Source: Microscilla marina ATCC 23134 (GTDB taxonomy: Bacteria; Bacteroidota; Bacteroidia; Cytophagales; Microscillaceae). Taken from it: 64,000 nucleotides of DNA. Position numbers and translations under genes: made by a program. Under the pieces are notes generated by a model. It did not search any database and had not been told where the DNA came from. It saw only the letters and a program-made list of their open reading frames with translations. Of the stretch, positions 1 through 64,000 are shown piece after piece. Positions within the stretch are counted from its first letter, which is position 1; every line of letters begins with the position of its first letter. Location of the stretch: the NCBI RefSeq assembly GCF_000169175.1, contig NZ_AAWS01000011.1, forward strand, positions 175,039-239,038, written 5' to 3'.

Positions 1-1
1 C

Positions 2-1078
2 AAACTAGAAAAAGAAAAGTTCATTGACCCGAAAAAATTCAGAGAAACCGAAGAAGCAGCTACTATTGATACTGTCTTCCCTGGTTGTAATGTTATTCTG
101 GATAATGAAAAAAGTGCCAAAGCATCATTGAGAAAGGCTTTATTTGAATCATTGGCAAATACTGGTTTTGATGGAGGAGAATCTTTACTAGAAACATACG
201 AATATTTATTCAGTATTAAAAGAGCTAATTTTAGTACTACAAAATTACCCAAGTCCCCAATAGAGGATTATGCTGATCAAGACATGACTTATGGTATGGG
301 AGAATATACTTGCCCACATTCAGGTGAATCTTTGTACTCAACTGATGCTTTGAGACTCCATGAGTTGATGAACCCAGGTGGGAGTAATGGAGAAATGTTT
401 GGTCAAATTATGGCTACCATTGAAAAATTAGTATTTGTCAATTTTTTAAGGACTTTTGAAAAAGTAGACGGTTGGTTATCTACACTTCGACGAGTAGCAT
501 TTATTCTGGATGGCCCTCTTGCTGTATTCAGTACATCTTCCTGGCTTGCCAAGGTTATTTCTTATGAAATAAAAAGGATCAATCATTTACAGAAAAAAAT
601 AAATGATACTGATCTGTTAATCGTAGGCATTGAAAAATCTGGAAACTTTTTTAATCACTTTCTAGAAATAGATACTACAAAGGATGGAATTACGGATAAA
701 TTTCCAGAGCAATCTGTATTACTATTGGATGATGATTATATTAAGAATAATATCATTTTCTCTGAAAGCAAAAAGCCTTATGGTTTAGATACCTATTTTG
801 GTAGAAAGTTCTTTTATAAAACTGCATCTGGACAAAAGATCGTTCCAGTCATAGCCAGTTACAATGATTATGAACATGATCTCAGAACTGCTAACCCAAA
901 TCAGTTTGCTAGGCTTGGTGATGTAATGGAATTATTAGATAAACTGGTTTCGAATCAATACCCAAACTCGATATCACCATTAATTTCCGCACACGCGGAG
1001 GCTGCCCTGCCTTTAAACTTAGGTAAAAGAATTTTTGAAGACATTGCCAGAGAAATAAGAGAAACAACAAATGGTTAA
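2..1078 (+). CDS. NurA-like nuclease, 5' end cut by window edge
   Basis: The frame is open from base 2, so the gene begins upstream of the window; an internal TTG at 128 should not be taken as the start. The visible part is about 358 residues. The segment around F-I-L-D-G-P-L-A-V followed by V-G-I-E-K-S-G resembles the NurA domain, a 5'-3' nuclease of DNA end processing, in which an early acidic DGP-type motif and a later vG-x-x-K-S-G motif are typical. The 3' end overlaps the methylase start by 8 bp (ATGGTTAA), so the two are probably translationally coupled and form a DNA-modification or repair pair. The NurA assignment is by motif only; the N-terminal half is not visible. No in-frame TGA. 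Confidence 0.6.
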   Translation, partial: KLEKEKFIDPKKFRETEEAATIDTVFPGCNVILDNEKSAKASLRKALFESLANTGFDGGESLLETYEYLFSIKRANFSTTKLPKSPIEDYADQDMTYGMGEYTCPHSGESLYSTDALRLHELMNPGGSNGEMFGQIMATIEKLVFVNFLRTFEKVDGWLSTLRRVAFILDGPLAVFSTSSWLAKVISYEIKRINHLQKKINDTDLLIVGIEKSGNFFNHFLEIDTTKDGITDKFPEQSVLLLDDDYIKNNIIFSESKKPYGLDTYFGRKFFYKTASGQKIVPVIASYNDYEHDLRTANPNQFARLGDVMELLDKLVSNQYPNSISPLISAHAEAALPLNLGKRIFEDIAREIRETTNG

Positions 1079-2186
1079 AACCAAAATTAAAAATATCATC
1101 AAAGGTTTTAAAACCCCAGAAGCAAGGTGGGCGAGGTTTGGCCCTTATTATGCCATGTTTCCAGTGGATTTTGCTTTTGATGTAATCAATAAGTATTCAA
1201 AACGAGGTGATCACATACTCGATCCTTTTGCTGGTAGAAGCACTAGTATTTATGCCGGAGGAGCTTTGGGAAGACATGGGTTAGGAATAGAAATTAATCC
1301 AGTGGGTTGGCTTTATGGTAAGGTAAAATTAAACCCAGCTCCAAAACAGGATGTTGTAGATCGCCTATATGAAATATATGATAAGAGAAATTACTATAAT
1401 AGGGCAATTAAAAAACTTCCAGAATTTTATAGAATATGCTATTGTGATGATGTTTTGAAGTTCCTTCTCTTTGCACGAAAAAATCTTGATTGGAAAAATG
1501 ATGATGTAGATTCCACACTAATGTCTATCATTTTGGTATTTTTACACGCAAAGCTTGGGGAAGGTTTATCAAACCAAATGAGAATGACCAAGTCTATGGG
1601 TATGAACTATTCGGTAGAATGGTGGAAAGCTAATAATATGAGTAGTCCTCCTGATGTTAACCCTCTGAAACTGATGCTAAAAAAAATAAATTGGCGTTAT
1701 GAGAAGGGAATGCCCAAAATAGCTGATAGCTCAGTACTTTATGGAGATAGTACTATTGAACTAGAAAATATTAATGCTGAGAAAAAGTTTTCTTTACTTT
1801 TTACTTCTCCTCCCTATTATTCTATTACAGATTATCATGCTGATCAGTGGCTTAGATTATGGATGCTAGGCGAAGAGGATAAGCCAAAGATTAGTAGTGT
1901 AAAACATAAAGGTAGGTTTTTTAATAAAAAAAACTATTATGATTTGTTAGATAATGTCTTTGGTAGTAGCTCGAAACTTATGAAACAAGATAGTGTCATT
2001 TACATTAGAACCGATAAGAGAGAGTTTACCTTAAATACTACACGTGAGATACTAAAAAAACACTTTCCTCATCATAAAGAAAGAATTTTATATAAGCCAA
2101 TAACGAAGTCTACCAAAACTCAAACAAAGCTTTTTGGAGATAAATCTTTAAAACCTGGGGAAGTAGATATTATATTAAAAAGGTGA
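1071..2186 (+). CDS. DNA methyltransferase (TSPPY class)
   Basis: A 371-aa protein with the two SAM-dependent methylase landmarks in permuted order: D-P-F-A-G near residue 50 followed by G-I-E-I-N-P (SAM-binding motif I region), and the catalytic T-S-P-P-Y near residue 245. TSPPY is typical of N4-cytosine or beta-class N6-adenine methylases. It starts inside the end of the NurA-like gene and probably belongs to the same operon, which would suit a restriction or DNA-repair locus. The frame ends at a TGA; if UGA were read as glycine here, the protein would run 14 more codons to a TAG at about 2229. No family evidence decides between the two ends. No internal TGA. The TGA-rich mobile block begins just beyond this gene on the opposite strand. 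Confidence 0.8.
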   Translation: MVKTKIKNIIKGFKTPEARWARFGPYYAMFPVDFAFDVINKYSKRGDHILDPFAGRSTSIYAGGALGRHGLGIEINPVGWLYGKVKLNPAPKQDVVDRLYEIYDKRNYYNRAIKKLPEFYRICYCDDVLKFLLFARKNLDWKNDDVDSTLMSIILVFLHAKLGEGLSNQMRMTKSMGMNYSVEWWKANNMSSPPDVNPLKLMLKKINWRYEKGMPKIADSSVLYGDSTIELENINAEKKFSLLFTSPPYYSITDYHADQWLRLWMLGEEDKPKISSVKHKGRFFNKKNYYDLLDNVFGSSSKLMKQDSVIYIRTDKREFTLNTTREILKKHFPHHKERILYKPITKSTKTQTKLFGDKSLKPGEVDIILKR

Positions 2187-2452
2187 ACTCTCTTTATAAT
2201 GATTTTAGAGTTTATAGAGTAGTAGCAAGGTTGTGTAACTTCTTCGAGAGCGTTCATTAAACTGTACTTTTTCAAAAAATGATCATTGATTATCAGTACT
2301 TTATATTTTTTTGACACAGTTATCTGAATGGACTCACTTCTTCTTGAGTATCAAAAAAAACTTGCAATACCTCAAAAAATCTCTACAATCAAATCACGTT
2401 CATGAGGAGGGTCCGATCGTTCAGGTGTTAGTGCCTGTTCATGCGCCTCCAT
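2187..2452 (-). CDS. Truncated ORF with in-frame TGAs after the NYN gene
   Basis: Five bases after the NYN stop an ATG opens a frame (M-E-A-H-E-Q-A-L-T) that stays open if TGA is sense: it contains I-F-[TGA]-I-A-S-F-F-[TGA]-Y and then a segment K-Y-K-V-L-I-I-N-D-H. It has no TAA or TAG before it runs antisense into the methylase gene near 2186, so its natural 3' end was probably lost at the boundary of the inserted block. No family is recognised. The tight spacing to the NYN gene and the two TGAs at plausible glycines argue for a real, truncated gene. The end given here is only the methylase stop, not a stop codon of this ORF. Confidence 0.3.
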
Positions 2453-2456
2453 TTTT

Positions 2457-2948
2457 TTATTTTCTGAATAATCTGCTTTGTGCAGTTGATAAGTCAAATC
2501 TTTCACTTTTGTTAGTGATATTTTTCAGAAGCTTTGAGGTAGTACGACTGTCAGGCACGATTAGCCTCCCAAACACTCCTTTCTCCTTCCAAAACTTCAC
2601 CAGCACATCAAAATCTCCATCACTACTTACCAAGATAAAGTGTTTGTGATCTTGCTCATAGTAATGCTGGGCAGCACTGAGAACTAGGTGGGTATCTACG
2701 TTTCACTTGATGGAATGCTTATTTCTAGTAATGGTTTTGAAGTATAGGGTATAGCCTAATGCTTTTAATCTATTGTAAAATCACTCGTATTCTGACAAGT
2801 AGCCCAAAAACATACACACTTTATCGGCTTTGAACTTATCTTTCAACAAGGTCATAAACTTTGCCCAATCCAGCAACCAACCACAAGATTGAATACCAAG
2901 GTGTACATTTTGGGTGTCTATAAAAACAACTGTGTGGAATGGGCTCAT
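2457..2948 (-). CDS. NYN/LabA-like PIN-fold nuclease, two in-frame TGAs
   Basis: Reading TGA as sense gives a 163-aa protein from ATG 2948 to TAA 2457. It matches the NYN (LabA/DUF88) family: an early V-V-F-I-D-T-Q-N-V with the first catalytic Asp, a central K-[TGA]-N-V-D-T-H-L-V-L, and a late V-S-S-D-G-D-F segment. In this family the central motif is normally K-G-N-V-D, so the TGA at codon 82 (2705-2703) stands on glycine. The other TGA, codon 56, follows S-E-Y-E. NYN proteins are PIN-fold metal-dependent RNases. The gene lies 30 bp after the replication-relaxation gene in an operon of mobile-element functions. Under the standard code it would appear as three useless fragments. Confidence 0.75.
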
Positions 2949-2978
2949 CTAGGTACTCGGTCATAAGTAAAATTTGAA

Positions 2979-3962
2979 CTAGAAGTTCGCTAAGTTATGT
3001 AAATCACTTACTTGTAGGTTTGCGGTATTTTGAGTGGCTTTTTGTGGTATGTATAAATTAGTGATAGATCAAGCAAGGTTCTGCCAGTTGTTACCAAATT
3101 CAATTGGATTGCTCATTACTTTATCCAATGTTTTGAATAGGAAATAGCTTTTAACATGTGTAAATATGGTATCATCTTGTATCCTCTTAACCGTAGCTTT
3201 CATCAACGACTCTTTTTCAAAAACGCACAGTACTTGATGTCCATAAGATACACCATAAGCATCACTAATGCTTCATAGTTCGATAGCTTCTACGTGTTTT
3301 TTTAGTTGCTCCAAGGTTCTAAGCGTGTTCTTACCATTGTACATTTCAAGTGTATATAGACTCGCTTTCTTTCCTGTTGTATCAATTGTCTGGAATACCA
3401 TATCAGGCACTAAAAAAGCTTTGTTTTTGATAGCAAATTTATTTCTGGAGCGAAGATTTTTATCACGGCGATTGTTTCATAGTGTATCAAAATAACGACT
3501 ACAATAATGAACTTCTAGGTTGTTTTGTGCTGCCCGTAGGTTCATCGCTATTTCACAGTTTACGGTGTTTTTGCGATGGAAATAGTCTTGGTAAAACAGC
3601 GTAGCTGTTCATGCTGGTAGTTTAACTTCGTTAGGTAGTAACCCCAGGTGATGAATCAACGCTTGTTTACCGTATTTGGTCAAGTAATGAATATTTTCAA
3701 GCTTACCTAGTTGAGGAATCGCCCCAAACGTTTGATGTGCTACCAGTGGCTGGTTTTTTTTCAATCCTTGCCTCAACTCACGCAATGCTTCGTTGATGTT
3801 TTTGGTTTTACTCATAATTCCTAAATCTACCATTTGCGAGGCGGTCAGGAATTTGTATTTGGCAAGCGCCGACAAAATATTAGATTGGGCAAAAGTAACG
3901 GTGCGAAAGGCGGGCGTTTTGGCTGTAGGCATATTTGTTTGATAATGTAAATGATTATGCAT
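2979..3962 (-). CDS. Replication-relaxation family protein with four in-frame TGAs
   Basis: Read with TGA as sense this is 327 aa ending at TAG. The N-terminal winged-helix region (I-L-S-A-L-A-K-Y-K-F-L-T-A-S-Q-M-V) fits the replication-relaxation (Replic_Relax) family, which accompanies plasmid and ICE mobilisation genes. It aligns along its length with the TGA-free paralogue at 27694. TGA codons are 118 (paralogue Asn), 162 (paralogue Gly in F-D-K-V-G-N-N-R), 230 (paralogue Gly in E-A-I-E-I-G-S) and 298 near the C-terminus. The ATG at 3962 overlaps the ATPase stop (ATGCATAA), suggesting coupling; an ATG at 3932 is an alternative start. There is no frameshift and no internal TAA or TAG, which argues against a decayed gene. 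Confidence 0.78.
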
Positions 3963-5518
3963 TACTATCAATGCCATATTTAGGTTTAGGGGCTGCGTTT
4001 TGTTGCCTTAGCTCTTCATAATCTTGTGGTGGTTTTTTAGCGATATAAGAGCCAGCCTCTCAAGTAAGATGTTTTTTGAGGTCTTTTTTATCAGCCGCTT
4101 TTAGATGATATTTTTTCTTTTGGCGAAGCAAAAAGGCTGGTGGTTTAAACATACGTGGGGCAGCCCCTCCTGCACGTAAGAAGAACCCGTGTTTTTTTAA
4201 GTTGTCAAACTCCTTGGTTTTGATCCCTAGTTCTTTTGCCATGTGCTGTAAGGTGGTAGGAGAGTTAGCCCCTACAAACTTTACACTGGTATTAGAAAGA
4301 ATCGTTTCTTTGAGTTTTTTACTGGTGATCTGGGCGAGATTTTGGTTTGCTAATATCAAGTGTAATCCATATTTTCTGGATTCAGCAAGAATACGCTCAA
4401 TGCTGGTGGCTGATAAATAGTTTTGGCATTCATCGATAAATAAAAAGGTTGGTTTCCTTTTGGCTTTGCTCTGATACACCCTCCTTAATGCAATACTTTG
4501 CAACAATGAAATAATAAGCCTACCAAAGAGTTGAGATGTTTCGGTACCCATTTTTCATTGTGCCAGGTTAAATATGATCACTTTCCCCGAATCCACGGCT
4601 TCTTCCAAGTTAATTGTGCTTTTACCTTCAGTTAGATGATAAAAGGTTTGGGAGTTGAGTAGACTTTGTAATTTGGTATAGATAGATTGCTTCGTGATAC
4701 GGTAAGTAGAATTAGTCGTAAAGGCTGATTTAAAAAACTCCTGATGCCTTGGGTGAGGGCTTTGCTGTCAAAGTTGTACTAAATCAGTGTTTAACTCATC
4801 ATCCATAAAACGCTGAAGCTCACTGAGACTACTGTTTCACTTTCTGAGTAGTACTGCAATACAAGGCACAAGCAATGCTTCCATTTGCAAAGACAGCGTG
4901 CTACCTACAATCATTTCTTGAAAGATGCCAGCCAGCTCTTGGCTAAGTAAGTCAATCATCGCATCTCTTTCTTCAGGGTTTTTGATATTATTTGGTAACT
5001 CCAATGGGTTAATCACTGGGGTATACCCTGACTCCATATAAGGGTCAATGTAAAGAACTCTTTCTCTACCGCCTTCTTTCTGACCATTGAGCTGGAAACT
5101 AAACATTTCTTCTGCCAAGTCTCCGTGTGGGTCTAGTAAGAGTAAGCTATATTGATGGTTTTTATGGCTCTGCTTTTGGAGTGTGTAGAAAAGCACCTTC
5201 ATTAACTCACTTTTTCCGCTACCACTTCTTCCAGTGATATACGTATGTTTTTTAAGCGCCGTTAACGGAATACCTAATGCTTTGGGGGTAGAAGGGATTC
5301 CTACTATTTTTTTTAACCAGGCAATTATTAGAAAGAATGGCATCGTATAGGTGGAGGTAATGAAACAGCAAAAGCCAGATATTTACAGCAGGTATATAAG
5401 TTGTTTTACTCTGGACTGTTTCATCAGGTATTAGACAAGGGGAGCTTAGAGTCCACCAAGTGGTATTTATCTGTTTTTTTGTTAGGCGGTCATTGTCTAA
5501 GCAAAAGTGAGGTTTCAC
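3955..5518 (-). CDS. T4CP/VirD4-like conjugative ATPase with four in-frame TGAs
   Basis: The core, ATG 5343 to TAA 3955, is 462 codons with Walker A (G-R-S-G-S-G-K-S-E) near residue 40 and Walker B (F-L-F-I-D-E-C-Q-N-Y) near residue 295. It is a type IV secretion coupling-type DNA pump, paralogous to the protein at 25835. TGA codons (numbered from 5343) are 169 (paralogue E/G), 192 (paralogue Gly in K-L-G-L-Q-S-P), 263 (paralogue Gly in L-S-Q-G-K-I-G) and 428. A better start may be GTG 5518, which has AAGGAG nine bases upstream; its frame reaches the core only across a run of eight A near 5310, so one extra A (an indel or slippage site) is likely there. It lacks the N-terminal domain of the other copy. 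Operon with the genes on either side. Confidence 0.75.
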
Positions 5519-5626
5519 CTATAATATCTCCTTACTTCGTTATTCAACAATCATAGCCCCTAGCTATTTTTACTTGTAAACGGCAAGTCACTCTGTAGAA
5601 TACTTTTGTATTTAGGTACCAATGGT

Positions 5627-6703
5627 TTACGTACTTGTACCCTTATTGTTGCTTACTGCCGTCAGTTTACGTAATAGCTGATTTCTGTAAGAGTGTGGGT
5701 TGGTTATTTCCAGAGAAGGCAAAGTAGCGTGCTTTGTCTTTTTTGATTCCTTAACATCAACAGATATGCTTTGTTTAGGGCGAACTTTACGAAGCACTAT
5801 TTTTTTGTAATCGTCTTTGATTCGCTTCTCCAGTATTTGCTCCACACTATCGCCATAAAAGCAATTGATGTGGGTAAGGAACTCTCCAAGATCAAAGGAC
5901 ACAAGGGTTGGATTGGTTAAATAACGAGTAAGCTGATGTTTTTCGCAGAGCTGTTTTACCTGCTGGTAAATTTCTACTCTTAATCTAAATTTATCTAAAG
6001 AAACCGCCCTTATCAAGTCGAATAACCCTTGTTTGACATTCTTTTGCATTCGGTCATCTCTGCCAGTGATTTGGTTCCGAATCTGAACAAATTGTTGTCC
6101 CTGAGTTTCTACCTGTTGCATTCTTTCGCTGTATGAACTTCCCCCTTTCAGACTATCCCCCTTATTAAAATGTGTAGGGGGAACACCTTCTTCTTTCTTT
6201 ACTCTTGTTTCTGTTATTCTATTATCTTTTTTCTGGTATCTTATTACTGTGGTCGCTTGGTTGTCGTGTGATGTTTGGTTGCTTCTTGCTTGCTCCCTGT
6301 TAGCAGGTCATTTGATGCCTGTTTCCTGTCCGTTTGGTAGTCACTCGTACAAATAAGGAGCAATGATTTCGTTGGTTTGCAGGCGGTAAACATTGATTCA
6401 TTTCATTCCCGCCTGTTTGTCGGATTTGATCAGCATACCATACTTGATTAGTCCTTGAATGGCTCTGCTGAGTTTCTTTTTTTCTGCTTCAGGCAGTCCA
6501 AAAACAGGGTAATCATTATGCGATAATTTGAATTCCCCTTGTACCAAACCCTCAGGACTTGGCTGAGGGAGTTGCCAGGTTCTTTGGGCACCTAGTAGCA
6601 GAATTGCCAACCATAATGGTTTCTCTAAAAGTAACCTAAACACAGGATGGTGATCCTGATGAATAACTTTGATAAAGTGGTGCATTATTAGGTTTGTTAT
6701 CAA
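5627..6703 (-). CDS. Winged-helix replication-type protein with three in-frame TGAs
   Basis: Three TGAs at codons 102, 121 and 132 split this into pieces under the standard code; with TGA as sense it is one 358-aa protein ending at TAA. The first 120 residues (L-A-I-L-L-L-G-A-Q-R-T-W, then E-K-K-K-L-S-R-A-I-Q-G-L-I-K-Y-G-M-L) look like the winged helix of phage or plasmid replication initiators. A low-complexity polar linker and a helical C-terminus rich in K/R follow. The TGA contexts M-K-[TGA]-I-N-V-Y-R-L and Y-L-Y-E-[TGA]-L-P-N-G suit glycine turns. It lies about 110 bp upstream of the ATPase gene on the same strand and could be its replication partner. The exact family is not recognised; ATG 6685 is an alternative start. 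Confidence 0.6.
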
Positions 6704-6733
6704 GTAAAGTAGGTGGTGATGTATTTATTTTAT

Positions 6734-7402
6734 TTACTCATATATCACTATACAGTGAGGCAACATTGCTTCAATACGGGCTATTTCTTCCTTTGAGATA
6801 GGGTTCATAAAAAGATTCAAAATTTTGAGTTCAGTGAGTGCCTCTATCTCTGATGGTAGTTGTGTAAATTCGTTATTACCAAGATCAAGGTACCTAAGTT
6901 GAGAGAGCTTGCTTATCTCAGGCGGAATGCTGTCCATAAGGTTCTCAAATAAATCAAGGGCTTGTAATCTTTTAAGTTGTAAAATCTCCATAGGGAACGA
7001 TTTGAACTGATTGTATCAAATACCAAGGGTATGTAGTTTGGTAAGTTGTGTTATTTCGGATGGTAAACTGCTTATATTATTACCAAATAGTTCCAGACTT
7101 TGAATTTGGGTAAGCTGAGCTACTTCACTGGGTAAGCTTGTCAGATTTTTAAGTGACAGGTCTATCTCTGGTGAGTTGAATTGGGCAATGTGCCTGACGG
7201 TAACTTCTTCAATACTAACCTCAGTATCTTGCAAGCTTGATAATAAGGAAGCTACTACCTCTTTTTTTGAGTTTACTAACTTTTGGTTGAGTCATTCTGT
7301 TATTGTCAGAGCTTCTGCTACTTTTACTGGATTGGTGCTATCCAAGAGTTGTTGGATATTTGACGGCAATTCTTCATCATCTACTATGGGTATTTCTATC
7401 AT
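6734..7402 (-). CDS. Leucine-rich repeat protein with two in-frame TGAs
   Basis: From ATG 7402 to TAA 6734 this is 222 aa when TGA is sense. The N-terminal 75 residues are helical; about five leucine-rich repeats follow with the pattern L-x-x-L-P-x-E-I-x-x-L-x-x-L-x-x-L-x-L. TGA codon 37 falls in I-T-E-[TGA]-L-N-Q-K. Codon 129 falls in L-G-I-[TGA]-Y-N-Q-F, the variable position before the conserved Asn of the repeat, where small residues are common. Under the standard code the repeat array would be cut in the middle of a repeat, yet repeats continue in phase after the TGA. It is a protein-binding protein of unknown target; no signal peptide or membrane segment is seen. Confidence 0.72.
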
Positions 7403-7597
7403 AGGTCAGTTGGTTAAGCAATTAAAAAGTTATCCATCCTTTAAAATGAGGAGTTGATCAAGTTCTTCATTCAATCAAATGAGAGGCGTTTTTGTTCTTG
7501 TTTTCACCCGAAAGAGTAGAGAGTACCTGGGGTTATTGCAAGACTTTTTTGGCGGTTCGAAGTTTTTTTTCAGTTTCGCAAAGTTTGATTAAAAAAA

Positions 7598-7628
7598 GAA
7601 TAATAGCAGGTAAATCCTGCTATTATTC
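7598..7628 (-). terminator. Intrinsic terminator, 13-bp stem
   Basis: A perfect 13-bp inverted repeat (GAATAATAGCAGG against CCTGCTATTATTC) with a 5-base loop, followed on the minus strand by a run of seven T. It lies 28 bp after the stop of the minus-strand frame that ends at 7656 and separates it from the LRR gene. Confidence 0.75.
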
Positions 7629-7655
7629 TGGTTCGAACACCTTTCTATTGTTTCT

Positions 7656-7934
7656 TTAAACATCAGGTGAAGCCTTTAAATAAGCTTCTCGCTTTTTGCC
7701 AAACTCTTCAAGAGCAAGTAAATGGTTTTCAATAGATTTAGTAGTAGGTAACTCAGGTTTGGTTAAGTTGAGTAGTTCACAAAGCGGTTCGGGAGACTTG
7801 TGTAGTTTGCGGATACTAAGGAAACTGTTGCCAAAAACAACTGAAACATCAGTAGTGAATTGCTCAAAAGCGGTTCGGTCAAGCTTCTTTTTTTTGTTTT
7901 TGACTATTCTAAAAAAGAGGGGTTGTGTGGGGTG
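7656..7934 (-). CDS. Open frame without a clear start after the recombinase
   Basis: A minus-strand frame of 92 codons between TAA codons, ending just before the terminator at 7598-7628. It encodes a polar, helical sequence (K-L-D-R-T-A-F-E-Q-F, then H-L-L-A-L-E-E-F-G-K-K-R-E-A-Y). It has no ATG, GTG or TTG in frame. Its beginning overlaps the recombinase 3' end in another frame, near a run of T and of A, so it may be a frame-shifted tail of that gene or a gene whose start was lost. There is no TGA in it. The terminator position supports transcription. Confidence 0.3.
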   Translation of the reverse strand, partial: HPTQPLFFRIVKNKKKKLDRTAFEQFTTDVSVVFGNSFLSIRKLHKSPEPLCELLNLTKPELPTTKSIENHLLALEEFGKKREAYLKASPDV

Positions 7935-9538
7935 TTAAACATTAGGTCATATAAGGCGTTTCAGGCGGTTCGGAAAGATTGTTGGGGAGTATAAAATATT
8001 TGTCCTCAAAAAAACACTTGAACAAACATTTTTTTGATTTCGGGATTTGATAGGTGCCAGATATTTTTGACTGAAGTGAATATTTTTTTGGTAATTGTAA
8101 GCAACCCAATCAAACTTTTGGCAGAATGAGTTCACACATTGGTAATTTCTTGTTGGTATTTTAATTTTTTCTGATTGAGCTCTTCCCGTTCTTTTTCCAG
8201 TTTTTCTATCAAATGAAAACTAGACGAATTGACTAATATTTGTTGTATTCTATCCATCTTGCATTTGATGCTATTGATTTGTTTTTCTTTATCTTTGATC
8301 CAATCAGCCTGAATTTGACCTTTTTGTTCTCGAAATGTTTGTAAAATAATTGAAAATATTTCTCGGACTTGTTCTGGTACTGTAATTCTTTCAAGGAACT
8401 CTTGAAACTCAGCAGTAAGTTTTTTACGACCTCTTTGGAATCTGTCTTTATCTTTCTTGTTTGGGCATCCATAGTAAGGGTATTTAGCATTACGCCCCTT
8501 TGACCAGTAACCTGTAAATTGCCTTTTACAATAACCACAATGCAAATAGTTTCTTAAGGGGAAATCTGGGTTAAACTTGATATGAGATTTCCCTATTAGA
8601 GTAGATTGATTAATTCTGTCAAGTATTTTTTGAGCAGTTTCCAATGAAATAATTGGTTGGTGTTTGGCACGAAATGGTTCTTTAAATCATCGTGATGGTC
8701 TATAAAAATACCCTGCATAAAAGTAGATTGTTCTGGGTTTAAATAATATACTAACTATTGTATAGTGAATACGCCCTGTTGTGTTACGTGGGCTATTTGA
8801 TGTTATGTTTTTCTCTTTAAGGTACCTGTATACATCACTATGGTTACTTAATATCCCATTTGCATACATTTCCAATGCTTCTTTAATATAAGTTGCTCTA
8901 GGTTCTGTTGGGATCAAAATCGTGCTTTTGCCTTCTTTCTGTTTTTTATAGCCTTTCGGTACGCCAGCAAAAATCCAATATCCCTCTTTAAACCTTGTGC
9001 GTTTACCATTCATAAATTTGAGTCTAAGGTTTCTTTTTTCAAAAGCAGTAAAGGTGTATAAAATGTTTTCTTGTAGCATTCCAGCACTGGTATTGGGGTC
9101 TACTGGATACATTACATAAACAATCTCGACACCAGATTCTCTGATTTTTTGTGTAACAATGAGTGATTCAGCTAAATTATCGTTTCTGGATAGTCTGGAA
9201 TTATCTACGCACACAAAATGAGTAATCCACGGGGTATCTCATATTTTTTTTGGAATTGGTTCAACGTTTTTGCGCCTAGCATTTTTCTTTAAGAATTTTT
9301 GTTGTTTTTTTAGTATATCCATTGCTTCATCCAAGCCTTCACGGTCAAATGTCCCCCCTGATACTCATTTATCTTTAATGATTTTAAAAATAGATACATT
9401 GTTTCTTTCGCATCGTTCTACACACATTTTTTCCTGGCTCTCCAGTCCAAAGTTTTCTGTTGCTTGGCGCATGGTACTTACACGACAGTAAATTAAAGCT
9501 GCCTGGTGTTTAGGATGGTTGTTTTTTAATTGATTCAT
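7904..9538 (-). CDS. Large serine recombinase with six in-frame TGAs
   Basis: ATG 9538 to TAG 7904 gives 544 aa when TGA is sense. Domains: N-terminal resolvase (Y-C-R-V-S with the catalytic Ser at about 21; S-R-L-S-R-N-D near 112), recombinase domain (R-A-T-Y-I-K-E-A-L), zinc ribbon (C-G-Y-C-K-R then C-P-N), coiled coil, and the usual C-terminal F-F-[TGA]-G-Q-I-F-Y...S-F-R-T. TGA codons are 58, 100, 284, 469, 511 and 526. Codon 58 occupies the invariant glycine of D-x-G-V-S-G, and 511 the glycine before G-Q in the tail. Counted by hand, about 6 of 29 glycines are TGA. Stopping at codon 469 would remove the family C-terminus, which is plainly present downstream. It probably integrates or excises the surrounding element. 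Confidence 0.88.
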
Positions 9539-9550
9539 CTTATAGATGAG

Positions 9551-9994
9551 TTATCAAAATAAATGAAGAACGGGCAATGATGCTTTACTAGTGCTTGAAA
9601 GATAGTTTACATAAACTATCTCAACACCTTCCTGCTTGATTTGCTAGATTAGACTCACTTGTGTTAGCAAATCATTTCTGGATAATCTAGCTGCATCTAC
9701 GCAAACCAAATGAGTAATCCAAGGCTAACCATTCAAAGTTAGTAGCATATTTTGTTGGGTATTTCTTTGTAAAGACTGCTGCTGTTGGTTGAGCATCTTG
9801 AGTACTTGTCCAAGTCATTTACGATGGAGAGTGGCTCAGGCAATACCTATGTCTTTAATGACTTTGGCTACGGGAATTTGTCGCTGATGACACCAGTCTA
9901 AACACTTGTTTTCCTGCCACTCCGTACCATACAGTTGATCTGGTTTGCCACGACAATATACCAAGGCAGCCTGATTTTTTTTAGCTTGAATCAT
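9551..9994 (-). pseudogene. Decayed second serine recombinase (N-terminal part)
   Basis: This resembles the first 150 residues of the neighbouring recombinase: V-I-K-D-I-G-I-A-[TGA]-A-T-L-H-R-K-[TGA]-L-G-Q, then P-W-I-T-H-L-V-C-V-D-A-A-R-L-S-R-N-D, and E-G-V-E-I-V-Y-V. It contains two in-frame TAG codons and ends abruptly, and the catalytic RVS motif has become R-G-K, so it is a true pseudogene. The two TGAs in the resolvase region still fall on family glycines (SG-x-T and R-x-G-L), so they were probably inherited from a functional ancestor, whereas the TAGs are the inactivating changes. Confidence 0.75.
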
Positions 9995-10054
9995 TAGAGT
10001 GTTATAATAGAATAAATTCATATGGGATGCTTTAAAGGGTGTTTAAAAGTTCCC

Positions 10055-10246
10055 TTAAAGCTTGTCACGGAGTCTATCAAATCATAGGTCTCAACTCAAG
10101 TATTTTTCGATCACCGTTTGAGCTAGGTACTCCAATAAGGTACGTAAATGAAGTATCTCTTCTTTGGTGAGATGCGAAAACCTGGCTCATAATAGCTCCT
10201 TGATTTCAGCTAAAGAAATCACTTGACTTTCTTGTGTTTTCATCAT
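10055..10246 (-). CDS. 63-aa protein with three in-frame TGAs
   Basis: ATG 10246 to TAA 10055 encodes 63 residues if TGA is sense: an amphipathic helical protein (S-L-A-E-I-K-E-L-L-[TGA]-A-R-F then L-T-K-E-E-I-L-H-L-R-T-L-L-E-Y-L) with TGAs at codons 20, 52 and 55. The TGA contexts (L-L-[TGA]-A, L-S-[TGA]-D-L-[TGA]-F) suit glycine between helices. It lies about 60 bp upstream of the decayed recombinase on the same strand and may be a small helper of it. No family is recognised. It would be missed by standard-code gene calling. Confidence 0.5.
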
Positions 10247-10421
10247 ATAAATCTATTTACTTACAAAATAATTATTTGGCGCACGATTGACTCTTGTAAG
10301 ATTATGGGTTTTAGGGTCAAGCCAACTTGTAAAAAATGTGTGGTGGAAGCTAGGGGTATGCGAAAAATTAGCACAGTCTGAAAAGTAGACGATAAATAAT
10401 ATAGAGGGAATAGGTGAAAAT

Positions 10422-11648
10422 TTATATAACTCGCTCCCAAGCCAGACTTTTCAGCAAAGCATCATAATGTTTCGTAAATGCCGTATAACTTACTTTTTTC
10501 ATTTCCAGCGCAATATCCTGAATGGTGCGGTACTCTCCAGTATAAAAATATTCCTGCATCAGATAATAATAAGCACGAATGGGTTGGTCGGTCAAGATCA
10601 TTGTTTGGTTGTAAATTTGGGTTTGTAAATGCTGAAAATCTTGTTTATGCTTGTAAAACCTGTGTTGAATTAAATCCCGCAGGACATCAGAAGAAGCCTT
10701 GGTATAAAAACTTAAGCCCATTTGCTGGGCATAGGGCATAAATCTATGGGTGACATTGAGGTCATAATCCGATTTTTCAATGTAGCGTACATACTCAAAC
10801 CAGGTTTCTCTGAAAAAATCCAAAACCAGTTGATTGAGAATACGGGCTGAGGTGCTCTGAACAGCTTCCTGATGGGCAAAAAACAGTTTAAGCAGACGAG
10901 GCGCTTTGGATAAGGCTGGAAAAGAAGGGCGCTGAGGCATATACTCCTTACAATGTGTAGGCTGTAGGTTGGCAAAAGCAGTCAGTGAAGTGGGAGTAGT
11001 CTTTGCATCAAATTTTTCCTGCAACCATTGTTGGGCTTGTTGTACAGGCAGATTGTTACTATCAGCGTGAATAATCACCAGAGTTTTTTGAGATTGAATG
11101 ATTTGCTTGTGACACCTCAGTATACTTTTTAAGTTAATACCACTTGTTTTTTTTGTATCAATGGAATCTTTCAAATAGTACTTTTCAATCCCTTGAATAT
11201 CAAAACCGTAAGCTTCTTTTTGAAAGATTTCTTCCTGTTGAAAAATGTAGAGTTCCTGACTTCGCTCTTCAGGGGTAATCACCAAGGGGGTATGCAAAGC
11301 TTCCCACAATACTTGTAATATTGTAAGGGCGTGTGGTTTATGAACCTCAATATTAAAACTGATAAAAGCTCCCCCCGTAAATCCGTTTAACTCCCCAATC
11401 CCAGCCAATGCCTCTTTGATGGTTTTTCCCATTTGAGGTAGCCTTCTGTCAGGGTTTAACAGCAGGTGCTCCAAAAGATGCACCTGATGAAATTGAAAAT
11501 TGGTATTGTAATAAAAGATGATATGTGCATAAAAAGTCTCTATTGATTTGTCAATAGTAATGATGTCTCATTTTGGAAAAGTGTATAACATTTTGATGAA
11601 TCTATACGCATTAAAATAATCTGGTTTACATATTGGTATCTTACTCAT
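10422..11648 (-). CDS. M16-type zinc peptidase, one in-frame TGA
   Basis: With TGA as sense the gene runs from ATG 11648 to TAA 10422, 408 aa. The inverted zinc motif H-L-L-E-H of the M16 (insulinase/pitrilysin) family lies near residue 53, with G-F-T-G-G-A-F and further Glu residues downstream as expected. Under the standard code the protein would start at a GTG inside this active-site motif, with no room for the preceding beta strands. The TGA is codon 27, in F-P-K-[TGA]-D-I-I-T-I-D, a turn before the first strand. No signal peptide is seen. It is divergent from the gene at 11678, with only 29 bp between the two starts. Single M16 half-proteins usually act in pairs; no partner is visible. 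Confidence 0.68.
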
Positions 11649-11677
11649 CGCTTTTTAAATTTCAAACACCCCTTGAA

Positions 11678-12418
11678 ATGAAAACTCCGCTCAACCTTTG
11701 AACTAATTTGGAAACAAAACTTCAAACTGATCATCCCCAACTGGCTCATTTACTAAGGAAAATTCAAGCCACTCACTTTCAGCTATTAAGTAGCCTTCAA
11801 CCTACTACTACTCAACAAATTGTGGAACTCATCAGCCAATACTCTTACCTGGATCAAAAAAGTAATGATGATATTTTACGCATTGATGAGGAGGGTAAAA
11901 AAGCAGGGTTAGCCCTTCCTCAATTAAGTGTAAGGTATAAACAACAGGTGGTCGGTTATGCGACTTTGAAAGCCATTGCTTTGCCCTTGAAAGCGCCAAG
12001 CTCTATTCCTGCCTATATTTTTGAGAAAACCACGGTGACAGACACTCTTTCCCCCATCGGACAAACTGCCAGAGGTTTGTTTAAGGAGACAACTGGGTAT
12101 TCCTTAGGCACATTCCTCTCAGAAAATATCATCAAGCTCAATGAAATACTCACTAATACAACCTTGCCTACCATTGCCTGGGTAACCACCCAATTAGATA
12201 AAAAACATCTTTCCCCAGTGCTTACTTATTCGTTGAATCAACAAAATAAAATTATTTCGGTGCAACAATTTGCCATCCAGTACCCTAATTTGTTGGATGT
12301 ATTATATCCTCAGTATGGAGGTGAGATAGCTACCCAAAACACTCCCCAAAGAGAACACTGGATGGTATACAATGAAGCTACCGTGAAACTATTGGCAAAT
12401 TTTCAGACCAACCCTTAG
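11678..12418 (+). CDS. Unknown cytoplasmic protein, one in-frame TGA
   Basis: A standard reading would use TTG 11708; reading TGA as sense recovers an ATG at 11678 (M-K-T-P-L-N-L-[TGA]-T-N-L), giving 246 aa to TAG. The mixed alpha/beta sequence has no recognised motif. A segment with V-V-G-Y-A-T-L-K and later P-T-I-A-W-V-T-T-Q may suggest a lyase-like or regulatory fold, but I do not assign it. It is divergently arranged with the M16 gene, so the 29 bp between their start codons should hold both promoters or share leader sequence. Confidence 0.6.
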
Positions 12419-12442
12419 TTGTCAAAACGAGGGAAGGTATTT

Positions 12443-13633
12443 TTACTTACACAACATCCACTTAGAGTTTCCTCTGTAGGTGACCTGTGGGGTAATCCAG
12501 ATGAGGTTGCCCTTATATATTTCTTCACCATCTATGGTTCCATTGTACTGGCTTTCTAATATTTTGACTTTGATTCGGCTTCTATCTGCATTAAAAAACT
12601 CGATCACCGCTCTTATTGGCTGCTTTTGGTTAACTACTCCAAACCCAAAAACAGAGCCTATCACTCTGAGACATACTCGGTCTCCTTGCCTCCAATTTTT
12701 TGGGTCAGCATTATGGGCATCTATTTTGGCTTGTTCTGCCGCCCTTTTTCTCTTTTTTTCTGCTTCTATAGCCTTTATTCTTTTTCTTCTTGCTACGTCT
12801 TTTTTTAGTGGTCTTACATCCACTGCAAGCCCTGGATTAAAATACTGTCTATATTGTACCTTTTTTCGCTCCAAGACGGCATAGGATATTTTGTCTATTT
12901 TGATGAAATCTGTTGTGTGGTTACTTATGGGGATGCTCACACTACCGTTTTTCATCCTGTAACTTTTTTTATTGATGTATATCCACTCTGGGCTACCTGA
13001 TTTGTGCCATTTGTGTTTTTGGGACGACTTCTGAGATATTTCAATGTGGAGGTTTCCACTGGAAGGGTAGTAGCCAAAACGAAGATAAATATCTTTTCCA
13101 TCATATTTATCCCATTTGTAATCTGACCCTGGAAAGGAACCAAGCTTGTGTTTGGGCATCGCAGCATCATTGATATTTGTGGTGTATGTTTTATAAAACT
13201 CCTGCAAATCACCTTCGCCATAGGTAGTTATTTTTTTACACCTTTTTATGCGGTCATTGTATTTTGCAGGTATGGGGCCTTTAGTGAATAACGAAAGCAT
13301 ACCAGAACGGATTTTTAGACCTACTTTTTTTTCTAAATAAGCTTTGCTCAATCCTTTATCAATAATACGTGCGATATTTACTTTTGAGCCATTTTTTGCA
13401 TAAAGTGAGGCATTAAGTTTTCCAGCACCTGAATAAAAATAAGCTATTTCTGCCGCTGATTCTACAATTATTGTAACATAACCCTCAATACCTGAAATAT
13501 CAAATTTCCCTGCCCATAACCTTATATAGGTAGGGTTGTCTTTTGTACCCTTCGGTACCATTCTTTGATCTATTTTTCCGTCCCCTTTGACTACTCCCCA
13601 AGCTAAAGCAGAGGGAATTCTCACCCAACGCAC
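12443..13633 (-). pseudogene. 3' part of a secreted-protein gene split by an IS
   Basis: A 396-codon open frame without a real start: a TAG lies just upstream inside the insertion-sequence end. It continues the 5' part at 15311-15460 on the other side of the IS; joining after Thr-Ile and resuming at V-V-R-W-V-R-I keeps the frame (50 codons upstream, 397 downstream). The sequence is rich in Gly, Lys and aromatic residues, with a Lys/Arg/Ala-rich coiled-coil stretch near residue 290 and a C-terminal beta-rich domain (W-R-Q-G-D-R-V-C-L-R-V to W-M-L-C-K) that may be SH3-like. It was probably exported before disruption. No TGA inside. Confidence 0.65.
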
Positions 13634-13649
13634 AACCTAATGGTTCACG

Positions 13650-14786
13650 TTAACGGATGGAGGCAAAAGCCCTTGCCTCAATATTTTTTGCAGCATTGAC
13701 ATCTGCGTTTAGTTTTGTGCCACAAGATGTACACACAAATTTAGCTTGTGTTTTCCTGCTTTCTTTGTCTTTGTGCCCACACTCAGAGCATACCTGGGAA
13801 GTATGCTTTGGGTTTACCTTGACAAAAGTTCGCCCGTGCCATTTCGATTTGTACTCCAACTTATCCAAAAACATAGAAGGCGCAGCATCCAGAATGGAGC
13901 GATTAAGACCTGATTTGGCTTTGACGTTCTTTCCAGGTGCTTCGGTGGTTCCTTTGGCTCTACCAGTCATATTGCGAACTTGGAGGTTTTCAACCGCAAT
14001 AGAGCCGTATTTGAGAATTAAGCCTGTGCTGACTTTGTGTTGAAAATCGTTGCGAATACGGGCAATTTTAGCCTGAAGTTTGGCAAGTTTTCGGGCTTGC
14101 TTCTTGAAGTTGCTCCCGCCTTTCTTTTTGCGGGAAAGGCTTCGTTGTTCAATCCTGAGTTTGTTTTGGTAGTGCTGAAAAAGACGCGGATTGGCAATGT
14201 GTTCGCCACCTGAAGTGGTTATAAAATGTTCTATCCCCCAATCCAGTCCCACAGTTTGGTTATTGCTGGGAAGTGGTTGGGTGGTCGTTGAAAACATAAT
14301 AGAAATATAGAAACCATCCGATTCTTTGATGATGGTTGCTCGCTTAAGTTTGGCTTTCTTAGGGATTTCTCGTGAGTAGAAGGTTTTGACCTCACCCAAC
14401 TTTGGAAGAACAAAACGACCAGCCTCACAGTTGTCACGGGTGACTGACTTTAGAGTGATGGAGTTGTATTTGCCTTTTTTCGCCCATTTGGGAAAGCCAC
14501 CACCTTTAAAGAAAGATTGATAGGCTTTCTCAAGCCTTTGAAGCACATCCTGGAGGCTTTGAGAAGGGACATCTTTGATCCATTCAACATCCTTGAGGGT
14601 TTTGAGCTCCTTATCCAAATCAAAGCGAGACAAGTTAACCCCATAAGCTTTGTAGGCGTATTGTTTGGTCTCCAAAGCAAGGTTGTACACAAACCGACAA
14701 GCACCTACCCAACTACTCAGTTGCCTGGTTTGGGTAGCTGATAAATTTCGGAGCTTGTATTTGTATGTCTTAACTACTTGGAGCAT
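13650..14786 (-). CDS. tnpB: TnpB, OrfB-type RNA-guided nuclease of IS605
   Basis: I chose ATG 14786 (M-L-Q-V-V-K-T-Y-K-Y-K-L-R), the usual TnpB beginning; the open frame extends upstream through IS sequence without meaning. The protein has 378 aa. RuvC-like residues are visible: V-G-L-D-W-G-I near residue 175, the E in V-E-N-L-Q, and the final D-V-N-A-A-K-N. The zinc ribbon C-S-E-C-G-H...C-T-S-C-G-T precedes the last motif. TnpB proteins are omega-RNA-guided DNA endonucleases that help IS605 elements persist. All three acidic positions and four cysteines are present, so it looks intact. Stop TAA. Confidence 0.9.
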   Translation of the reverse strand: MLQVVKTYKYKLRNLSATQTRQLSSWVGACRFVYNLALETKQYAYKAYGVNLSRFDLDKELKTLKDVEWIKDVPSQSLQDVLQRLEKAYQSFFKGGGFPKWAKKGKYNSITLKSVTRDNCEAGRFVLPKLGEVKTFYSREIPKKAKLKRATIIKESDGFYISIMFSTTTQPLPSNNQTVGLDWGIEHFITTSGGEHIANPRLFQHYQNKLRIEQRSLSRKKKGGSNFKKQARKLAKLQAKIARIRNDFQHKVSTGLILKYGSIAVENLQVRNMTGRAKGTTEAPGKNVKAKSGLNRSILDAAPSMFLDKLEYKSKWHGRTFVKVNPKHTSQVCSECGHKDKESRKTQAKFVCTSCGTKLNADVNAAKNIEARAFASIR

Positions 14787-14843
14787 AATGCAATATACAA
14801 AGAAAATATTATTTATCTGACAAATAAATACTATATTTAAGCT

Positions 14844-15242
14844 ATGGAAAAACGCTGGAAAAGCTCTAAAAATAGTGTCTACAACCTTGGCTATCATATC
14901 ATTTGGTGTCCAAAATACCGCAGGAAAGTCCTGACTCAGGAAATACAAAAAAGGCTCAAAGAGCTTTTGCTTTCAAAGGCTAAAGATTTGGGCATTGAAA
15001 TAGAAACAATGGAGGTTATGAAAGACCATGTACATCTTTTCATCAAAGCGAAGCCAATAGATGCTCCTCATTTCATTATTGGGCAACTTAAGGGCTACAC
15101 TAGTCGCCATTTGAGGCAAGAATTTCCCCAACTAAAAAGTAGACTTCCAACACTTTGGACTAGATCATATTATGTGGAATCGGTAGGGCATATTTCAGAA
15201 AAAAACATCAAAAAATATATTGAAAACCAAAAAATGGTTTGA
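14844..15242 (+). CDS. tnpA: TnpA, IS200/IS605 Y1 transposase
   Basis: A 132-aa HUH single-strand transposase. The HUH motif H-V-H-L-F lies near residue 66 and the catalytic tyrosine lies in the later helix region after W-T-R-S-Y-Y. The N-terminus (Y-H-I-I-W-C-P-K-Y-R) is typical. It ends K-Y-I-E-N-Q-K-M-V-TGA; proteins of this family normally end at about this point, and what follows is the IS end, so this TGA acts as a real stop. That contrasts with the neighbouring genes where TGA is sense. It is divergent from tnpB. Confidence 0.93.
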   Translation: MEKRWKSSKNSVYNLGYHIIWCPKYRRKVLTQEIQKRLKELLLSKAKDLGIEIETMEVMKDHVHLFIKAKPIDAPHFIIGQLKGYTSRHLRQEFPQLKSRLPTLWTRSYYVESVGHISEKNIKKYIENQKMV

Positions 15243-15280
15243 CACCAAATCTGCCCCTTTCACGGGCAATTATTTTTCAT

Positions 15281-15301
15281 CCCACTACTAAAGACAGTGG
15301 G
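15281..15301. repeat. IS605 right-end palindrome
   Basis: CCCAC(T)...(A)GTGGG imperfect hairpin with an 11-base loop just inside the estimated right edge of the insertion sequence; a second small hairpin TGCCC...GGGCA precedes it at 15252-15268. Positions fit the TnpA-binding hairpins of this family. Confidence 0.5.
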
Positions 15302-15310
15302 CTTTCAAAT

Positions 15311-15460
15311 AATAGTTATCGTAAAATTTTTAACCGACTTTGGTACGTAAATTCTTTTTGTTTGCTGGGGTGAGTTGGTCGTTTTGGTGGCTACTTGCGC
15401 ATTTATCAAACCACAAAAGGACGATAAAATAATGGATACAGTTGCTAGTACAATTTTCAT
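15311..15460 (-). pseudogene. 5' part of the IS-split secreted-protein gene (signal peptide)
   Basis: ATG 15460 opens exactly 50 codons that end at the IS edge. The first 22 residues form a signal peptide: M-K-I-V then a hydrophobic core (L-A-T-V-S-I-I-L-S-S-F) and a likely cleavage after I-N-A. A Thr/Ser/Gln-rich stretch follows. The frame continues in the piece at 12443-13633. The rest of the interval up to 15740 holds the leader of the XRE gene at 15741 and no other gene that I can see. Confidence 0.6.
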
Positions 15461-15740
15461 TTTTTAGAAGTTTTTGTTGTCTGTGTATTTATGTTCTACA
15501 GTGGCTGAAAGCATCAGCCCATACCGTAAAGTTTTCATAGTCTTTGGGTTTTGCGGTTGAATTGTTTTATTTACAATTCAATCATAAAGGGCACTGGCAA
15601 ATCGTGAAGAAAAGATGGCTACACTCAACTTGTAAGTGCCCAGATGATAGTGTAAATTCAGAACAAGTATAACTCATTGTAAGACAATACCTTACCTGTA
15701 TGCTTGGTATTTTATCAGTCCGACTTGTAAATTACAGTTG

Positions 15741-16133
15741 ATGAAAATTGGAGAAAAAGTAAAGAAGTTAAGAGAGCTCAGAAACTATACTCAAGAGTAT
15801 ATGGCGGAGCAATTGGAGATGTCTCAGCAAAATTATAGTTTGATAGAGAATGATGAGGACGAAGACATTAGCCTCAAACGACTAAAGAAAATAGCGGAAA
15901 CTCTGGAAATTAGCTTGAATGATTTACTCAACTTTGAAGACAAGCAAATTTTTAATAATTACGGTAATTATTCTTGCGCTGAGAATAACCAGAATACAAT
16001 CAACAACCATTATGATGCTGAGAAAAAGTTGCTGGAACAACAAATCGAAAGCCAAAGATCGGAAATTGAATATCTAAGAAAGATGCTGGAAAGAGCATTA
16101 GGAACTACTCCAAACGAGTCTAATGATAAATAA
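15741..16133 (+). CDS. XRE-family regulator with C-terminal coiled coil (copy 1)
   Basis: ATG 15741 is preferred to the adjacent TTG. Residues 5-65 form a Cro/C1-type helix-turn-helix (L-R-E-L-R-N-Y-T-Q-E-Y-M-A-E-Q-L-E-M-S-Q-Q-N-Y-S); a linker and a C-terminal coiled coil (residues 90-125) probably serve dimerisation. A close paralogue lies at 19640. Both start codons are preceded within 10 bases by TGTAAATTAC, and related TTGTAA motifs lie about 95 bp further upstream in both, which could be autoregulatory operators. No TGA inside; stop TAA. Confidence 0.85.
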   Translation: MKIGEKVKKLRELRNYTQEYMAEQLEMSQQNYSLIENDEDEDISLKRLKKIAETLEISLNDLLNFEDKQIFNNYGNYSCAENNQNTINNHYDAEKKLLEQQIESQRSEIEYLRKMLERALGTTPNESNDK

Positions 16134-16215
16134 TGAAAGCCTTTATTGAGCTTTTCCACGCACATATTCATTTTATCAACAAAATAGACTGATGGTAAAT
16201 CTTAAACAGACAAGG

Positions 16216-18684
16216 TTAAGCATTCAAGGCAGGAAGCTGTTCTATTTGGCTCATCATTGCTTCTAACTCTATATTTTCCTGTTTTCTATCTTCTTTCTCG
16301 TAACGTTCTCTAAAATTTCTTTGGGTCATTGCCTCGGTTTTAGCCCAAGGTGAACCAAAAAAAGAGGCTTGATCGGGACTTTTAACTCGTTGTGAAAAAT
16401 GTTGGATGGCCAGGGGATTAAACCTTGCCTGGGGCGTTTGAAAAGTGGCATCGGTAAGAAAAGACCCAAAAGTAGCGATGATTGGCGATTCTTGGTGAGG
16501 CGTTAGAGAGGAAGAGGGTTGTAAAATATTTTTGAGTAGTGGATCATTGATATGATTTACCAAATGTGGTTGCTGATGATAAGTGAGTAATGCCTGATGT
16601 AAAGTATCAATGGACTTGTTCAAAATTTTGATCTCTTCTACGGAACTATACATCAAGGTATAGTGAAAATGCTTCATTAAGGTATGTAAAGCTGGATGTT
16701 CCTGAGGGGTAATTTCTCTCCCTGCGCCAAAAAATAATTGCTGGTAGTGGCTGGTATCTTGCAAACTCTGCCCACCTGAATCTTGTAAAGCCTGCATCGT
16801 TGCCATCAGTTTACTTTGGGTCATTTGCCCCTGAAAACGTACTAAAGCTTGTTGTAACTCGGTTTGTAATGGCAATGGATCAGGTAAACTCTGGGCGATA
16901 TGTTGTTGTCCTGTTTGAGTTTCATAAGCTTTCAATTGTTCTCGTGGACGTTGGTTGCTTTTAAAAGAAGTCTTACGAAAAAAAGCTTTTCTATTGATAT
17001 GACTTGTTTGTTTCATTAATTGAGGCAAGGTGGGCAGTTTGGCGGACTTAAGATAGTTTACTGCTTTTTGATAACCGACAATGACCTCTCCTTGCAAACC
17101 TCCCTGTGTATGATTGGTCAGCGAAGGTCCACGAACTTCTCCCGTATATAAATTGATGCGTACTGGATCGTATACCTGTCCAGTGGAATCTTGAAAAGCA
17201 ATACAAAGTTCTTCTCCTTCTACTTTGGTGCGATTCAATTGAAACTCAAAATCCTGACTGACTTTACCCAAAACCTCCTTTGTAAGATAAGTCATATACA
17301 TTTGCTTGGCGGTTTCCAGCGTTGTTTCTTTGCTGCTTTCATATAACTGTTGGTTGAGCAGTCCAGCGATTTTTTGTTGGACTGCACGTTGTTTTGCAAA
17401 CTGAGGAGCCACACGTTGTAACAGTTTACTCTGACCATTTTTACGTCGGGTTTGTTCTAACTGAAAGGCATACAAAGATGTTCTGAAAGCCTCCAAAATG
17501 GTCGTATCTTTAATATTGCCAAACCAATGTTTTTGTATTTGCTCCCAAACCTCCCTATTTAACTGAGGCTTTGAGGGGTCATTAGATTCAAAGAAAATAA
17601 TAGAAGGAAACATCGCCAGATAATCCATTGGTTGCTCTACATTCATCTGTTGGTATTCTTGGGCTGAACCCAAACTGATATTTGCCAGTTGATCATCGTG
17701 GGCATTGATTCCTGGGATGGACTTCCATACCTGAGGGCTACTAAGTTGAGCTAATGTTACCGAGGTTTCCCCAGAAAACTCCTGCATAGTAGCTTGGTGT
17801 ATTTCTAATGAAGGGCGGGTAAGCCCTAGTTGTTTTTCGTAGTGTTGGAATCATTCGGTAACCCTCAGCAAATCATTTTGTAGTTGCACTGGCAAACCTG
17901 TTAAAACATCTACTTGATTACTTTCTTGAAGGCTTATTACAAAAGAAAGTTTTGCGTAAGCTTCTACGCTCATCCCTTGGGTCGTCAGCTTGCTTTCAAT
18001 ACTTGGGTTTTGTTGGATCATAGCTGCACGATACTGTTGGAATCTTTCGTCGAACACCTGGGGATAGGTTTCGGGCGAAAGTTGTTGTGCTAAACGATGA
18101 AACTCTTTTGTCATTTGCTGATCTTGTGTCTGTTCTATATTTTTCATTTGTTGCATTTGTTCGGAGTTGCCTTGGCTTGTTTCGATCTGAGGAATAATTT
18201 GAGCAGTTTTTCACTTCAATATCTGTTTGTTTTGGTCTTGTAGTTGTTGCTTTTGGGAGCGTTTTAAGGAGATTTTTACTTTATCTAAAAACTCACCAGG
18301 AGACACATATTTATTCTCAGGGTTTTGAAAAAAATCATCTATAAGCTGAGGCAGTAGGGCAAGGCTACTGCCAGGCAACGCTTTATTTTTAGCAAGCTTA
18401 CTAAGCAAGTTTGTTAAAAACTCTTTACTAAGGATTCCGTTATCTTTCCGATGCTCTTTCGCCAACAATATCCCTTGCCTAATACTTGTTTGCAAATGCT
18501 GAACTTCTTGGGTACTCATTTTTTTGCTTTGTACAAAGTGCAACAACTGTTTTCATAAACCTTTGTCCAGGGTGTGGTCGATTCAATAGTTTGTAGAGTC
18601 TTGGTGTTGCTTCAATAATACATCCTTTCCTTGTTCGTTGGTATCCTTTACAGAGGAAGAATGAAACATCTCTCCTTGATTCAT
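16216..18684 (-). CDS. Large unknown protein with four in-frame TGAs
   Basis: Four TGAs (codons 34, 44, 158 and 278) split this into small frames under the standard code; with TGA as sense a single 822-aa protein runs from ATG 18684 to TAA 16216. Contexts are T-N-Y-[TGA]-I-D-H, K-G-L-[TGA]-K-Q-L-L, I-L-K-[TGA]-K-T-A-Q and V-T-E-[TGA]-F-Q-H-Y. The protein is helical and Gln-rich, with no signal peptide or membrane segment. The region near residues 440-530 (C-I-A-F-Q-D-S-T-G-Q-V-Y-D-P-V-R) looks like a small beta domain. No family is recognised; size and context would suit a plasmid mobilisation or structural protein. No frameshift or TAA/TAG occurs in about 2.5 kb, which is good evidence for function. 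Confidence 0.7.
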
Positions 18685-18759
18685 CAGAAAGTCTTAAAAA
18701 AAGATAAACATCGTGGCTCAACTATATTTTATACCATTAGAAGATTTTATACAAAATGA

Positions 18760-18791
18760 AAAATGGTGGCAATTATTATTGCCACCATTTT
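18760..18791 (-). terminator. Hairpin terminator, 14-bp perfect stem
   Basis: AAAATGGTGGCAAT and its exact complement separated by TATT, with T-rich DNA after it on the minus strand. It lies 37 bp beyond the stop of the secreted-protein gene at 18828 and before the start of the next minus-strand gene. Confidence 0.75.
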
Positions 18792-18827
18792 GTACAAAAA
18801 TGTTTCTGGTAAATACACAAGGCACTA

Positions 18828-19397
18828 CTATTTTTTCTTATTCAAAGACTCATAATAATTCCGAAGCTTTGTAGTTACAAATCCTTTTTTGAGAAGTGAC
18901 TTGTAAAGGGTTTTAACCTGAGTACTCCACCCGTTCCATCCACCGCCATTTATTCGGGCAGCTTTCATTTCTTGGGTCATCAACTGCTTGATCTCAATCA
19001 AATGTACTAATTTATCCATTTGTTTCAGCTCAGCTGCTTCCTTATCTAGCTTTTCGTTCTCGATTTTTTGTTTAAACTTACCTACTTTAACCACCCACTT
19101 CCTAATCAAGCGACCCTCTGGTAACACTCGTCGTTCTTTGAGCGTGAGCTTTTTGTATTTTTTATCCACTAGCCCTACCAGTTTTAGAATTTTTTGATCT
19201 ACTTGTTTAATATTACCTTTATTGATTTGAAGGGCTGGATTTTGCAAGAACCGAATCAAGTCCTTAAGAGTTTGTTGCTCAGTGTAAGTAATACCTTGAT
19301 AACCTGTTTTAAGGTTTTGGTTTTGCTGGGCAACACTATTAGAGGTTACGCCTAACAAAAGGCTACTAATTACTACTAAATAATGGATAATTCTCAT
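18828..19397 (-). CDS. Secreted helical protein of unknown function
   Basis: A 189-aa protein with a signal peptide (M-R-I-I-H-Y-L-V-V-I-S-S-L-L-L-G, cleavage near S-V-A-Q). The mature part is lysine-rich and helical, with repeated K-x-L-x-L patterns and a heptad-like stretch around residues 110-140. No family is recognised. It has its own terminator downstream and about 240 bp of upstream sequence shared with the divergent XRE gene at 19640. No TGA inside; stop TAG. Confidence 0.65.
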   Translation of the reverse strand: MRIIHYLVVISSLLLGVTSNSVAQQNQNLKTGYQGITYTEQQTLKDLIRFLQNPALQINKGNIKQVDQKILKLVGLVDKKYKKLTLKERRVLPEGRLIRKWVVKVGKFKQKIENEKLDKEAAELKQMDKLVHLIEIKQLMTQEMKAARINGGGWNGWSTQVKTLYKSLLKKGFVTTKLRNYYESLNKKK

Positions 19398-19639
19398 AAT
19401 GTTTAAGTTTTGTTGTTATTGAATTATTTATTTATGAAAGAATCATAATGAAAAATTGAAGGATGTAAAGCCCAATTACACCACATAACTCATACAGATT
19501 GCGTATTTTTGGTACATCTTCTCCCAGTTTGTAAATACACAAGAGAAGACATAGATTTAGTGCAAGTATAAGTAATTGTTTTATAGGTGGTTACTCATCA
19601 AATTTGTGCATTACCACCCCAACCTGTAAATTACCATCA

Positions 19640-20011
19640 ATGAAAATTGGAGAGAAAGTTCGGAAGCTGAGAGAGCTCAGAGATTTTAGCCAGGAATATA
19701 TGGCGGAGCAATTGGGGATGTCTCAGCAAAATTATAGTGCCATAGAAAATAATCAGGATGAAGATATAAGCCTTAAACGATTGAAAAGGATAGCCCAAAT
19801 CCTGGAAATACAAATGAATGACTTACTGAGTTTTGATGAAAAAAATATCTTCAACAATTACTCTCAAGCCGAACAATTTGGTATTATTAACAACCAGTAC
19901 TTTGAAGCAGAACGTAAATTATTTCAACAACAAATTGAGCAATATAAGACAGAGGTTGCTTATTTACGCAAAATGTTAGATAAGGCTTTAGGGAACTCAA
20001 ATAATAAGTAA
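19640..20011 (+). CDS. XRE-family regulator with C-terminal coiled coil (copy 2)
   Basis: Paralogue of the gene at 15741: the helix-turn-helix (L-R-E-L-R-D-F-S-Q-E-Y-M-A-E-Q-L) is nearly identical and the C-terminal coiled coil is conserved. ATG 19640 is preferred over an upstream TTG because it aligns with the other copy and follows the same TGTAAATTAC leader motif. 123 aa. It may regulate itself, the divergent secreted gene, or the element genes around it. No TGA; stop TAA. Confidence 0.85.
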   Translation: MKIGEKVRKLRELRDFSQEYMAEQLGMSQQNYSAIENNQDEDISLKRLKRIAQILEIQMNDLLSFDEKNIFNNYSQAEQFGIINNQYFEAERKLFQQQIEQYKTEVAYLRKMLDKALGNSNNK

Positions 20012-20061
20012 TAGCCTACCTCTTTTTTTCTTCATACTTCTACTCATGAACTTACCAAACA

Positions 20062-20090
20062 AAGCCCTTCCGAAAATAACGGAAAGGCTT
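20062..20090. terminator. Bidirectional terminator between convergent genes
   Basis: AAGCCCTTCCG pairs with CGGAAAGGCTT (one mismatch) around a 7-base loop, followed by T-rich DNA on the plus strand and preceded by A-rich DNA. It lies between the XRE gene stop at 20011 and the stop of the minus-strand gene at 20093. Confidence 0.75.
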
Positions 20091-20092
20091 TT

Positions 20093-20653
20093 TTACTTTT
20101 TAGATACTTTTTTTAAATAAGGCGTAGAAGCAGTTTTGAGCGGTACAGGTGAGATTAACTCGCCTGTTTTTTCGTCTAACCATTCCTTGCCTTCATCTAC
20201 TGCTTTTTTGAGCAGGGTTTTACGGGCTTTCAATGCTGCATCGTGTATCTGGTACTCACTGTCCTGGGCATAATCCCATTTTTCAGGTGAGTTACCTCGT
20301 TCTAGTCCAAAGCCTTCCTGAAGTTCCTCAGATGTATATTGTTGCGCCTGAGTAAGGGCTAACAATTGTACTTTGGGCGTGACGCTTTCCAGTATTGATT
20401 GCATTGCTTTAAGCATCGTAAACACTTCCAATGGACATTCAAAACCTTCTTCGATAGCAGATAACACTGCGGGAAGATAATCTTTCATTCGCCTAGTAAG
20501 TACTTGCAAGCTTTTGACTTCTATGGGTATTTCCTGATGGATAATCTTATAACCAACAACAGGTTTAGAAGACAAAAGAGGGGAAACGGGGACGTTTTCG
20601 TCCACCGTTGCCAGTTTTTTACCCCGTGTTCGCAGGGCGTTTTTTTGTGCCAT
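20093..20653 (-). CDS. Unknown protein, last gene of a four-gene operon
   Basis: 186 aa, starting 5 bp after the upstream gene's stop. The N-terminus is basic and disordered (R-T-R-G-K-K-L-A), the middle is a helical region with paired helices (L-T-R-R-M-K-D-Y-L-P-A-V-L), and the C-terminus is again basic. No known domain. The operon (21710 to 20093, all minus) looks like phage or plasmid accessory genes, but nothing fixes its role. No TGA; stop TAA. Confidence 0.6.
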   Translation of the reverse strand: MAQKNALRTRGKKLATVDENVPVSPLLSSKPVVGYKIIHQEIPIEVKSLQVLTRRMKDYLPAVLSAIEEGFECPLEVFTMLKAMQSILESVTPKVQLLALTQAQQYTSEELQEGFGLERGNSPEKWDYAQDSEYQIHDAALKARKTLLKKAVDEGKEWLDEKTGELISPVPLKTASTPYLKKVSKK

Positions 20654-20657
20654 AGAT

Positions 20658-21206
20658 TTACTTCGTGTCTTGTGCTTCTACCAGATAAATCTCATATATC
20701 TTGGTAGACCCTTCAGAGTGCTTGTTAGGTTCTTCACGGGCAAACTCTATTTCAATCTCCGTGTTTCGGGGTAGGTTCAAACTTTCAAGCGTACGGATAA
20801 GCTGGGCACCATATTGCAGGTATAAACCGTCGGCATTGCTCAACAACACCGCCTTACGGCTATCAGTTTGAGTAATTCCCTGAAAGAAGAAACGCTCCCA
20901 AGTCATTTGAAGGTTGGCATTACACAAATCATTGACTTTCTTTTTCTCGTCTTTGGTTTTGGCTTTCTTCAACATATCTTCACGTTGCTCTTCTACCATT
21001 GCCACCGACATTTTGAACTCGTAATATTTGGGTACAATAGACACCGACCGTTTACGGTTTTTGAGTTCAGCTCCTTTGGCAAGCAGTTCCTGATATTCGT
21101 CAGGGTTAAACTCTACTGGAGTAGGTGCTAAACTGGTTTCTTCACCCAGTTGGTTGGTTACTACGATTTCTTCAGTAGCAGTACTGTTTTCTACGTGTTC
21201 GTTCAT
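20658..21206 (-). CDS. Unknown acidic protein in a plasmid-type operon
   Basis: 182 aa, with an acidic Thr/Glu-rich N-terminus (about 40 residues), a helical core with many Lys/Glu, and a C-terminus ending I-Y-E-I-Y-L-V-E-A-Q-D-T-K. The segment K-Y-Y-E-F-K-M-S-V-A-M-V-E-E-Q-R could be a coiled coil. It is followed after 4 bp by the gene at 20653. No family recognised, no signal or membrane segment, no TGA. Confidence 0.6.
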   Translation of the reverse strand: MNEHVENSTATEEIVVTNQLGEETSLAPTPVEFNPDEYQELLAKGAELKNRKRSVSIVPKYYEFKMSVAMVEEQREDMLKKAKTKDEKKKVNDLCNANLQMTWERFFFQGITQTDSRKAVLLSNADGLYLQYGAQLIRTLESLNLPRNTEIEIEFAREEPNKHSEGSTKIYEIYLVEAQDTK

Positions 21207-21267
21207 TTTTGATAATATTTAGAGGTTTGATAATAAGGGGAAACTACCAAGCCGTTTCCCCATCAGG

Positions 21268-21543
21268 CTACAATTCGTAAGGTGTTTTGGGAATAAAGGT
21301 ATAGGTGTCCAATTCAGAGAGTGACATTTCCTGTTCGGGGAAGTCTATTTCTGGCAGTTCTTCACGAGGAATATCTACCGATGCTTCTTCGACATAAATG
21401 TCAGTGATAAGTTCTGTAGTGGATGAGCTCGGAATAGTGAGCCTACGTGGTTCAAAAAAATCAGAAGGTGGGTTGGGTAACAAAAACAATAATGCCCATT
21501 CAAGGGGTATTCCCTGAGCGAGTAGTTCAGCTAGGCTTCGCAT
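21268..21543 (-). CDS. Small acidic protein, translationally coupled
   Basis: ATG 21543 is chosen because it overlaps the end of the upstream small gene (ATGCGAAGCCTAG); an open frame continues to a TTG at 21585. 91 aa: a short hydrophobic N-terminal part (E-W-A-L-L-F-L-L-P) and an acidic, Pro/Ser/Glu-rich remainder. Function unknown. It is 61 bp upstream of the next gene of the operon. Stop TAG. Confidence 0.5.
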   Translation of the reverse strand: MRSLAELLAQGIPLEWALLFLLPNPPSDFFEPRRLTIPSSSTTELITDIYVEEASVDIPREELPEIDFPEQEMSLSELDTYTFIPKTPYEL

Positions 21544-21710
21544 CGTGCTGAAACTAATAAGCGCAAGTAAGTGGTTACTTGCCAAGTGGCAGAAGCTACA
21601 AACGATGATTGTACTTCTAATTCACGCAGTTGCGTTATTTGCTGTCTATGAAGACGACAAACGTTGAGGAACATCACAAATGAAAGTGCGTTGAATGGTT
21701 TCTGTATCAT
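21531..21710 (-). CDS. 59-aa basic protein, first gene of the operon
   Basis: ATG 21710 to TAG 21531, a helical basic peptide (L-H-R-Q-Q-I-T-Q-L-R-E-L-E-V-Q). Its last 13 bases overlap the start of the next gene, the arrangement expected for coupled translation. The coding frame is free of TGA. Between it and the Dam gene at 21957 lie about 245 bp that should hold divergent promoters; a 65-codon plus-strand frame there (21729-21926) looks unconvincing. Confidence 0.45.
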   Translation of the reverse strand: MIQKPFNALSFVMFLNVCRLHRQQITQLRELEVQSSFVASATWQVTTYLRLLVSARCEA

Positions 21711-21956
21711 AAGAACAAGTGTTTAAGAGTGTTTCAACCGTTCCAATGTTATCCTGAACCTTTTCGACTGTTTTTCCAAGCTGTATATCTACCTATAAAA
21801 TCCCCTTACAATGATGATATGGGTAGATACACAAAAGTGATTGTAGCAGTAATGCAGGCGATTTCAAGCCTAAAAGAGCCCTTGTACTCTTATGCTAAAT
21901 GTCTACACTTTGGGCTATGGGAATAAAGGATAGTTGGTTTTAGTCATCTTTTGGGT

Positions 21957-22775
21957 ATGTCAATGATTGCAACCACCACTCCTTTGAAAGCTTTGATGAA
22001 ACCTCCACTTACCTATTATGGAGGTAAGCAACACATGATTAAACATATTTTGCCGCTTATGCCAGCCCACCAACTCTATTGTGAACCATTTGTAGGTGGT
22101 TGAGCTGTATTTTGGGCAAAGCCTCCTTCTTCGGTAGAGGTATTGAATGACTTGAATGGAGAAGTGATTAACTTTTATCAAACCGCAAAAACTCAGTTTG
22201 AGGCATTACAAGCACGTATAAAAGCAAGTTTGCATAGTAAAAAGCTCTACGACGATGCCTTGGTGATCTATAAACATCCTCATTTGTTTAGTGAGGTAGA
22301 TAGGGCTTGGGCTTTTTGGCTTACAACAAATCAATCATTTACCTCTAATATTGGGGCTGGTTGGTCTTATTCCAAAAAAAGGAATCAATCAGCTAAAACC
22401 AGTTTTTACAAGAGAGAAAGGTTTGCTCATTGTTATACTGAGAGGCTTGAGTTTGTGTCTTTAGATTGCAGAAATGCTTTGGAGGTCATTCAAAAACGTG
22501 ATACTAAAGAGAGTTTTTTCTATGTTGATCCGCCTTATTTTAATGCCAATCAATGACATTACAAAGGCTATACTGAAGCTGATTTTCAAGAGCTATTAGA
22601 GGTGCTTTCGGATATAAAAGGAAATTTCCTTTTATCAAGTTACCCTAGCAATATATTGAGTCAATATCAACAAAGGTATGGTTGGGAGCAAAAGAGCCTT
22701 GACACTACTATTCGTATCAAGCAACACACTAAACCCAAAACGGAAGTCCTCACGGCAAACTATCCTTTGGAGTAG
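21957..22775 (+). CDS. Dam-type N6-adenine DNA methylase with two in-frame TGAs
   Basis: ATG 21957 to TAG 22775 gives 272 aa when TGA is sense. The D12-class adenine methylase motifs are in order: T-Y-Y-G-G-K-Q near residue 20, E-P-F-V-G-G-[TGA]-A-V-F-W at 43-53, N-D-L-N-G-E near 65, and the catalytic D-P-P-Y at 191-194 followed by Q-[TGA]-H-Y-K-G-Y. Both TGAs (codons 49 and 200) stand where this family has glycine. Neither half would be active alone, because the SAM site and the DPPY site lie in different standard-code fragments. A terminator overlaps the stop. Probably a plasmid or phage orphan methylase. Confidence 0.9.
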
Positions 22776-22799
22776 CTCTTTTACGGGCTACTTTTTTTA
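22771..22799 (+). terminator. Terminator of the methylase gene
   Basis: AGTAGC...GCTACT stem with a 10-base loop, followed by a run of seven T; the left arm contains the methylase stop codon TAG. Confidence 0.7.
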
Positions 22800-22837
22800 T
22801 TTCTAAATATTCACCAAAACATAAATTTAAATGCCTT

Positions 22838-23119
22838 ATGAGCAATCCAGAAGCAAAAACCAAGAAGTTTAGAAAAAGCCTGAAACTGGTCGTAGATACC
22901 AGCGGTGAAGTAACTTTGTATGGGCTCAATATTACTGATCTTCTGACAGAGCATAACTATCCGATGTGGTTCAGAATGTATGCGGATACTTTGGCAGAAT
23001 ATGCCAGAGATGAGGAGGAAGAAGATGTTGAAAATAAAGACGAAGGCACCATCGCATCAGATGATAATGAGACCAATTTCTATAAGGTATTTGGTGTAAA
23101 GCCAAGTGATTTTTTCTAA
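22838..23119 (+). CDS. Small acidic protein of unknown function
   Basis: 93 aa: a basic start (K-T-K-K-F-R-K-S-L-K), a beta-like segment (L-K-L-V-V-D-T-S-G-E-V-T-L-Y-G-L), then a strongly acidic stretch (D-E-E-E-E-D-V-E-N-K-D-E). It lies 62 bp after the methylase terminator with its own ATG. No family recognised. No TGA; stop TAA. Confidence 0.5.
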   Translation: MSNPEAKTKKFRKSLKLVVDTSGEVTLYGLNITDLLTEHNYPMWFRMYADTLAEYARDEEEEDVENKDEGTIASDDNETNFYKVFGVKPSDFF

Positions 23120-23172
23120 GCATAACCAAAGTATGTCAGTTTTTACTGATGTGCTTTTTTGATTTGAATTGC

Positions 23173-23505
23173 TTATACTATACGCCTTTTATTCTCCCTT
23201 ATAAAATCAATCACCTCATCTAAGTTTTTAATACTTTTCTTTTGTCTGGAAAGTGCTGCATAGACGCTACTGGGCTTGAGGTTAAAAAGTCTGCTGAGTA
23301 TTTCCATTGCGGTTTTTTCTGGTGGGGTAGCTCCGTGAATTCTGTGTTGGTTTTCCAAAATATAGGTAACTACATCGTCCAGATTGGAAAGCTTCTTTTG
23401 TTGCTTGTAGAAAATCATTTTCAGGCTTTGAGGGCTTGATCAAGTGATTTTGTGGAGCAGGGCTTTGCATACGCTGGCAGTTATTCAAGGTTTGCTGGCT
23501 TTCAT
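23173..23505 (-). CDS. Small helical protein with two in-frame TGAs
   Basis: With TGA as sense the gene starts at ATG 23505 and encodes 110 aa to TAA 23173. TGA codons 7 and 22 fall in K-P-[TGA]-I-T-A-S and K-I-T-[TGA]-S-S-P, both loop-like contexts. The remainder (N-L-D-D-V-V-T-Y-I-L-E-N-Q-H-R, and a second related copy N-L-D-E-V-I-D-F-I-R-E-N-K-R-R) holds two similar helical segments around a short middle domain. A standard-code reading would start at ATG 23418 with both TGAs upstream. No family is recognised. Confidence 0.55.
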
Positions 23506-23673
23506 AGGTGTGATGTTATTTGCTAAAATTTTACTGTCTCTCTTTCCATTATCTTTATACAAATTCACTTACTCATTGCAAGTCAAAGTTATATTAAATA
23601 ATGAAAAAAAGTATAACATCGACTTGCAATCGACTATGCTAAAGCTATTAATTTACTGTTGTCATAGAGAAAG

Positions 23674-24072
23674 ATGGCAACAGAACTGATCATTAACAAT
23701 TTAGCTTTTATTCTTTGCACAAGACACTTGATGAAAGAAAAGTTTTTGGATATGCTACAAAACGATTTTTTAGAAGGTTTTATAGGCTTGGTAAAAGGCG
23801 AAATACTGCACCGTTATATCATAATGTGCACAGCTAATTACCCGTTGCTATACGAATACCTTGAACCAGAATTTGGATTTGGACACTTTTACAAAAAAAT
23901 CCCGTTTGAGAATATTGCAATGGGTGGGTTGAAAGATTTCCAAACAGGATACATTTATTTTTGGTTTGGTACAAGCACCAAATCCTTGGCTAAGGCTACG
24001 GAAGTAGCCACAAAATACAAGCAAATTGCTATACGGGACAACGTAGAAAAAAAGGAGATCAGGCTCAAGTAG
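23674..24072 (+). CDS. Unknown small protein
   Basis: 132 aa from ATG 23674, with alternating hydrophobic and charged segments. The C-terminal part (Y-I-Y-F-W-F-G-T-S-T-K-S-L-A-K-A-T-E) looks like a small alpha/beta domain. No signal peptide. It is isolated on the plus strand and ends in a bidirectional terminator. No TGA; stop TAG. Confidence 0.5.
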   Translation: MATELIINNLAFILCTRHLMKEKFLDMLQNDFLEGFIGLVKGEILHRYIIMCTANYPLLYEYLEPEFGFGHFYKKIPFENIAMGGLKDFQTGYIYFWFGTSTKSLAKATEVATKYKQIAIRDNVEKKEIRLK

Positions 24073-24085
24073 CCCCTCCTTTTTT
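24048..24085. terminator. Bidirectional terminator
   Basis: AAAAAAGGAG pairs with CTCCTTTTTT around an inner GGCT/AGCC. It serves the plus gene ending at 24072 and the small minus frame ending at 24087. Confidence 0.65.
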
Positions 24086-24086
24086 G

Positions 24087-24188
24087 TTATTTACTCGTTA
24101 TAACTTTTCGTCTATGCCCTTTGATTTTTTTGAATTGACGGAAAGTGTATGTTTTTCCGTTGGTGAGTGATAGGAACATATAGTTCAT
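24087..24188 (-). CDS. 33-aa basic peptide
   Basis: ATG 24188 to TAA 24087: M-N-Y-M-F-L-S-L-T-N-G-K-T-Y-T-F-R-Q-F-K-K-I-K-G then a basic end. It sits between terminators and downstream of three small minus-strand genes, so it could be a real micro-gene, but length alone gives weak support. Confidence 0.3.
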   Translation of the reverse strand: MNYMFLSLTNGKTYTFRQFKKIKGHRRKVITSK

Positions 24189-24248
24189 TTTTATTATATC
24201 AAAGATTAAATCTACCTTGACGATAAGTTAACCTTTGCCACTTACAAG

Positions 24249-24470
24249 TTATTTTTCGATGCCCCATAATGCTTCACACTCCTGAATAAGCTGATCCAAT
24301 TTATCTCTTTTATCACGAAGCATTGCGATAATTTTTTTCTGGCTTTTGGCTTGTCTGGGTGCTTTGATACCTATATCTCGCTCCCTTACTTGCTCAGGGC
24401 TACTAATGTCCATTTCTTTAGCAAGCGTTGCATAACTGTTGAGCAAAGGTGCAAAGTATATCCTTTCCAT
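24249..24470 (-). CDS. Small helical protein
   Basis: ATG 24470 is chosen over 24521, because the latter lies inside the terminator hairpin of the preceding gene. 73 aa with a C-terminal coiled coil (Q-K-K-I-I-A-M-L-R-D-K-R-D-K-L-D-Q-L-I). Unknown function. It follows two paralogous small genes on the same strand. No TGA; stop TAA. Confidence 0.45.
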   Translation of the reverse strand: MERIYFAPLLNSYATLAKEMDISSPEQVRERDIGIKAPRQAKSQKKIIAMLRDKRDKLDQLIQECEALWGIEK

Positions 24471-24501
24471 CTTGTTTCTTATGATTGAATAAATAGGGTG
24501 A

Positions 24502-24550
24502 AAGCAAGAAGGGACAATCAACGCTCAATTGTTTTTGTCCTTTCTTGCTT
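24502..24550 (-). terminator. Terminator after the TGA-containing small gene
   Basis: A 16-bp inverted repeat (AAGCAAGAAGGGACAA against TTGTCCTTTCTTGCTT, one mismatch) with a 17-base loop. It begins just after the TAA at 24556, consistent with the longer, TGA-read-through form of that gene. Confidence 0.6.
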
Positions 24551-24555
24551 AGAGT

Positions 24556-24888
24556 TTAGTGGAGGATTTGCTTAATTGCTCAGATTTGCTCGTCTGCCTC
24601 CCTGAGCTTTCTTTTTTTGAACTCTTCATAAGTTTCCACGGTAAGGTTGAACGCCTTGAAAGCACTTTTCAAAAACTCGTATCTTCCCTTGAGTGATTTG
24701 GTAACCATCATCATCTTGATGTTATACAAATGCACACTAAATTGTTTTTTCTCAGAGAGTGGCATTTGCTCAAAGTGTTTTTGCTCTTTTGGTGTGGCTT
24801 TACGAAAAGTGACTTCAATTTTTTCTTTATGATCTATGGTAATGATACGCACCCGTGAAGGAATTGTAGACAATGTTTGCTTTGTCAT
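24556..24888 (-). CDS. Small basic protein ending past an in-frame TGA
   Basis: The standard frame would stop at TGA 24580, after A-D-E-Q-I. Reading on gives A-I-K-Q-I-L-H and TAA, total 110 aa. The paralogue at 24994 ends with A-H-I-S-E-I-K-Q-L-L-R, so the residues beyond the TGA are homologous coding sequence and TGA (codon 103) aligns with Ser. The two proteins share the start T-I-P-(R/S)-K/R and the segment K-K-x-(Q/K)-I/F-x-Y-x-L. The function is not recognised; the basic, helical composition suits a nucleic-acid-binding protein. Confidence 0.65.
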
Positions 24889-24956
24889 TGGTTATCTTGT
24901 CAAAGAATAAATATTTATCGTTGCTTTTTGTCTACCGAATGATTACAAGGGAGAGT

Positions 24957-24983
24957 GGAAAGAGCAACATTGTTGCTCCTTCC
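24957..24983 (-). terminator. Terminator after the second paralogue
   Basis: GGAAAGAGCAAC pairs with GTTGCTCCTTCC (one mismatch) with a 3-base loop, 11 bp after the stop of the gene at 24994. Confidence 0.6.
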
Positions 24984-24993
24984 AGAGGTTACA

Positions 24994-25323
24994 CTATCTG
25001 AGAAGTTGCTTAATTTCTGAGATGTGTGCCTTTGCCCTTTGTAAAGTATCTTTCTTAAATACCTTGTAGCTTTCAGTATTGACTCCCATCTGCTGATAGC
25101 TTTTTTTCTTTTGTTTGTATAAGCGAGCTAATCTGCAACCATTCATTTGTCTGAGTTGGTGGAGATAATAGTTTATTTTTTGTTTCTCCTGCTTATCCAG
25201 TTTTTCGTAGAAGGTTTTTTTCTCTTTTTTGGAAGCAAAGCAATAATTAATCGTAAGTCTTTTACTCCGAAACCCCACAATGCTTGCCTTACGTGGGATT
25301 GTGCTAAACTTTTTAAAACGCAT
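24994..25323 (-). CDS. Small basic protein, TGA-free paralogue of 24556
   Basis: 109 aa ending at TAG. It shares the overall layout with the gene at 24556: a basic beta-like N-terminus, a helical K/E-rich middle, and the last helix S-E-I-K-Q-L-L-R. Its TGA-free frame gives the reference for the length of its neighbour. Upstream, 25324-25834 holds no gene I can support; it carries a large inverted repeat and the start region of the ATPase gene. Confidence 0.55.
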   Translation of the reverse strand: MRFKKFSTIPRKASIVGFRSKRLTINYCFASKKEKKTFYEKLDKQEKQKINYYLHQLRQMNGCRLARLYKQKKKSYQQMGVNTESYKVFKKDTLQRAKAHISEIKQLLR

Positions 25324-25621
25324 TGGTCTAAACCAGTAATAAATAAAGCAATTTATCCATAGAAGAAGTCAGCCATTTTTCTTCTCCCTTGGATAACTTT
25401 ATAATACAGGTACAACCTTTAGTCTCAAGCCTAAGTAGGTTGTTTATTAAGGCAGATTGCAAAAAGATGATATAATATTTTTAGCTAGTTTTCCTTCCTG
25501 AAAATCAAAATTAAAAACGAAGAAAAGTTATATATTTTACCAAAGTTTTTACCTCAAAAATACTTATCTTATTGCAACACTTCCCTGGTACCCAACGAGA
25601 TAAAAAAAGAAAGGAAAAATA

Positions 25622-25704
25622 AATTATATGAAGTAATAAGAACGAATGAGCGAAATGTAACGAAGTGAAATGTAGTAAATGAGTAAGTATTACTTCATAT
25701 AATT
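25622..25704. repeat. 17-bp perfect inverted repeat with repeated loop motif
   Basis: AATTATATGAAGTAATA (25622-25638) and its exact reverse complement (25688-25704) flank a 49-base centre that carries GAAATGTA twice. It lies about 130 bp upstream of the T4CP-type ATPase gene. A large palindrome ahead of mobilisation genes suits a transfer origin, a replication origin or the edge of a mobile element; nothing in the sequence decides which. No coding frame crosses it convincingly. Confidence 0.55.
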
Positions 25705-25834
25705 ATTGAATAAAGAAAAGAGTTGTAACTCTCTGATAATCATAGACTATGTAAGGGCACTAAGGGATAGTCAAAAACATAGGGTAAAGAGTAGTCAAAA
25801 CATCATTAAAACATATTCAAAAACATACAGACTT

Positions 25835-27688
25835 ATGAATACTAATAAAGTAAATACAGATGCTCCTGAGCACATCTTTTTTCAGCAAATACTTTCACAG
25901 CGATGGGAATGGATGCTTTCTTTAGATACTACTATTCGGTTAGGGTATACCAAAGCCGAATTTCTGAGCAATTTTATCTTCGAATGGATGGAAAAATGGG
26001 TGAGTTATATTGAGGCACAACGTGATCAAGTAGAGCGTTATTCTACTGAGTATGCTGTGTGGATGGAAAAGCGAGGCTTTACCTTCAAGGAGTATTTGAG
26101 TTTGTTCAGTGCTCGCATCGCCGCTGATGCCCACGACTGGTATCCTATTTTTGAAGTGTTGATGATCGATCAAGAGGAACATCGTAAAGCTCTTACACAA
26201 GGTTTTGATCCTACGGAAAAAGATTACCTGTTGCTGTTGTCACAACTAAATAATTGCCCACCTACTCATTTTTTTAACCGAGAGTTTCCCGCAGAAATTC
26301 CCCTAAATGAACTAGCAAAACATGCATATGTAGTAGGAAATACTGGTAGCGGAAAAAGTGAACTGATGAAATCACTCTTCTATCATTTGCAAAAACAAAC
26401 CTACACTACGGGAAACAAAGCCAGTTTGATTTTGATGGAACCACATGGAGAGTTGGCTCAAGATATGCGCGATTTTTACCTCAACAAAGAGCAACGCCAT
26501 CGTTTGATTTATATTGATCCATTTTATGAAGAAGGCTTTACCCCTGTGCTCAATCCTTTTGATATACCCAATGAGGAACGGCAAAATGAACCACTCATCG
26601 ATTTGTATAGTCAGAATATTGCCAAGGCATTTTCGGAACTGATTGAAGGCAGTAGCCTGTCTCCCCAAATGGAAGCGGTACTCATTCCTTGTATTGCCAC
26701 CTTATTGCGTAAAGAAGGGAGCAGCCTTGCGGAGTTGCAACGGTTTATGAACGATGAAGAAAACGATGATTTGATCAAACTTGGCTTGCAAAGCCCTAAT
26801 CCTATACACAAAAATTTATTCAAATCAGCTTTCAGAAAAGGATCGGGCTATCAAACTACCAAACAGTCTATTTATACAAAGCTGTTGAAGCTATTAGGCA
26901 CTACCACATTTTTTGAGTTTACCTGTGGGCGAAGTACTTTGGACCTAGCAAAAGCGACTGACGAGGGGAAAATTATCTTGTTCAATCTGTCGCAGGGTAA
27001 AATTGGGGAAGATAGCTCACAAGCTATTGGACGATTACTGATTGCCATGATTAAAAACGTAGCTCTACGAAGAGAGTATCAAGCCAAAAACGAACGAATC
27101 CCTACCTTTGTTTTTATCGACGAGTGCCAAAATTATCTCTCCCCTAGTATTGAAAAAATACTGACCGAAGCCCGAAAGTATAAGGTGTTCTTGTTGATGG
27201 CCAATCAGAACTTAGCCCAAATTGAAGATAGCCGTTTAAAAGATGCTATTTTTTCTAATACCAAAGTAAAAATAGCAGGAAGTAACTCTCCTAAAACCTT
27301 AAAAGTGATGGCGCAAGAAATGCAAACCTCCTTAGACATATTACAAGACATGCGTAAATATCATTTCTGTGCTAAGGTGGATGACTCTCCTGCATTTGTG
27401 TTTCGTTCACCCAGTTTTTTGGCTACCAATGAAGCCAAATTTTCATTGTCACACGCTGATCAAATGGGCTTGAAACAATACTTGCTTGACCAAGGGTATT
27501 ATCGTACCAAGGTATTATTGAAAAAAGAGGATGCGACAACAGAAGCTGCAAATAGTTCTGAAACCCCTACAAATAGCCAAGAACAACCTCCTCTACCCAA
27601 GTATTCGTTAAGAAAGAAAACAACAAATGGTGAAGGCAATGATCCTAATCCAGCCCCTAAATACTCATTCCGAAAATCAAAAAACTAA
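25835..27688 (+). CDS. T4CP/VirD4-like conjugative ATPase, TGA-free copy
   Basis: ATG 25835 is preferred; a TTG at 25706 would start inside the upstream inverted repeat. 617 aa. An N-terminal helical domain of about 150 residues, absent from the other copy, precedes the Walker A G-N-T-G-S-G-K-S-E near residue 170; L-I-L-M-E-P-H-G-E follows, and Walker B F-V-F-I-D-E-C-Q-N lies near 430. The C-terminus is a repetitive, basic tail (P-K-Y-S-L-R-K-K twice, with Pro/Asn linker). It probably couples DNA to a transfer apparatus. It forms an operon with the replication-relaxation gene 5 bp downstream. Comparison with 3955-5518 supplies the glycine identities of TGA codons there. Confidence 0.82.
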   Translation: MNTNKVNTDAPEHIFFQQILSQRWEWMLSLDTTIRLGYTKAEFLSNFIFEWMEKWVSYIEAQRDQVERYSTEYAVWMEKRGFTFKEYLSLFSARIAADAHDWYPIFEVLMIDQEEHRKALTQGFDPTEKDYLLLLSQLNNCPPTHFFNREFPAEIPLNELAKHAYVVGNTGSGKSELMKSLFYHLQKQTYTTGNKASLILMEPHGELAQDMRDFYLNKEQRHRLIYIDPFYEEGFTPVLNPFDIPNEERQNEPLIDLYSQNIAKAFSELIEGSSLSPQMEAVLIPCIATLLRKEGSSLAELQRFMNDEENDDLIKLGLQSPNPIHKNLFKSAFRKGSGYQTTKQSIYTKLLKLLGTTTFFEFTCGRSTLDLAKATDEGKIILFNLSQGKIGEDSSQAIGRLLIAMIKNVALRREYQAKNERIPTFVFIDECQNYLSPSIEKILTEARKYKVFLLMANQNLAQIEDSRLKDAIFSNTKVKIAGSNSPKTLKVMAQEMQTSLDILQDMRKYHFCAKVDDSPAFVFRSPSFLATNEAKFSLSHADQMGLKQYLLDQGYYRTKVLLKKEDATTEAANSSETPTNSQEQPPLPKYSLRKKTTNGEGNDPNPAPKYSFRKSKN

Positions 27689-27693
27689 CAGCA

Positions 27694-28575
27694 ATGAACA
27701 ACATCAAAATAAAGAAGACGAAAAGTAATTACTACAAGGCTCTGACAGTATCGCAAACCAAGATTTTGGAATCACTGGCGATTTACAAGTTTCTGACCAG
27801 TTCGCAAATGGTGACCCTGGAGGTGATGACTCACGAAAAAAACATTAATACCCAAATTCGGTTTTTGCGGGGCTTGCCCAAACCACTAATGGACAGCGAA
27901 AATTTTGGCTCGATCCCCAAAATTGGGAGGTTAGAAAGCATTCATTTTTTGACCAAAAAAGGCAAACAGTTGTTGATTGAAGAGTTGGGTTACTCCCCAG
28001 AAGATATACGACTACCTACTAACAACAATTCGTTGTTTTATCAAGACTACTTCCACCGAAAATATACCATCGACTGCCATATCAGGGCAAGTAATTGGGC
28101 AAAGGAAAGTGGGATAGAAGTACTGTTTTTTGATCGCTATTTTGATAAGGTAGGCAACAACCGAATAGATAAAAATATGCGTGCTAAAACCAAGATCAAC
28201 CTTAAAAACAAACAATACCTCATTGCCGATGGGGTATTAATGATTTTACTACCTGATGGTGCACAAGAGCTGTATTGCTTAGAAATGTATGACGGTAAAG
28301 ATACGCTCCGCACCCTGAAACAACTCAAAAAACACGTAGAAGCCATTGAGATTGGAAGCGTGAGTGAGCAGTATGGGTTGCCCTATGCCCATCGGGTGCT
28401 CTGTGTTTTTGAGCATGAAGGTTTGCAAAAAGCAGTGATCAAACGAGCCAATCAGGAAAGCGAGTTTACTAACGTCAAAGAGTTCTTTTTGACCAAAACA
28501 CTGCAAAGTGTATTGGAGCAGCCTTTTGACAAGGGATGGGTGAATTTGTTGGGGGAGGAAGTGGGGGTGTATTGA
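27694..28575 (+). CDS. Replication-relaxation family protein, TGA-free copy
   Basis: 293 aa, ATG 27694. The N-terminal winged helix (I-L-E-S-L-A-I-Y-K-F-L-T-S-S-Q-M-V) and the C-terminal alpha/beta part (L-Y-C-L-E-M-Y-D-G-K-D-T-L-R) match the paralogue at 2979-3962. It ends at TGA 28573-28575. If UGA were glycine here, the frame would run 22 codons to a TAA inside a terminator stem; the paralogue also has a longer tail of this kind, so the true end is open. It probably acts with the adjacent ATPase in plasmid-type mobilisation. Confidence 0.78.
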   Translation: MNNIKIKKTKSNYYKALTVSQTKILESLAIYKFLTSSQMVTLEVMTHEKNINTQIRFLRGLPKPLMDSENFGSIPKIGRLESIHFLTKKGKQLLIEELGYSPEDIRLPTNNNSLFYQDYFHRKYTIDCHIRASNWAKESGIEVLFFDRYFDKVGNNRIDKNMRAKTKINLKNKQYLIADGVLMILLPDGAQELYCLEMYDGKDTLRTLKQLKKHVEAIEIGSVSEQYGLPYAHRVLCVFEHEGLQKAVIKRANQESEFTNVKEFFLTKTLQSVLEQPFDKGWVNLLGEEVGVY

Positions 28576-28629
28576 GAGGGGAGATTTTCTATTCTTTCAG
28601 GTAGGAAAGATTGACTTTTGATAGTTAAG

Positions 28630-28662
28630 TTTGGAGAGTAAGTTCAAGCTGTACTCTCCAAA
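28630..28662 (+). terminator. Hairpin terminator, 11-bp perfect stem
   Basis: TTTGGAGAGTA and TACTCTCCAAA around an 11-base loop, downstream of the replication-relaxation gene. It can also act on the opposite strand after the ATPase gene ending at 28726. Confidence 0.6.
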
Positions 28663-28725
28663 ATATTCAAACAATATCATTTAGCAGATAAGTTTTAAAA
28701 TCACCTCAGATGTCAATGTTTAAGA

Positions 28726-30834
28726 TTATGTTAATCTATTAATTTCAACTTGTAAACCTGCTAATAAGTTATCTAAAACGCACTGTTGTAATACAAAGTG
28801 TAAATCTTTTACTTGGCTTGGCTTCTGACTTTCCAGATCGGCCTTTAAATAATCTACTAATTTATCTTTGGTTATGGGCATAGATAATTTTAGATGATGG
28901 TAATTATGCCTGTAAACCCTAATTCTTTCAAGTGCATGCACTAGACTTGGATATTGTGGAGTTATTGTATCCCTGTAGTATTTTTTATCAGGTTTTCCAT
29001 AAACTTCAATACTTTCAACAAAGCATTGAAAACAAGTGTTTATAAAGTTCTCAAACTTTAATTCAGTATCACAAACTTCAACCCTCGAGAATTTGCTACT
29101 TTCAGGAAATGAGAATTTCCCAAATAGAGAAGGTTGTCCTGCATTATCTATTAAATCTACCAGCAACTGAAAATCTTTAATTATATAATCTATTCGTTTA
29201 GGTAGCCATAGCTCACGCTGATCAGGTGTTATTACACGCAAAATCGTTTTTCGGCCTTCTTTTTTTGCTAACTCTAGGCCTATATGTTTTTCAACCACTG
29301 GGATTGTTATCTTAGGCATATTGTGAGAGTCATATTTCAAAAGACCATAACCCATTAAGTGCTTGGTAAATTCTGGTTCTGTTGAAAATTCTATAAAATC
29401 TCTAATTTCTCCACTAGAAAGCATTTCTAACATAGTGTATTCATCTGGGTAAAAATCTGAAAGTTCCGCAACAACATGACCACTGTAATAAGATAGGTCT
29501 AAATCTCTTCGTTCTTGACTCTTTATTAAATCGTTGTCAGATATTGTAATGGGCTTATGGATAGCTTGATCTGTATAATCTTTATTAATCCAACTACATG
29601 ATTTTCTTGTGAGGTGAGGATGTCCACCATATTGAGTATATAAATAATTTAAGGCTGTATCTGTAAAATCCAATCCTATCTTTTTGCCTAATGATGAAAC
29701 CATGAGTTTCATTTCTGATTTTGTAAAACCTGTCAGATAATCAGGCGATACTATCCCAAATAATGGGTTTTGGACTCCTTTAACTCTATTTGTGTCTAAT
29801 ACATTTGGGTTTAGGCCCGCTATAAAAAAAACTAAGTTTCTGTGCTCACTTTGACAAGACCATATCGTTTGCCAGAAATCGATGTAATCATCAATCCAAT
29901 GCTCTTCTTTTTCATTCAGAAAAGATATATACTCTATTTCATCGAAGATTAGCGCTACCCTGTTGTTATCTTCTAATTCGGCAACTTTTTTTATAAGGTT
30001 GCTAAATGTAGTTGCAATTTTCTTTTCTGTGTATTTCTTAGATTTAGCAGCGATTTTTATTCCAGTTCTGTCAGATATAGTGTTACAAATCTCGCCTAAA
30101 AATTCGTTCCACCTTAATTTTTTTATTGAGGGGTTTTTGCAATCGAAAAATAAAATCACTCCCTTTTTCTCAAATTCAACAGTCCTTTTAAGTTTATACA
30201 AGAAGGAAGTCTTACCTGTTTTTCTTAAACCAAATAACCCTCTGTTTTCGGACTTTTTAACCGCATCATAATAGGTTGTAAGTAATCTTTCCCGTCCAAA
30301 AAAATAGGCATCTTCTTTTAGGGGGAGGGAAAAGTCGAATAAGTCTCTCTGGTAAAATTGTTCACTTATTTTGTTATTTATATAATTAGAAATTCTAGCG
30401 TTTTGTCTTAGTTCACTAGCTGAAAAAGCAATTATTATTCTTGGCTCACGTGATCTTTGGCTTGAGCTGTAATTTTTAAGCCACTTGTGTACATCTGTAC
30501 TCTCTGAAATTAATATGTATACAAGTGTCTCAACCCTTCCTTTGGCAGGGTATCCTTCATAAACTTCCTCCACAGCCTGAATAGTTCTAGCTGCCATTTC
30601 ATTATGTGGTGAATAGATTAGGAGTAATTCTAAATTAAACCCAAACTTTTCTTTTGTATTTTCTTCAGGACTTAAAAAAAACTCAAATAATTCTGTTTTG
30701 GATTGCTTTCGAAAAAATTGTCTCTTAGCACCTCTTGTTACAAAAAAACTTTTCAAAAATGGTGTTAGTAACTCTTCATGTTGTGGAAAATCTTTTAAAT
30801 GCTTATTTCTTACTTCTGGTCGAATGATTCCCAT
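28726..30834 (-). CDS. STAND/AAA-type ATPase with N-terminal sensor-like domain
   Basis: 702 aa. Residues 1-190 form an alpha/beta domain (L-E-L-L-L-I-Y-S-P-H-N-E and a central sheet) that could be an effector or response domain. The ATPase core follows F-F-G-R-E at about 200: Walker A G-L-R-K-T-G-K-T-S near 208 and Walker B A-L-I-F-D-E-I-E-Y near 290. The last 250 residues are helical. This arrangement is common in bacterial STAND signalling ATPases linked to defence. Stop TAA; the single-gene transcription unit faces the mobilisation operon. No TGA inside. Confidence 0.7.
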   Translation of the reverse strand: MGIIRPEVRNKHLKDFPQHEELLTPFLKSFFVTRGAKRQFFRKQSKTELFEFFLSPEENTKEKFGFNLELLLIYSPHNEMAARTIQAVEEVYEGYPAKGRVETLVYILISESTDVHKWLKNYSSSQRSREPRIIIAFSASELRQNARISNYINNKISEQFYQRDLFDFSLPLKEDAYFFGRERLLTTYYDAVKKSENRGLFGLRKTGKTSFLYKLKRTVEFEKKGVILFFDCKNPSIKKLRWNEFLGEICNTISDRTGIKIAAKSKKYTEKKIATTFSNLIKKVAELEDNNRVALIFDEIEYISFLNEKEEHWIDDYIDFWQTIWSCQSEHRNLVFFIAGLNPNVLDTNRVKGVQNPLFGIVSPDYLTGFTKSEMKLMVSSLGKKIGLDFTDTALNYLYTQYGGHPHLTRKSCSWINKDYTDQAIHKPITISDNDLIKSQERRDLDLSYYSGHVVAELSDFYPDEYTMLEMLSSGEIRDFIEFSTEPEFTKHLMGYGLLKYDSHNMPKITIPVVEKHIGLELAKKEGRKTILRVITPDQRELWLPKRIDYIIKDFQLLVDLIDNAGQPSLFGKFSFPESSKFSRVEVCDTELKFENFINTCFQCFVESIEVYGKPDKKYYRDTITPQYPSLVHALERIRVYRHNYHHLKLSMPITKDKLVDYLKADLESQKPSQVKDLHFVLQQCVLDNLLAGLQVEINRLT

Positions 30835-30971
30835 AAATGATGAAATTATTGTTATAATTGCAATTAATATACTTAATATAATTTACATTATAACTAAACA
30901 TTCAAGGATTTATGGGAGTTTATAATAATATGTTTAAATATTAGCAAGATATTTAAACATTCATTAGCGAC

Positions 30972-31976
30972 TTAACTACCCCCCAACCCAGGAAACCTCA
31001 CATACAACCTCTTAATCAAGGCTTTATCTCCCACATAAATTTTTCCCGTAGGTTGAGGGTCATGCGTTTTGTAGCGTTTAAATTGCCAGTAGTATAGCCC
31101 TAGTTGGGTAGTGAGCCAGGTACATTGCCATTGTTGAGGGGCTACTTTTTTTAGGGGAATGAGTTTTACTGGTTCTCGTTCATAGTTTTCTATCTGGATG
31201 AACATTTGGGCGGTGTCAGGCAGCAGAGTAGCTGCTTTGACCGTAAACTGAACAGGCTCTTTTACAGGATGCCAGCTAACCATACTAGGCGCTTGTATGG
31301 TAACAGGTATAATCCTTTTTTTACTGTTAGCACTCTTGCTTCTTACTGCCTTACCATTGTATTGCAAACGTACCCCAATATCCTCAAACCTAGATTTCAT
31401 GGCAATGTATTTATCAAATATGGCTGATTGTTCTTTTTGGCTCTTGGACACAATCTCCTTTTGAGCTACATGAGGGTTTGAGGGCATAAGCTTTGCCGAA
31501 TCAGTATGGTATTTTTCTTTTTGCTCATTGGTTATCAATGGCTTTTTCAAAGTATCTGTTTGTGTAGAATCTACTTTTTTATGAGTAATGGTGTTTTGTG
31601 GAGATTTGTTGCTAGTGCCCTTGAAATATAACTGCCACAAAAAGAATAACCCAACAGCAAAAAGAACTACTGCGGCTATTCGGGCATACGTAGGTATTTG
31701 CAGGGTAGTACTTTGAGGATTGCCCAGTGCTTGGGTGCAGGCAATTACTCTTTCAAATTCAGCAGGGTTGTCTTTAAGGTATTGCAGTAGTGGTTTGGGC
31801 AGGTGGTGTTCTTTTTGGTATACAAAGCATTCTGCCAAAAAACGGATAGTTATATCAGATGCACCTTCTTCAGGAATACTTTCATAGAGTTGTTTGCCCA
31901 AGACGTGAATTTCTGCTTGGTTAAGGTCTTTGATTAGTTTTTGTGAAGAACGAAGGTTATATAGATTGTTTTTCAT
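30972..31976 (-). CDS. Single-pass membrane protein beside the CHAT gene
   Basis: 334 aa. The N-terminal 100 residues are cytoplasmic and helical (L-N-Q-A-E-I-H-V-L-G-K-Q-L-Y), one transmembrane segment (A-V-V-L-F-A-V-G-L-F-F-L-W-Q-L) lies near 105-125, and a Lys/Thr-rich linker leads to a beta-rich C-terminal domain outside the membrane. The layout resembles anti-sigma/FecR-like membrane regulators but no such motif is clear. It lies 43 bp downstream of the gene at 32020, in the same minus-strand operon. Stop TAA. Confidence 0.6.
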   Translation of the reverse strand: MKNNLYNLRSSQKLIKDLNQAEIHVLGKQLYESIPEEGASDITIRFLAECFVYQKEHHLPKPLLQYLKDNPAEFERVIACTQALGNPQSTTLQIPTYARIAAVVLFAVGLFFLWQLYFKGTSNKSPQNTITHKKVDSTQTDTLKKPLITNEQKEKYHTDSAKLMPSNPHVAQKEIVSKSQKEQSAIFDKYIAMKSRFEDIGVRLQYNGKAVRSKSANSKKRIIPVTIQAPSMVSWHPVKEPVQFTVKAATLLPDTAQMFIQIENYEREPVKLIPLKKVAPQQWQCTWLTTQLGLYYWQFKRYKTHDPQPTGKIYVGDKALIKRLYVRFPGLGGS

Positions 31977-32019
31977 ATAAATTTTAAGTTACGTAGTTGA
32001 TCGTTTTACATAGTCACGG

Positions 32020-32877
32020 CTATCTTGAGTAAAGCCAGTCTTTAATTTTTTTGTACCAAGTATTCCTGTGCTTCTCAAATTTGTCCTTGCGATACCAATT
32101 ATTAATGTCATCTTTTCTTAAGCCAAATAAGCCATTGATAGCTTTAATAAATTGCCCACCCCGTATATCATCCTCAGGAGTATTTTGAATGAGCATCCGC
32201 AAGCTTGCTATTGTATCTTTATTCACAGGTCTTTTACTTACCTCAGCTAATAATTCGGGGTATTTGAGTAACCTCATTGGATTTACTCTTACCAAATGAG
32301 CAAAAACAGCTTGTTTATCTATTGCCATGCTGCTTTGAAGAAATTGTTCCATGAGTATTTCTTTGTCTAAGTTATATTCAATGTCTATATCGGCTCTTTC
32401 CTGTGCCACGTCAAGTGAGTTATACATTTCCTTATAGTAATACACCTTAAACTTTTTTCTCAGGTTAGCTGCTCTTTTCTTCGCAAAATCTTTGAGCAAA
32501 ATAATGAGTTGTTCCACTGTCTTGGCTTTATCTGCTATAGTCGTGATACCTGGTGTACGAGGTTTACCATTTTTCTTAGGTGGTGGACAACGGTATTCCC
32601 CCTTCCAATCCCCATAATAATTATCTGCCTGCAATATTGGATAGCATTTATATATTTTTTCAATCTCTAGAGCTTTTTTACGCATCATTATGTCTAATTT
32701 CTGCTCTTGCTCCAACACAGAAAAGTAGACTTTACAGTTCATGCATTGAGGTTGATTACACTCGGCTACAAATGCAACTAAAGCGTCCCATCCTTGTGTC
32801 CAAGTGGAGGCCATAAGCAGATCGTTATCGACTACATCAGTCGTGAGCCAAAATATTTCCTTAGGGTTTTGTGGCAT
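32020..32877 (-). CDS. Unknown cytoplasmic protein
   Basis: 285 aa, rich in Lys and aromatic residues, with two Cys-containing motifs (C-N-Q-P-Q-C-M-N-C and later Y-R-C-P-P-P-K) that might hold a metal. The rest is helical. No family recognised. It is the first gene of a two-gene operon, divergent from the CHAT gene at 33013 with 135 bp between the starts. No TGA; stop TAG. Confidence 0.55.
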   Translation of the reverse strand: MPQNPKEIFWLTTDVVDNDLLMASTWTQGWDALVAFVAECNQPQCMNCKVYFSVLEQEQKLDIMMRKKALEIEKIYKCYPILQADNYYGDWKGEYRCPPPKKNGKPRTPGITTIADKAKTVEQLIILLKDFAKKRAANLRKKFKVYYYKEMYNSLDVAQERADIDIEYNLDKEILMEQFLQSSMAIDKQAVFAHLVRVNPMRLLKYPELLAEVSKRPVNKDTIASLRMLIQNTPEDDIRGGQFIKAINGLFGLRKDDINNWYRKDKFEKHRNTWYKKIKDWLYSR

Positions 32878-33012
32878 AGAATCGGTTAGTTCAGTTCAAG
32901 CTTGTACTATCTCCTTATCAAAGCAACCTGGCTGTTTTTGTAAGTTTTGCCCTACTTTTTTTACATTTGACTAAAATTTCCTGATTCACTATACTATTTT
33001 ATCTTATAAGCT

Positions 33013-35940
33013 ATGAAGAAACTCCTACTTCTGTGTTATCTATGCGTAGTATTTTCTTTCACTACCTATGGTCAGTACCATTACCAAGATGCAAGACTCA
33101 CCAGCAACTTTTCTTTTAGGGAAGCGCAACAGCTAGTCACAAAAGGCTTGTTTATCCAAGCCATTCCGCATTACCAACAAGCTTTCAAAAACTTCGAGCA
33201 AAATAAGCAACCTTTTTCCAAACTCTTTTGCCAAGTGGAAAAAACCTTTTGTTGGATAAAAAGTAGTCAATACAGAAAAGCCCGTGAATTACTCCAAGAA
33301 CTTGAAAGTAGTACAGTAGCCTACCCGTTGCTTTTGGGTAGAGTACTGGAGTATCAGGCATTACTTTATCAAAGACAAACCAGAAGACGTCTAGACAAAG
33401 CATTATGGTGTGCCAATCGTTCATTGGCTTTACGACAAAAGCATTTCAGCACAACTAAACCCAAAGAAGTAATTCGGGCATATTTGCGGGTAGCCTATAT
33501 ATTTTCTAAAAAGCAACGGTACATAGAAGCACTGGAACGTATCAAAAAAGCGGCACAACTGCTTCAGAATCACTATTCTATCTATTTAGATGCATTGATG
33601 CACCATATCCAGGGACTTTGTTATGCTAATATGGCCCGGCTGCTTACTAAGGGGGATCAAAAAAAGCATAAATTCAGCCGTACAAAAGGGATCAAAATCT
33701 ATAAAAGAGCCTTAGAGTTATATAAGAAAGCATTGACACCTACTCACCCTAAAGTTGGCATCATGTGGGGAAATATTGGAAGTGGTTGGCAAATGCGTCA
33801 TGCAGAGGTACATGACTCGCTTCGTAAAGTATCTGCTTTTGGGGGTAATCTTTCGTTAATCAACAAAGCTTGCAACCCACTTATTGATAGTGCTTTTCAG
33901 TCTATCCTGAAAGGAGTGAATATTTTGGAAACAAATGCGGTGAATAGCAGGTTTCCATTGGCATATTTTAGTTGGTATGCAGGACTTGTGCAGGGGCGTA
34001 CAATTCGCCCAAACTTTGCTCATGGTATCAGCTTGTACCAAAAGGCATTAGTACATGTTATGCCTGGAGTTTATTCTACAGATATTTTTGCACCACCCAA
34101 CCTCGTTAAACTGGCATTACAGGAAAATGTGGATGATCTTATTCTCTCTATTTTATGCAGCAAAGCAGATTATTTAGTAAAGCACTATGCAAAGTCACCA
34201 CAAACTCGTCGAAAATACTTGGATTTGGCCTGGCAAAGCCTTGAAATGCTTGAAAAATTATTGGAAAAAATCTCTGTAAACACTGTACTTGAAAGGGATC
34301 AATTGCTTTTAAGCCAAAACATATCTTCCTACCTTAACATAAGAACTCGTGCTTTTCAGCAATATCAACAGATTTTACCTAAAGACACGCTACAACAAAT
34401 GGGTGAGCGTGTGCTGAGAGTCATTGAAAAACGTAAAAAAGAAGCACTTTGGAAAAATATCTATAGTAAAGTGCTCAGAAGGAAAGCGCTTCTACCCGTT
34501 GAGAATCAAAAAAAAGCAGTGTTTTTACAGCAACAAGCTGTCTTTCAGGCACGCCAAGTAGCTCTATCCACACCAGGCACGTTGGAAAGATTACAGGCAA
34601 TGGATAGTGTCAGTAAATATCGCACCTTACTTGCTGACCATGAAGAATACCTTAGGCAAAACTATCCCGCATATCGTCGGTTAATTAGCCAAACGACTCA
34701 TCTATCACTTACTAAAATTCAACAACAGTTGCTCCCTCATCAGGCACTGGTTTCGTATACCTCAAACCTTCATTTAGTATTTGTGACTACTAAAAACACC
34801 TTAACCTTCAAAAACCTCACGCCTGGGTTTGAATACATAAGGGAGCACGACAAAGAGCTAAGAAAAAAATTTAATGCATTCAACAACAGCCTCACAAATA
34901 CCCAAAAAGGACGAGAGCGAATGACGAGAAATTGGGCAAAAACGAGTCATCAACTTTACCAATTGATTTTTAAGCCAGTAGCAAAAATGCTTCCCCAAAA
35001 TATTACGTCACTCATAATCTTACCCTCACAAAGTCAGTATGAGGCGATTCCTTTTGAAGCGTTATTACAGGCTTATGATACCACTCAAAAAGCACAAGCC
35101 AACATCAAGCAATATTCTTTGATCAATCGTTACACCATTGCATACGCACCTTCTTTATCCTATCTTCAGCCTCAACAAAACAAGACATCTCAAAGGCAAA
35201 AGAGTGACTTGGTTGCTCAGTTTCTGGCACCCATACACTTTGGCAAGTCACAAAAAGCGGCATCCAATCGAGGGCAGATGCAAAAGATTCGTAAACTACG
35301 CCACTTTAGCAAAGTAGCAAGTCTGGATAGCCTGCCTCACACCGAACGAGAAATACAAAAGTGCCAGGAAGTATTAGCGAGAAAATATGGGGCAAAAAGA
35401 ATAAAAACCTGGAAAGGGGCACGTGCTACCGAAAGCAGATTGAAAACCAGCCTCCACCAACCAACACGAATTGTTCACTTGGCTACCCATGCGGTTTCTT
35501 CTACGTTAAGTTTTGAGTTGAGTAAGTTATTCTTGTACCCAGAATCTTCCAAAATAGATTCTTTGGATGGTATTTCCTACTATGGCGATATTGCGGGAAT
35601 GCGAAAGGCTACTGCTAATCTGGTAGTGTTGAGTGCTTGCGAAACAGGAGTAGGGCTAGATATTGGAGTTGAAGGCATGTTGTCTTTGCATAGGGCATTT
35701 CTTCAAATGGGAGTACCCAAAGTGGTTCATACCCAATGGGCAGTTCACGACGAAGCCACCGCCGAACTGATGATCAAGTTTTATGAATACCTGTCCCAAG
35801 GCCACAAGGAAGCCGAAGCACTTAGTCTTGCCAAGCGGTATTTGCTACACAATAAAATCAAATCCAAAGGACAAACGTATGCCACCTATCCGCCTTACTA
35901 CTGGGCTGCTTTTAGGCTTACGCAGCAAGTTTTTGATTGA
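33013..35940 (+). CDS. TPR-CHAT caspase-like protease, exported
   Basis: 975 aa. It has a signal peptide (M-K-K-L-L-L-L-C-Y-L-C-V-V-F-S-F, cleavage near Y-G-Q). Residues 40-480 are tetratricopeptide repeats, and the CHAT (caspase HetF-associated with TPRs) domain fills the last 380 residues, with catalytic His in I-V-H-L-A-T-H-A and Cys in L-S-A-C-E-T-G. CHAT proteases are caspase-like effectors and the TPRs bind partners; in Bacteroidota they often stand next to membrane regulators as here. It ends Phe-Asp-TGA with a TAG two codons later, so reading TGA as Gly would add only Gly-Val. No internal TGA. Confidence 0.85.
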   Translation: MKKLLLLCYLCVVFSFTTYGQYHYQDARLTSNFSFREAQQLVTKGLFIQAIPHYQQAFKNFEQNKQPFSKLFCQVEKTFCWIKSSQYRKARELLQELESSTVAYPLLLGRVLEYQALLYQRQTRRRLDKALWCANRSLALRQKHFSTTKPKEVIRAYLRVAYIFSKKQRYIEALERIKKAAQLLQNHYSIYLDALMHHIQGLCYANMARLLTKGDQKKHKFSRTKGIKIYKRALELYKKALTPTHPKVGIMWGNIGSGWQMRHAEVHDSLRKVSAFGGNLSLINKACNPLIDSAFQSILKGVNILETNAVNSRFPLAYFSWYAGLVQGRTIRPNFAHGISLYQKALVHVMPGVYSTDIFAPPNLVKLALQENVDDLILSILCSKADYLVKHYAKSPQTRRKYLDLAWQSLEMLEKLLEKISVNTVLERDQLLLSQNISSYLNIRTRAFQQYQQILPKDTLQQMGERVLRVIEKRKKEALWKNIYSKVLRRKALLPVENQKKAVFLQQQAVFQARQVALSTPGTLERLQAMDSVSKYRTLLADHEEYLRQNYPAYRRLISQTTHLSLTKIQQQLLPHQALVSYTSNLHLVFVTTKNTLTFKNLTPGFEYIREHDKELRKKFNAFNNSLTNTQKGRERMTRNWAKTSHQLYQLIFKPVAKMLPQNITSLIILPSQSQYEAIPFEALLQAYDTTQKAQANIKQYSLINRYTIAYAPSLSYLQPQQNKTSQRQKSDLVAQFLAPIHFGKSQKAASNRGQMQKIRKLRHFSKVASLDSLPHTEREIQKCQEVLARKYGAKRIKTWKGARATESRLKTSLHQPTRIVHLATHAVSSTLSFELSKLFLYPESSKIDSLDGISYYGDIAGMRKATANLVVLSACETGVGLDIGVEGMLSLHRAFLQMGVPKVVHTQWAVHDEATAELMIKFYEYLSQGHKEAEALSLAKRYLLHNKIKSKGQTYATYPPYYWAAFRLTQQVFD

Positions 35941-35972
35941 GTATAGGTTTACTCTTGCGATCTAATGATTAT

Positions 35973-36014
35973 CAGGCAAGCTATTGTGTATCAATGGTTT
36001 GCCTGTTTTTTTTA
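35973..36014 (+). terminator. Terminator of the CHAT gene
   Basis: CAGGCAA...TTGCCTG stem followed by eight T. The remainder of the 317-base gap up to 36257 holds another T/A hairpin (TTTTTGAC...GTCAAAAA, about 36030-36052) and a weak 50-codon frame with two TGAs (36086-36238) that I do not regard as a supported gene. Confidence 0.6.
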
Positions 36015-36257
36015 TTTACTACACTAATTTTTTTGACTTTTTTGTCAAAAATTTACAAAAATGGAAGCTTGGTTTTGATAGGTACATGAAAACAATGGTG
36101 AGACTTCATAACTCAACCTGTACCTATGGTAAAAAACGAAACCTAAATGTATGTTTGGATAACACACTGATTAGATGAGTGTGGCATCTCCAGAAGGAAA
36201 ACTGTAGGAGAAACCAATCATGAAATCATCTATTTTAACTACAAAATATCTTAACAA

Positions 36258-37022
36258 ATGAAATTATTTTTGAAAATGGGGTTATTGGCTGTTGTTCTAC
36301 TCACTTTAGAGAGTTGTTCTAATACTGAAGTAGTAAAGCCAACCAAATCAAACCTACAAAACATCAACCATCAGTTAAAAAGTAGTGTACTTGATGCACA
36401 AACCTCTAACAATATACCGAGTAAATTTTATCGGGTAAACCCTGTTTATAAAGATGCTTATGTACATCTACGGCAGGGATATAATGAATGCTCTTGGGCC
36501 TCGTATGTCTTAACAACTGGAGCCATTGCAAGAGCCAAAGGCAGGGATTATGAAGTAACTCAAAATAAAATATCAAGAGTAAAAGATAAATGTAAAGAAA
36601 AATGCCATTCTTCACCGGACCCTTTTTGTGGTGCTTATATTACAGACTTGGAGTGGTTTGCCCAAACTTGGGATTACACAAACGTATCTAAGAACCGTGT
36701 CTCGTGCTCTAATAATGAAAGTGGTCGCTTTTCTATGGTAAAAAACATGCTTAATCATATAGAAACGAAACAAACACCATTTATTGCAATTGGGTCTACA
36801 TTTCAAAGTAATGGAAAGCGAATTGGGCATTATTATATTATATGGTCTATTGATTGGAAACGTGGAGGTAGAGGCTCTACTATATACTATACCGACCCTC
36901 TTGATGATGTAAAGCCTCATTTTAACAATCAGATTAAAGCAGAAAGTTTTTCTACATTCTTAGATAAAATGGCAGGTCACTACCCTTCACCAAAAGTTTA
37001 TAATGTACTGTTTTTGTGGTAA
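36258..37022 (+). CDS. Lipoprotein with papain-like (C39-type) peptidase fold
   Basis: 254 aa. The signal sequence is followed by a lipobox (L-E-S-C-S, Cys at about 20), so the mature protein is membrane-anchored. The segment Y-N-E-C-S-W-A-S-Y near residue 80 suits a papain-like nucleophile Cys with helix; G-H-Y-Y-I-I-W-S near 195 provides the His, and Y-Y-T-D-P near 215 the Asp. Several other Cys may form disulfides. The peptidase call is by motif order. It stands alone before a TGA-rich gene. Stop TAA; no TGA inside. Confidence 0.6.
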   Translation: MKLFLKMGLLAVVLLTLESCSNTEVVKPTKSNLQNINHQLKSSVLDAQTSNNIPSKFYRVNPVYKDAYVHLRQGYNECSWASYVLTTGAIARAKGRDYEVTQNKISRVKDKCKEKCHSSPDPFCGAYITDLEWFAQTWDYTNVSKNRVSCSNNESGRFSMVKNMLNHIETKQTPFIAIGSTFQSNGKRIGHYYIIWSIDWKRGGRGSTIYYTDPLDDVKPHFNNQIKAESFSTFLDKMAGHYPSPKVYNVLFLW

Positions 37023-37094
37023 TTAGCCTTTACAATACATTATGAATAGGCATATATATTATGCCTATTCCTTTTTATTATTTAAATTTCATCT

Positions 37095-37706
37095 ATGAAG
37101 AAAGTATGATTAATTATCGTGATGATAATAAGTTTATTCATGTGATATTTTATTGTGAAACTATTGAATGAGAAAGAACCAATTGAAGTAATTAAAACAG
37201 AAACAATGTTTATGGCACAACCTCTTACTGATGAACAATTTGAACAAGGCATATCAGAAAACGCTCACTTTGAATACACGACATACGCAGTACCTAAGCG
37301 ATGATTAGAGTTTTCACTACATCAACCAGTGAAAGTTGTTTGAAGAGAACAAAACAAACATTCAGTCATCTATGATAATGATAAAAAAGTGATCAAAATT
37401 TTTTCTTCGTGGTTGAGAGACCGTGAACCATTAGTGACCATTCAAAAATTAGACTCAACAAACAATGATTTCTTACCTTGTGACAACAATTATCATTCCT
37501 TACACCTCAATGAGTTTATTAATCAAGATACTGGAATAAAAAGTATTGAAAGTAATTGTGATAAAAATGAATACCATATCATGACTATTCGATGAGATAG
37601 CTTTCTTTATAAAGATGAAGCTTGGGGAGATGGTGCCCCTTTTGATATATGAGCAAACTCGTTCATTGATAGTAGCAGCATTAAGTTTTACGAAATAACT
37701 GAGTAA
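37095..37706 (+). CDS. Membrane-anchored protein with six in-frame TGAs
   Basis: ATG 37095 to TAA 37706, 203 codons that include TGA at codons 5, 17, 70, 83, 167 and 186; only four glycines use ordinary codons. The first 25 residues form a transmembrane or signal segment, M-K-K-V-[TGA]-L-I-I-V-M-I-I-S-L-F-M-[TGA]-Y-F-I-V, in which glycine suits both TGAs. The remaining soluble part has P-K-R-[TGA]-L-E-F-S, K-V-V-[TGA]-R-E, T-I-R-[TGA]-D-S-F and F-D-I-[TGA]-A-N. No family is recognised. A standard reading leaves only a 68-codon scrap. A terminator follows 26 bp after the TAA, supporting this end. Confidence 0.75.
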
Positions 37707-37730
37707 ATTATTTAACGAAAACCACAGGAG

Positions 37731-37772
37731 GTACACAAACATCAGTGAAACGTTGATTGTGTACTTTTTTTT
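37731..37772 (+). terminator. Terminator after the six-TGA gene
   Basis: GTACACAA...TTGTGTAC stem followed by eight T, placed 24 bp after TAA 37706. Confidence 0.7.
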
Positions 37773-37859
37773 CAAAAAAAAGCGCAAAAATCTACAAAAA
37801 CAAGAGCCAATAATTGACTAGGGTATAAATGCTCTCATTCAATCAAATAGTTCTTGTTT

Positions 37860-40800
37860 ATGAAAAATATTACACTACCCACATTTTTAGCTTTATTCTT
37901 TTTGCTATCGCTCCAATCTCTGGTTTGGGGGCAAAGCTTTGAAATTAAGAATAGCCCTACAAGTATTAATTACTCAGATGGGGTATACATCTATTCGCAA
38001 ACTGTGCCCACCACAGGTACTCGTTGGTGGAGGGCACAAATGGAAAATGTTGGCAGCGATGTGAAGGTAACCCTTGCCCCTTCATCTGGCATGGGGAATA
38101 GGTGCAAGATTAAGGTTGTTTTGCTCAGAAAGGACGTAGTACCCTCTCAACAAATAGCTAATCTTAGCTACAACTGTAGATTTTCCAACATCTCATTTGA
38201 TATTCCAGCAAATCATTTACCTGCTACAGGCAATACTATCAATTATGCATTGGTTATTGAGCCAGTAGGTTATGCTTGTGATAATGGTGAACGTTGTGTA
38301 GGAGCAGACGGTGTAAACTCTGCAAACAGTGCTTTCAATCGCCATATAATTGCAGATTTCGAGGTTACGAAAATACCTAAGCCCCCTGTTCCCACAAATA
38401 TTCAAGCAAGTGATGGTAATCATTGTGATAAAGTAAGAATAACCTGGGATGCTGCCAGTGGAGCTGAAGAATACTTGGTTTATCGTGGAAGTGTTTATCT
38501 AGGCAAGACTACTGCCACTAGCTATGATGATTACGGGGCTTCAACATCGGTTGCAACATTCAGAGTAAGGGCTCGCAATGGGTCAGGTACCAGTAACTTT
38601 GGTAGCGATAGTGGGTATAAAGCAAGTATTCCAAGTGCACCTGCCAGTGTTATAGCATCTGATGGTACCTATAACAACCTCATTAAAATTACTTGGAGTA
38701 AATCATTTGGAGCAACTCGATATATTGTATTGCGTAACGGTAATTTGATTGGTGATGTAGGAGAAAATGTAACAGAAATTAATGATTATACTCCACAGGC
38801 ATCAGCCAATACTTTGTATGGTTATGAAGTGTTTGCTGTGAATGATTGTGGCATATCCAGTGCTCGTATTGATGGTGGCTACCGTTGCTCTAACTATTCC
38901 TTTGAAGTTGGCTTGCAAACCAATACCCCCCTGATTAAAGCCCATCGAAAAAACATCCATGCTACCATTAAGAATAATGGTACAGAAGATTTTTCTGGAA
39001 CTTTATATCTTTCCTGGCATCAGGGAAATGGCGTTTTTATAGATGACTTGGATAGAAAAACCATTACTTTAAAGCCAGGAGAAGAAGTAACGCTACAATC
39101 AGACAACAAGCCTATTATTTCCAACGCAGGTGATTACAACGTGTTGGTAAAATATCGAGACCCTGATGCGTATGGAGCATGTGCCAATTTAACAACCATC
39201 ACCAACCAAGATGTACGGGTGAAAGGTAAAGTATATACTACCAGTTTGCCTACTGATGTTAATGGTGATCCAATCAATATGCTGACCGGGGAGTTTCTTT
39301 GGGGACATAACGATTTTTTGATAAATACCATAGAAGGTGCAATCCCTTTTCAACGCACCTATAAATCAAGGGCTGATTATAAGAGCGGATTTGGGCATAA
39401 ATGGACTCACAGCTTCAATATTTATCTTGAGATTGAAAGTGATCTTTGGACACTGCATGAAAGTGATGGAAACGAAATGTATTTTGTTCCTGATGGTAGT
39501 GGAGGTTCACAAGCCAGACCATTATTCAGTACAGATACACTCTATGTTCAAAGTTTTGTCTATTACCTGAAAAAGAAAGATGGAACTACCTATAAGTTTA
39601 ATCACCTCGGCGATTTATTGGAGATCAAGTTTCCTTCAGGCAATGCCTTTTACTTTGGCTATGGCACAGCAAGTAATGGAACTAATCGGCTTGAAAATAT
39701 CATCTTTCCACAAGGGCGAAATTTAACCTTGGTGTATGACGTACTTGATAGAATCATTCAGGTAAAAGACAATGCTGGACGAAGCACTTTTTACCAATAC
39801 AATAGCAGTGATTATTTGACACAAGCTACCAATGTACGTGGAGGTCATGTACGCTACTACTATGATACCAATGCACAATTGGTGACTATCAAGGATGCCA
39901 GAGGGAACACCGCAGTATTTAATACATACAATAGTGATGGTCAGGTAGTAGCACAATTAGATGCGTATAATAAAACGTCTACTATCGCTTACGATAACCC
40001 TGTGGAGAATGCAACTACTTTTACCAATCCTTTGGGGTACAAAACTATCTACTATCACGATGCTTATTATCGTCTAACGAGGATAGAGAACCACTTGGGT
40101 AAAAGTAGAGCAATTGCCTACGATGGCTTCTCGTACCGTCCTAAAATAATCAGTGATGAAAATAACGATAGTACCCAGTTTGCTTATGATGCAAAGGGTA
40201 ATATCACCCAGGTGATAAATGCTTTGGGCAGCTCTACAAGCATTGCGTATAATAGTGCCAATTATCCCGTCTCCGTCACCAATTCTTTGAGTCACTCGGT
40301 AAACATTACTTACAATAGTAACAATAAACCAACCCAAATTGACTTCCCTAACAATAGTAATATTAAGATAGGCTACTTTGGGAATGGCTTACCTTCTTTC
40401 ATTACCAACCAAAATCATCAAACCTATTCTTTTCTCTACAATAGCTATGGCGACATGCAAGAACTAGACACCCCTACGGGAAGTTATGTGATGCAGTACG
40501 ATAATGCAGGTAAAATCATTTCTGTGCGGGATAGAAATGGTAAAACTACCCTTATAGAAACAGATAACTATGATAATGTAACTAAAATTACAGACCCTCT
40601 CAACCAAACAATTCAGCGGGTATTTAATGAGAATGGTTATTTAACTGAGCAAAAGGATAAGAACAGGAACGCTACTTTTTTTGAATATGATAAAAGAAAC
40701 TTGTTGACGAAAATTATTGATGCCAATGCTAATGAAACCTTGTTTAGTTATGATAATTTGGGGCGTTTAACAAAAATTACTGATGCAGAGGGCCATCATA

Positions 40801-43151
40801 TTACCTATGGATACGATGAGTTGAACCGCTTAATTGGTATCACTAATCATCTGGGAGTAGTGGTTCAAACCTTTGGTTATGATGGTGTTGGAAACAGGAC
40901 CTGGGCAAAAGATACACGGGGAAAAGGGAACGCTTTCACGTATAATAAGCTACGGCAGTTACTTACTGTTACCAATGAATTTGGGCATACCGATTCTTTG
41001 AGCTATAATACATTAGGACAAGTAACTGCTGTCAAAAATGCGAAAGGGCAAACAACCACTTTTACCTATGATGTAATGGGTTGGCTTGCTACAGTAACTG
41101 ACCCTATGAACGGTATGGTGACTTATACCAGAAATAACTTGGGAAACATCACCAATATCAATGATGCCAACGGTAAGAATACCCAAATTACTTATAATAC
41201 CCAGAACCTGCCCCAACTGATAACATATCCAGGAAGTATTCCTTACAAGCGATCATTTGTCTATGATAAAGAAGGTTTTCTTTCTTCTTATACTGATGAA
41301 GATGGCATTACAGCTACAATTACCCGAAATGATAATTACCAGGCTACCAATGTTGTTTATTCTAATGGCAAGAATGAGAGCTTTGTCTGGGATGCTAATG
41401 GATGGCTCACCAGTGCCACTAATAGTCAAGGCACCACCAGTTTCACCTATGATCAGGTAGGCAATGTCACCCAAATAAATGACGTATTTGGTCAAGACAT
41501 TGAGTACACCTACGACAAGGTCTATAACCGAACATCAATAACTTATCCTGGCGGATCACTTGCCTTGCCCCATACAGTAACTACCATTTACAATGAACTC
41601 AACCTTTCCACCCAAACCGCCGACTGGTTGGGTAATTATGCCAAAAGGTTTTACAATGACAATTACCAGTTAGACTCTGTTTATAACTCCAATGGCTCAT
41701 CTATAAAAATTACTTATGACGATCTACAACGCATTACAAGTTATGCGAATCGGGAGGCAAACGGAGCTATTATTAACCAACATCTACTAATCTATGACAA
41801 GAACAATCGCATTGTCAAAGACCAATCAATCCTTCCTGAACAACTAACATTGAGTCCTACAATAGAGGCTTATACTAGAGGCGATGATGGGAGGCTCAAT
41901 CAGGCAGGAAGCAAAACATACACACACAATAAACGGGGAGCAAGAACTGCTACTGCTAGTGCAACCACCGAAAGTTTCACTTGGGGAGAAACAGATTTGC
42001 TTACCAACTACACGAAGGATGGCATAACAACCAACAATTATTTTGATGCCTTTGGCAACAGGATAAAAAAAGAGAAAACAGGTAATCAAACCCGTTATTT
42101 GCTTGACTTGAACAGTGGTTTGCCGCAAGTACTGCAAGAACAAGACAATGCTGGAAATACCAAAGCCAATTACATCTACACCCCAAACGCTCTGGGTTGG
42201 AGACTGGACGAAAACAACAAGGCATCTTTTTATGCTTACTCGTTCAATGGACACACCTTGGGGTTGACAAATGAGGCAGGATTACTAACAGATAAATATG
42301 CCTATGATCTGTTTGGAGACCATGCAAAACACGTAGGTTCAAGCCCTCAACCTTTTACCTATTTGGGTAAGTTTGGGGTGATGGAAGAATCTAAAGGGTT
42401 CTATCATATCCGTGCTCGATTCTATGATGCCAGCAGTGGGGCATTCATTAGCAAAGATTCTTATCCTGCCAGTATTACCAATACCCAGTCGCTGAATCGC
42501 TATCATTATGGATTTAATGATCCTTTGACTTTTGTGGATGTGGATGGGTTAAAAGCGAAAAAGATAGCAAGAGGCAAAAATAGCTTATCACGAAAATCTG
42601 CCAAAGCCCAAAGCAAAAATAACACCCAAAAAGCGCAGGATATTATATCCCACTATAATCTGAAAGGTTCATTACCTGACTTTCCAGATGAATTACAAGG
42701 AGAGCTGGTTTATTTACCAGTGGTTGATGGTGTTGGAGCAATAGTGATAGGAGCCAAGGTCATTGCAGTTGTAGGAGCTAATTATGCGATAGTTGGAGCA
42801 AAAGCAGTATTAAGGAAATTTGGAAGAAATACACTTAATGCGGTTAGGAATTATTTTAGAAGAAGGAGTGCAAAGATCTTAGAGCAGGCGGCAAAAGGGA
42901 GGGGTAATTTTGATCTAGGAACAAGTAATTCTGATGAAGCTATTAGATTGGGAAAGGAATGGGTAGGAAAAGGTTACACTACAAAAGTTGGTGATAAGGG
43001 TGGAACAATTTTAATAAGTAAGAATAAGTTAAGGCAATTTAGATATCCTCAACAAAAACGTTTAGGTAATTATCAAGCAAACTTTGAACGGAGAGATATT
43101 CCCCGTAAGAAATGGACCCACAATGGTCATTTAGAAATAATATTTGATTAA
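37860..43151 (+). CDS. RHS-repeat polymorphic toxin
   Basis: ATG 37860 (an upstream in-frame TTG is less likely), about 1763 aa. Signal peptide with cleavage near V-W-G-Q; two fibronectin-like domains (around 180-340); the RHS/YD entry domain (I-N-M-L-T-G-E-F...P-F-Q-R-T-Y) near 480; many Y-D/G-R-L-x-x-I repeats to about 1480; then the RHS core end (F-Y-H-I-R-A-R-F-Y-D, N-R-Y-H-Y-G-F-N-D-P) near 1540. The last 130 residues form a variable toxin tip (G-N-F-D-L-G...A-I-R-L-G-K-E-W-V-G-K-G and N-G-H-L-E-I) resembling the Ntox17 (polymorphic toxin type 17) family. Stop TAA, overlapped by the immunity gene region. Despite more than 100 glycines, no TGA. Confidence 0.9.
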   Translation: MKNITLPTFLALFFLLSLQSLVWGQSFEIKNSPTSINYSDGVYIYSQTVPTTGTRWWRAQMENVGSDVKVTLAPSSGMGNRCKIKVVLLRKDVVPSQQIANLSYNCRFSNISFDIPANHLPATGNTINYALVIEPVGYACDNGERCVGADGVNSANSAFNRHIIADFEVTKIPKPPVPTNIQASDGNHCDKVRITWDAASGAEEYLVYRGSVYLGKTTATSYDDYGASTSVATFRVRARNGSGTSNFGSDSGYKASIPSAPASVIASDGTYNNLIKITWSKSFGATRYIVLRNGNLIGDVGENVTEINDYTPQASANTLYGYEVFAVNDCGISSARIDGGYRCSNYSFEVGLQTNTPLIKAHRKNIHATIKNNGTEDFSGTLYLSWHQGNGVFIDDLDRKTITLKPGEEVTLQSDNKPIISNAGDYNVLVKYRDPDAYGACANLTTITNQDVRVKGKVYTTSLPTDVNGDPINMLTGEFLWGHNDFLINTIEGAIPFQRTYKSRADYKSGFGHKWTHSFNIYLEIESDLWTLHESDGNEMYFVPDGSGGSQARPLFSTDTLYVQSFVYYLKKKDGTTYKFNHLGDLLEIKFPSGNAFYFGYGTASNGTNRLENIIFPQGRNLTLVYDVLDRIIQVKDNAGRSTFYQYNSSDYLTQATNVRGGHVRYYYDTNAQLVTIKDARGNTAVFNTYNSDGQVVAQLDAYNKTSTIAYDNPVENATTFTNPLGYKTIYYHDAYYRLTRIENHLGKSRAIAYDGFSYRPKIISDENNDSTQFAYDAKGNITQVINALGSSTSIAYNSANYPVSVTNSLSHSVNITYNSNNKPTQIDFPNNSNIKIGYFGNGLPSFITNQNHQTYSFLYNSYGDMQELDTPTGSYVMQYDNAGKIISVRDRNGKTTLIETDNYDNVTKITDPLNQTIQRVFNENGYLTEQKDKNRNATFFEYDKRNLLTKIIDANANETLFSYDNLGRLTKITDAEGHHITYGYDELNRLIGITNHLGVVVQTFGYDGVGNRTWAKDTRGKGNAFTYNKLRQLLTVTNEFGHTDSLSYNTLGQVTAVKNAKGQTTTFTYDVMGWLATVTDPMNGMVTYTRNNLGNITNINDANGKNTQITYNTQNLPQLITYPGSIPYKRSFVYDKEGFLSSYTDEDGITATITRNDNYQATNVVYSNGKNESFVWDANGWLTSATNSQGTTSFTYDQVGNVTQINDVFGQDIEYTYDKVYNRTSITYPGGSLALPHTVTTIYNELNLSTQTADWLGNYAKRFYNDNYQLDSVYNSNGSSIKITYDDLQRITSYANREANGAIINQHLLIYDKNNRIVKDQSILPEQLTLSPTIEAYTRGDDGRLNQAGSKTYTHNKRGARTATASATTESFTWGETDLLTNYTKDGITTNNYFDAFGNRIKKEKTGNQTRYLLDLNSGLPQVLQEQDNAGNTKANYIYTPNALGWRLDENNKASFYAYSFNGHTLGLTNEAGLLTDKYAYDLFGDHAKHVGSSPQPFTYLGKFGVMEESKGFYHIRARFYDASSGAFISKDSYPASITNTQSLNRYHYGFNDPLTFVDVDGLKAKKIARGKNSLSRKSAKAQSKNNTQKAQDIISHYNLKGSLPDFPDELQGELVYLPVVDGVGAIVIGAKVIAVVGANYAIVGAKAVLRKFGRNTLNAVRNYFRRRSAKILEQAAKGRGNFDLGTSNSDEAIRLGKEWVGKGYTTKVGDKGGTILISKNKLRQFRYPQQKRLGNYQANFERRDIPRKKWTHNGHLEIIFD

Positions 43152-43152
43152 A

Positions 43153-43515
43153 ATGAAGGCTAAAATTATAGATTATCATAGTCCCGATATAGATTTAACA
43201 ACTTATAAACCAAGTATTGAGAATGAGTTTTGTTTTGCGTTACAAGTTTTTGTCGGTGAACAGGGTTCTGATACTGGTTTTGAAAGTTTTTGCATGACAG
43301 TATGTACACCTCGTTGGCTTGAAAAAACACAAAATACTGGCGATATTATATTTGGAGAACACTACTTAATAGTATTTGAGTATAATTTAGACAAAATAAT
43401 AAACACAATAACCGAATACATAGACAGCATTGAAGAAGATAGTTGGGATGAAATAGGTAAAAAAATAGATAGAATTGGCCTTTGGGAATTTAGAGATTAT
43501 GTAGAACACAAGTAA
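43153..43515 (+). CDS. Imm8-like immunity protein for the RHS toxin
   Basis: ATG 43153, two bases after the RHS stop; 120 aa. Small acidic protein with F-C-F-A-L-Q-V-F-V-G, F-C-M-T-V-C-T-P-R-W-L and a C-terminal helix with Asp/Glu, the pattern of the Imm8 family found next to RHS and CDI toxins. Position and size are those expected for an immunity protein that neutralises the preceding toxin tip. No TGA; stop TAA. Confidence 0.7.
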   Translation: MKAKIIDYHSPDIDLTTYKPSIENEFCFALQVFVGEQGSDTGFESFCMTVCTPRWLEKTQNTGDIIFGEHYLIVFEYNLDKIINTITEYIDSIEEDSWDEIGKKIDRIGLWEFRDYVEHK

Positions 43516-43525
43516 TAAATCATAC

Positions 43526-44281
43526 ATGAAAATAAAACTTAAAGTAATCATAATTCTATTAGCAATTTTATGCAACACCGTTTTTGCACAAGATGTAACG
43601 CGAGATGCCAACAACCGTATCACAGCAGAGAAATATGCCAATCATACCATCATCTATGAGTATGGTAGCAATGGAGAACGTACCAAACGCATCATTTCAG
43701 AAAATACGGTTAATCCGTTGCCTGTAAACTTATTAGAGTTTACTGCTGAAAAAAGCAAAGTAAACCTTAGACAAGCCTTACTTCGTTGGACAACCATTAG
43801 TGAGCAAAACAGCAAACACTTTGAGGTAGAGCATTCTACAGATGTTACCCATTTTACACTACTGGGCAAAAGGAAAGCAGCCCAAAACTCTGATCAAAAG
43901 GTGTTGTATGAATACCTGCATGCTGCTCCTGTGGCAGGTACCAATTACTACCGCTTGAAACTGGTAGATTTGGATGGAAGTAGTACCTATTCACCCACCA
44001 GGGCAGTCCTGTTTGATTATGTAAATAATGTAACCATTTTCCTGTACCCTAACCCTGCCAATACTTCTACCAAATTGAGGATAGAGGGAATAGGTGCCAG
44101 TGACCAACTTTCACTCGCTATACACTCGCTGGGAGGTGAAAAAATAGAGGCAAGAGCGTTAAAAGCCTTGCCTCCTTTTGAATATCACATAAACATTACC
44201 AAGCTGGCAGTGGGGATATATATAGTAGAGGTTTTAGTGAATGGTAAACGCTACCCCATACGTTTGGTAATTTCACGCTAA
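43526..44281 (+). CDS. Secreted RHS-end fragment with T9SS C-terminal domain
   Basis: 251 aa. Signal peptide (I-I-I-L-L-A-I-L-C-N-T-V-F-A-Q), a short YD-like piece (I-I-Y-E-Y-G-S-N-G-E-R-T-K-R), an Ig-like domain that starts with L-P-V-N-L-L-E-F-T-A (typical before T9SS tails), and a final 70-residue type IX secretion sorting domain: L-Y-P-N-P-A, then G-I-Y-I-V-E-V to the end. It starts 10 bp after the immunity gene, in the RHS operon. The presence of a T9SS domain is the clearest taxonomic sign of Bacteroidota in the window. Confidence 0.8.
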   Translation: MKIKLKVIIILLAILCNTVFAQDVTRDANNRITAEKYANHTIIYEYGSNGERTKRIISENTVNPLPVNLLEFTAEKSKVNLRQALLRWTTISEQNSKHFEVEHSTDVTHFTLLGKRKAAQNSDQKVLYEYLHAAPVAGTNYYRLKLVDLDGSSTYSPTRAVLFDYVNNVTIFLYPNPANTSTKLRIEGIGASDQLSLAIHSLGGEKIEARALKALPPFEYHINITKLAVGIYIVEVLVNGKRYPIRLVISR

Positions 44282-44294
44282 TCTGCTAACCAAC

Positions 44295-45584
44295 TTAGTT
44301 TTGTAGTTTGATACTTTTCGAAATCAGGTAGTGAAACAAGAACGTTTGGTCTGCCATCATTTGACTTACCAAACGTTCTAAACTTTGCTCATCCATCCAC
44401 TGCAAACGGTACAACACATAATAAATCAACGATTTAAGCTCTCGAAGAACATCACTTTTTCTACTTTTGAATCGAGCAAAATAGTTGTCGTTAAACAAGA
44501 TCAAATTGTCTGTGAAGTAAGACAATGCTGGGATTCGTTGAATACTAGGCAGTGCTTCATAAAGTCGGGCTTGAGTGTCATTTGTAATGATAAAATTGTA
44601 AGGGTCACTACTCAATACATCCAGGGCTTTTTCATAACTGGAATGTTGTGGCTGAATGGTAGCATTAATTTGTTGGTGTTGTTTATAATGATTGAAAAGT
44701 AAGTCTGCCCCACTGTTGGGGTACGACAGATTATAGTATACATCACCATACAATGCTTGTTGTTCGTTCTTTGTATTTGTCCCTGATGTGTTTTTCAATA
44801 CCGTAATCTCATTCTGCCATAAATAGCCTAGTACCTGATATATTCGTTGTTTGGGAATATTGAATAAACCTAATGCCAATGAATCAGCTAGAATGACCAG
44901 ATGTGGGATTATTTTTTCGTTTGCCATGGACCGTTGGAGATAAACTGAATGAGTAATATCATATTGTAACATCCAGTTAAGCCTGAATAAAGAATTGAGT
45001 GTAAGAACAACGGCAGCAGTAGCTGTGTGTCCAGTAGGAAATGCTACTCGTAAGTTTTGTAGGGCATTTCTGTGTTGAATAGTTGTTTGTTTACCCAGTA
45101 AGGAACGAAAATGAGGTATTTGAAAACCTAGCGGTGCAGTGAGTTGTGGTTGTACTTTTCTTACAAGTTTTTTTTCGTGCTGAAAGCGGGTAAGTAGTTG
45201 AGCTGTATGGCGTTGTTCTTCTTTGGGGTGTGGTGACGGTAACCTCTCTAAGGATAGCCGAATTTCTTCTATCATAAATTGCTTAATTTCTGCTATTGTC
45301 AGGTAAATCCAGTCTGCCTGATCGGTTATGTGAATGTTTTGGGGCTCAAACTGGTGCAAAACTTTTTGTGCAATGCCCAAAGCATCTTCTAAATAGTCAC
45401 TCCATCTTTTAGTAAAATCAATTGTACCATCTAGTATTTTGTTATGCAAATTTCGTGGTGCTGTATGTTTGCTTTTCCCTTGTAACTGCCATAGTTGCTG
45501 CGAAAAGATTGTGGCAGCTCGTCTATGTTTTAGTAACCTTTGGATAATGTCTTTAAGTTGTGTGTATTGCGATTGGTAAGCCAT
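44295..45584 (-). CDS. Unknown helical protein
   Basis: 429 aa, largely helical, from ATG 45584. A segment F-P-T-G-H-T-A-T-A-A-V recalls the P-S-G-H motif of PAP2 phosphatases but the other PAP2 motifs are not evident, so I do not make that call. It ends at TAA 14 bp from the convergent T9SS gene stop. Upstream (45585-45809) lies the divergent promoter region for the DUF4407 gene. No TGA inside. Confidence 0.5.
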   Translation of the reverse strand: MAYQSQYTQLKDIIQRLLKHRRAATIFSQQLWQLQGKSKHTAPRNLHNKILDGTIDFTKRWSDYLEDALGIAQKVLHQFEPQNIHITDQADWIYLTIAEIKQFMIEEIRLSLERLPSPHPKEEQRHTAQLLTRFQHEKKLVRKVQPQLTAPLGFQIPHFRSLLGKQTTIQHRNALQNLRVAFPTGHTATAAVVLTLNSLFRLNWMLQYDITHSVYLQRSMANEKIIPHLVILADSLALGLFNIPKQRIYQVLGYLWQNEITVLKNTSGTNTKNEQQALYGDVYYNLSYPNSGADLLFNHYKQHQQINATIQPQHSSYEKALDVLSSDPYNFIITNDTQARLYEALPSIQRIPALSYFTDNLILFNDNYFARFKSRKSDVLRELKSLIYYVLYRLQWMDEQSLERLVSQMMADQTFLFHYLISKSIKLQN

Positions 45585-45809
45585 AGTTCAAGTAATAAGT
45601 GAATCAACAAAATTCGTCCTATTACCTTTATCAAAAAGAGTGATGACTATTTGTAATAATAGCATCACTTTTTTGTTTTGATTGTCTTTTAATTTTCTAC
45701 AGGAACATTCAAAGGCATTTTTCATTAAATGTTCCCCTGTCTGTTTCTACCACTTATCAACATCGTTGAGTGTGTTAATAGTCAATCACAACATTAAACT
45801 CTAAGATGT

Positions 45810-46913
45810 ATGAAACGAGCCTTTAAAAACTTCATTTATTACCTGGCGAACACCGATCCTCAGGTAGTCAAACATTTTGCCCCACAAGACCGATTCATTC
45901 CAGATTTAATCGGTATGTCAGTATTGCTTGCTGCCCTTGTATCTACTTGCTCAGTAGGATATTTTTTGATGAGCGTATTTGGAGGGAGCACCAAGCAATA
46001 CATTATTGTGCCCATAGGTTGTATTCTCTATTTCTTCATTATTGTGATGCTCGACAAGGGTTTGTTTCTTGCCCAATCTAGCAAGGCATTAATGATACGT
46101 GGAGCTATAGTCATGTGCTTGGTGAGTGTAACGTCCGTTCCCTTCAAGTTGGCATTACAGGACTCTAAAATTGAGACAGTTATGAATAATATGCATAAGC
46201 AAAAACAGGCACAAGCATATACTGGTGTGGCAAAACTTAAAGCCGATTACCGAACACAACAACAAGTACTTAATAACCAGCTTCATGAGCTTCAGAGTGA
46301 GAAAAATAGAATGGAACGTATGCGGGATGCTGAAAATAGTGGCTTGAAGCTCAACGGACGAAGTACAGGAGTTGAAGGCAAGGGCAAAAGGTGGAAGCAA
46401 TACAACAACCAGGTAAAAATTCTTCAATCTCGTATTCAAGCATTAAAGAAAACTATTAATAAGCACCAGTTAGACAATACTCACCAGACAACAGTAGCCG
46501 AAGAGCAGTTTAAAATCATAAAACCAGAACAAGATCAATCATTTATTTCACGATATATTGCCTTTAAACAAGTGCTTAGTACGAGTGACGAACAGGAGAG
46601 GATTGCCATAAAGGAATTTAACGTAGGGATGTATATGCTTTTTGTGCTGATTGAGTTAAGCCCCGTTTTTTTGAAGCTTTTGCTCGGAAGAGCCAATCAC
46701 ATTGCTATCCAAACGGCACAAGATTCTGCGTTTGAGAAAGAAGGTTTACGGTTACGGAAGGCATATATGGTAGAAGCGTTAAGGTTGGCAGCTCCTTCTG
46801 CCATAGACCCCAACCAAATTACAGAGGGAGATATAGAGGACAGTATTCGGCAAACCAACCAAGTACTCAAGAATAACCGAGATAGCTATAAATCAATTTC
46901 AGGACAATATTAA
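45810..46913 (+). CDS. DUF4407 membrane protein
   Basis: 367 aa. Several transmembrane segments between about 35 and 115 (G-M-S-V-L-L-A-A-L-V-S, I-I-V-P-I-G-C-I-L-Y-F-F), a long coiled coil from 120 to 245, and one further membrane span near 275. This is the pattern of the DUF4407 family of unknown function. It forms an operon with the gene at 46927, whose start has a strong AAGGAGG ribosome site. No TGA inside; stop TAA. Confidence 0.75.
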   Translation: MKRAFKNFIYYLANTDPQVVKHFAPQDRFIPDLIGMSVLLAALVSTCSVGYFLMSVFGGSTKQYIIVPIGCILYFFIIVMLDKGLFLAQSSKALMIRGAIVMCLVSVTSVPFKLALQDSKIETVMNNMHKQKQAQAYTGVAKLKADYRTQQQVLNNQLHELQSEKNRMERMRDAENSGLKLNGRSTGVEGKGKRWKQYNNQVKILQSRIQALKKTINKHQLDNTHQTTVAEEQFKIIKPEQDQSFISRYIAFKQVLSTSDEQERIAIKEFNVGMYMLFVLIELSPVFLKLLLGRANHIAIQTAQDSAFEKEGLRLRKAYMVEALRLAAPSAIDPNQITEGDIEDSIRQTNQVLKNNRDSYKSISGQY

Positions 46914-46926
46914 AAAGGAGGTATAT

Positions 46927-47536
46927 ATGAGCGCTTATGAGTTTGTACTTACGTGGTTTACTAACCCTGTTGTAATGATTGTGTTGATAGTGATACTCTT
47001 ATCATTCCTTTCCAAAGCAGTAGACCGAGAAATAACCCAAGAAATAGAGTTACCTACACTTGATTATACACAACTATCGCCAGAAAATCAGTTATCCCAA
47101 GAAATGGATGATGAAGAACTAATGCTAGATGAAAATACTGACCATAGTAATGACAATGAACAACCAAATGCCCCAAACCAACAAGAAGATAATGAGCAGG
47201 ATATAGATTTGGATTCTCAGTCGTTAAGAGATCGTTTGATGTACGTCAGCCATAAGAAAAAGCAACAAGAGATGGACGATAAGAAAGAGAAATGGCGGAA
47301 CGAGAAGAGGCTTTTGACATTAAAAACAAAAAAGTGATATAGAACGGGAGAAGGAAAAAGTTGATTTGGAGAGACGAAAGCAGTCGGTCTTTAATGAAAG
47401 CCAAGATGCTGCAATGGCTCGCCAAAGTGCTGAACAAAAGCTCAAGGAAGCTGCCTTCCGTGATAGAGAAGCGGCTGCCAAAGAGAGAGAAGCCAAACGT
47501 AAAATGGATGATTATAAGAATGGCAGGTATTGGTAG
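46927..47536 (+). CDS. Membrane-anchored coiled-coil protein, frame interrupted
   Basis: One N-terminal transmembrane segment (V-M-I-V-L-I-V-I-L-L-S-F-L), an acidic Gln/Asp/Asn-rich linker, then a charged coiled coil. The original frame stops at TGA 47335-47337 after K-T-K-K. The same coiled-coil character continues in the other frames: A-E-R-E-E-A-F-D-I-K-N-K-K in the second, and D-I-E-R-E-K-E-K-V-D-L-E-R-R-K to a TAG at 47534-47536 in the third. Two single-base shifts, near 47285-47290 and in the A-run near 47330, would give one long coil. Either the gene is frameshifted or these are slippage or assembly errors. Strong ribosome site AAGGAGG before the ATG. Confidence 0.55.
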
Positions 47537-47662
47537 AAGTATGTAGAGGTAAGTATGAGAGCAGTTTATCTATTGGTAGACTGCTTTCTTTATTTTTAGC
47601 CAAGCAGCCATTTTTAGCAATTATTTTTGTATAATACACTTGATAACCAACTCATTACCACC

Positions 47663-47866
47663 TTGAACAACGCCGAACACATCAAAGCATTTCTCAAATC
47701 ACACGAACTGATTAGTGTGCGAGGGCTCGAAAAGAAAACAGGGGTTCCTGATGACACCATTAAAAAGTTTATGCAAGGCAGTCGCCCCCTTCCTATCAAG
47801 CATATTCCAGCCATAGAAAAAGTGCTACAAGCGTATGGTTATACCTATTCGGAAAGGGAAAAATAA
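47663..47866 (+). CDS. Small helix-turn-helix-like protein
   Basis: The frame is open from a TTG at 47627, but a Bacteroidota-type promoter element (TATTTTTG, matching TAnnTTTG) covers that codon, so the TTG at 47663 is suggested as start. The remaining 67 residues (G-L-E-K-K-T-G-V-P-D-D-T-I-K-K-F-M-Q-G) suit a small DNA-binding helix-turn-helix. A terminator follows at once. No TGA; stop TAA. Confidence 0.5.
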   Translation: MNNAEHIKAFLKSHELISVRGLEKKTGVPDDTIKKFMQGSRPLPIKHIPAIEKVLQAYGYTYSEREK

Positions 47867-47870
47867 GATT

Positions 47871-47901
47871 GCCCCTATTTTGGGGCTTTAAGGCTTTTTT
47901 T
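47871..47901 (+). terminator. Terminator after the small HTH gene
   Basis: GCCCC-TATTTT-GGGGC hairpin followed by TTTAAGGC and seven T, five bases after the TAA. Confidence 0.75.
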
Positions 47902-47936
47902 GTATATTGTATTATCAATTAATGGTTTAATAAGAA

Positions 47937-47973
47937 GCCCCCGAAGGTGTTGGAGCACCATAATTTCGGAGGC
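47937..47973 (+). promoter_or_regulatory. Structured leader hairpin before 47994
   Basis: GCCCCCGAA pairs with TTCGGAGGC (one mismatch) and encloses a second small stem GGTG...CACC. It lies 20 bp upstream of the ATG at 47994, so it may fold in the leader RNA, either as a protein or ligand site or as a transcript-stabilising element. No known riboswitch pattern is recognised. Confidence 0.35.
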
Positions 47974-47993
47974 GTGAACTAACAATAATTCAA

Positions 47994-48659
47994 ATGCAAA
48001 ATAATCAAAAATTGTCCACAAACCCAACCCCTGAGTTTGTGATGAGGCTTTGTATGCCCCACCATCTTGCAGGACACGTTTCGTGTAGTATTTTCTACGA
48101 GCCCAAAGCTGATCCCTACGCTCGACTTTATAAGTTGGTAGTAGACGATGAGCTAATCAATCATTTTTATGATGTAGACTGGCAGGTTGATCCACAGTCT
48201 TATGCTCAAGAGCTGCTACAAGACAAAGCAATGCAGCAAAAATTTGTTGCTCGTTACCATGTAGAAGGTTTTGACGGTAACTTATTACCTGCAAATGCAT
48301 TGGAGCGACTCAAGGTGCAGCTTCCTCATTACTCATCTGATATGAAGTTACAGATTCAAGTTACTGACCCATCTATTCCGTGGGAAAGCGAGCAAGGCAA
48401 GGGCTTTCGTGTTACGGCAAGTGTTTGGAACAAGGGAGCTAGTGGCTATGGTATTACTATCCATGAGGTGTTGTTTCACCAAGATGATGTGAGTGCAGTA
48501 TTTACTGGGGGTATTGGTATACATCTTTTCGGAGATGCCTTGGCTGATGCATACAGAGAGCAAATTGATACCATCTTGACCAAACAGGATATGGATTTGT
48601 ACCAATTGGCTTTACTTGAGTCGTTAGACACATCTATTGAACAAACGACTACTTTCTAA
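47994..48659 (+). CDS. Unknown protein in a membrane-protein cluster
   Basis: 221 aa from ATG 47994, mixed alpha/beta, with a beta-rich middle (M-K-L-Q-I-Q-V-T-D-P and F-R-V-T-A-S-V-W-N-K-G) and a C-terminal helix. No signal peptide, no membrane segment, no recognised family. It is followed by a perfect 11-bp hairpin. No TGA; stop TAA. Confidence 0.55.
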   Translation: MQNNQKLSTNPTPEFVMRLCMPHHLAGHVSCSIFYEPKADPYARLYKLVVDDELINHFYDVDWQVDPQSYAQELLQDKAMQQKFVARYHVEGFDGNLLPANALERLKVQLPHYSSDMKLQIQVTDPSIPWESEQGKGFRVTASVWNKGASGYGITIHEVLFHQDDVSAVFTGGIGIHLFGDALADAYREQIDTILTKQDMDLYQLALLESLDTSIEQTTTF

Positions 48660-48670
48660 GTAGAGTAGTT

Positions 48671-48699
48671 TCAGCACCTGAGCAGTTTTCAGGTGCTGA
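48671..48699 (+). terminator. Hairpin after 48659
   Basis: TCAGCACCTGA and its exact complement TCAGGTGCTGA around a 7-base loop. Only a short T-run follows, so it may be a weak terminator or a processing site. Confidence 0.5.
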
Positions 48700-48743
48700 T
48701 TTACCTCTCAAAATATTACTCATCTTTTTTACACATTTCATTG

Positions 48744-49937
48744 ATGGACTTCCCAAACAACCATTTACAGGAAAAACTGAAACAGATACAATCACACCAA
48801 ACAGGTGATCATACGTCGGTTGGCTATACTGAACACCAAAGCTTGAATGATTTTCGTGAAATATACAGCAATGCAAGCAGTCGTTTACAAGATCGCCCCT
48901 ATGCTTTGCAAAAACGTGTGATATACAAAGTAGCTACAGTATGGAATATTATGTATCATCCATTCTCATTTTTGTTGGGCGTAGGAAGCGTATTACTTTT
49001 CGCTACTACGTTTTCGGGGCAACGTTCTTTGGGTGATGTATGGTCGGCTACTACGACTACTTTAGTCAATATAGCATTGGTGGCACTTGGGTTATTATTA
49101 CTACTCATAAGCATAGAAGTCATCAAAGCTTCACAAGCCAATACCGTGTTTCGTGCTCGTGCCAAAAAACAACACGTATCGATAGCAAATAAGGCAGTAC
49201 TCGGAGTCGTAATGATGAGTAGTATACTTATTTCAGGTATTGGTGGCATGTACGTCTCTTACGAGTTGGGAGATAAGTCACGTGATGTAGAAACAAGTCT
49301 ACAGAGAGCGCAGGACAGTATTCGTTTGGTCTATGCCCAAAAAATCAAACAAAATGATCAAGTAATTCAAGGTTTGCAACGTCTCCAAATCAACCCTGAG
49401 CTTCGGAGGTGGGGTTTGACCAAACAAGAGTCAGCGCAGCTACGCCTTGCCCAAGCAGAAAAGAAACGACTCGCACTAGCGCAAGAAAAGAGTTTAGCAA
49501 ACATCCGTAACAAATATGGGCAAATCATCAAGCAAAATGTGTCGTATACGTCAGCGACTATGTTTGTTGTAATGATCATTGTAACCTTGATGGAGCTACT
49601 CAATGTGTGGTCGTATTACTTCGTTTGGGTATACCGTAAACGGGTACAAGATGAAGGCGTACAGTTTGGTATTTTACCAGTAGTAGAAGAAGAAAAAACA
49701 CCTCCTGTGATTGTAAAGGATTCAACAACTACGTCTTCTACGCCTGTCGTATACGACAAAAAACGTAGTTACGACTTTGCTACGGATGCCTTGCCCGTAG
49801 GCGACGAAATTGAGTGTAACAATGAAACGTGTAAAAAACGATTTCGGAAGCGTAGTTATAATCATCGGTTTTGTTCTGATCAGTGCCGTTTAGATTTTCA
49901 TGGGTTTGATGTGAGGCGGCATAGGAGGAGAAGATAA
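48744..49937 (+). CDS. Membrane protein with coiled coil and C-terminal zinc motif
   Basis: ATG 48744 (M-D-F-P-N-N) is preferred to a TTG upstream; 397 aa. Two membrane segments near 70-125 (F-L-L-G-V-G-S-V-L-L-F and N-I-A-L-V-A-L-G-L-L-L-L), another near 160, a coiled coil (about 180-260), a last span near 280, and a C-terminal zinc-binding motif C-N-N-E-T-C-K-K-R-F...F-C-S-D-Q-C-R. Its plan resembles the DUF4407 protein upstream, so the cluster may form one membrane complex. No TGA; stop TAA. Confidence 0.6.
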   Translation: MDFPNNHLQEKLKQIQSHQTGDHTSVGYTEHQSLNDFREIYSNASSRLQDRPYALQKRVIYKVATVWNIMYHPFSFLLGVGSVLLFATTFSGQRSLGDVWSATTTTLVNIALVALGLLLLLISIEVIKASQANTVFRARAKKQHVSIANKAVLGVVMMSSILISGIGGMYVSYELGDKSRDVETSLQRAQDSIRLVYAQKIKQNDQVIQGLQRLQINPELRRWGLTKQESAQLRLAQAEKKRLALAQEKSLANIRNKYGQIIKQNVSYTSATMFVVMIIVTLMELLNVWSYYFVWVYRKRVQDEGVQFGILPVVEEEKTPPVIVKDSTTTSSTPVVYDKKRSYDFATDALPVGDEIECNNETCKKRFRKRSYNHRFCSDQCRLDFHGFDVRRHRRRR

Positions 49938-50062
49938 CACTACTTAAATAGCTTTTTTATATTGAAAAGGCATGTTTTGTATTGTGAGGTAAATTCCATA
50001 ATTTAGGGCTTACCAATGTAAGGTATTGCTTTTGAAAATCCTTTAATCACAAATACAATATT

Positions 50063-53000
50063 ATGAGTCGGCTACAGGCAATCCAAAGTGCTCTTTCTGC
50101 AATTAACCCAAGCATTTTCCAAGAACTATGTGACAGTTTTCTTGCCTTAAATAATAGTAATTATTCTGCACTATCCCGCACAGGGAGTCAATATGGAAAA
50201 CAAAAAACAACGCCAGGTACACCAGACTCTTTTATTTTACTTCCAAACAGCAACTTTCTATTTGTAGAACATTCAACAAACATAACAGATGGAGTAAGTA
50301 AATTAGAGGATGACATTGCAAAATGCATAAATGTTTCGAAAACAGGGGTTCCCCTGAATCAAATAGAAGAAATAATTCTATGTATAAATTTTGATTTAAA
50401 AGCAGAAGATGTACAACGTTTAAAACAACTACTTGCCAGTACGAACATCAATTTAAACCTTCACACACGTGATTCGTTGAGTCTTGATTTACACCTGAAT
50501 CATCGAAATTTAGTGCATCAGTATTTAGGACTACCTTTAGATACTGGACAAATTGTTTCCATTCAAAAGTTTATTTCTGAGTATAATAGAGTTTCCAAGG
50601 GCATAGCAACACCATTGGATAACCAGTTTTTGCACAGAAAAACGGAAATGCAAGAACTAAAACAAGCTATTATTGATAATGATTTCGTTATTCTCACGGG
50701 TGCTGCTGGTGTTGGCAAAACAAAACTAGTACTTGAAGGGGCTAAAGATTTTTTATTAGAACATAAATCCTTTGAAGCTTATTGTATTTCATATAAAAGC
50801 CATGTATTACTAGATGATCTTTATCAATACCTCAACTCTGAAAAAGATTACATTCTTTTTGTGGATGATGCCAATCGAATAGATGCTTTTGGTCAAATTG
50901 CGGGGTTTTATAAAGCTGACAGAAAAGGGCAATTAAAAATTTTAATTACAGTACGAGACTATGCATATGAAAAAATGAAGCGAGCTTGTCAGGATTTCTC
51001 ACCTAGAACAATTTACTTAGAGAAGTTTACAGATGAGCAAATCGCGGATATTGTAAAGGCTCCCCCTTTTAAAATACTCAACGTTGATTATCACAAGCCA
51101 ATACAGACAATTGCTGATGGTAATCCAAGAATAGCCATCATGGCAGCTTTGTTGGCTAAACAAAGACAGAATATGTTGGCTTTAAATGATGTCGCAGAGC
51201 TTTTTGAAAACTACTTTTCAACATTTATTAAAGATGAGGAAGGTTTTTCAAGCGATTTTAATATCAAATGCCTTGGGTTGATCGCATTTTTTTATACCCT
51301 GCCATTCAAAGATCGTGAAACAATGTTACCAATCTTGAACAACTTTGGTATTGATTACCCGCTGTTTATAGATGCCATTGAACAACTTGATAGATTGGAA
51401 TTGCTTGAAATCTCATACGATTATGTCAAAATTCCTGAACAAAACCTTGCAATATATTTTTTTTACAGAGCTTTCATTAAAGACGAATTACTCTCGTTTC
51501 AAATACTTCTAAAGGGTTATTTTGATAATAATCAGAAACGTTTTAGTGATTGCGTAATCCCTGCGAACAATATGTTTGGAGCTAGTAAGGTTTCAAGTAA
51601 ATTGAAACCAGAACTAAAAATATATTTGCAGTCAATTACGGGTAATGAGCAAAAAAAACTCGAATTTCTATCCTATTTTTGGTATTACCTCCAAACAGAA
51701 ACTTTAACCTTTCTTTTCAATTCAATAAATATTTTATCTATACCTAGTGCCACAGTTTATAAAGTGGACTATGAGTTAAATGAATTTGCCCACAATACAA
51801 ATGAGGTAATAGATTTGATAGGAAAGTTTTTTGGACATTCAGGAAATCTAAAGGATGTTATACAACTAGCTTTTGAGTATGTTAGAAAACAGCCAAATCT
51901 TTTGCCAGAGCTCATCCACAAAATAAGGAAGAAACTAGTTTTCAATCGTGAAGATCAATATTACGGTTTTGTCAGACAAAAAAAGCTTTTCGAAATATTG
52001 TTTGATGGATTAAAAAAAGGGGATTTATTATTTGTATTCTCTTTCTTCGAACTTGCCAAAACGTTTCTTTCTTATAGGTTTGAAATGGTTGAGGGCAGAA
52101 AAAATAGTATAGCTATTTACCATTACCCAATACCTGACACACCTTTTATTCGTGAGTTCAGGCAAAAAATATGGCAAGCTGTTGATACACAATTTACATC
52201 TTACCCTGAGGCTTCATTTGGGGTATTGAAGAACTACAGTGGACCTACACCCGACTCGATTAAGAAAATAATGAAGTTTGATGTTCAGTATGTTATACAA
52301 ATTATTCGGAAACACCTTAGCAATAAATTATTTGAACACTGTAAATATGTACAGGAGCAAATAAGATGGTTTGAAAGAAATGAAGTATATCATAAGGCTT
52401 TTTCTGATTTGAGGCAGCAGTTTATTAATGATATTTATGAGGTTTTTGTAAAGATTGATTGGAATAGATTCAGAGATAAGGCAGACTATGAGTTTGATGA
52501 TTATAAAGAATATGAGAAGCTAAAAGAGAAGGATATTAGAGGAGCATTTGTTTTTCAGAACCCAGAGGAAGTAGAAACCTTCCTTGAAAAATATGAGCAT
52601 TTATGTAAATCAGAAAAGGAATACCATGAATATGCTCGGTCTTTTGCAATAATCATAGACGAAAACTGCACAAAGAACTTTGATTTGGGCTGTATGATGA
52701 TAGAAAAAGCGATACAAAAGGGGGTTAGGATTGATCATTACTTTAATGCTGTATTTAAAAGTCATTTGAATACGGAAGAGAACGCTCAAAAACTTTGGAA
52801 TATCATCGAGCAATCTGATTTGCTAAATAAAGACCAATGGAGATTAGCTTTTTTTGATTATTTGGATGATAAATTAGTAAATAAGACTTGGCTTGCTTTG
52901 TTGCTAAATACAATAGAAAACATCAAGCCATCAACTTATCTAGCTTTAACTAATATAGGTAAATACCTCTCTTTTAAACCCGATTTGCTTCAAGTTATTT

Positions 53001-53767
53001 TAGAAAAGATTGTATCAAAAAGTAAGAATGATGGAGCAAAAATTCAGGTATTTTGTGATTTATTTAAAAAACATTTTACTGATTTAGGTAATGATTTTGA
53101 CTTGATAAAACAGGTGTATCTTCTGCAAAAAGATCACTTTGATTACGATGGGAGATTGATGTTACAAATACTAAAAAAAGATGCTTCTTTTTTATTAGAT
53201 TTGGTGAAGCACTTATTTTCAATATCTAAACTTCGGAGCGATTCTAGTAAATGGAGTCGTGTTTGGGAAGTATCAGGTATTGAAGCAGTTCTAAATCAGG
53301 TATTTGATTTTATTGAGTGTCAAGGTAGTTATTTTGGTATAGAGCATTTTTGTAATTCTTTTTTCAAAAGGGTTGATAGTAATGGTAGAGTTAAAGCCAA
53401 AAAGTTTCTTATGGATTATTGTCAGCGTAACTACAATAATACGGGTAAAATAGATATGGTGGTTGATATTGTCCGAAACTCAATGAAAGAACTTTATGGA
53501 GATGTTATGCTACTATTTTTGTCTTTAAATCAAGAGGTGGAAGCGTTCACGCAAATTAATTGGCTAGACACAGGAGGCACATATCCTGGTGGAACCATCT
53601 TTGGCGATGTTCAAGCTGCAGAATGGAGAAACTTGCTCAGCATAGTAGAAAAATCAAATGTAGGTATTAGTCTTATACCTATTAAAAACTATATAAACTC
53701 AAGAATTGATAATTATTTGAGTAGTGCTGAAGTGGATAGAAAAATAAATTTTTTAGGAGGACATTAA
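50063..53767 (+). CDS. Nuclease-STAND NTPase (nSTAND3-like), antiviral type
   Basis: 1234 aa. Residues 1-150 look like a restriction-endonuclease-like domain (G-T-P-D-S-F-I then F-L-F-V-E-H, a PD-(D/E)xK-type pattern). The NTPase follows: Walker A G-A-A-G-V-G-K-T-K at 213-221 and Walker B I-L-F-V-D-D-A-N-R near 268. The remaining 850 residues are helical repeats, the usual sensor part of STAND proteins. Such nuclease-STAND proteins of the Avs type recognise phage proteins and then cut DNA. It is followed one base later by the gene at 53769 (AGGAGG ribosome site). No TGA; stop TAA. Confidence 0.75.
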   Translation: MSRLQAIQSALSAINPSIFQELCDSFLALNNSNYSALSRTGSQYGKQKTTPGTPDSFILLPNSNFLFVEHSTNITDGVSKLEDDIAKCINVSKTGVPLNQIEEIILCINFDLKAEDVQRLKQLLASTNINLNLHTRDSLSLDLHLNHRNLVHQYLGLPLDTGQIVSIQKFISEYNRVSKGIATPLDNQFLHRKTEMQELKQAIIDNDFVILTGAAGVGKTKLVLEGAKDFLLEHKSFEAYCISYKSHVLLDDLYQYLNSEKDYILFVDDANRIDAFGQIAGFYKADRKGQLKILITVRDYAYEKMKRACQDFSPRTIYLEKFTDEQIADIVKAPPFKILNVDYHKPIQTIADGNPRIAIMAALLAKQRQNMLALNDVAELFENYFSTFIKDEEGFSSDFNIKCLGLIAFFYTLPFKDRETMLPILNNFGIDYPLFIDAIEQLDRLELLEISYDYVKIPEQNLAIYFFYRAFIKDELLSFQILLKGYFDNNQKRFSDCVIPANNMFGASKVSSKLKPELKIYLQSITGNEQKKLEFLSYFWYYLQTETLTFLFNSINILSIPSATVYKVDYELNEFAHNTNEVIDLIGKFFGHSGNLKDVIQLAFEYVRKQPNLLPELIHKIRKKLVFNREDQYYGFVRQKKLFEILFDGLKKGDLLFVFSFFELAKTFLSYRFEMVEGRKNSIAIYHYPIPDTPFIREFRQKIWQAVDTQFTSYPEASFGVLKNYSGPTPDSIKKIMKFDVQYVIQIIRKHLSNKLFEHCKYVQEQIRWFERNEVYHKAFSDLRQQFINDIYEVFVKIDWNRFRDKADYEFDDYKEYEKLKEKDIRGAFVFQNPEEVETFLEKYEHLCKSEKEYHEYARSFAIIIDENCTKNFDLGCMMIEKAIQKGVRIDHYFNAVFKSHLNTEENAQKLWNIIEQSDLLNKDQWRLAFFDYLDDKLVNKTWLALLLNTIENIKPSTYLALTNIGKYLSFKPDLLQVILEKIVSKSKNDGAKIQVFCDLFKKHFTDLGNDFDLIKQVYLLQKDHFDYDGRLMLQILKKDASFLLDLVKHLFSISKLRSDSSKWSRVWEVSGIEAVLNQVFDFIECQGSYFGIEHFCNSFFKRVDSNGRVKAKKFLMDYCQRNYNNTGKIDMVVDIVRNSMKELYGDVMLLFLSLNQEVEAFTQINWLDTGGTYPGGTIFGDVQAAEWRNLLSIVEKSNVGISLIPIKNYINSRIDNYLSSAEVDRKINFLGGH

Positions 53768-53768
53768 T

Positions 53769-54815
53769 ATGAGAGACGTTATTTCTGAGCTACAGCTCAA
53801 AATTGATGATGCTGACATATCAGGATTCTTCAAGCAACTAGATGACTATTTGAATAGATTAGAAATCGAGATTAAAGCTGGTTATAAAAACCAGTTATCA
53901 GAACTTAAGAGGGAATACATTTCAGGAAAGTTTGATCATCATTATCCAGGTCGCCTAAAGACATTCATTAAGGATGGATTTGTTGTAAACAAAGTTGATC
54001 ATTTACTGAGTGTAGATTCTGAAAATAATAATTCGAGTGGAATAACCTATAAACTTGAGGAGATACAAGATGAAATGCCCTTATTTAGTAAACCTGACTC
54101 TCCATCTTTGAAAATTAAAGTTTCTGCGCCTCATTTTCTTCATAAAAACAATAACATAACCAAAACTATTAATGATTTTTTAATCGATGAGGTTTTGAGT
54201 TGTAATTCTCTGATTAGTGGAGAAACGAAGGTGTCCTTAAATTCCAGTTATGCACTCATTGATAATATGCACAAGTTTAAGCAGCATATTTATGATTCAT
54301 CCTACCTTTCTCAGCAGAAGGTTTATGATAAAGATAGTCCCTTAAAACCAGATTGGGAGTATGAATTGCATATCAGTATATTATTTAATAATTCAAAAAT
54401 ACTAAGTATTTTAGCCTATGAATGGTTTTTCTCCCACATGGGCGCACACCCAATATCTTCTCGTAGAGTGTACTCCTTTGACTTAGAAAATGGTGGTGAA
54501 AGAATTACTTTGAAAAATATTGTTCATGGGGCTAAGTTGCGTGGTTTATCACGTATGATTACTCAAAACTTTTATGATCAGTTAGACCCAACACCTTTAT
54601 ATTCGGATGAAGAAGATATAGATATGCAAAGTTTTTATCTTGAAGATGCCCCTGTATTTTTCTTGAAAAACAATGGGCTTTATTTTGTATTTAGCCCCTA
54701 TGCCATCACTGCCTATGTTTTTGGTGCTCAAACGATTTATGTAACATTTCAACAAATTGCCCCTTATTTGAGTGAGTTTTTGCCTCCATCATTAGAGAAT
54801 ATATTTAATGTATGA
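53769..54815 (+). CDS. DUF3298-like partner of the STAND gene
   Basis: 348 aa. The N-terminal 80 residues are helical. The C-terminal domain ends with F-V-F-S-P-Y-A-I-T-A-Y-V-F-G and V-T-F-Q-Q-I-A-P-Y-L, which matches the DUF3298/RsiV-like pattern (beta-rich, often extracytoplasmic; no signal peptide is visible here). It is tightly coupled to the STAND gene and probably its accessory factor. It ends at TGA, with a TAG 14 codons later. The following gap 54816-55179 holds only a terminator and AT-rich promoter-like DNA. Confidence 0.6.
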   Translation: MRDVISELQLKIDDADISGFFKQLDDYLNRLEIEIKAGYKNQLSELKREYISGKFDHHYPGRLKTFIKDGFVVNKVDHLLSVDSENNNSSGITYKLEEIQDEMPLFSKPDSPSLKIKVSAPHFLHKNNNITKTINDFLIDEVLSCNSLISGETKVSLNSSYALIDNMHKFKQHIYDSSYLSQQKVYDKDSPLKPDWEYELHISILFNNSKILSILAYEWFFSHMGAHPISSRRVYSFDLENGGERITLKNIVHGAKLRGLSRMITQNFYDQLDPTPLYSDEEDIDMQSFYLEDAPVFFLKNNGLYFVFSPYAITAYVFGAQTIYVTFQQIAPYLSEFLPPSLENIFNV

Positions 54816-54913
54816 GGTATTTTAATAGCTCAGCATCCATGCCTTCTTACATAGTCAGTGCATTACCATTTTAGCGAAACCCAAATAAACTATTGTAAGT
54901 TAAATAATTCAGG

Positions 54914-54938
54914 AAAGCTCAATATATGAGCTTTTTTT
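54914..54938 (+). terminator. Terminator after the STAND pair
   Basis: AAAGCTC-AATATAT-GAGCTTT hairpin followed by a T-run; the only clear element in the 364-base gap before the MBL gene. Confidence 0.65.
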
Positions 54939-55179
54939 GCTTTTTAAATTAACAAATATTTTAAATAAAATGATGAAGGTGTTTTTTTGCTAATATAAAT
55001 AGCATTTATATCGGTAAAGCATTATCTTAGAGCGACTACCTTGCAAAAATCAAGTTGATGCAAATTTTATTTGTATAATTACCAGATTTTTATCAGACGT
55101 CATCATAAAGTTTTTGTGAAGTTAAAGTTAGGCTAACCCAAACAAATTTATATTACAATCTTTCCAAATTTTAAAATTT

Positions 55180-56385
55180 ATGACCAGCAAACCATCCATT
55201 AACCTAAATGTCTATCCTGCTCTTGGGGGAGATAGCATGCTTTTACAAATCCACTATACTAATATTTTGATAGATGGAGGATATGTAAACACTTATCAAA
55301 GCTTCATAAAAGATGAATTGAAAGCTTTAGCAAAAGAAGGCAAAACATTATCTCATGTTGTAGTAACTCACATCGACCAAGATCATATCTCTGGCATTGT
55401 CAAACTATTGGAGGAGAATAATAAGCATGAAATAATACCCATTACCAATATTTGGCATAACTCTTACCGACATCTTCAACCCACTATAGCTCCTGAAAAT
55501 ATCAATCATCATTTTGAAGACAAAGCATTAGAAGCAATCAAAGGTGGGTCTTATCTCAAGGAAGTCACAAAAGGAGAAAAAAACGTAAGTGCCAAGCAAG
55601 GGTCTTCACTGGCAGGCTTTATTGCTGATGGTAATTATTTCTGGAATGCAGAATTTGATCAAAAAGCTATTTCTACTGATAATAAAAAAGTAATTCAACT
55701 TACTGATGAAATTAAGCTCATTCTATTATCGCCTGATAATGGGAAACTCGAACGTTTGCAAAAAACGTGGAAAAATGAGTTACGAAAAAATGGATATTTG
55801 AAAGACCTCCCTGACAACGTTTTTTTTGATGATGCTTTTGAATTTATGACTGCCAAGCAAAAGCCTAAGCCAGTTTTGAGACAAAAGAACGTATCAAGTA
55901 GTAGCATTCCAGACGTAGAAGCACTTATAAAAAGCAAATTCAAAGAAGATACAACCTCTGCCAATGGTAGTTCCATTGCATTTATCATCGAGTATGATGG
56001 CAAAAGGTTGTTATTTCTAGGAGATGCGCACCCAGGCATAATTGCTGAAAATATCAAAGAAACTTATCCAGATGAATCACTTCCCATTCAGTTTGATTTG
56101 ATTAAAATATCTCATCACGGGAGTTGGACTAACAACAGCCCTGATTTATTCAAAACAATAGATTCCAAGCTTAATATTTTCTCAACTAATAGCGAAAAGC
56201 ATAACCATCCTGATAAGGAATCGTTGGCGTTATTGATTTCTAGAGAAACAGGTGAAACCCGCAAGTTATATTTTAATTACCCAGTGGTAAATGCAGAAGC
56301 ATTTGATGTAGAGAGCCTAACGAAAAAATACAATTACGAAATTATTCAAGGTGATGGCAATACACCTTTGAAAATAACACTTTAA
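55180..56385 (+). CDS. MBL-fold hydrolase, AVAST type 1-like partner
   Basis: 401 aa. Metallo-beta-lactamase fold with the metal motif V-T-H-I-D-Q-D-H at about 62-69, a later G-D-A-H, and S-H-H-G-S near 310, as in ComEC/Rec2-like and Avs1a-type hydrolases. It precedes the trypsin-STAND gene by 4 bp, the arrangement of AVAST type 1 systems (known from published work), where the hydrolase is an associated factor of the STAND protease. No TGA inside; stop TAA. Confidence 0.8.
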   Translation: MTSKPSINLNVYPALGGDSMLLQIHYTNILIDGGYVNTYQSFIKDELKALAKEGKTLSHVVVTHIDQDHISGIVKLLEENNKHEIIPITNIWHNSYRHLQPTIAPENINHHFEDKALEAIKGGSYLKEVTKGEKNVSAKQGSSLAGFIADGNYFWNAEFDQKAISTDNKKVIQLTDEIKLILLSPDNGKLERLQKTWKNELRKNGYLKDLPDNVFFDDAFEFMTAKQKPKPVLRQKNVSSSSIPDVEALIKSKFKEDTTSANGSSIAFIIEYDGKRLLFLGDAHPGIIAENIKETYPDESLPIQFDLIKISHHGSWTNNSPDLFKTIDSKLNIFSTNSEKHNHPDKESLALLISRETGETRKLYFNYPVVNAEAFDVESLTKKYNYEIIQGDGNTPLKITL

Positions 56386-56389
56386 CCCA

Positions 56390-59300
56390 ATGATAAATAA
56401 TGTATTAAGCCCCCAACAACTAGAAAATGCTTCTGTACGAATACTATGTGGAGATGAACAAGGAACAGGGTTCTTTGTTGACCAAGATATTATTTTAACG
56501 GCTTATCATGTCATAGTAGATTGTATTGATGAAAATGCAGATATAAAGATAAATAATGTCACATACAGCAAAGAAAATGTGATTGATTATGATCAAAAAT
56601 TGGACTTATGCCTAATACGAACAAATGAGCCAACAGATACTATCCTGCCCTTAACATCAGCTAATATCAGCTATAAACAAAATTGCTCAACTTATGGCTA
56701 TCCTTATTCTGGGGAAGTGACAGGTGAAAGAATTGAAGGTAAAGTTGATACAATAAGCATTGACACCCATTGGGGCTTTTCATTCAATAGTGAACAAGTT
56801 AGTGAAGATGTTGATTATTCAGGTCTATCAGGAGGTGCCGTTGTTTCAAACCATCAAGTTGTAGGCATTGTGCTTTTGCAAAGAAATAGCTCAGTAGCAG
56901 CCATTAGTGTCGAAAAAGCTCAGGAGTTTTTAACCAAAAATAACATTGTCGTAGTTAAAGAGGAAAGTCTGAATGAAATACCAGAACAGTTAAAAAATGA
57001 TGTAGAATCATCTACACCCAACTACACTGTTTTTCAAGAATTAACCGAAACCTTGGAAACACAAACGGGTTGGTTTTTGTGTGTTGGATCACCAGGTTCA
57101 GGCAAAACAACATTTGCCGCTGCATACAATCCTGATAGTGAAAATATTAAAGTTTGTGGACGTTATTTTACCAAGATTCCACAAGATAAAACACCACTTT
57201 CTGTTAGAATTTCTGAAAGAAATCTTATTTCCTGGATTGAAACTACATTTAGTGAAAATACTGGTCAGCAGGTAGAGCAGGAAGAAAACCATGGCAAAAG
57301 GTTAGAGAGGATAAGCCTTCTTTTAAATAATTTGGCGAACCATTATAAGGGGACTCAATGTGTGCTGTTGATTGATGGTTTGGATGAAGTAAAAAACTTA
57401 GATAGTTTCTTAGGTGTTTTGCCTGAAAACTTGCCAGATAACCTTTCTATTGTTCTTTCCTGTACTTCACGAGACATTCTACCAACTCATACCAAAGCAC
57501 TTATTGATGAAAATAGTGTTATTGAGGTAACTCCGTTGGACATTGGACAATGTGAAGCATTTATTCAACGAGAATTAAAGAAAAAAGAAATCAGCACAGA
57601 AAATATTCAGGCTATTGCAAGAAAGTCGGAAGGACATCCTTTGTATTTAAGATACCTGATTAATTATTTGTTGTTGAATGATGTAGCTACTGAGAAAATT
57701 GAGGATTGGGTAGAAACCATACCAGCCATTGGCGGGGAAATCAGTAAGTATTATGAAAGCTTATGGGATAAGTTTTTCAAGGAAGAAACAAAGCTTTGGA
57801 TTGTTTTAATTTTATCCCAAATCAGGCAACCAGTTGCTCAGGACATACTGATCAAAATGCTTCCTGCCAATCATCAGTTAAGTTTTTATTCCCATTTCGA
57901 ACCTATCAACTATTTACTCAAGGGAGAAGCTAGGTTGGAACTCTATCATGCATCTTTTAAAAATTTCATCTCTAATAAAGTGTCCCACTCCATTCCTTTG
58001 GCAAACGATGAAATAATAAAATACTGTGACCAATCTTTGGCGGGTCAATATTCACTGGAAAACAGACTGCATCATTATACCCTTAGCTCATCACCAATCA
58101 AATCGCTGGAAATATGTAATCAGGATTGGGCAGATAATGCTGCCCAACATCATGTAAACCCAGACTTGGTAACGCAGGATATAAGAAGCGTGATTAATAT
58201 AGCAGTGGACGAAAGAGCTACTACAGAACTCATTAGAGTATTGCTACTACTCCAAAGGATTGAGTTTAGGTATGATAGCGTTTTTGCTGAACATGCCTTT
58301 GATTTGGCAGAGGCTCTTATAGCTTTAGGGGAGTATGAGGCTGCAATAAAGTATCTGGTAAGGGATAACACTTTATTAATCAGCGAAGGGGATGCTATTT
58401 ATTTTTTACAGTTGCTGTATGAAAACAAGGCTATTAAAGCAGGGGAACGTTTGTTTAGTGCATTGGATGCTAAATACCGCTTATACTTAAAGGATGAGTT
58501 TGGGAAAAAAGATGAGGAAATCAGTCTTGAGCCTTTTATTAATCAGGTTAGATCACTTTGTTTATTCATGTACGAGAATCCAAAAGATGGCTACTTTCGC
58601 ATACAACAAATCAGATCATTCGCTAAAAAAATGATGAATTTATCGATTGAAAAAGATGCGCAAGAAATGCATGAAGCTTTTTATGATGTTCGCGAAAAGT
58701 CAAATTCTTGGCTTGCAGCTTATATTATGCGAAAGTCAAATGATTACCTATATGCTAAAGAATTACCCAAAGATGTAAATATTACAATTGATGAAACTTG
58801 GGCAAGAACTTCAGCTCTTTCAATAAATTATATTAATTACTTAAACTATTATTCGGCTCGGCAAAGAATAAAAGGAGATACATATTATAAGGCTATTGCT
58901 GACATAGAGTGGTTAATAGAAAGTTATGGATATGAGAATGATACTTATACCTGTTCTATTATAATAGAAGCCCTGATAGGAGAGAGCAAGAATGTCAAAG
59001 TTGTAGAAAATGTTATCAATACTTATATAGCCAATGAAGCTGATAAACCACTCAATCTAAGAGATAAAAATGGGGTAGATTTTAATGTGATAGCCGTTCG
59101 CTCTTTTTATTTTTATCAAAAATGCGTCGGCTATATTCAGCCAGAATGTAACATTTCTGATTTGCCCAAGCATTGGCATAATGGAAATTTGGAAAGTGGT
59201 TTTTGTGAAATAATAAAGTCTTTGGCAAGGCTGCACGGAGCTTTAGCCCGTGAAAAGGCTGAAGGTAATCAAATGCCTGCTGCATTGGAACAATGCCTGG

Positions 59301-61546
59301 GATCTATTATTGCGACATTAAACTTTAAGCTTGCAAGCAGAGTACATTGGGAAAGAAGTTACCATTTACCTGAATCAATAGTACCATTTATCTATGAGCA
59401 GGTAGTTCAATTATACATTGATTTTTTTCCTGACTCGGTTGATACCTTTATTAGCAACATAAAGGATACTAATCGCCATCAACTTGGAATATATACTGAG
59501 GGATACAGAAAAGCTCTTGCCTCAGTTATTCGAAAATTGATCAAAGGAGATAAAAAAGGAAAACAAACTATCTTGCTTATAGGAGTTTTAGAAAATCACA
59601 TAGTTAGCCAGGTTCAGAATAGATGGGAGCGTACCCCTGAGCTATTAAATGTGGTGCAGTTTTATGGTTTGGTTGACTTGCCCAGTAAGGCTAAAGCCAC
59701 ATTTGCAAAAATGCTGGATACCTCAATGGGTCCTACCTGGTACAAAGAAGCCCAATTTCAACTCATCAATACCAATTTGCAACTGAAAGGCAGCGAAAAA
59801 CATGCTGCTCAATTTGCCGCCTTGCTCGATTATGCTTCTGGCGAGATGACATTTCAGCGGTATATCCGACATAACAAAGAAAGTTTTATTGAAGAACTGG
59901 CACAAAAAGGGAAACTGACATTGGCAATTGAATATCTCAAATTTGAGACGGTACCTCCAGTAGATGTACTTATCCAAAATGCTGAACATTTTACCGTAGA
60001 TAGTATAGCACTAGGTAAAGGAAATGTACAAGGAGCAAACAACCTAGCGATACAAAGTGGGGCATTGAATATTTTAAAACATATACCAAATGTAAATCCT
60101 CTGATTAGAGTTGCTTTATGTAGCATTTTTACTGTCAATGATGAGACATTCAGGTATGTGGATGGTTACGCTACTGAAATGGCAAAAGCCCTTAACGAAA
60201 TAGAAAATGAAGACCATCAAACGCTCGCATTTGAAATCGTTACTCAACTGCTTAAGTCAGAAGATTTTAAAGACGCAGGTGCTGGCGCACAAACAGTTGA
60301 ACAGGAGTTTGTAAATAACTTGCGAAATGCCTTGACAGAAGAGGTAGATTGGGAGTTATATCAATTCATCAATGGAAAGAGTGTCAAGCCTCCTCAACAA
60401 GGAAGCACCCAAGATGACAACTCGGAAGAAGAACAGAACTGTTTCACAAAATTTAATCAAAGGTTTTCCAATGAAGGGAGTTTTATAGACCCTAAAAAGT
60501 TGATCGAACAAGGGATGAAGGCATTCAGAGAAGAAAGGATAAGTGTTTGGGATAGAAATTGGTCTACACTCAGTACTCAAGCTAGAAAAAATTTAAAAAA
60601 GCTCTTCAAAAATGATCAAGAAGCAATTAAAAGTCTCTCTCCTTATATAAAGAGGTACAACAATAACACTTGGGCTATAGTAGATAACCTTATTTGGTTT
60701 TGGGAGAACAACCTGAGCGAAGGTCAGATTGACCAAATCAACCGACATTCTTCCAACCACTTTAAGCTACTGATTCGCCCAGAGAAATATGTGTTTGACA
60801 AATACCGTTGGATGGAAAAAGTGAGTGAAGACGAAAATCAGAATGAACAAATGCTAAAGTTCATTATTTGGTTGCTGAACCATCCATTAGACGCGATTCG
60901 TAATGATGCCCATAATGCACTCGTTTTTTTAAGTAAGGTAGTACCTGAGCAAATCATTTTGCCACTTATTTCTGAAGTGGTAGAGGATAAACCTGGCTTT
61001 TCAAGAAGCTTATGCTCAGAAATTTTAAAGGAAATGGCATTTGAGCAACCTGCTATCATTATTGATCTTTTGAATTCCCAACCTCAATATTTACAAAAAA
61101 TAGTTACCAATGATCATTTTTCCATTTTGGTGGACTTTATGATCATTGGTGAAGAGCTCAAAGAAAGCGGCTATACAGTCTTATATGATGCTTTAATAGA
61201 CAAATTTCCAGATGAAACAGCAAGTAGCGATGATGCTCGTTGGGATGACGATATACTGAGTTTGATTAGTGAAGAGATAGATGATTTGGATGAATTAGGC
61301 ATTTTGAATGATGATTTCTATGAAAAACTTATTCAAAGCATTCAAGGCTATGATAAGATAGTTGACCTTAAGAAATCTGATAAATATTTATTACGAAGTT
61401 ATCTTGGTACAGAGTCAGAATCTTATATAAGTAGGTATACCCAGGTAGTTCATCATTTACTCAATAAAGCCATTTTACCCAGAGTGAGTAAAGCCAATCA
61501 GGAAGCGGCGTATGATATAATAAATAGAATTTATGAATATGTTTGA
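56390..61546 (+). CDS. Trypsin-STAND NTPase (Avs1c-like)
   Basis: 1718 aa. Residues 10-185 form a trypsin-like serine protease: G-T-G-F-F-V, catalytic His40 in T-A-Y-H-V, Asp72 in K-L-D-L-C-L-I, and Ser147 in G-L-S-G-G-A. The NTPase follows with Walker A G-S-P-G-S-G-K-T-T at 233-241 and Walker B L-L-I-D-G-L-D-E at 326-333. Residues 450-1718 are helical sensor repeats. All catalytic residues are present. The frame ends at TGA 61544-61546; if UGA were Gly it would extend only to TAA 61565. Thus the stop is undecided, but the function is unaffected. No internal TGA among many glycines. Confidence 0.85.
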   Translation: MINNVLSPQQLENASVRILCGDEQGTGFFVDQDIILTAYHVIVDCIDENADIKINNVTYSKENVIDYDQKLDLCLIRTNEPTDTILPLTSANISYKQNCSTYGYPYSGEVTGERIEGKVDTISIDTHWGFSFNSEQVSEDVDYSGLSGGAVVSNHQVVGIVLLQRNSSVAAISVEKAQEFLTKNNIVVVKEESLNEIPEQLKNDVESSTPNYTVFQELTETLETQTGWFLCVGSPGSGKTTFAAAYNPDSENIKVCGRYFTKIPQDKTPLSVRISERNLISWIETTFSENTGQQVEQEENHGKRLERISLLLNNLANHYKGTQCVLLIDGLDEVKNLDSFLGVLPENLPDNLSIVLSCTSRDILPTHTKALIDENSVIEVTPLDIGQCEAFIQRELKKKEISTENIQAIARKSEGHPLYLRYLINYLLLNDVATEKIEDWVETIPAIGGEISKYYESLWDKFFKEETKLWIVLILSQIRQPVAQDILIKMLPANHQLSFYSHFEPINYLLKGEARLELYHASFKNFISNKVSHSIPLANDEIIKYCDQSLAGQYSLENRLHHYTLSSSPIKSLEICNQDWADNAAQHHVNPDLVTQDIRSVINIAVDERATTELIRVLLLLQRIEFRYDSVFAEHAFDLAEALIALGEYEAAIKYLVRDNTLLISEGDAIYFLQLLYENKAIKAGERLFSALDAKYRLYLKDEFGKKDEEISLEPFINQVRSLCLFMYENPKDGYFRIQQIRSFAKKMMNLSIEKDAQEMHEAFYDVREKSNSWLAAYIMRKSNDYLYAKELPKDVNITIDETWARTSALSINYINYLNYYSARQRIKGDTYYKAIADIEWLIESYGYENDTYTCSIIIEALIGESKNVKVVENVINTYIANEADKPLNLRDKNGVDFNVIAVRSFYFYQKCVGYIQPECNISDLPKHWHNGNLESGFCEIIKSLARLHGALAREKAEGNQMPAALEQCLGSIIATLNFKLASRVHWERSYHLPESIVPFIYEQVVQLYIDFFPDSVDTFISNIKDTNRHQLGIYTEGYRKALASVIRKLIKGDKKGKQTILLIGVLENHIVSQVQNRWERTPELLNVVQFYGLVDLPSKAKATFAKMLDTSMGPTWYKEAQFQLINTNLQLKGSEKHAAQFAALLDYASGEMTFQRYIRHNKESFIEELAQKGKLTLAIEYLKFETVPPVDVLIQNAEHFTVDSIALGKGNVQGANNLAIQSGALNILKHIPNVNPLIRVALCSIFTVNDETFRYVDGYATEMAKALNEIENEDHQTLAFEIVTQLLKSEDFKDAGAGAQTVEQEFVNNLRNALTEEVDWELYQFINGKSVKPPQQGSTQDDNSEEEQNCFTKFNQRFSNEGSFIDPKKLIEQGMKAFREERISVWDRNWSTLSTQARKNLKKLFKNDQEAIKSLSPYIKRYNNNTWAIVDNLIWFWENNLSEGQIDQINRHSSNHFKLLIRPEKYVFDKYRWMEKVSEDENQNEQMLKFIIWLLNHPLDAIRNDAHNALVFLSKVVPEQIILPLISEVVEDKPGFSRSLCSEILKEMAFEQPAIIIDLLNSQPQYLQKIVTNDHFSILVDFMIIGEELKESGYTVLYDALIDKFPDETASSDDARWDDDILSLISEEIDDLDELGILNDDFYEKLIQSIQGYDKIVDLKKSDKYLLRSYLGTESESYISRYTQVVHHLLNKAILPRVSKANQEAAYDIINRIYEYV

Positions 61547-61808
61547 ACCCAAAAGTGAAATTATTTTATCTCGTAAAGAGTTTGAGCAGAGGCTAAATTT
61601 ACTGATAGAACAAGGGCGGCAAAGAAAAATCGTGCTCAATGCGGACGCAGGTTTTGACATAAAGCATTTGACAAGAATAAGGGCATTACCTAATCAAAGA
61701 ATAGATTTTGCGACAGTCAATGAACTGGCACGTACTACTGTCAATGCACTAGTAAAACTGAATAGTCTTGTAAATGATATAAATAATCAAGAAAGGGTAG
61801 ATGAATAA
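61533..61808 (+). CDS. Small paralogue 1 of a tandem array of four
   Basis: 91 aa. Start M-N-M-F-E aligns with M-N-K-F-E and M-S-R-F-E of the next two genes. Shared pattern: S-R-K-E-F-E near 12, a hydrophobic-basic middle, then R-x-L-P-N-Q-R-I-D-F-A-T-V-N-E-L-A-R near 55. It overlaps the end of the protease-STAND gene and overlaps the next gene by 8 bp (ATGAATAA), so the set is translationally coupled. No known family; it may supply an Avs1b-type accessory factor. Confidence 0.7.
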   Translation: MNMFEPKSEIILSRKEFEQRLNLLIEQGRQRKIVLNADAGFDIKHLTRIRALPNQRIDFATVNELARTTVNALVKLNSLVNDINNQERVDE

Positions 61809-62067
61809 ATTTGAATCCAATAAAGAGTTTGTGCATTCCCGCAAAGAATTTGAAAGAAGCGGTCACCTGCTAAATGAAGGTTTTCATAGAGATAAGATAA
61901 AAATTTATGCACACATGACTCTGACTATCAAGAGCATAAAAAGAACCCGAGTACTACCTAATCAGAGGCTTGATTTGGCTACAGTAAACGAGTTTGCCCG
62001 TAATGTATCTAATTTTTCAGATAAAATAATTAACCATTCTTCAGGCAAAAATGATCAAAAAAGTTAG
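61801..62067 (+). CDS. Small paralogue 2 of a tandem array of four
   Basis: 88 aa with the same frame plan: S-R-K-E-F-E-R, then R-V-L-P-N-Q-R-L-D-L-A-T-V-N-E-F-A-R. The middle segment (I-K-I-Y-A-H-M-T-L-T-I) differs, so the copies have diverged in what they may bind. Stop TAG abuts the next ATG directly. Confidence 0.7.
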   Translation: MNKFESNKEFVHSRKEFERSGHLLNEGFHRDKIKIYAHMTLTIKSIKRTRVLPNQRLDLATVNEFARNVSNFSDKIINHSSGKNDQKS

Positions 62068-62325
62068 ATGAGTAGATTTGAAGATAATAGAGAGTTTATT
62101 CATTCTCGTAAAGAGTTTGAGCGAAAGCTTCACTCCCTACAAGAGCAGATGAGGCAAAATAAGTTTAAAATTACAGTAAATAGTTCTGGACTTATAACAG
62201 GATTAGAAAAGGCAAGGTTATTACCAAGCCATAGAATAGATTTGTTTACAGTAAATGAATCGTTACGTGCCTGTGCAAATATGATAGAACAAATGCAATA
62301 TCACAAAGATGAAGAAAAAGAATAA
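62068..62325 (+). CDS. Small paralogue 3 of a tandem array of four
   Basis: 85 aa: S-R-K-E-F-E-R-K-L, then R-L-L-P-S-H-R-I-D-L-F-T-V-N-E. The LPN motif has become LPS-H here. It overlaps the next gene by 17 bp. Ends TAA. Confidence 0.7.
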   Translation: MSRFEDNREFIHSRKEFERKLHSLQEQMRQNKFKITVNSSGLITGLEKARLLPSHRIDLFTVNESLRACANMIEQMQYHKDEEKE

Positions 62326-62584
62326 GCATGGAATGCCTCCACCTTCTTCCAGAATTAGGTTTGAGCATAATATTTATTTGGTACTTGAGGAGGCTTTGCA
62401 AGCAATTGAACAGGATAACATTGAAAATAGTAATCTTTGGGCATCAGCTCCTCACTTGGTAAAAGCAAGGTACCTTCCTAATAGAAGGCTGGATTTGCCT
62501 ACAGTGAATGAAATGCTTAGACTTCATGGAAATACGATGGATTGGAAGAAGTATATAGATTTTGAATTTTTAAAAGATAAATGA
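62309..62584 (+). CDS. Small paralogue 4, ending at an in-frame TGA
   Basis: 91 aa, more divergent: the S-R-K-E-F-E start is replaced by R-I-R-F-E-H-N, but the core R-Y-L-P-N-R-R-L-D-L-P-T-V-N-E-M is kept. It ends at TGA 62582-62584, and the following gene at 62597 lies in the same frame with no other stop between. If UGA is sense here, the two would be one 321-aa protein with a zinc-ribbon membrane tail. The other three copies end at about the same length, which favours a real stop, but this is undecided. Confidence 0.65.
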   Translation: MKKKNKHGMPPPSSRIRFEHNIYLVLEEALQAIEQDNIENSNLWASAPHLVKARYLPNRRLDLPTVNEMLRLHGNTMDWKKYIDFEFLKDK

Positions 62585-62596
62585 TGTGCCATAGCA

Positions 62597-63274
62597 ATGA
62601 TGAAAGATTGGGATAAAAATCAGGATGTTATGCAAGTGTGCTTGAATGGGCACCAAATTACAGATAGTTATTTGCGATCTCCACATTTAGCAGAAGATTA
62701 TTGCCAGAAATGTGGAAAAGAAACAATCGTGGCTTGTCCCAATTGTCAGACACCAATTAAGGGTGACTATTATTATCCTGGCGTTGTTGATTTAACAGGT
62801 TTTAGAACACCAGTACCAAAAAGATGTTCTAATTGTGGAAAATACTATCCTTGGGGTAAAAAGCTGGAAAAAGTACAACGAAGTAAAAGTGGTTCTTCCT
62901 GGTTGCTTACAAGCTTATATACAGCATTGGGGACAGGAGCATTTGTTGTTTATTTTGCCTTACGATTTCCAAGGTTCGAGTTATTGGATTTATTTATTTT
63001 GATTGTAGGCTTGGTGTTTACAGTAATGCTATTGCGTAATCCCAAAAATCGTTTTTACAGAACTGGTGGAGCATTATTAACTTCTGGGGCATTTTCACAT
63101 ATCATCCCCTCTTTGGTTATTGCCTACAAAAACACCTCTAAAGCAGGAAGTGAAACATTACAGCTTTCTCTTAACAACATTCACCCAGCAATCCCAATTA
63201 CAATGATAATTGCAGGAACTATTATTTATTCTTTGGGTGGGTATTTTGAACAACAGGGTAAGAAGAGAAGATAA
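62597..63274 (+). CDS. Zinc-ribbon membrane protein
   Basis: 225 aa. Two zinc ribbons in the first 95 residues (C-Q-K-C-G-K...C-P-N-C and C-S-N-C-G-K-Y-Y), then four hydrophobic membrane segments from about 110 to 215 (L-D-L-F-I-L-I-V-G-L-V-F-T-V, I-I-P-S-L-V-I-A-Y, I-T-M-I-I-A-G-T-I-I-Y). Cytosolic zinc domain and membrane anchor suggest a membrane-sited effector or sensor for the defence operon. Its frame is continuous with the previous gene across a TGA. Stop TAA. Confidence 0.6.
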   Translation: MMKDWDKNQDVMQVCLNGHQITDSYLRSPHLAEDYCQKCGKETIVACPNCQTPIKGDYYYPGVVDLTGFRTPVPKRCSNCGKYYPWGKKLEKVQRSKSGSSWLLTSLYTALGTGAFVVYFALRFPRFELLDLFILIVGLVFTVMLLRNPKNRFYRTGGALLTSGAFSHIIPSLVIAYKNTSKAGSETLQLSLNNIHPAIPITMIIAGTIIYSLGGYFEQQGKKRR

Positions 63275-63317
63275 TGCAGAGTATTGAGAAAAAATAACAT
63301 CAAATAGCCTAAAACAT

Positions 63318-63755
63318 ATGCCAACCCCGACTGAAAAAATCAAACCCCTTATTAATGATGGCGAGCTGGATTTGGCTCTGGAAAGTGCAGAAAAGTTAGG
63401 TCAAAATAATATCAATATCGGCAATGCAATATGCTTGCTCAAAGCCAGGTATAGCGAACTAAAGAATCATCATTCTATAAACCTCATTGATTACGAAACA
63501 TATAAATCAAGAAAAAGTGATTATGCTAAAGAGCTGAATGCAGTTTTGGATAAACAACCTGCTCCAAACGACAAGAAAAAAACAAGCAAAAATGCTCAAG
63601 AAAGAATAGAGTTGACATTGCAGGGTACATTACAAAACCTCACAACAGAAGCTTTAGAGCAAATACTACAAAAGGTACAAGCCACTCTTGGCATTGATTA
63701 CCCTATCAAAATAAAGAGCATACAAGGAAAAGGTATTCAACTACTAATACTTTAA
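63318..63755 (+). CDS. EAD11-like adaptor, probably frameshifted at its end
   Basis: 145 aa. The N-terminal 75 residues (I-N-D-G-E-L-D-L-A-L-E-S-A, then L-K-A-R-Y-S-E-L, then D-Y-E-T-Y-K-S-R-K) fit effector-associated domain 11, a death-like adaptor of STAND systems. A second domain ends I-K-S-I-Q-G-K-G-I-Q-L-L-I-L-stop. One base away, another frame continues T-L-K-E-E-D-V-A-K-L-L-K-L-F-E-K-R-N, the kind of helix that normally follows such a strand, so a single-base shift near 63740-63755 is likely. Beyond that (63756-64000) no supported gene is seen; a frame with L-C-A-[TGA]-Y-F-F occurs there. Confidence 0.55.
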   Translation: MPTPTEKIKPLINDGELDLALESAEKLGQNNINIGNAICLLKARYSELKNHHSINLIDYETYKSRKSDYAKELNAVLDKQPAPNDKKKTSKNAQERIELTLQGTLQNLTTEALEQILQKVQATLGIDYPIKIKSIQGKGIQLLIL

Positions 63756-64000
63756 AAGAAGAGGATGTAGCAAAGCTTCTGAAGTTGTTTGAAAAAAGGA
63801 ATTATCGAGTGAACTTGAAAATGAGTTATCAATATTCAGAAACCCTCTGTGCCTGATACTTTTTCAGTAAATTGATAAATTCTACAAGAATTTAAAAATG
63901 GTTTGGGCATTGAACATCTGGAACGGGCATTTAGTTCTACTATTGGAGGTTGACTGGTCTGTATATAGTTTTTCACAACAGCTCTTATATCATGCATATA

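Follow-up and report, generated by a model that had tools for sequence, protein, structure and literature searches.

In stop-recoded phages the genes are divided into a recoded and a non-recoded set, and a UGA = Trp reading is also known among these phages. In the passages cited here, such phages are described as carrying a suppressor tRNA, e.g., for UAG = Gln (PMC10879173), and code 25 of Absconditabacteria (SR1) and Gracilibacteria is described as organism-wide, UGA being read as Gly by a tRNA-Gly(UCA) (PMC8629427). The locus described here belongs to the window, i.e., the whole stretch of 64,000 nucleotides of Microscilla marina ATCC 23134 that was analysed. The initial annotation had proposed that UGA stands for Gly in 14 of its genes, and the alignments presented below make this reading very likely for the recoded genes. 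The reassigned code of a Bacteroidota genome that this implied is not retained: the code is confined to a mobile-element module, which is also found in other phyla. No earlier report of a UGA = Gly mobile-element module was found in the literature searched. Since the Codetta screen, as described in the cited part of its report, omitted mobile-element families (PMC8629427), modules like these have possibly been missed so far.

An ORF scan of the window gives 35 in-frame TGAs in 11 frames longer than 150 codons, each open to TAA or TAG. The initial annotation had counted 41 TGAs in 14 frames, and its other 6 TGAs and 3 frames were not located. Family support covers 20 of the 35 TGAs, i.e., six frames: five of the ten frames scanned have Pfam matches, each spanning at least one TGA, and the sixth (2979-3977) is backed by its own paralogue and by relatives. 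The five are a NYN-domain protein (2457-2948, minus strand, 2 TGAs; Pfam NYN, E 1.1e-16, the match spanning the TGAs), a short VirD4/TrwB-type ATPase (3955-5343, minus strand, 4 TGAs; TrwB_AAD_bind 2.8e-13 and TraG-D_C 5.8e-12), a leucine-rich-repeat protein (6734-7402, minus strand, 2 TGAs; LRR_14 4.8e-18), a large serine recombinase (7904-9538, minus strand, 6 TGAs; Resolvase 1.2e-19) and a D12-class adenine methyltransferase (21957-22775, plus strand, 2 TGAs; MethyltransfD12 5e-23). The ATPase is assigned to the VirD4/TrwB coupling type by its TrwB/TraG domains and its Walker A motif. The gene at 2979-3977 (minus strand, 4 TGAs), named a replication-relaxation gene in the initial annotation and called RR below, has 0 Pfam families at E 1e-3 and was not placed in Replic_Relax. 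Its AF2 model (mean pLDDT 82.9) predicts a winged helix at residues 16-115 and matches a restriction-nuclease-like fold weakly only, so that a domain of the latter kind is putative.

In the alignment, the recombinase has TGA at the Gly of D-x-G-V/I-S-G, and its PSR-x-FKE is aligned to PEW-G-VSR in a TGA-free relative. It is present in a single copy in the genome, beside one broken fragment (9593-9988, minus strand, 2 TGAs and 2 TAGs; G000:C11:184631-185026). In the methyltransferase, TGA falls on one Gly of FVGGG and also within NQ-x-HY; a relative in locus L109 (46% identity) contains 6 TGAs. Five frames with 15 TGAs are putative members of the recoded set, their membership being unproven because a family is absent or only weak: 5627-6685 (minus strand, 3 TGAs; weak PHROG 9640 match, 1.2e-4), 10422-11648 (minus strand) and 11678-12418 (plus strand), each with 1 TGA close to the N terminus, 16216-18684 (minus strand, 822 aa, 4 TGAs) and the isolated frame 37095-37706 (plus strand, 6 TGAs; no homologue, with 48 candidates and 0 scored). 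Short candidates for the three frames that were not located lie at 10055-10246, 9725-10021 and 23173-23505, all on the minus strand.

The identity of the residue was read from family alignments, where the check for Gly at TGA columns was passed. When the conserved columns are taken from relatives without TGA, 63 of 65 TGA codons of the ATPase and 33 of 37 of RR are found on Gly columns, and Gly accounts for 15/149 and 8/88 of the conserved columns, respectively. For the 216 TGA codons that could be aligned, the log-odds amount to +222 for Gly, followed by Ala (−176). In the window, the ATPase and the neighbouring RR contribute 8 such codons, for which the log-odds are +14.2 for Gly, followed by Asn (−2.7), i.e., beyond chance. 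The ATPase of Pseudoalteromonas rubra uses 16 TGA vs. 4 GGN codons, and its Walker A motif is S!KT!S!KS (! = TGA), i.e., all three Gly are TGA. It must be said that Gly is not favoured by the log-odds for loci L130 and L126. In L129, several TGAs of the ATPase are at Glu, Arg, Asp, Ser and Lys columns and the log-odds for Gly are −2.4; since Gly is yet the best of the residues and Gly motifs are seen in the L129 recombinase, this locus is kept as Gly with a low weight.

Among the 80 GTDB loci retained, 16 carry a recoded ATPase, the carriers being Bacteroidota, Pseudoalteromonas, Colwellia, Motiliproteus and Campylobacterota. The window ATPase shares 46-53% identity with the standard-coded ATPases of L102, L103 and L107, which have 0 TGA. 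The near standard-coded ATPases (L102-L104, L107-L111, L113, L125, L131) are 562-671 aa long, and the complete TGA-coded ones 430-490 aa (561 in L114). With TGA taken as Gly, dN/dS is 0.057 (ATPase) and 0.093 (RR) for P. rubra and P. prydzensis, 0.11 (ATPase), 0.142 (Rep3) and 0.096 (RR) for the Colwellia pair, and 0.068 (ATPase) and 0.063 (RR) for L121 and L122; the recoded genes of these relatives are under purifying selection. TGA and GGN are exchanged between pairs of relatives, and the tree contains at least 4 changes of the recoding state in one element family. Among viruses, the window ATPase gave one weak match and the recoded profile none; all plasmid and phage relatives are below 60% identity. 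The two Pseudoalteromonas elements have a conserved non-coding region of 145 bp in common (96%), in which no UCA loop was seen by eye and of which no copy was found in the other loci examined.

Standard-coded genes adjoin the recoded ones. In the same elements, the frames of a DUF4102-type integrase, a relaxase-like gene and TraG have 0 TGA next to TGA-rich genes, whereas the Rep3 initiator bears TGA; recoded and non-recoded genes are thus found within one element. In the Colwellia element a MobC-like gene stops at a TGA overlapping the next start. About 20 kb off in the window lie a long ATPase paralogue (25835-27688, plus strand, 0 TGA) and an RR paralogue (27694-28575, plus strand) without internal TGA, the first in-frame stop of which is the TGA at 28573-28575. 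Codon usage of recoded and standard genes of the same element is correlated (r 0.90 in P. rubra, 0.91 in Motiliproteus, 0.89 in Colwellia and 0.93 in the window); this likeness is a weak support for translation in the same cell, because most comparisons of one element with another also yield r values of 0.73-0.93. The ends of the elements could not be placed clearly from direct repeats.

Three readings can be given little weight. That UGA stands for another residue (Trp, Sec or mixed read-through) is very improbable: across all pairs the partners of 169 TGA sites are 84 TGA, 46 GGN and 39 other codons (spurious frames counted), and these 39 non-Gly partners are set against log-odds of −395 for Trp and against TGA at Walker A and other invariant Gly. 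Selenoprotein read-through in particular, i.e., UGA at Cys/Sec columns, was rejected, the TGA columns being mostly Gly. Gene decay, contamination or assembly error could be invoked for the broken recombinase fragment, for the L133 ATPase match, split over frames, and for the one TAA in each of the G147 and G151 matches, upstream of the frames used. It is nevertheless a poor candidate because of the pair comparisons with their low dN/dS; moreover, the ATPase matches contain 0 TAA/TAG in 16 of 16 TGA loci, and ordinary TGA-free genes are found on the same contig as the module both in P. rubra and in Motiliproteus. A genome-wide UGA = Gly code in this Bacteroidota, suggested by the many TGA frames of the window, is refuted in the main and is scarcely credible. 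The RF2 check spoke against it: prfB is present (488 bits) and its classic UGA frameshift site CTT-TGA-C is intact. A TGA-free paralogue ends at TGA, as described above. The frames 37860-43151 (1764 codons) and 50063-53767 (1235 codons) are without TGA; 22 TGA-free frames were excluded as evidence, having been chosen for the lack of TGA, and these single long frames were used instead. The intact RF2, together with the lack of a UCA tRNA in the (incomplete) scans reported below, argues against a reassigned genome code.

ARAGORN called no UCA tRNA in the window, in 29 GTDB loci, in 18 extended flanks or in 38 loci of the window's genome (36 of which are stretches fetched for their tRNAs). Two cloverleaf scans of element loci and flanks, one of which accepted anticodon stems of 4 bp and loops of 8 nt, gave nothing convincing; the top score of the second was 19.7, vs. 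about 25 for real tRNAs (first scan) and 16.9 for reversed sequence. Rfam gave no UGA decoder on the window and three loci. For the window's genome, in which the initial annotation had suggested looking for a Gly-type UCA tRNA, the tRNA family search gave no UCA (150 of 659 candidates scored, one tRNA-Pro-like site missed), and none of the 100 UCA-pattern matches listed of 251 was convincing by eye. The same holds, by eye from the matched letters, for 5 genomes (117 matches) and 7 genomes (45 matches). A Gly-type UCA pattern had 12 matches in 395 Bacteroidota genomes, of which L584 alone was opened, with no UCA tRNA by ARAGORN. In P. rubra 77 tRNAs were called, 0 with UCA (150 of 266 candidates scored). 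The best recoded-only gene family (0 of 14 TGA-free loci) occurs in 9 of 17 recoded loci, a weak test as many contigs are short; its members are frames of 61-85 aa that precede the ATPase and themselves contain TGA. No virion genes were found among the element proteins searched.

Tight tRNA-Gly(UCA) patterns are present in four viral contigs among the matches listed, two of which ARAGORN calls as tRNAs; the UCA tRNAs of the first viral pattern scan are, among the matches listed, mostly not Gly-like by their ends. The viral contigs L540 and L567 carry a tRNA-Gly(UCA), hence candidate helpers, i.e., replicons with a UGA-reading tRNA-Gly, can exist. In L567, the only one of the four whose terminase was compared further, a terminase-like, a 714-aa and a collagen-like frame are rich in TGA, and other frames have none. 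No helper replicon was seen in any host of the recoded elements.

The best explanation, put forward tentatively, is a two-code mobile element, the recoded module of which would be translated only once an outside UGA-reading tRNA-Gly enters the cell. The genes in the standard code (integrase, relaxase-like gene, TraG, cargo) would always be working, keeping and moving the element. Those coded with UGA (Rep3 initiator, short VirD4-type ATPase, RR, some recombinases and methyltransferases) would be silent, so that replication or DNA processing would stay locked pending the outside tRNA, with Gly inserted at UGA once it is present. The predicted source of the tRNA is another replicon, e.g., a recoding phage. 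The strict form, in which these genes are silent in every standard-code host until a tRNA-Gly(UCA) opens them in trans as a mobilisation signal, is possible but more doubtful; in it, the recoding would have been gained or lost several times in one element family spread across several phyla, a part that is held with the same reserve. As the element is present without a UCA tRNA having been found, the module may be simply silent in the carrier isolates. Against the two-code reading also stand the 39 non-Gly partners, loci L130 and L126, the split ATPase match of L133 and the RR matches of six loci, which cross 1-3 TAA/TAG (at gene ends in L120 and L121).

Two other readings also concern the decoder. 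UGA might be read as Gly in the host by an odd tRNA-Gly(UCA) of element or host (split, permuted or intron-bearing), or an element protein might alter a host tRNA or RF2. This is rather unlikely, although the purifying selection and, weakly, the codon usage fit same-cell translation, and unusual tRNAs do exist: three host tRNAs of the window's genome have inserts in the anticodon region, and P. rubra has a 65-nt tRNA-like site (28.3 bits). Neither has a UCA loop by eye, the searches described above gave no convincing match, and no recoded-only family exceeds 9 of 17 loci. Alternatively, the module would work only in UGA = Gly cells (Gracilibacteria/Absconditabacteria, class JAEDAM01), the standard-code host being a carrier; in its favour, no decoder was found in the searches of the standard-code hosts, the integrase, the relaxase-like gene and TraG are TGA-free and Rep3 is not, and phages of these lineages often use code 25, according to the cited part of PMC10746230. 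This shuttle is markedly improbable, as 349 of 379 Patescibacteria genomes have distant matches only (the UGA = Gly share of the 379 is not established), the best Patescibacteria identity is 33% with one place with TGA, among the matches listed, and no title among the 80 GTDB loci kept names a Gracilibacteria/Absconditabacteria lineage.

The two-code reading matters in several respects. P. rubra S2471, Colwellia sp. 1_MG-2023 and Motiliproteus sp. MSK22-1 each offer one genome with two codes side by side, and with repeated switching in one gene family, laboratory tests of how stop-codon reassignment arises and what it serves would come within reach. If true, a code lock makes a foreign suppressor tRNA the mobilisation signal. 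On the side of annotation, gene callers mistranslate this element family: W stands at some Gly sites in 12 of 12 aligned metagenome proteins, among 120 listed.

Compared with stop-recoded phages (crAss-like etc.), the present elements are likewise mobile, with their own stop-codon reading in standard-code hosts; they differ by UGA = Gly, by plasmid-like genes and by the fact that the stretches fetched yielded no such tRNA. With their standard-coded ATPase/RR relatives they share the same two-gene unit. With code 25 organisms they share UGA = Gly beside GGN codons, but the reading is limited here to a module, in hosts with RF2 and UGA stops. The code-25 phages of Absconditabacteria/Gracilibacteria, as described in the cited part of PMC10746230, resemble them by TGA-rich genes and UGA = Gly; these phages, however, share the code of their host, and the present elements do not.

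In the alignment of the short VirD4/TrwB-type ATPase (22 TGA-bearing rows, with TGA shown as X, and 29 TGA-free ones; the former include a few standard genes whose frames extend beyond the true TGA stop), TGA codons on columns at least 70% conserved in the TGA-free rows fall on 63 Gly, 1 Asp and 1 Ser, against a background of 15 Gly among 149 conserved columns. For the neighbouring rep-relax gene (RR; 21 TGA rows, 9 TGA-free, limit 60%) the counts are 33 Gly, 2 Arg, 1 Lys and 1 Phe (background: 8 Gly among 88). The residue log-odds over 216 TGA codons are +222.2 for Gly, −176.2 for Ala, −195.5 for Ser and −394.5 for Trp; the window's own 8 codons give +14.2 for Gly and −2.7 for Asn. Counts and log-odds thus favour the initial annotation, which read UGA as Gly in these genes. 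This holds also for its recombinase and Dam methyltransferase, in which family glycines are TGA, the glycines concerned differing between relatives. Gly is the top residue in 15 of 21 loci and not in L130 (Ala +0.7 above Gly −3.3), L126, L112, L117, L119 and L131; in the last four (1-2 aligned TGAs each) the TGAs are probably true stops that were run over.

dN/dS was computed with TGA = Gly for the pairs Pseudoalteromonas rubra/P. prydzensis, two Colwellia elements and L121/L122 (Campylobacterota). The values are 0.057-0.142 for the ATPase, RR, the initiator gene Rep3 and a 558-aa gene, 0.062-0.226 for other TGA-bearing frames (0.316 for a probably spurious one) and 0.059-0.204 for TGA-free genes (0.433 for a distant match, 36% identity). 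Saturation of dS affected several genes, and most of those compared in L116/L130 and L116/L126. The L121/L122 ATPases show 5 TGA/TGA and 5 TGA/GGN sites and zero other partners. The low dN/dS and the TGA/GGN exchanges indicate that TGA codons largely act as synonymous Gly codons and that the proteins matter.

The window (G000:C11:175039-239038) sits at the end of a contig of 239 kb (genome 9.77 Mb, 98% complete). Of 41 TGAs first counted in 14 frames, 35 in 11 frames were verified. These 11 frames use TGA together with all four GGN codons (35 TGA and 155 GGN upon 4026 codons). Pfam families were recognized in 5 of 10 frames scanned (NYN, TrwB/TraG ATPase, LRR, resolvase, D12 methyltransferase). 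Long frames further right, e.g., 37860-43151 (1764 codons), have zero TGA. An isolated frame at 37095-37706 (+) has 6 TGA vs. only 4 GGN; the homologue search found none (48 candidates, none scored). If real, it is a recoded gene lying outside the cluster. A TnpB-like transposase frame (by eye) at 13650-15110 (−) has one TGA 5' of its likely start.

Both codes are found within one element. On the P. rubra contig, host genes (GroEL-like protein, by eye) are followed by an integrase (0 TGA), ATPase (16), RR (10), a 156-aa protein (0), a 558-aa protein (14), XerC-like integrases (9 and 8; Pfam basis for the first) and mostly TGA-free frames including the 317-aa, TraG-like and 276-aa genes. In the Colwellia element, Rep3 (4 TGA), ATPase (8), RR (4) and a 145-aa protein (4) precede a MobC-like gene terminating in TGA, which is followed by a 328-aa gene and TraG, both TGA-free. 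The 317-353-aa gene is labelled relaxase-like from gene position alone (Pfam search: no match); its L116 copy has one TGA. Within an element, recoded genes resemble the standard ones in codon usage (r 0.89-0.93), but genes of different elements are similarly alike; both gene classes differ from the host genes of P. rubra (r 0.70 and 0.61). It must be noted that a non-coding 145-bp stretch with cloverleaf-like inverted repeats, 96% identical between L132:16396-16540 and L128:12413-12557 (both Pseudoalteromonas), lies near XerC-like genes; it is perhaps an att site, an origin or a regulatory RNA. TGA-free cargo at L124:12675-14219 (+) resembles, by eye, a dCTP/dCMP-deaminase type defence protein.

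The host itself reads UGA as stop. Its prfB (488 bits) has a sole TGA, at a CTT-TGA-C frameshift site preceded by an AGGAGG run, the usual RF2 autoregulation, which speaks against a host-wide Gly meaning; the window's TGA-free RR paralogue terminates at TGA.

The ATPase profile scan of the GTDB species collection confirmed 128 relatives in 211 stretches. Among the best 80 of the 128, 16 are TGA-coded (1-15 in-frame TGAs, no TAA/TAG in the match), leaving out L176 (one TGA, 27% identity) and with the L133 match in three pieces. By record title they belong to Saprospiraceae/Saprospirales (L114, L123, L129), Flavobacteriaceae (L115), Colwellia (L120, L127), Motiliproteus (L124), Pseudoalteromonas (L128, L132), other Gammaproteobacteria or Proteobacteria (L116, L118, L130), Sulfurimonas and Campylobacterales (L121, L122, L133) and one MAG of Neomarinimicrobiota (L126). 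MAGs may be mislabelled, but L120, L124 and L132 are named strains. ATPase matches occur in 2 of 146 genomes around the window's own, i.e., that genome itself and one without TGA. Explaining the 16 TGA rows on a 49-row tree takes 5 changes, of which at least 4 are forced, vs. a shuffled mean of 13.6; the trait has therefore switched more than once. Where complete, the TGA-coded ATPases have only 430-490 aa (L114, 561), against 562-671 aa in near TGA-free relatives. Three Bacteroidota loci (window, G152, G155) contain both a TGA-coded and a TGA-free copy, their starts separated by 8-22 kb; P0002 and P0007, each listed for a 64,146-bp contig, may represent a fourth. At L109:4196-5056 (−) an adenine methyltransferase has 6 TGA and the ATPase of the same contig none, so recoded genes may occur singly.

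No UGA decoder was found in the window, in the element loci and extended flanks fetched, or in the host searches; of the tRNA family candidates, 150 of 659 were scored for the window's genome and 150 of 266 for that of P. rubra. The tRNA-Gly(UCA) that the initial annotation proposed to look for did not appear: none of 77 ARAGORN tRNAs on the P. rubra stretches has anticodon UCA. The findings point to a decoder outside the stretches fetched. In three host tRNA genes the anticodon region is interrupted by some 30-50 nt: G000:C9:123824-123947 (+) and C45:67314-67431 (+), whose inserts have in common a stretch GGGTCAA...ACTTACTTC, and C16:132191-132292 (−), whose insert has CTGATGA...GAAA, hammerhead-like by eye. 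A 65-nt tRNA-like sequence with reduced anticodon arm and GCCA directly 3' lies at G146:C33:16533-16597 (+) in P. rubra (28.3 bits).

We tentatively commit to the reading in which a helper replicon would supply tRNA-Gly(UCA) to the recoded module. A hidden decoder appears somewhat less likely. A shuttle of the element into code-25 cells (UGA = Gly, Absconditabacteria/Gracilibacteria) is less likely still. The literature searched, which excluded bioRxiv and the majority of subscription papers, yielded no earlier description of integrated elements with UGA = Gly in standard-code bacteria. As for the helper replicon, IMG/VR contains few canonical tRNA-Gly(UCA) genes: 4 contigs match a tight pattern, of which L593 and L594 look like chance matches in GC-rich DNA, and L540 and L567 are both called as tRNAs by ARAGORN. 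The phage contig L567 (IMGVR_UViG_3300036985_004989) has, beside its own tRNA-Gly(UCA), three TGA-rich frames, namely a terminase-like one (10 TGA; 25-40% identical to phage terminases), one of 714 aa (12 TGA) and a collagen-like one (24 TGA), and elsewhere frames free of TGA; therefore, phages carrying tRNA-Gly(UCA) exist.
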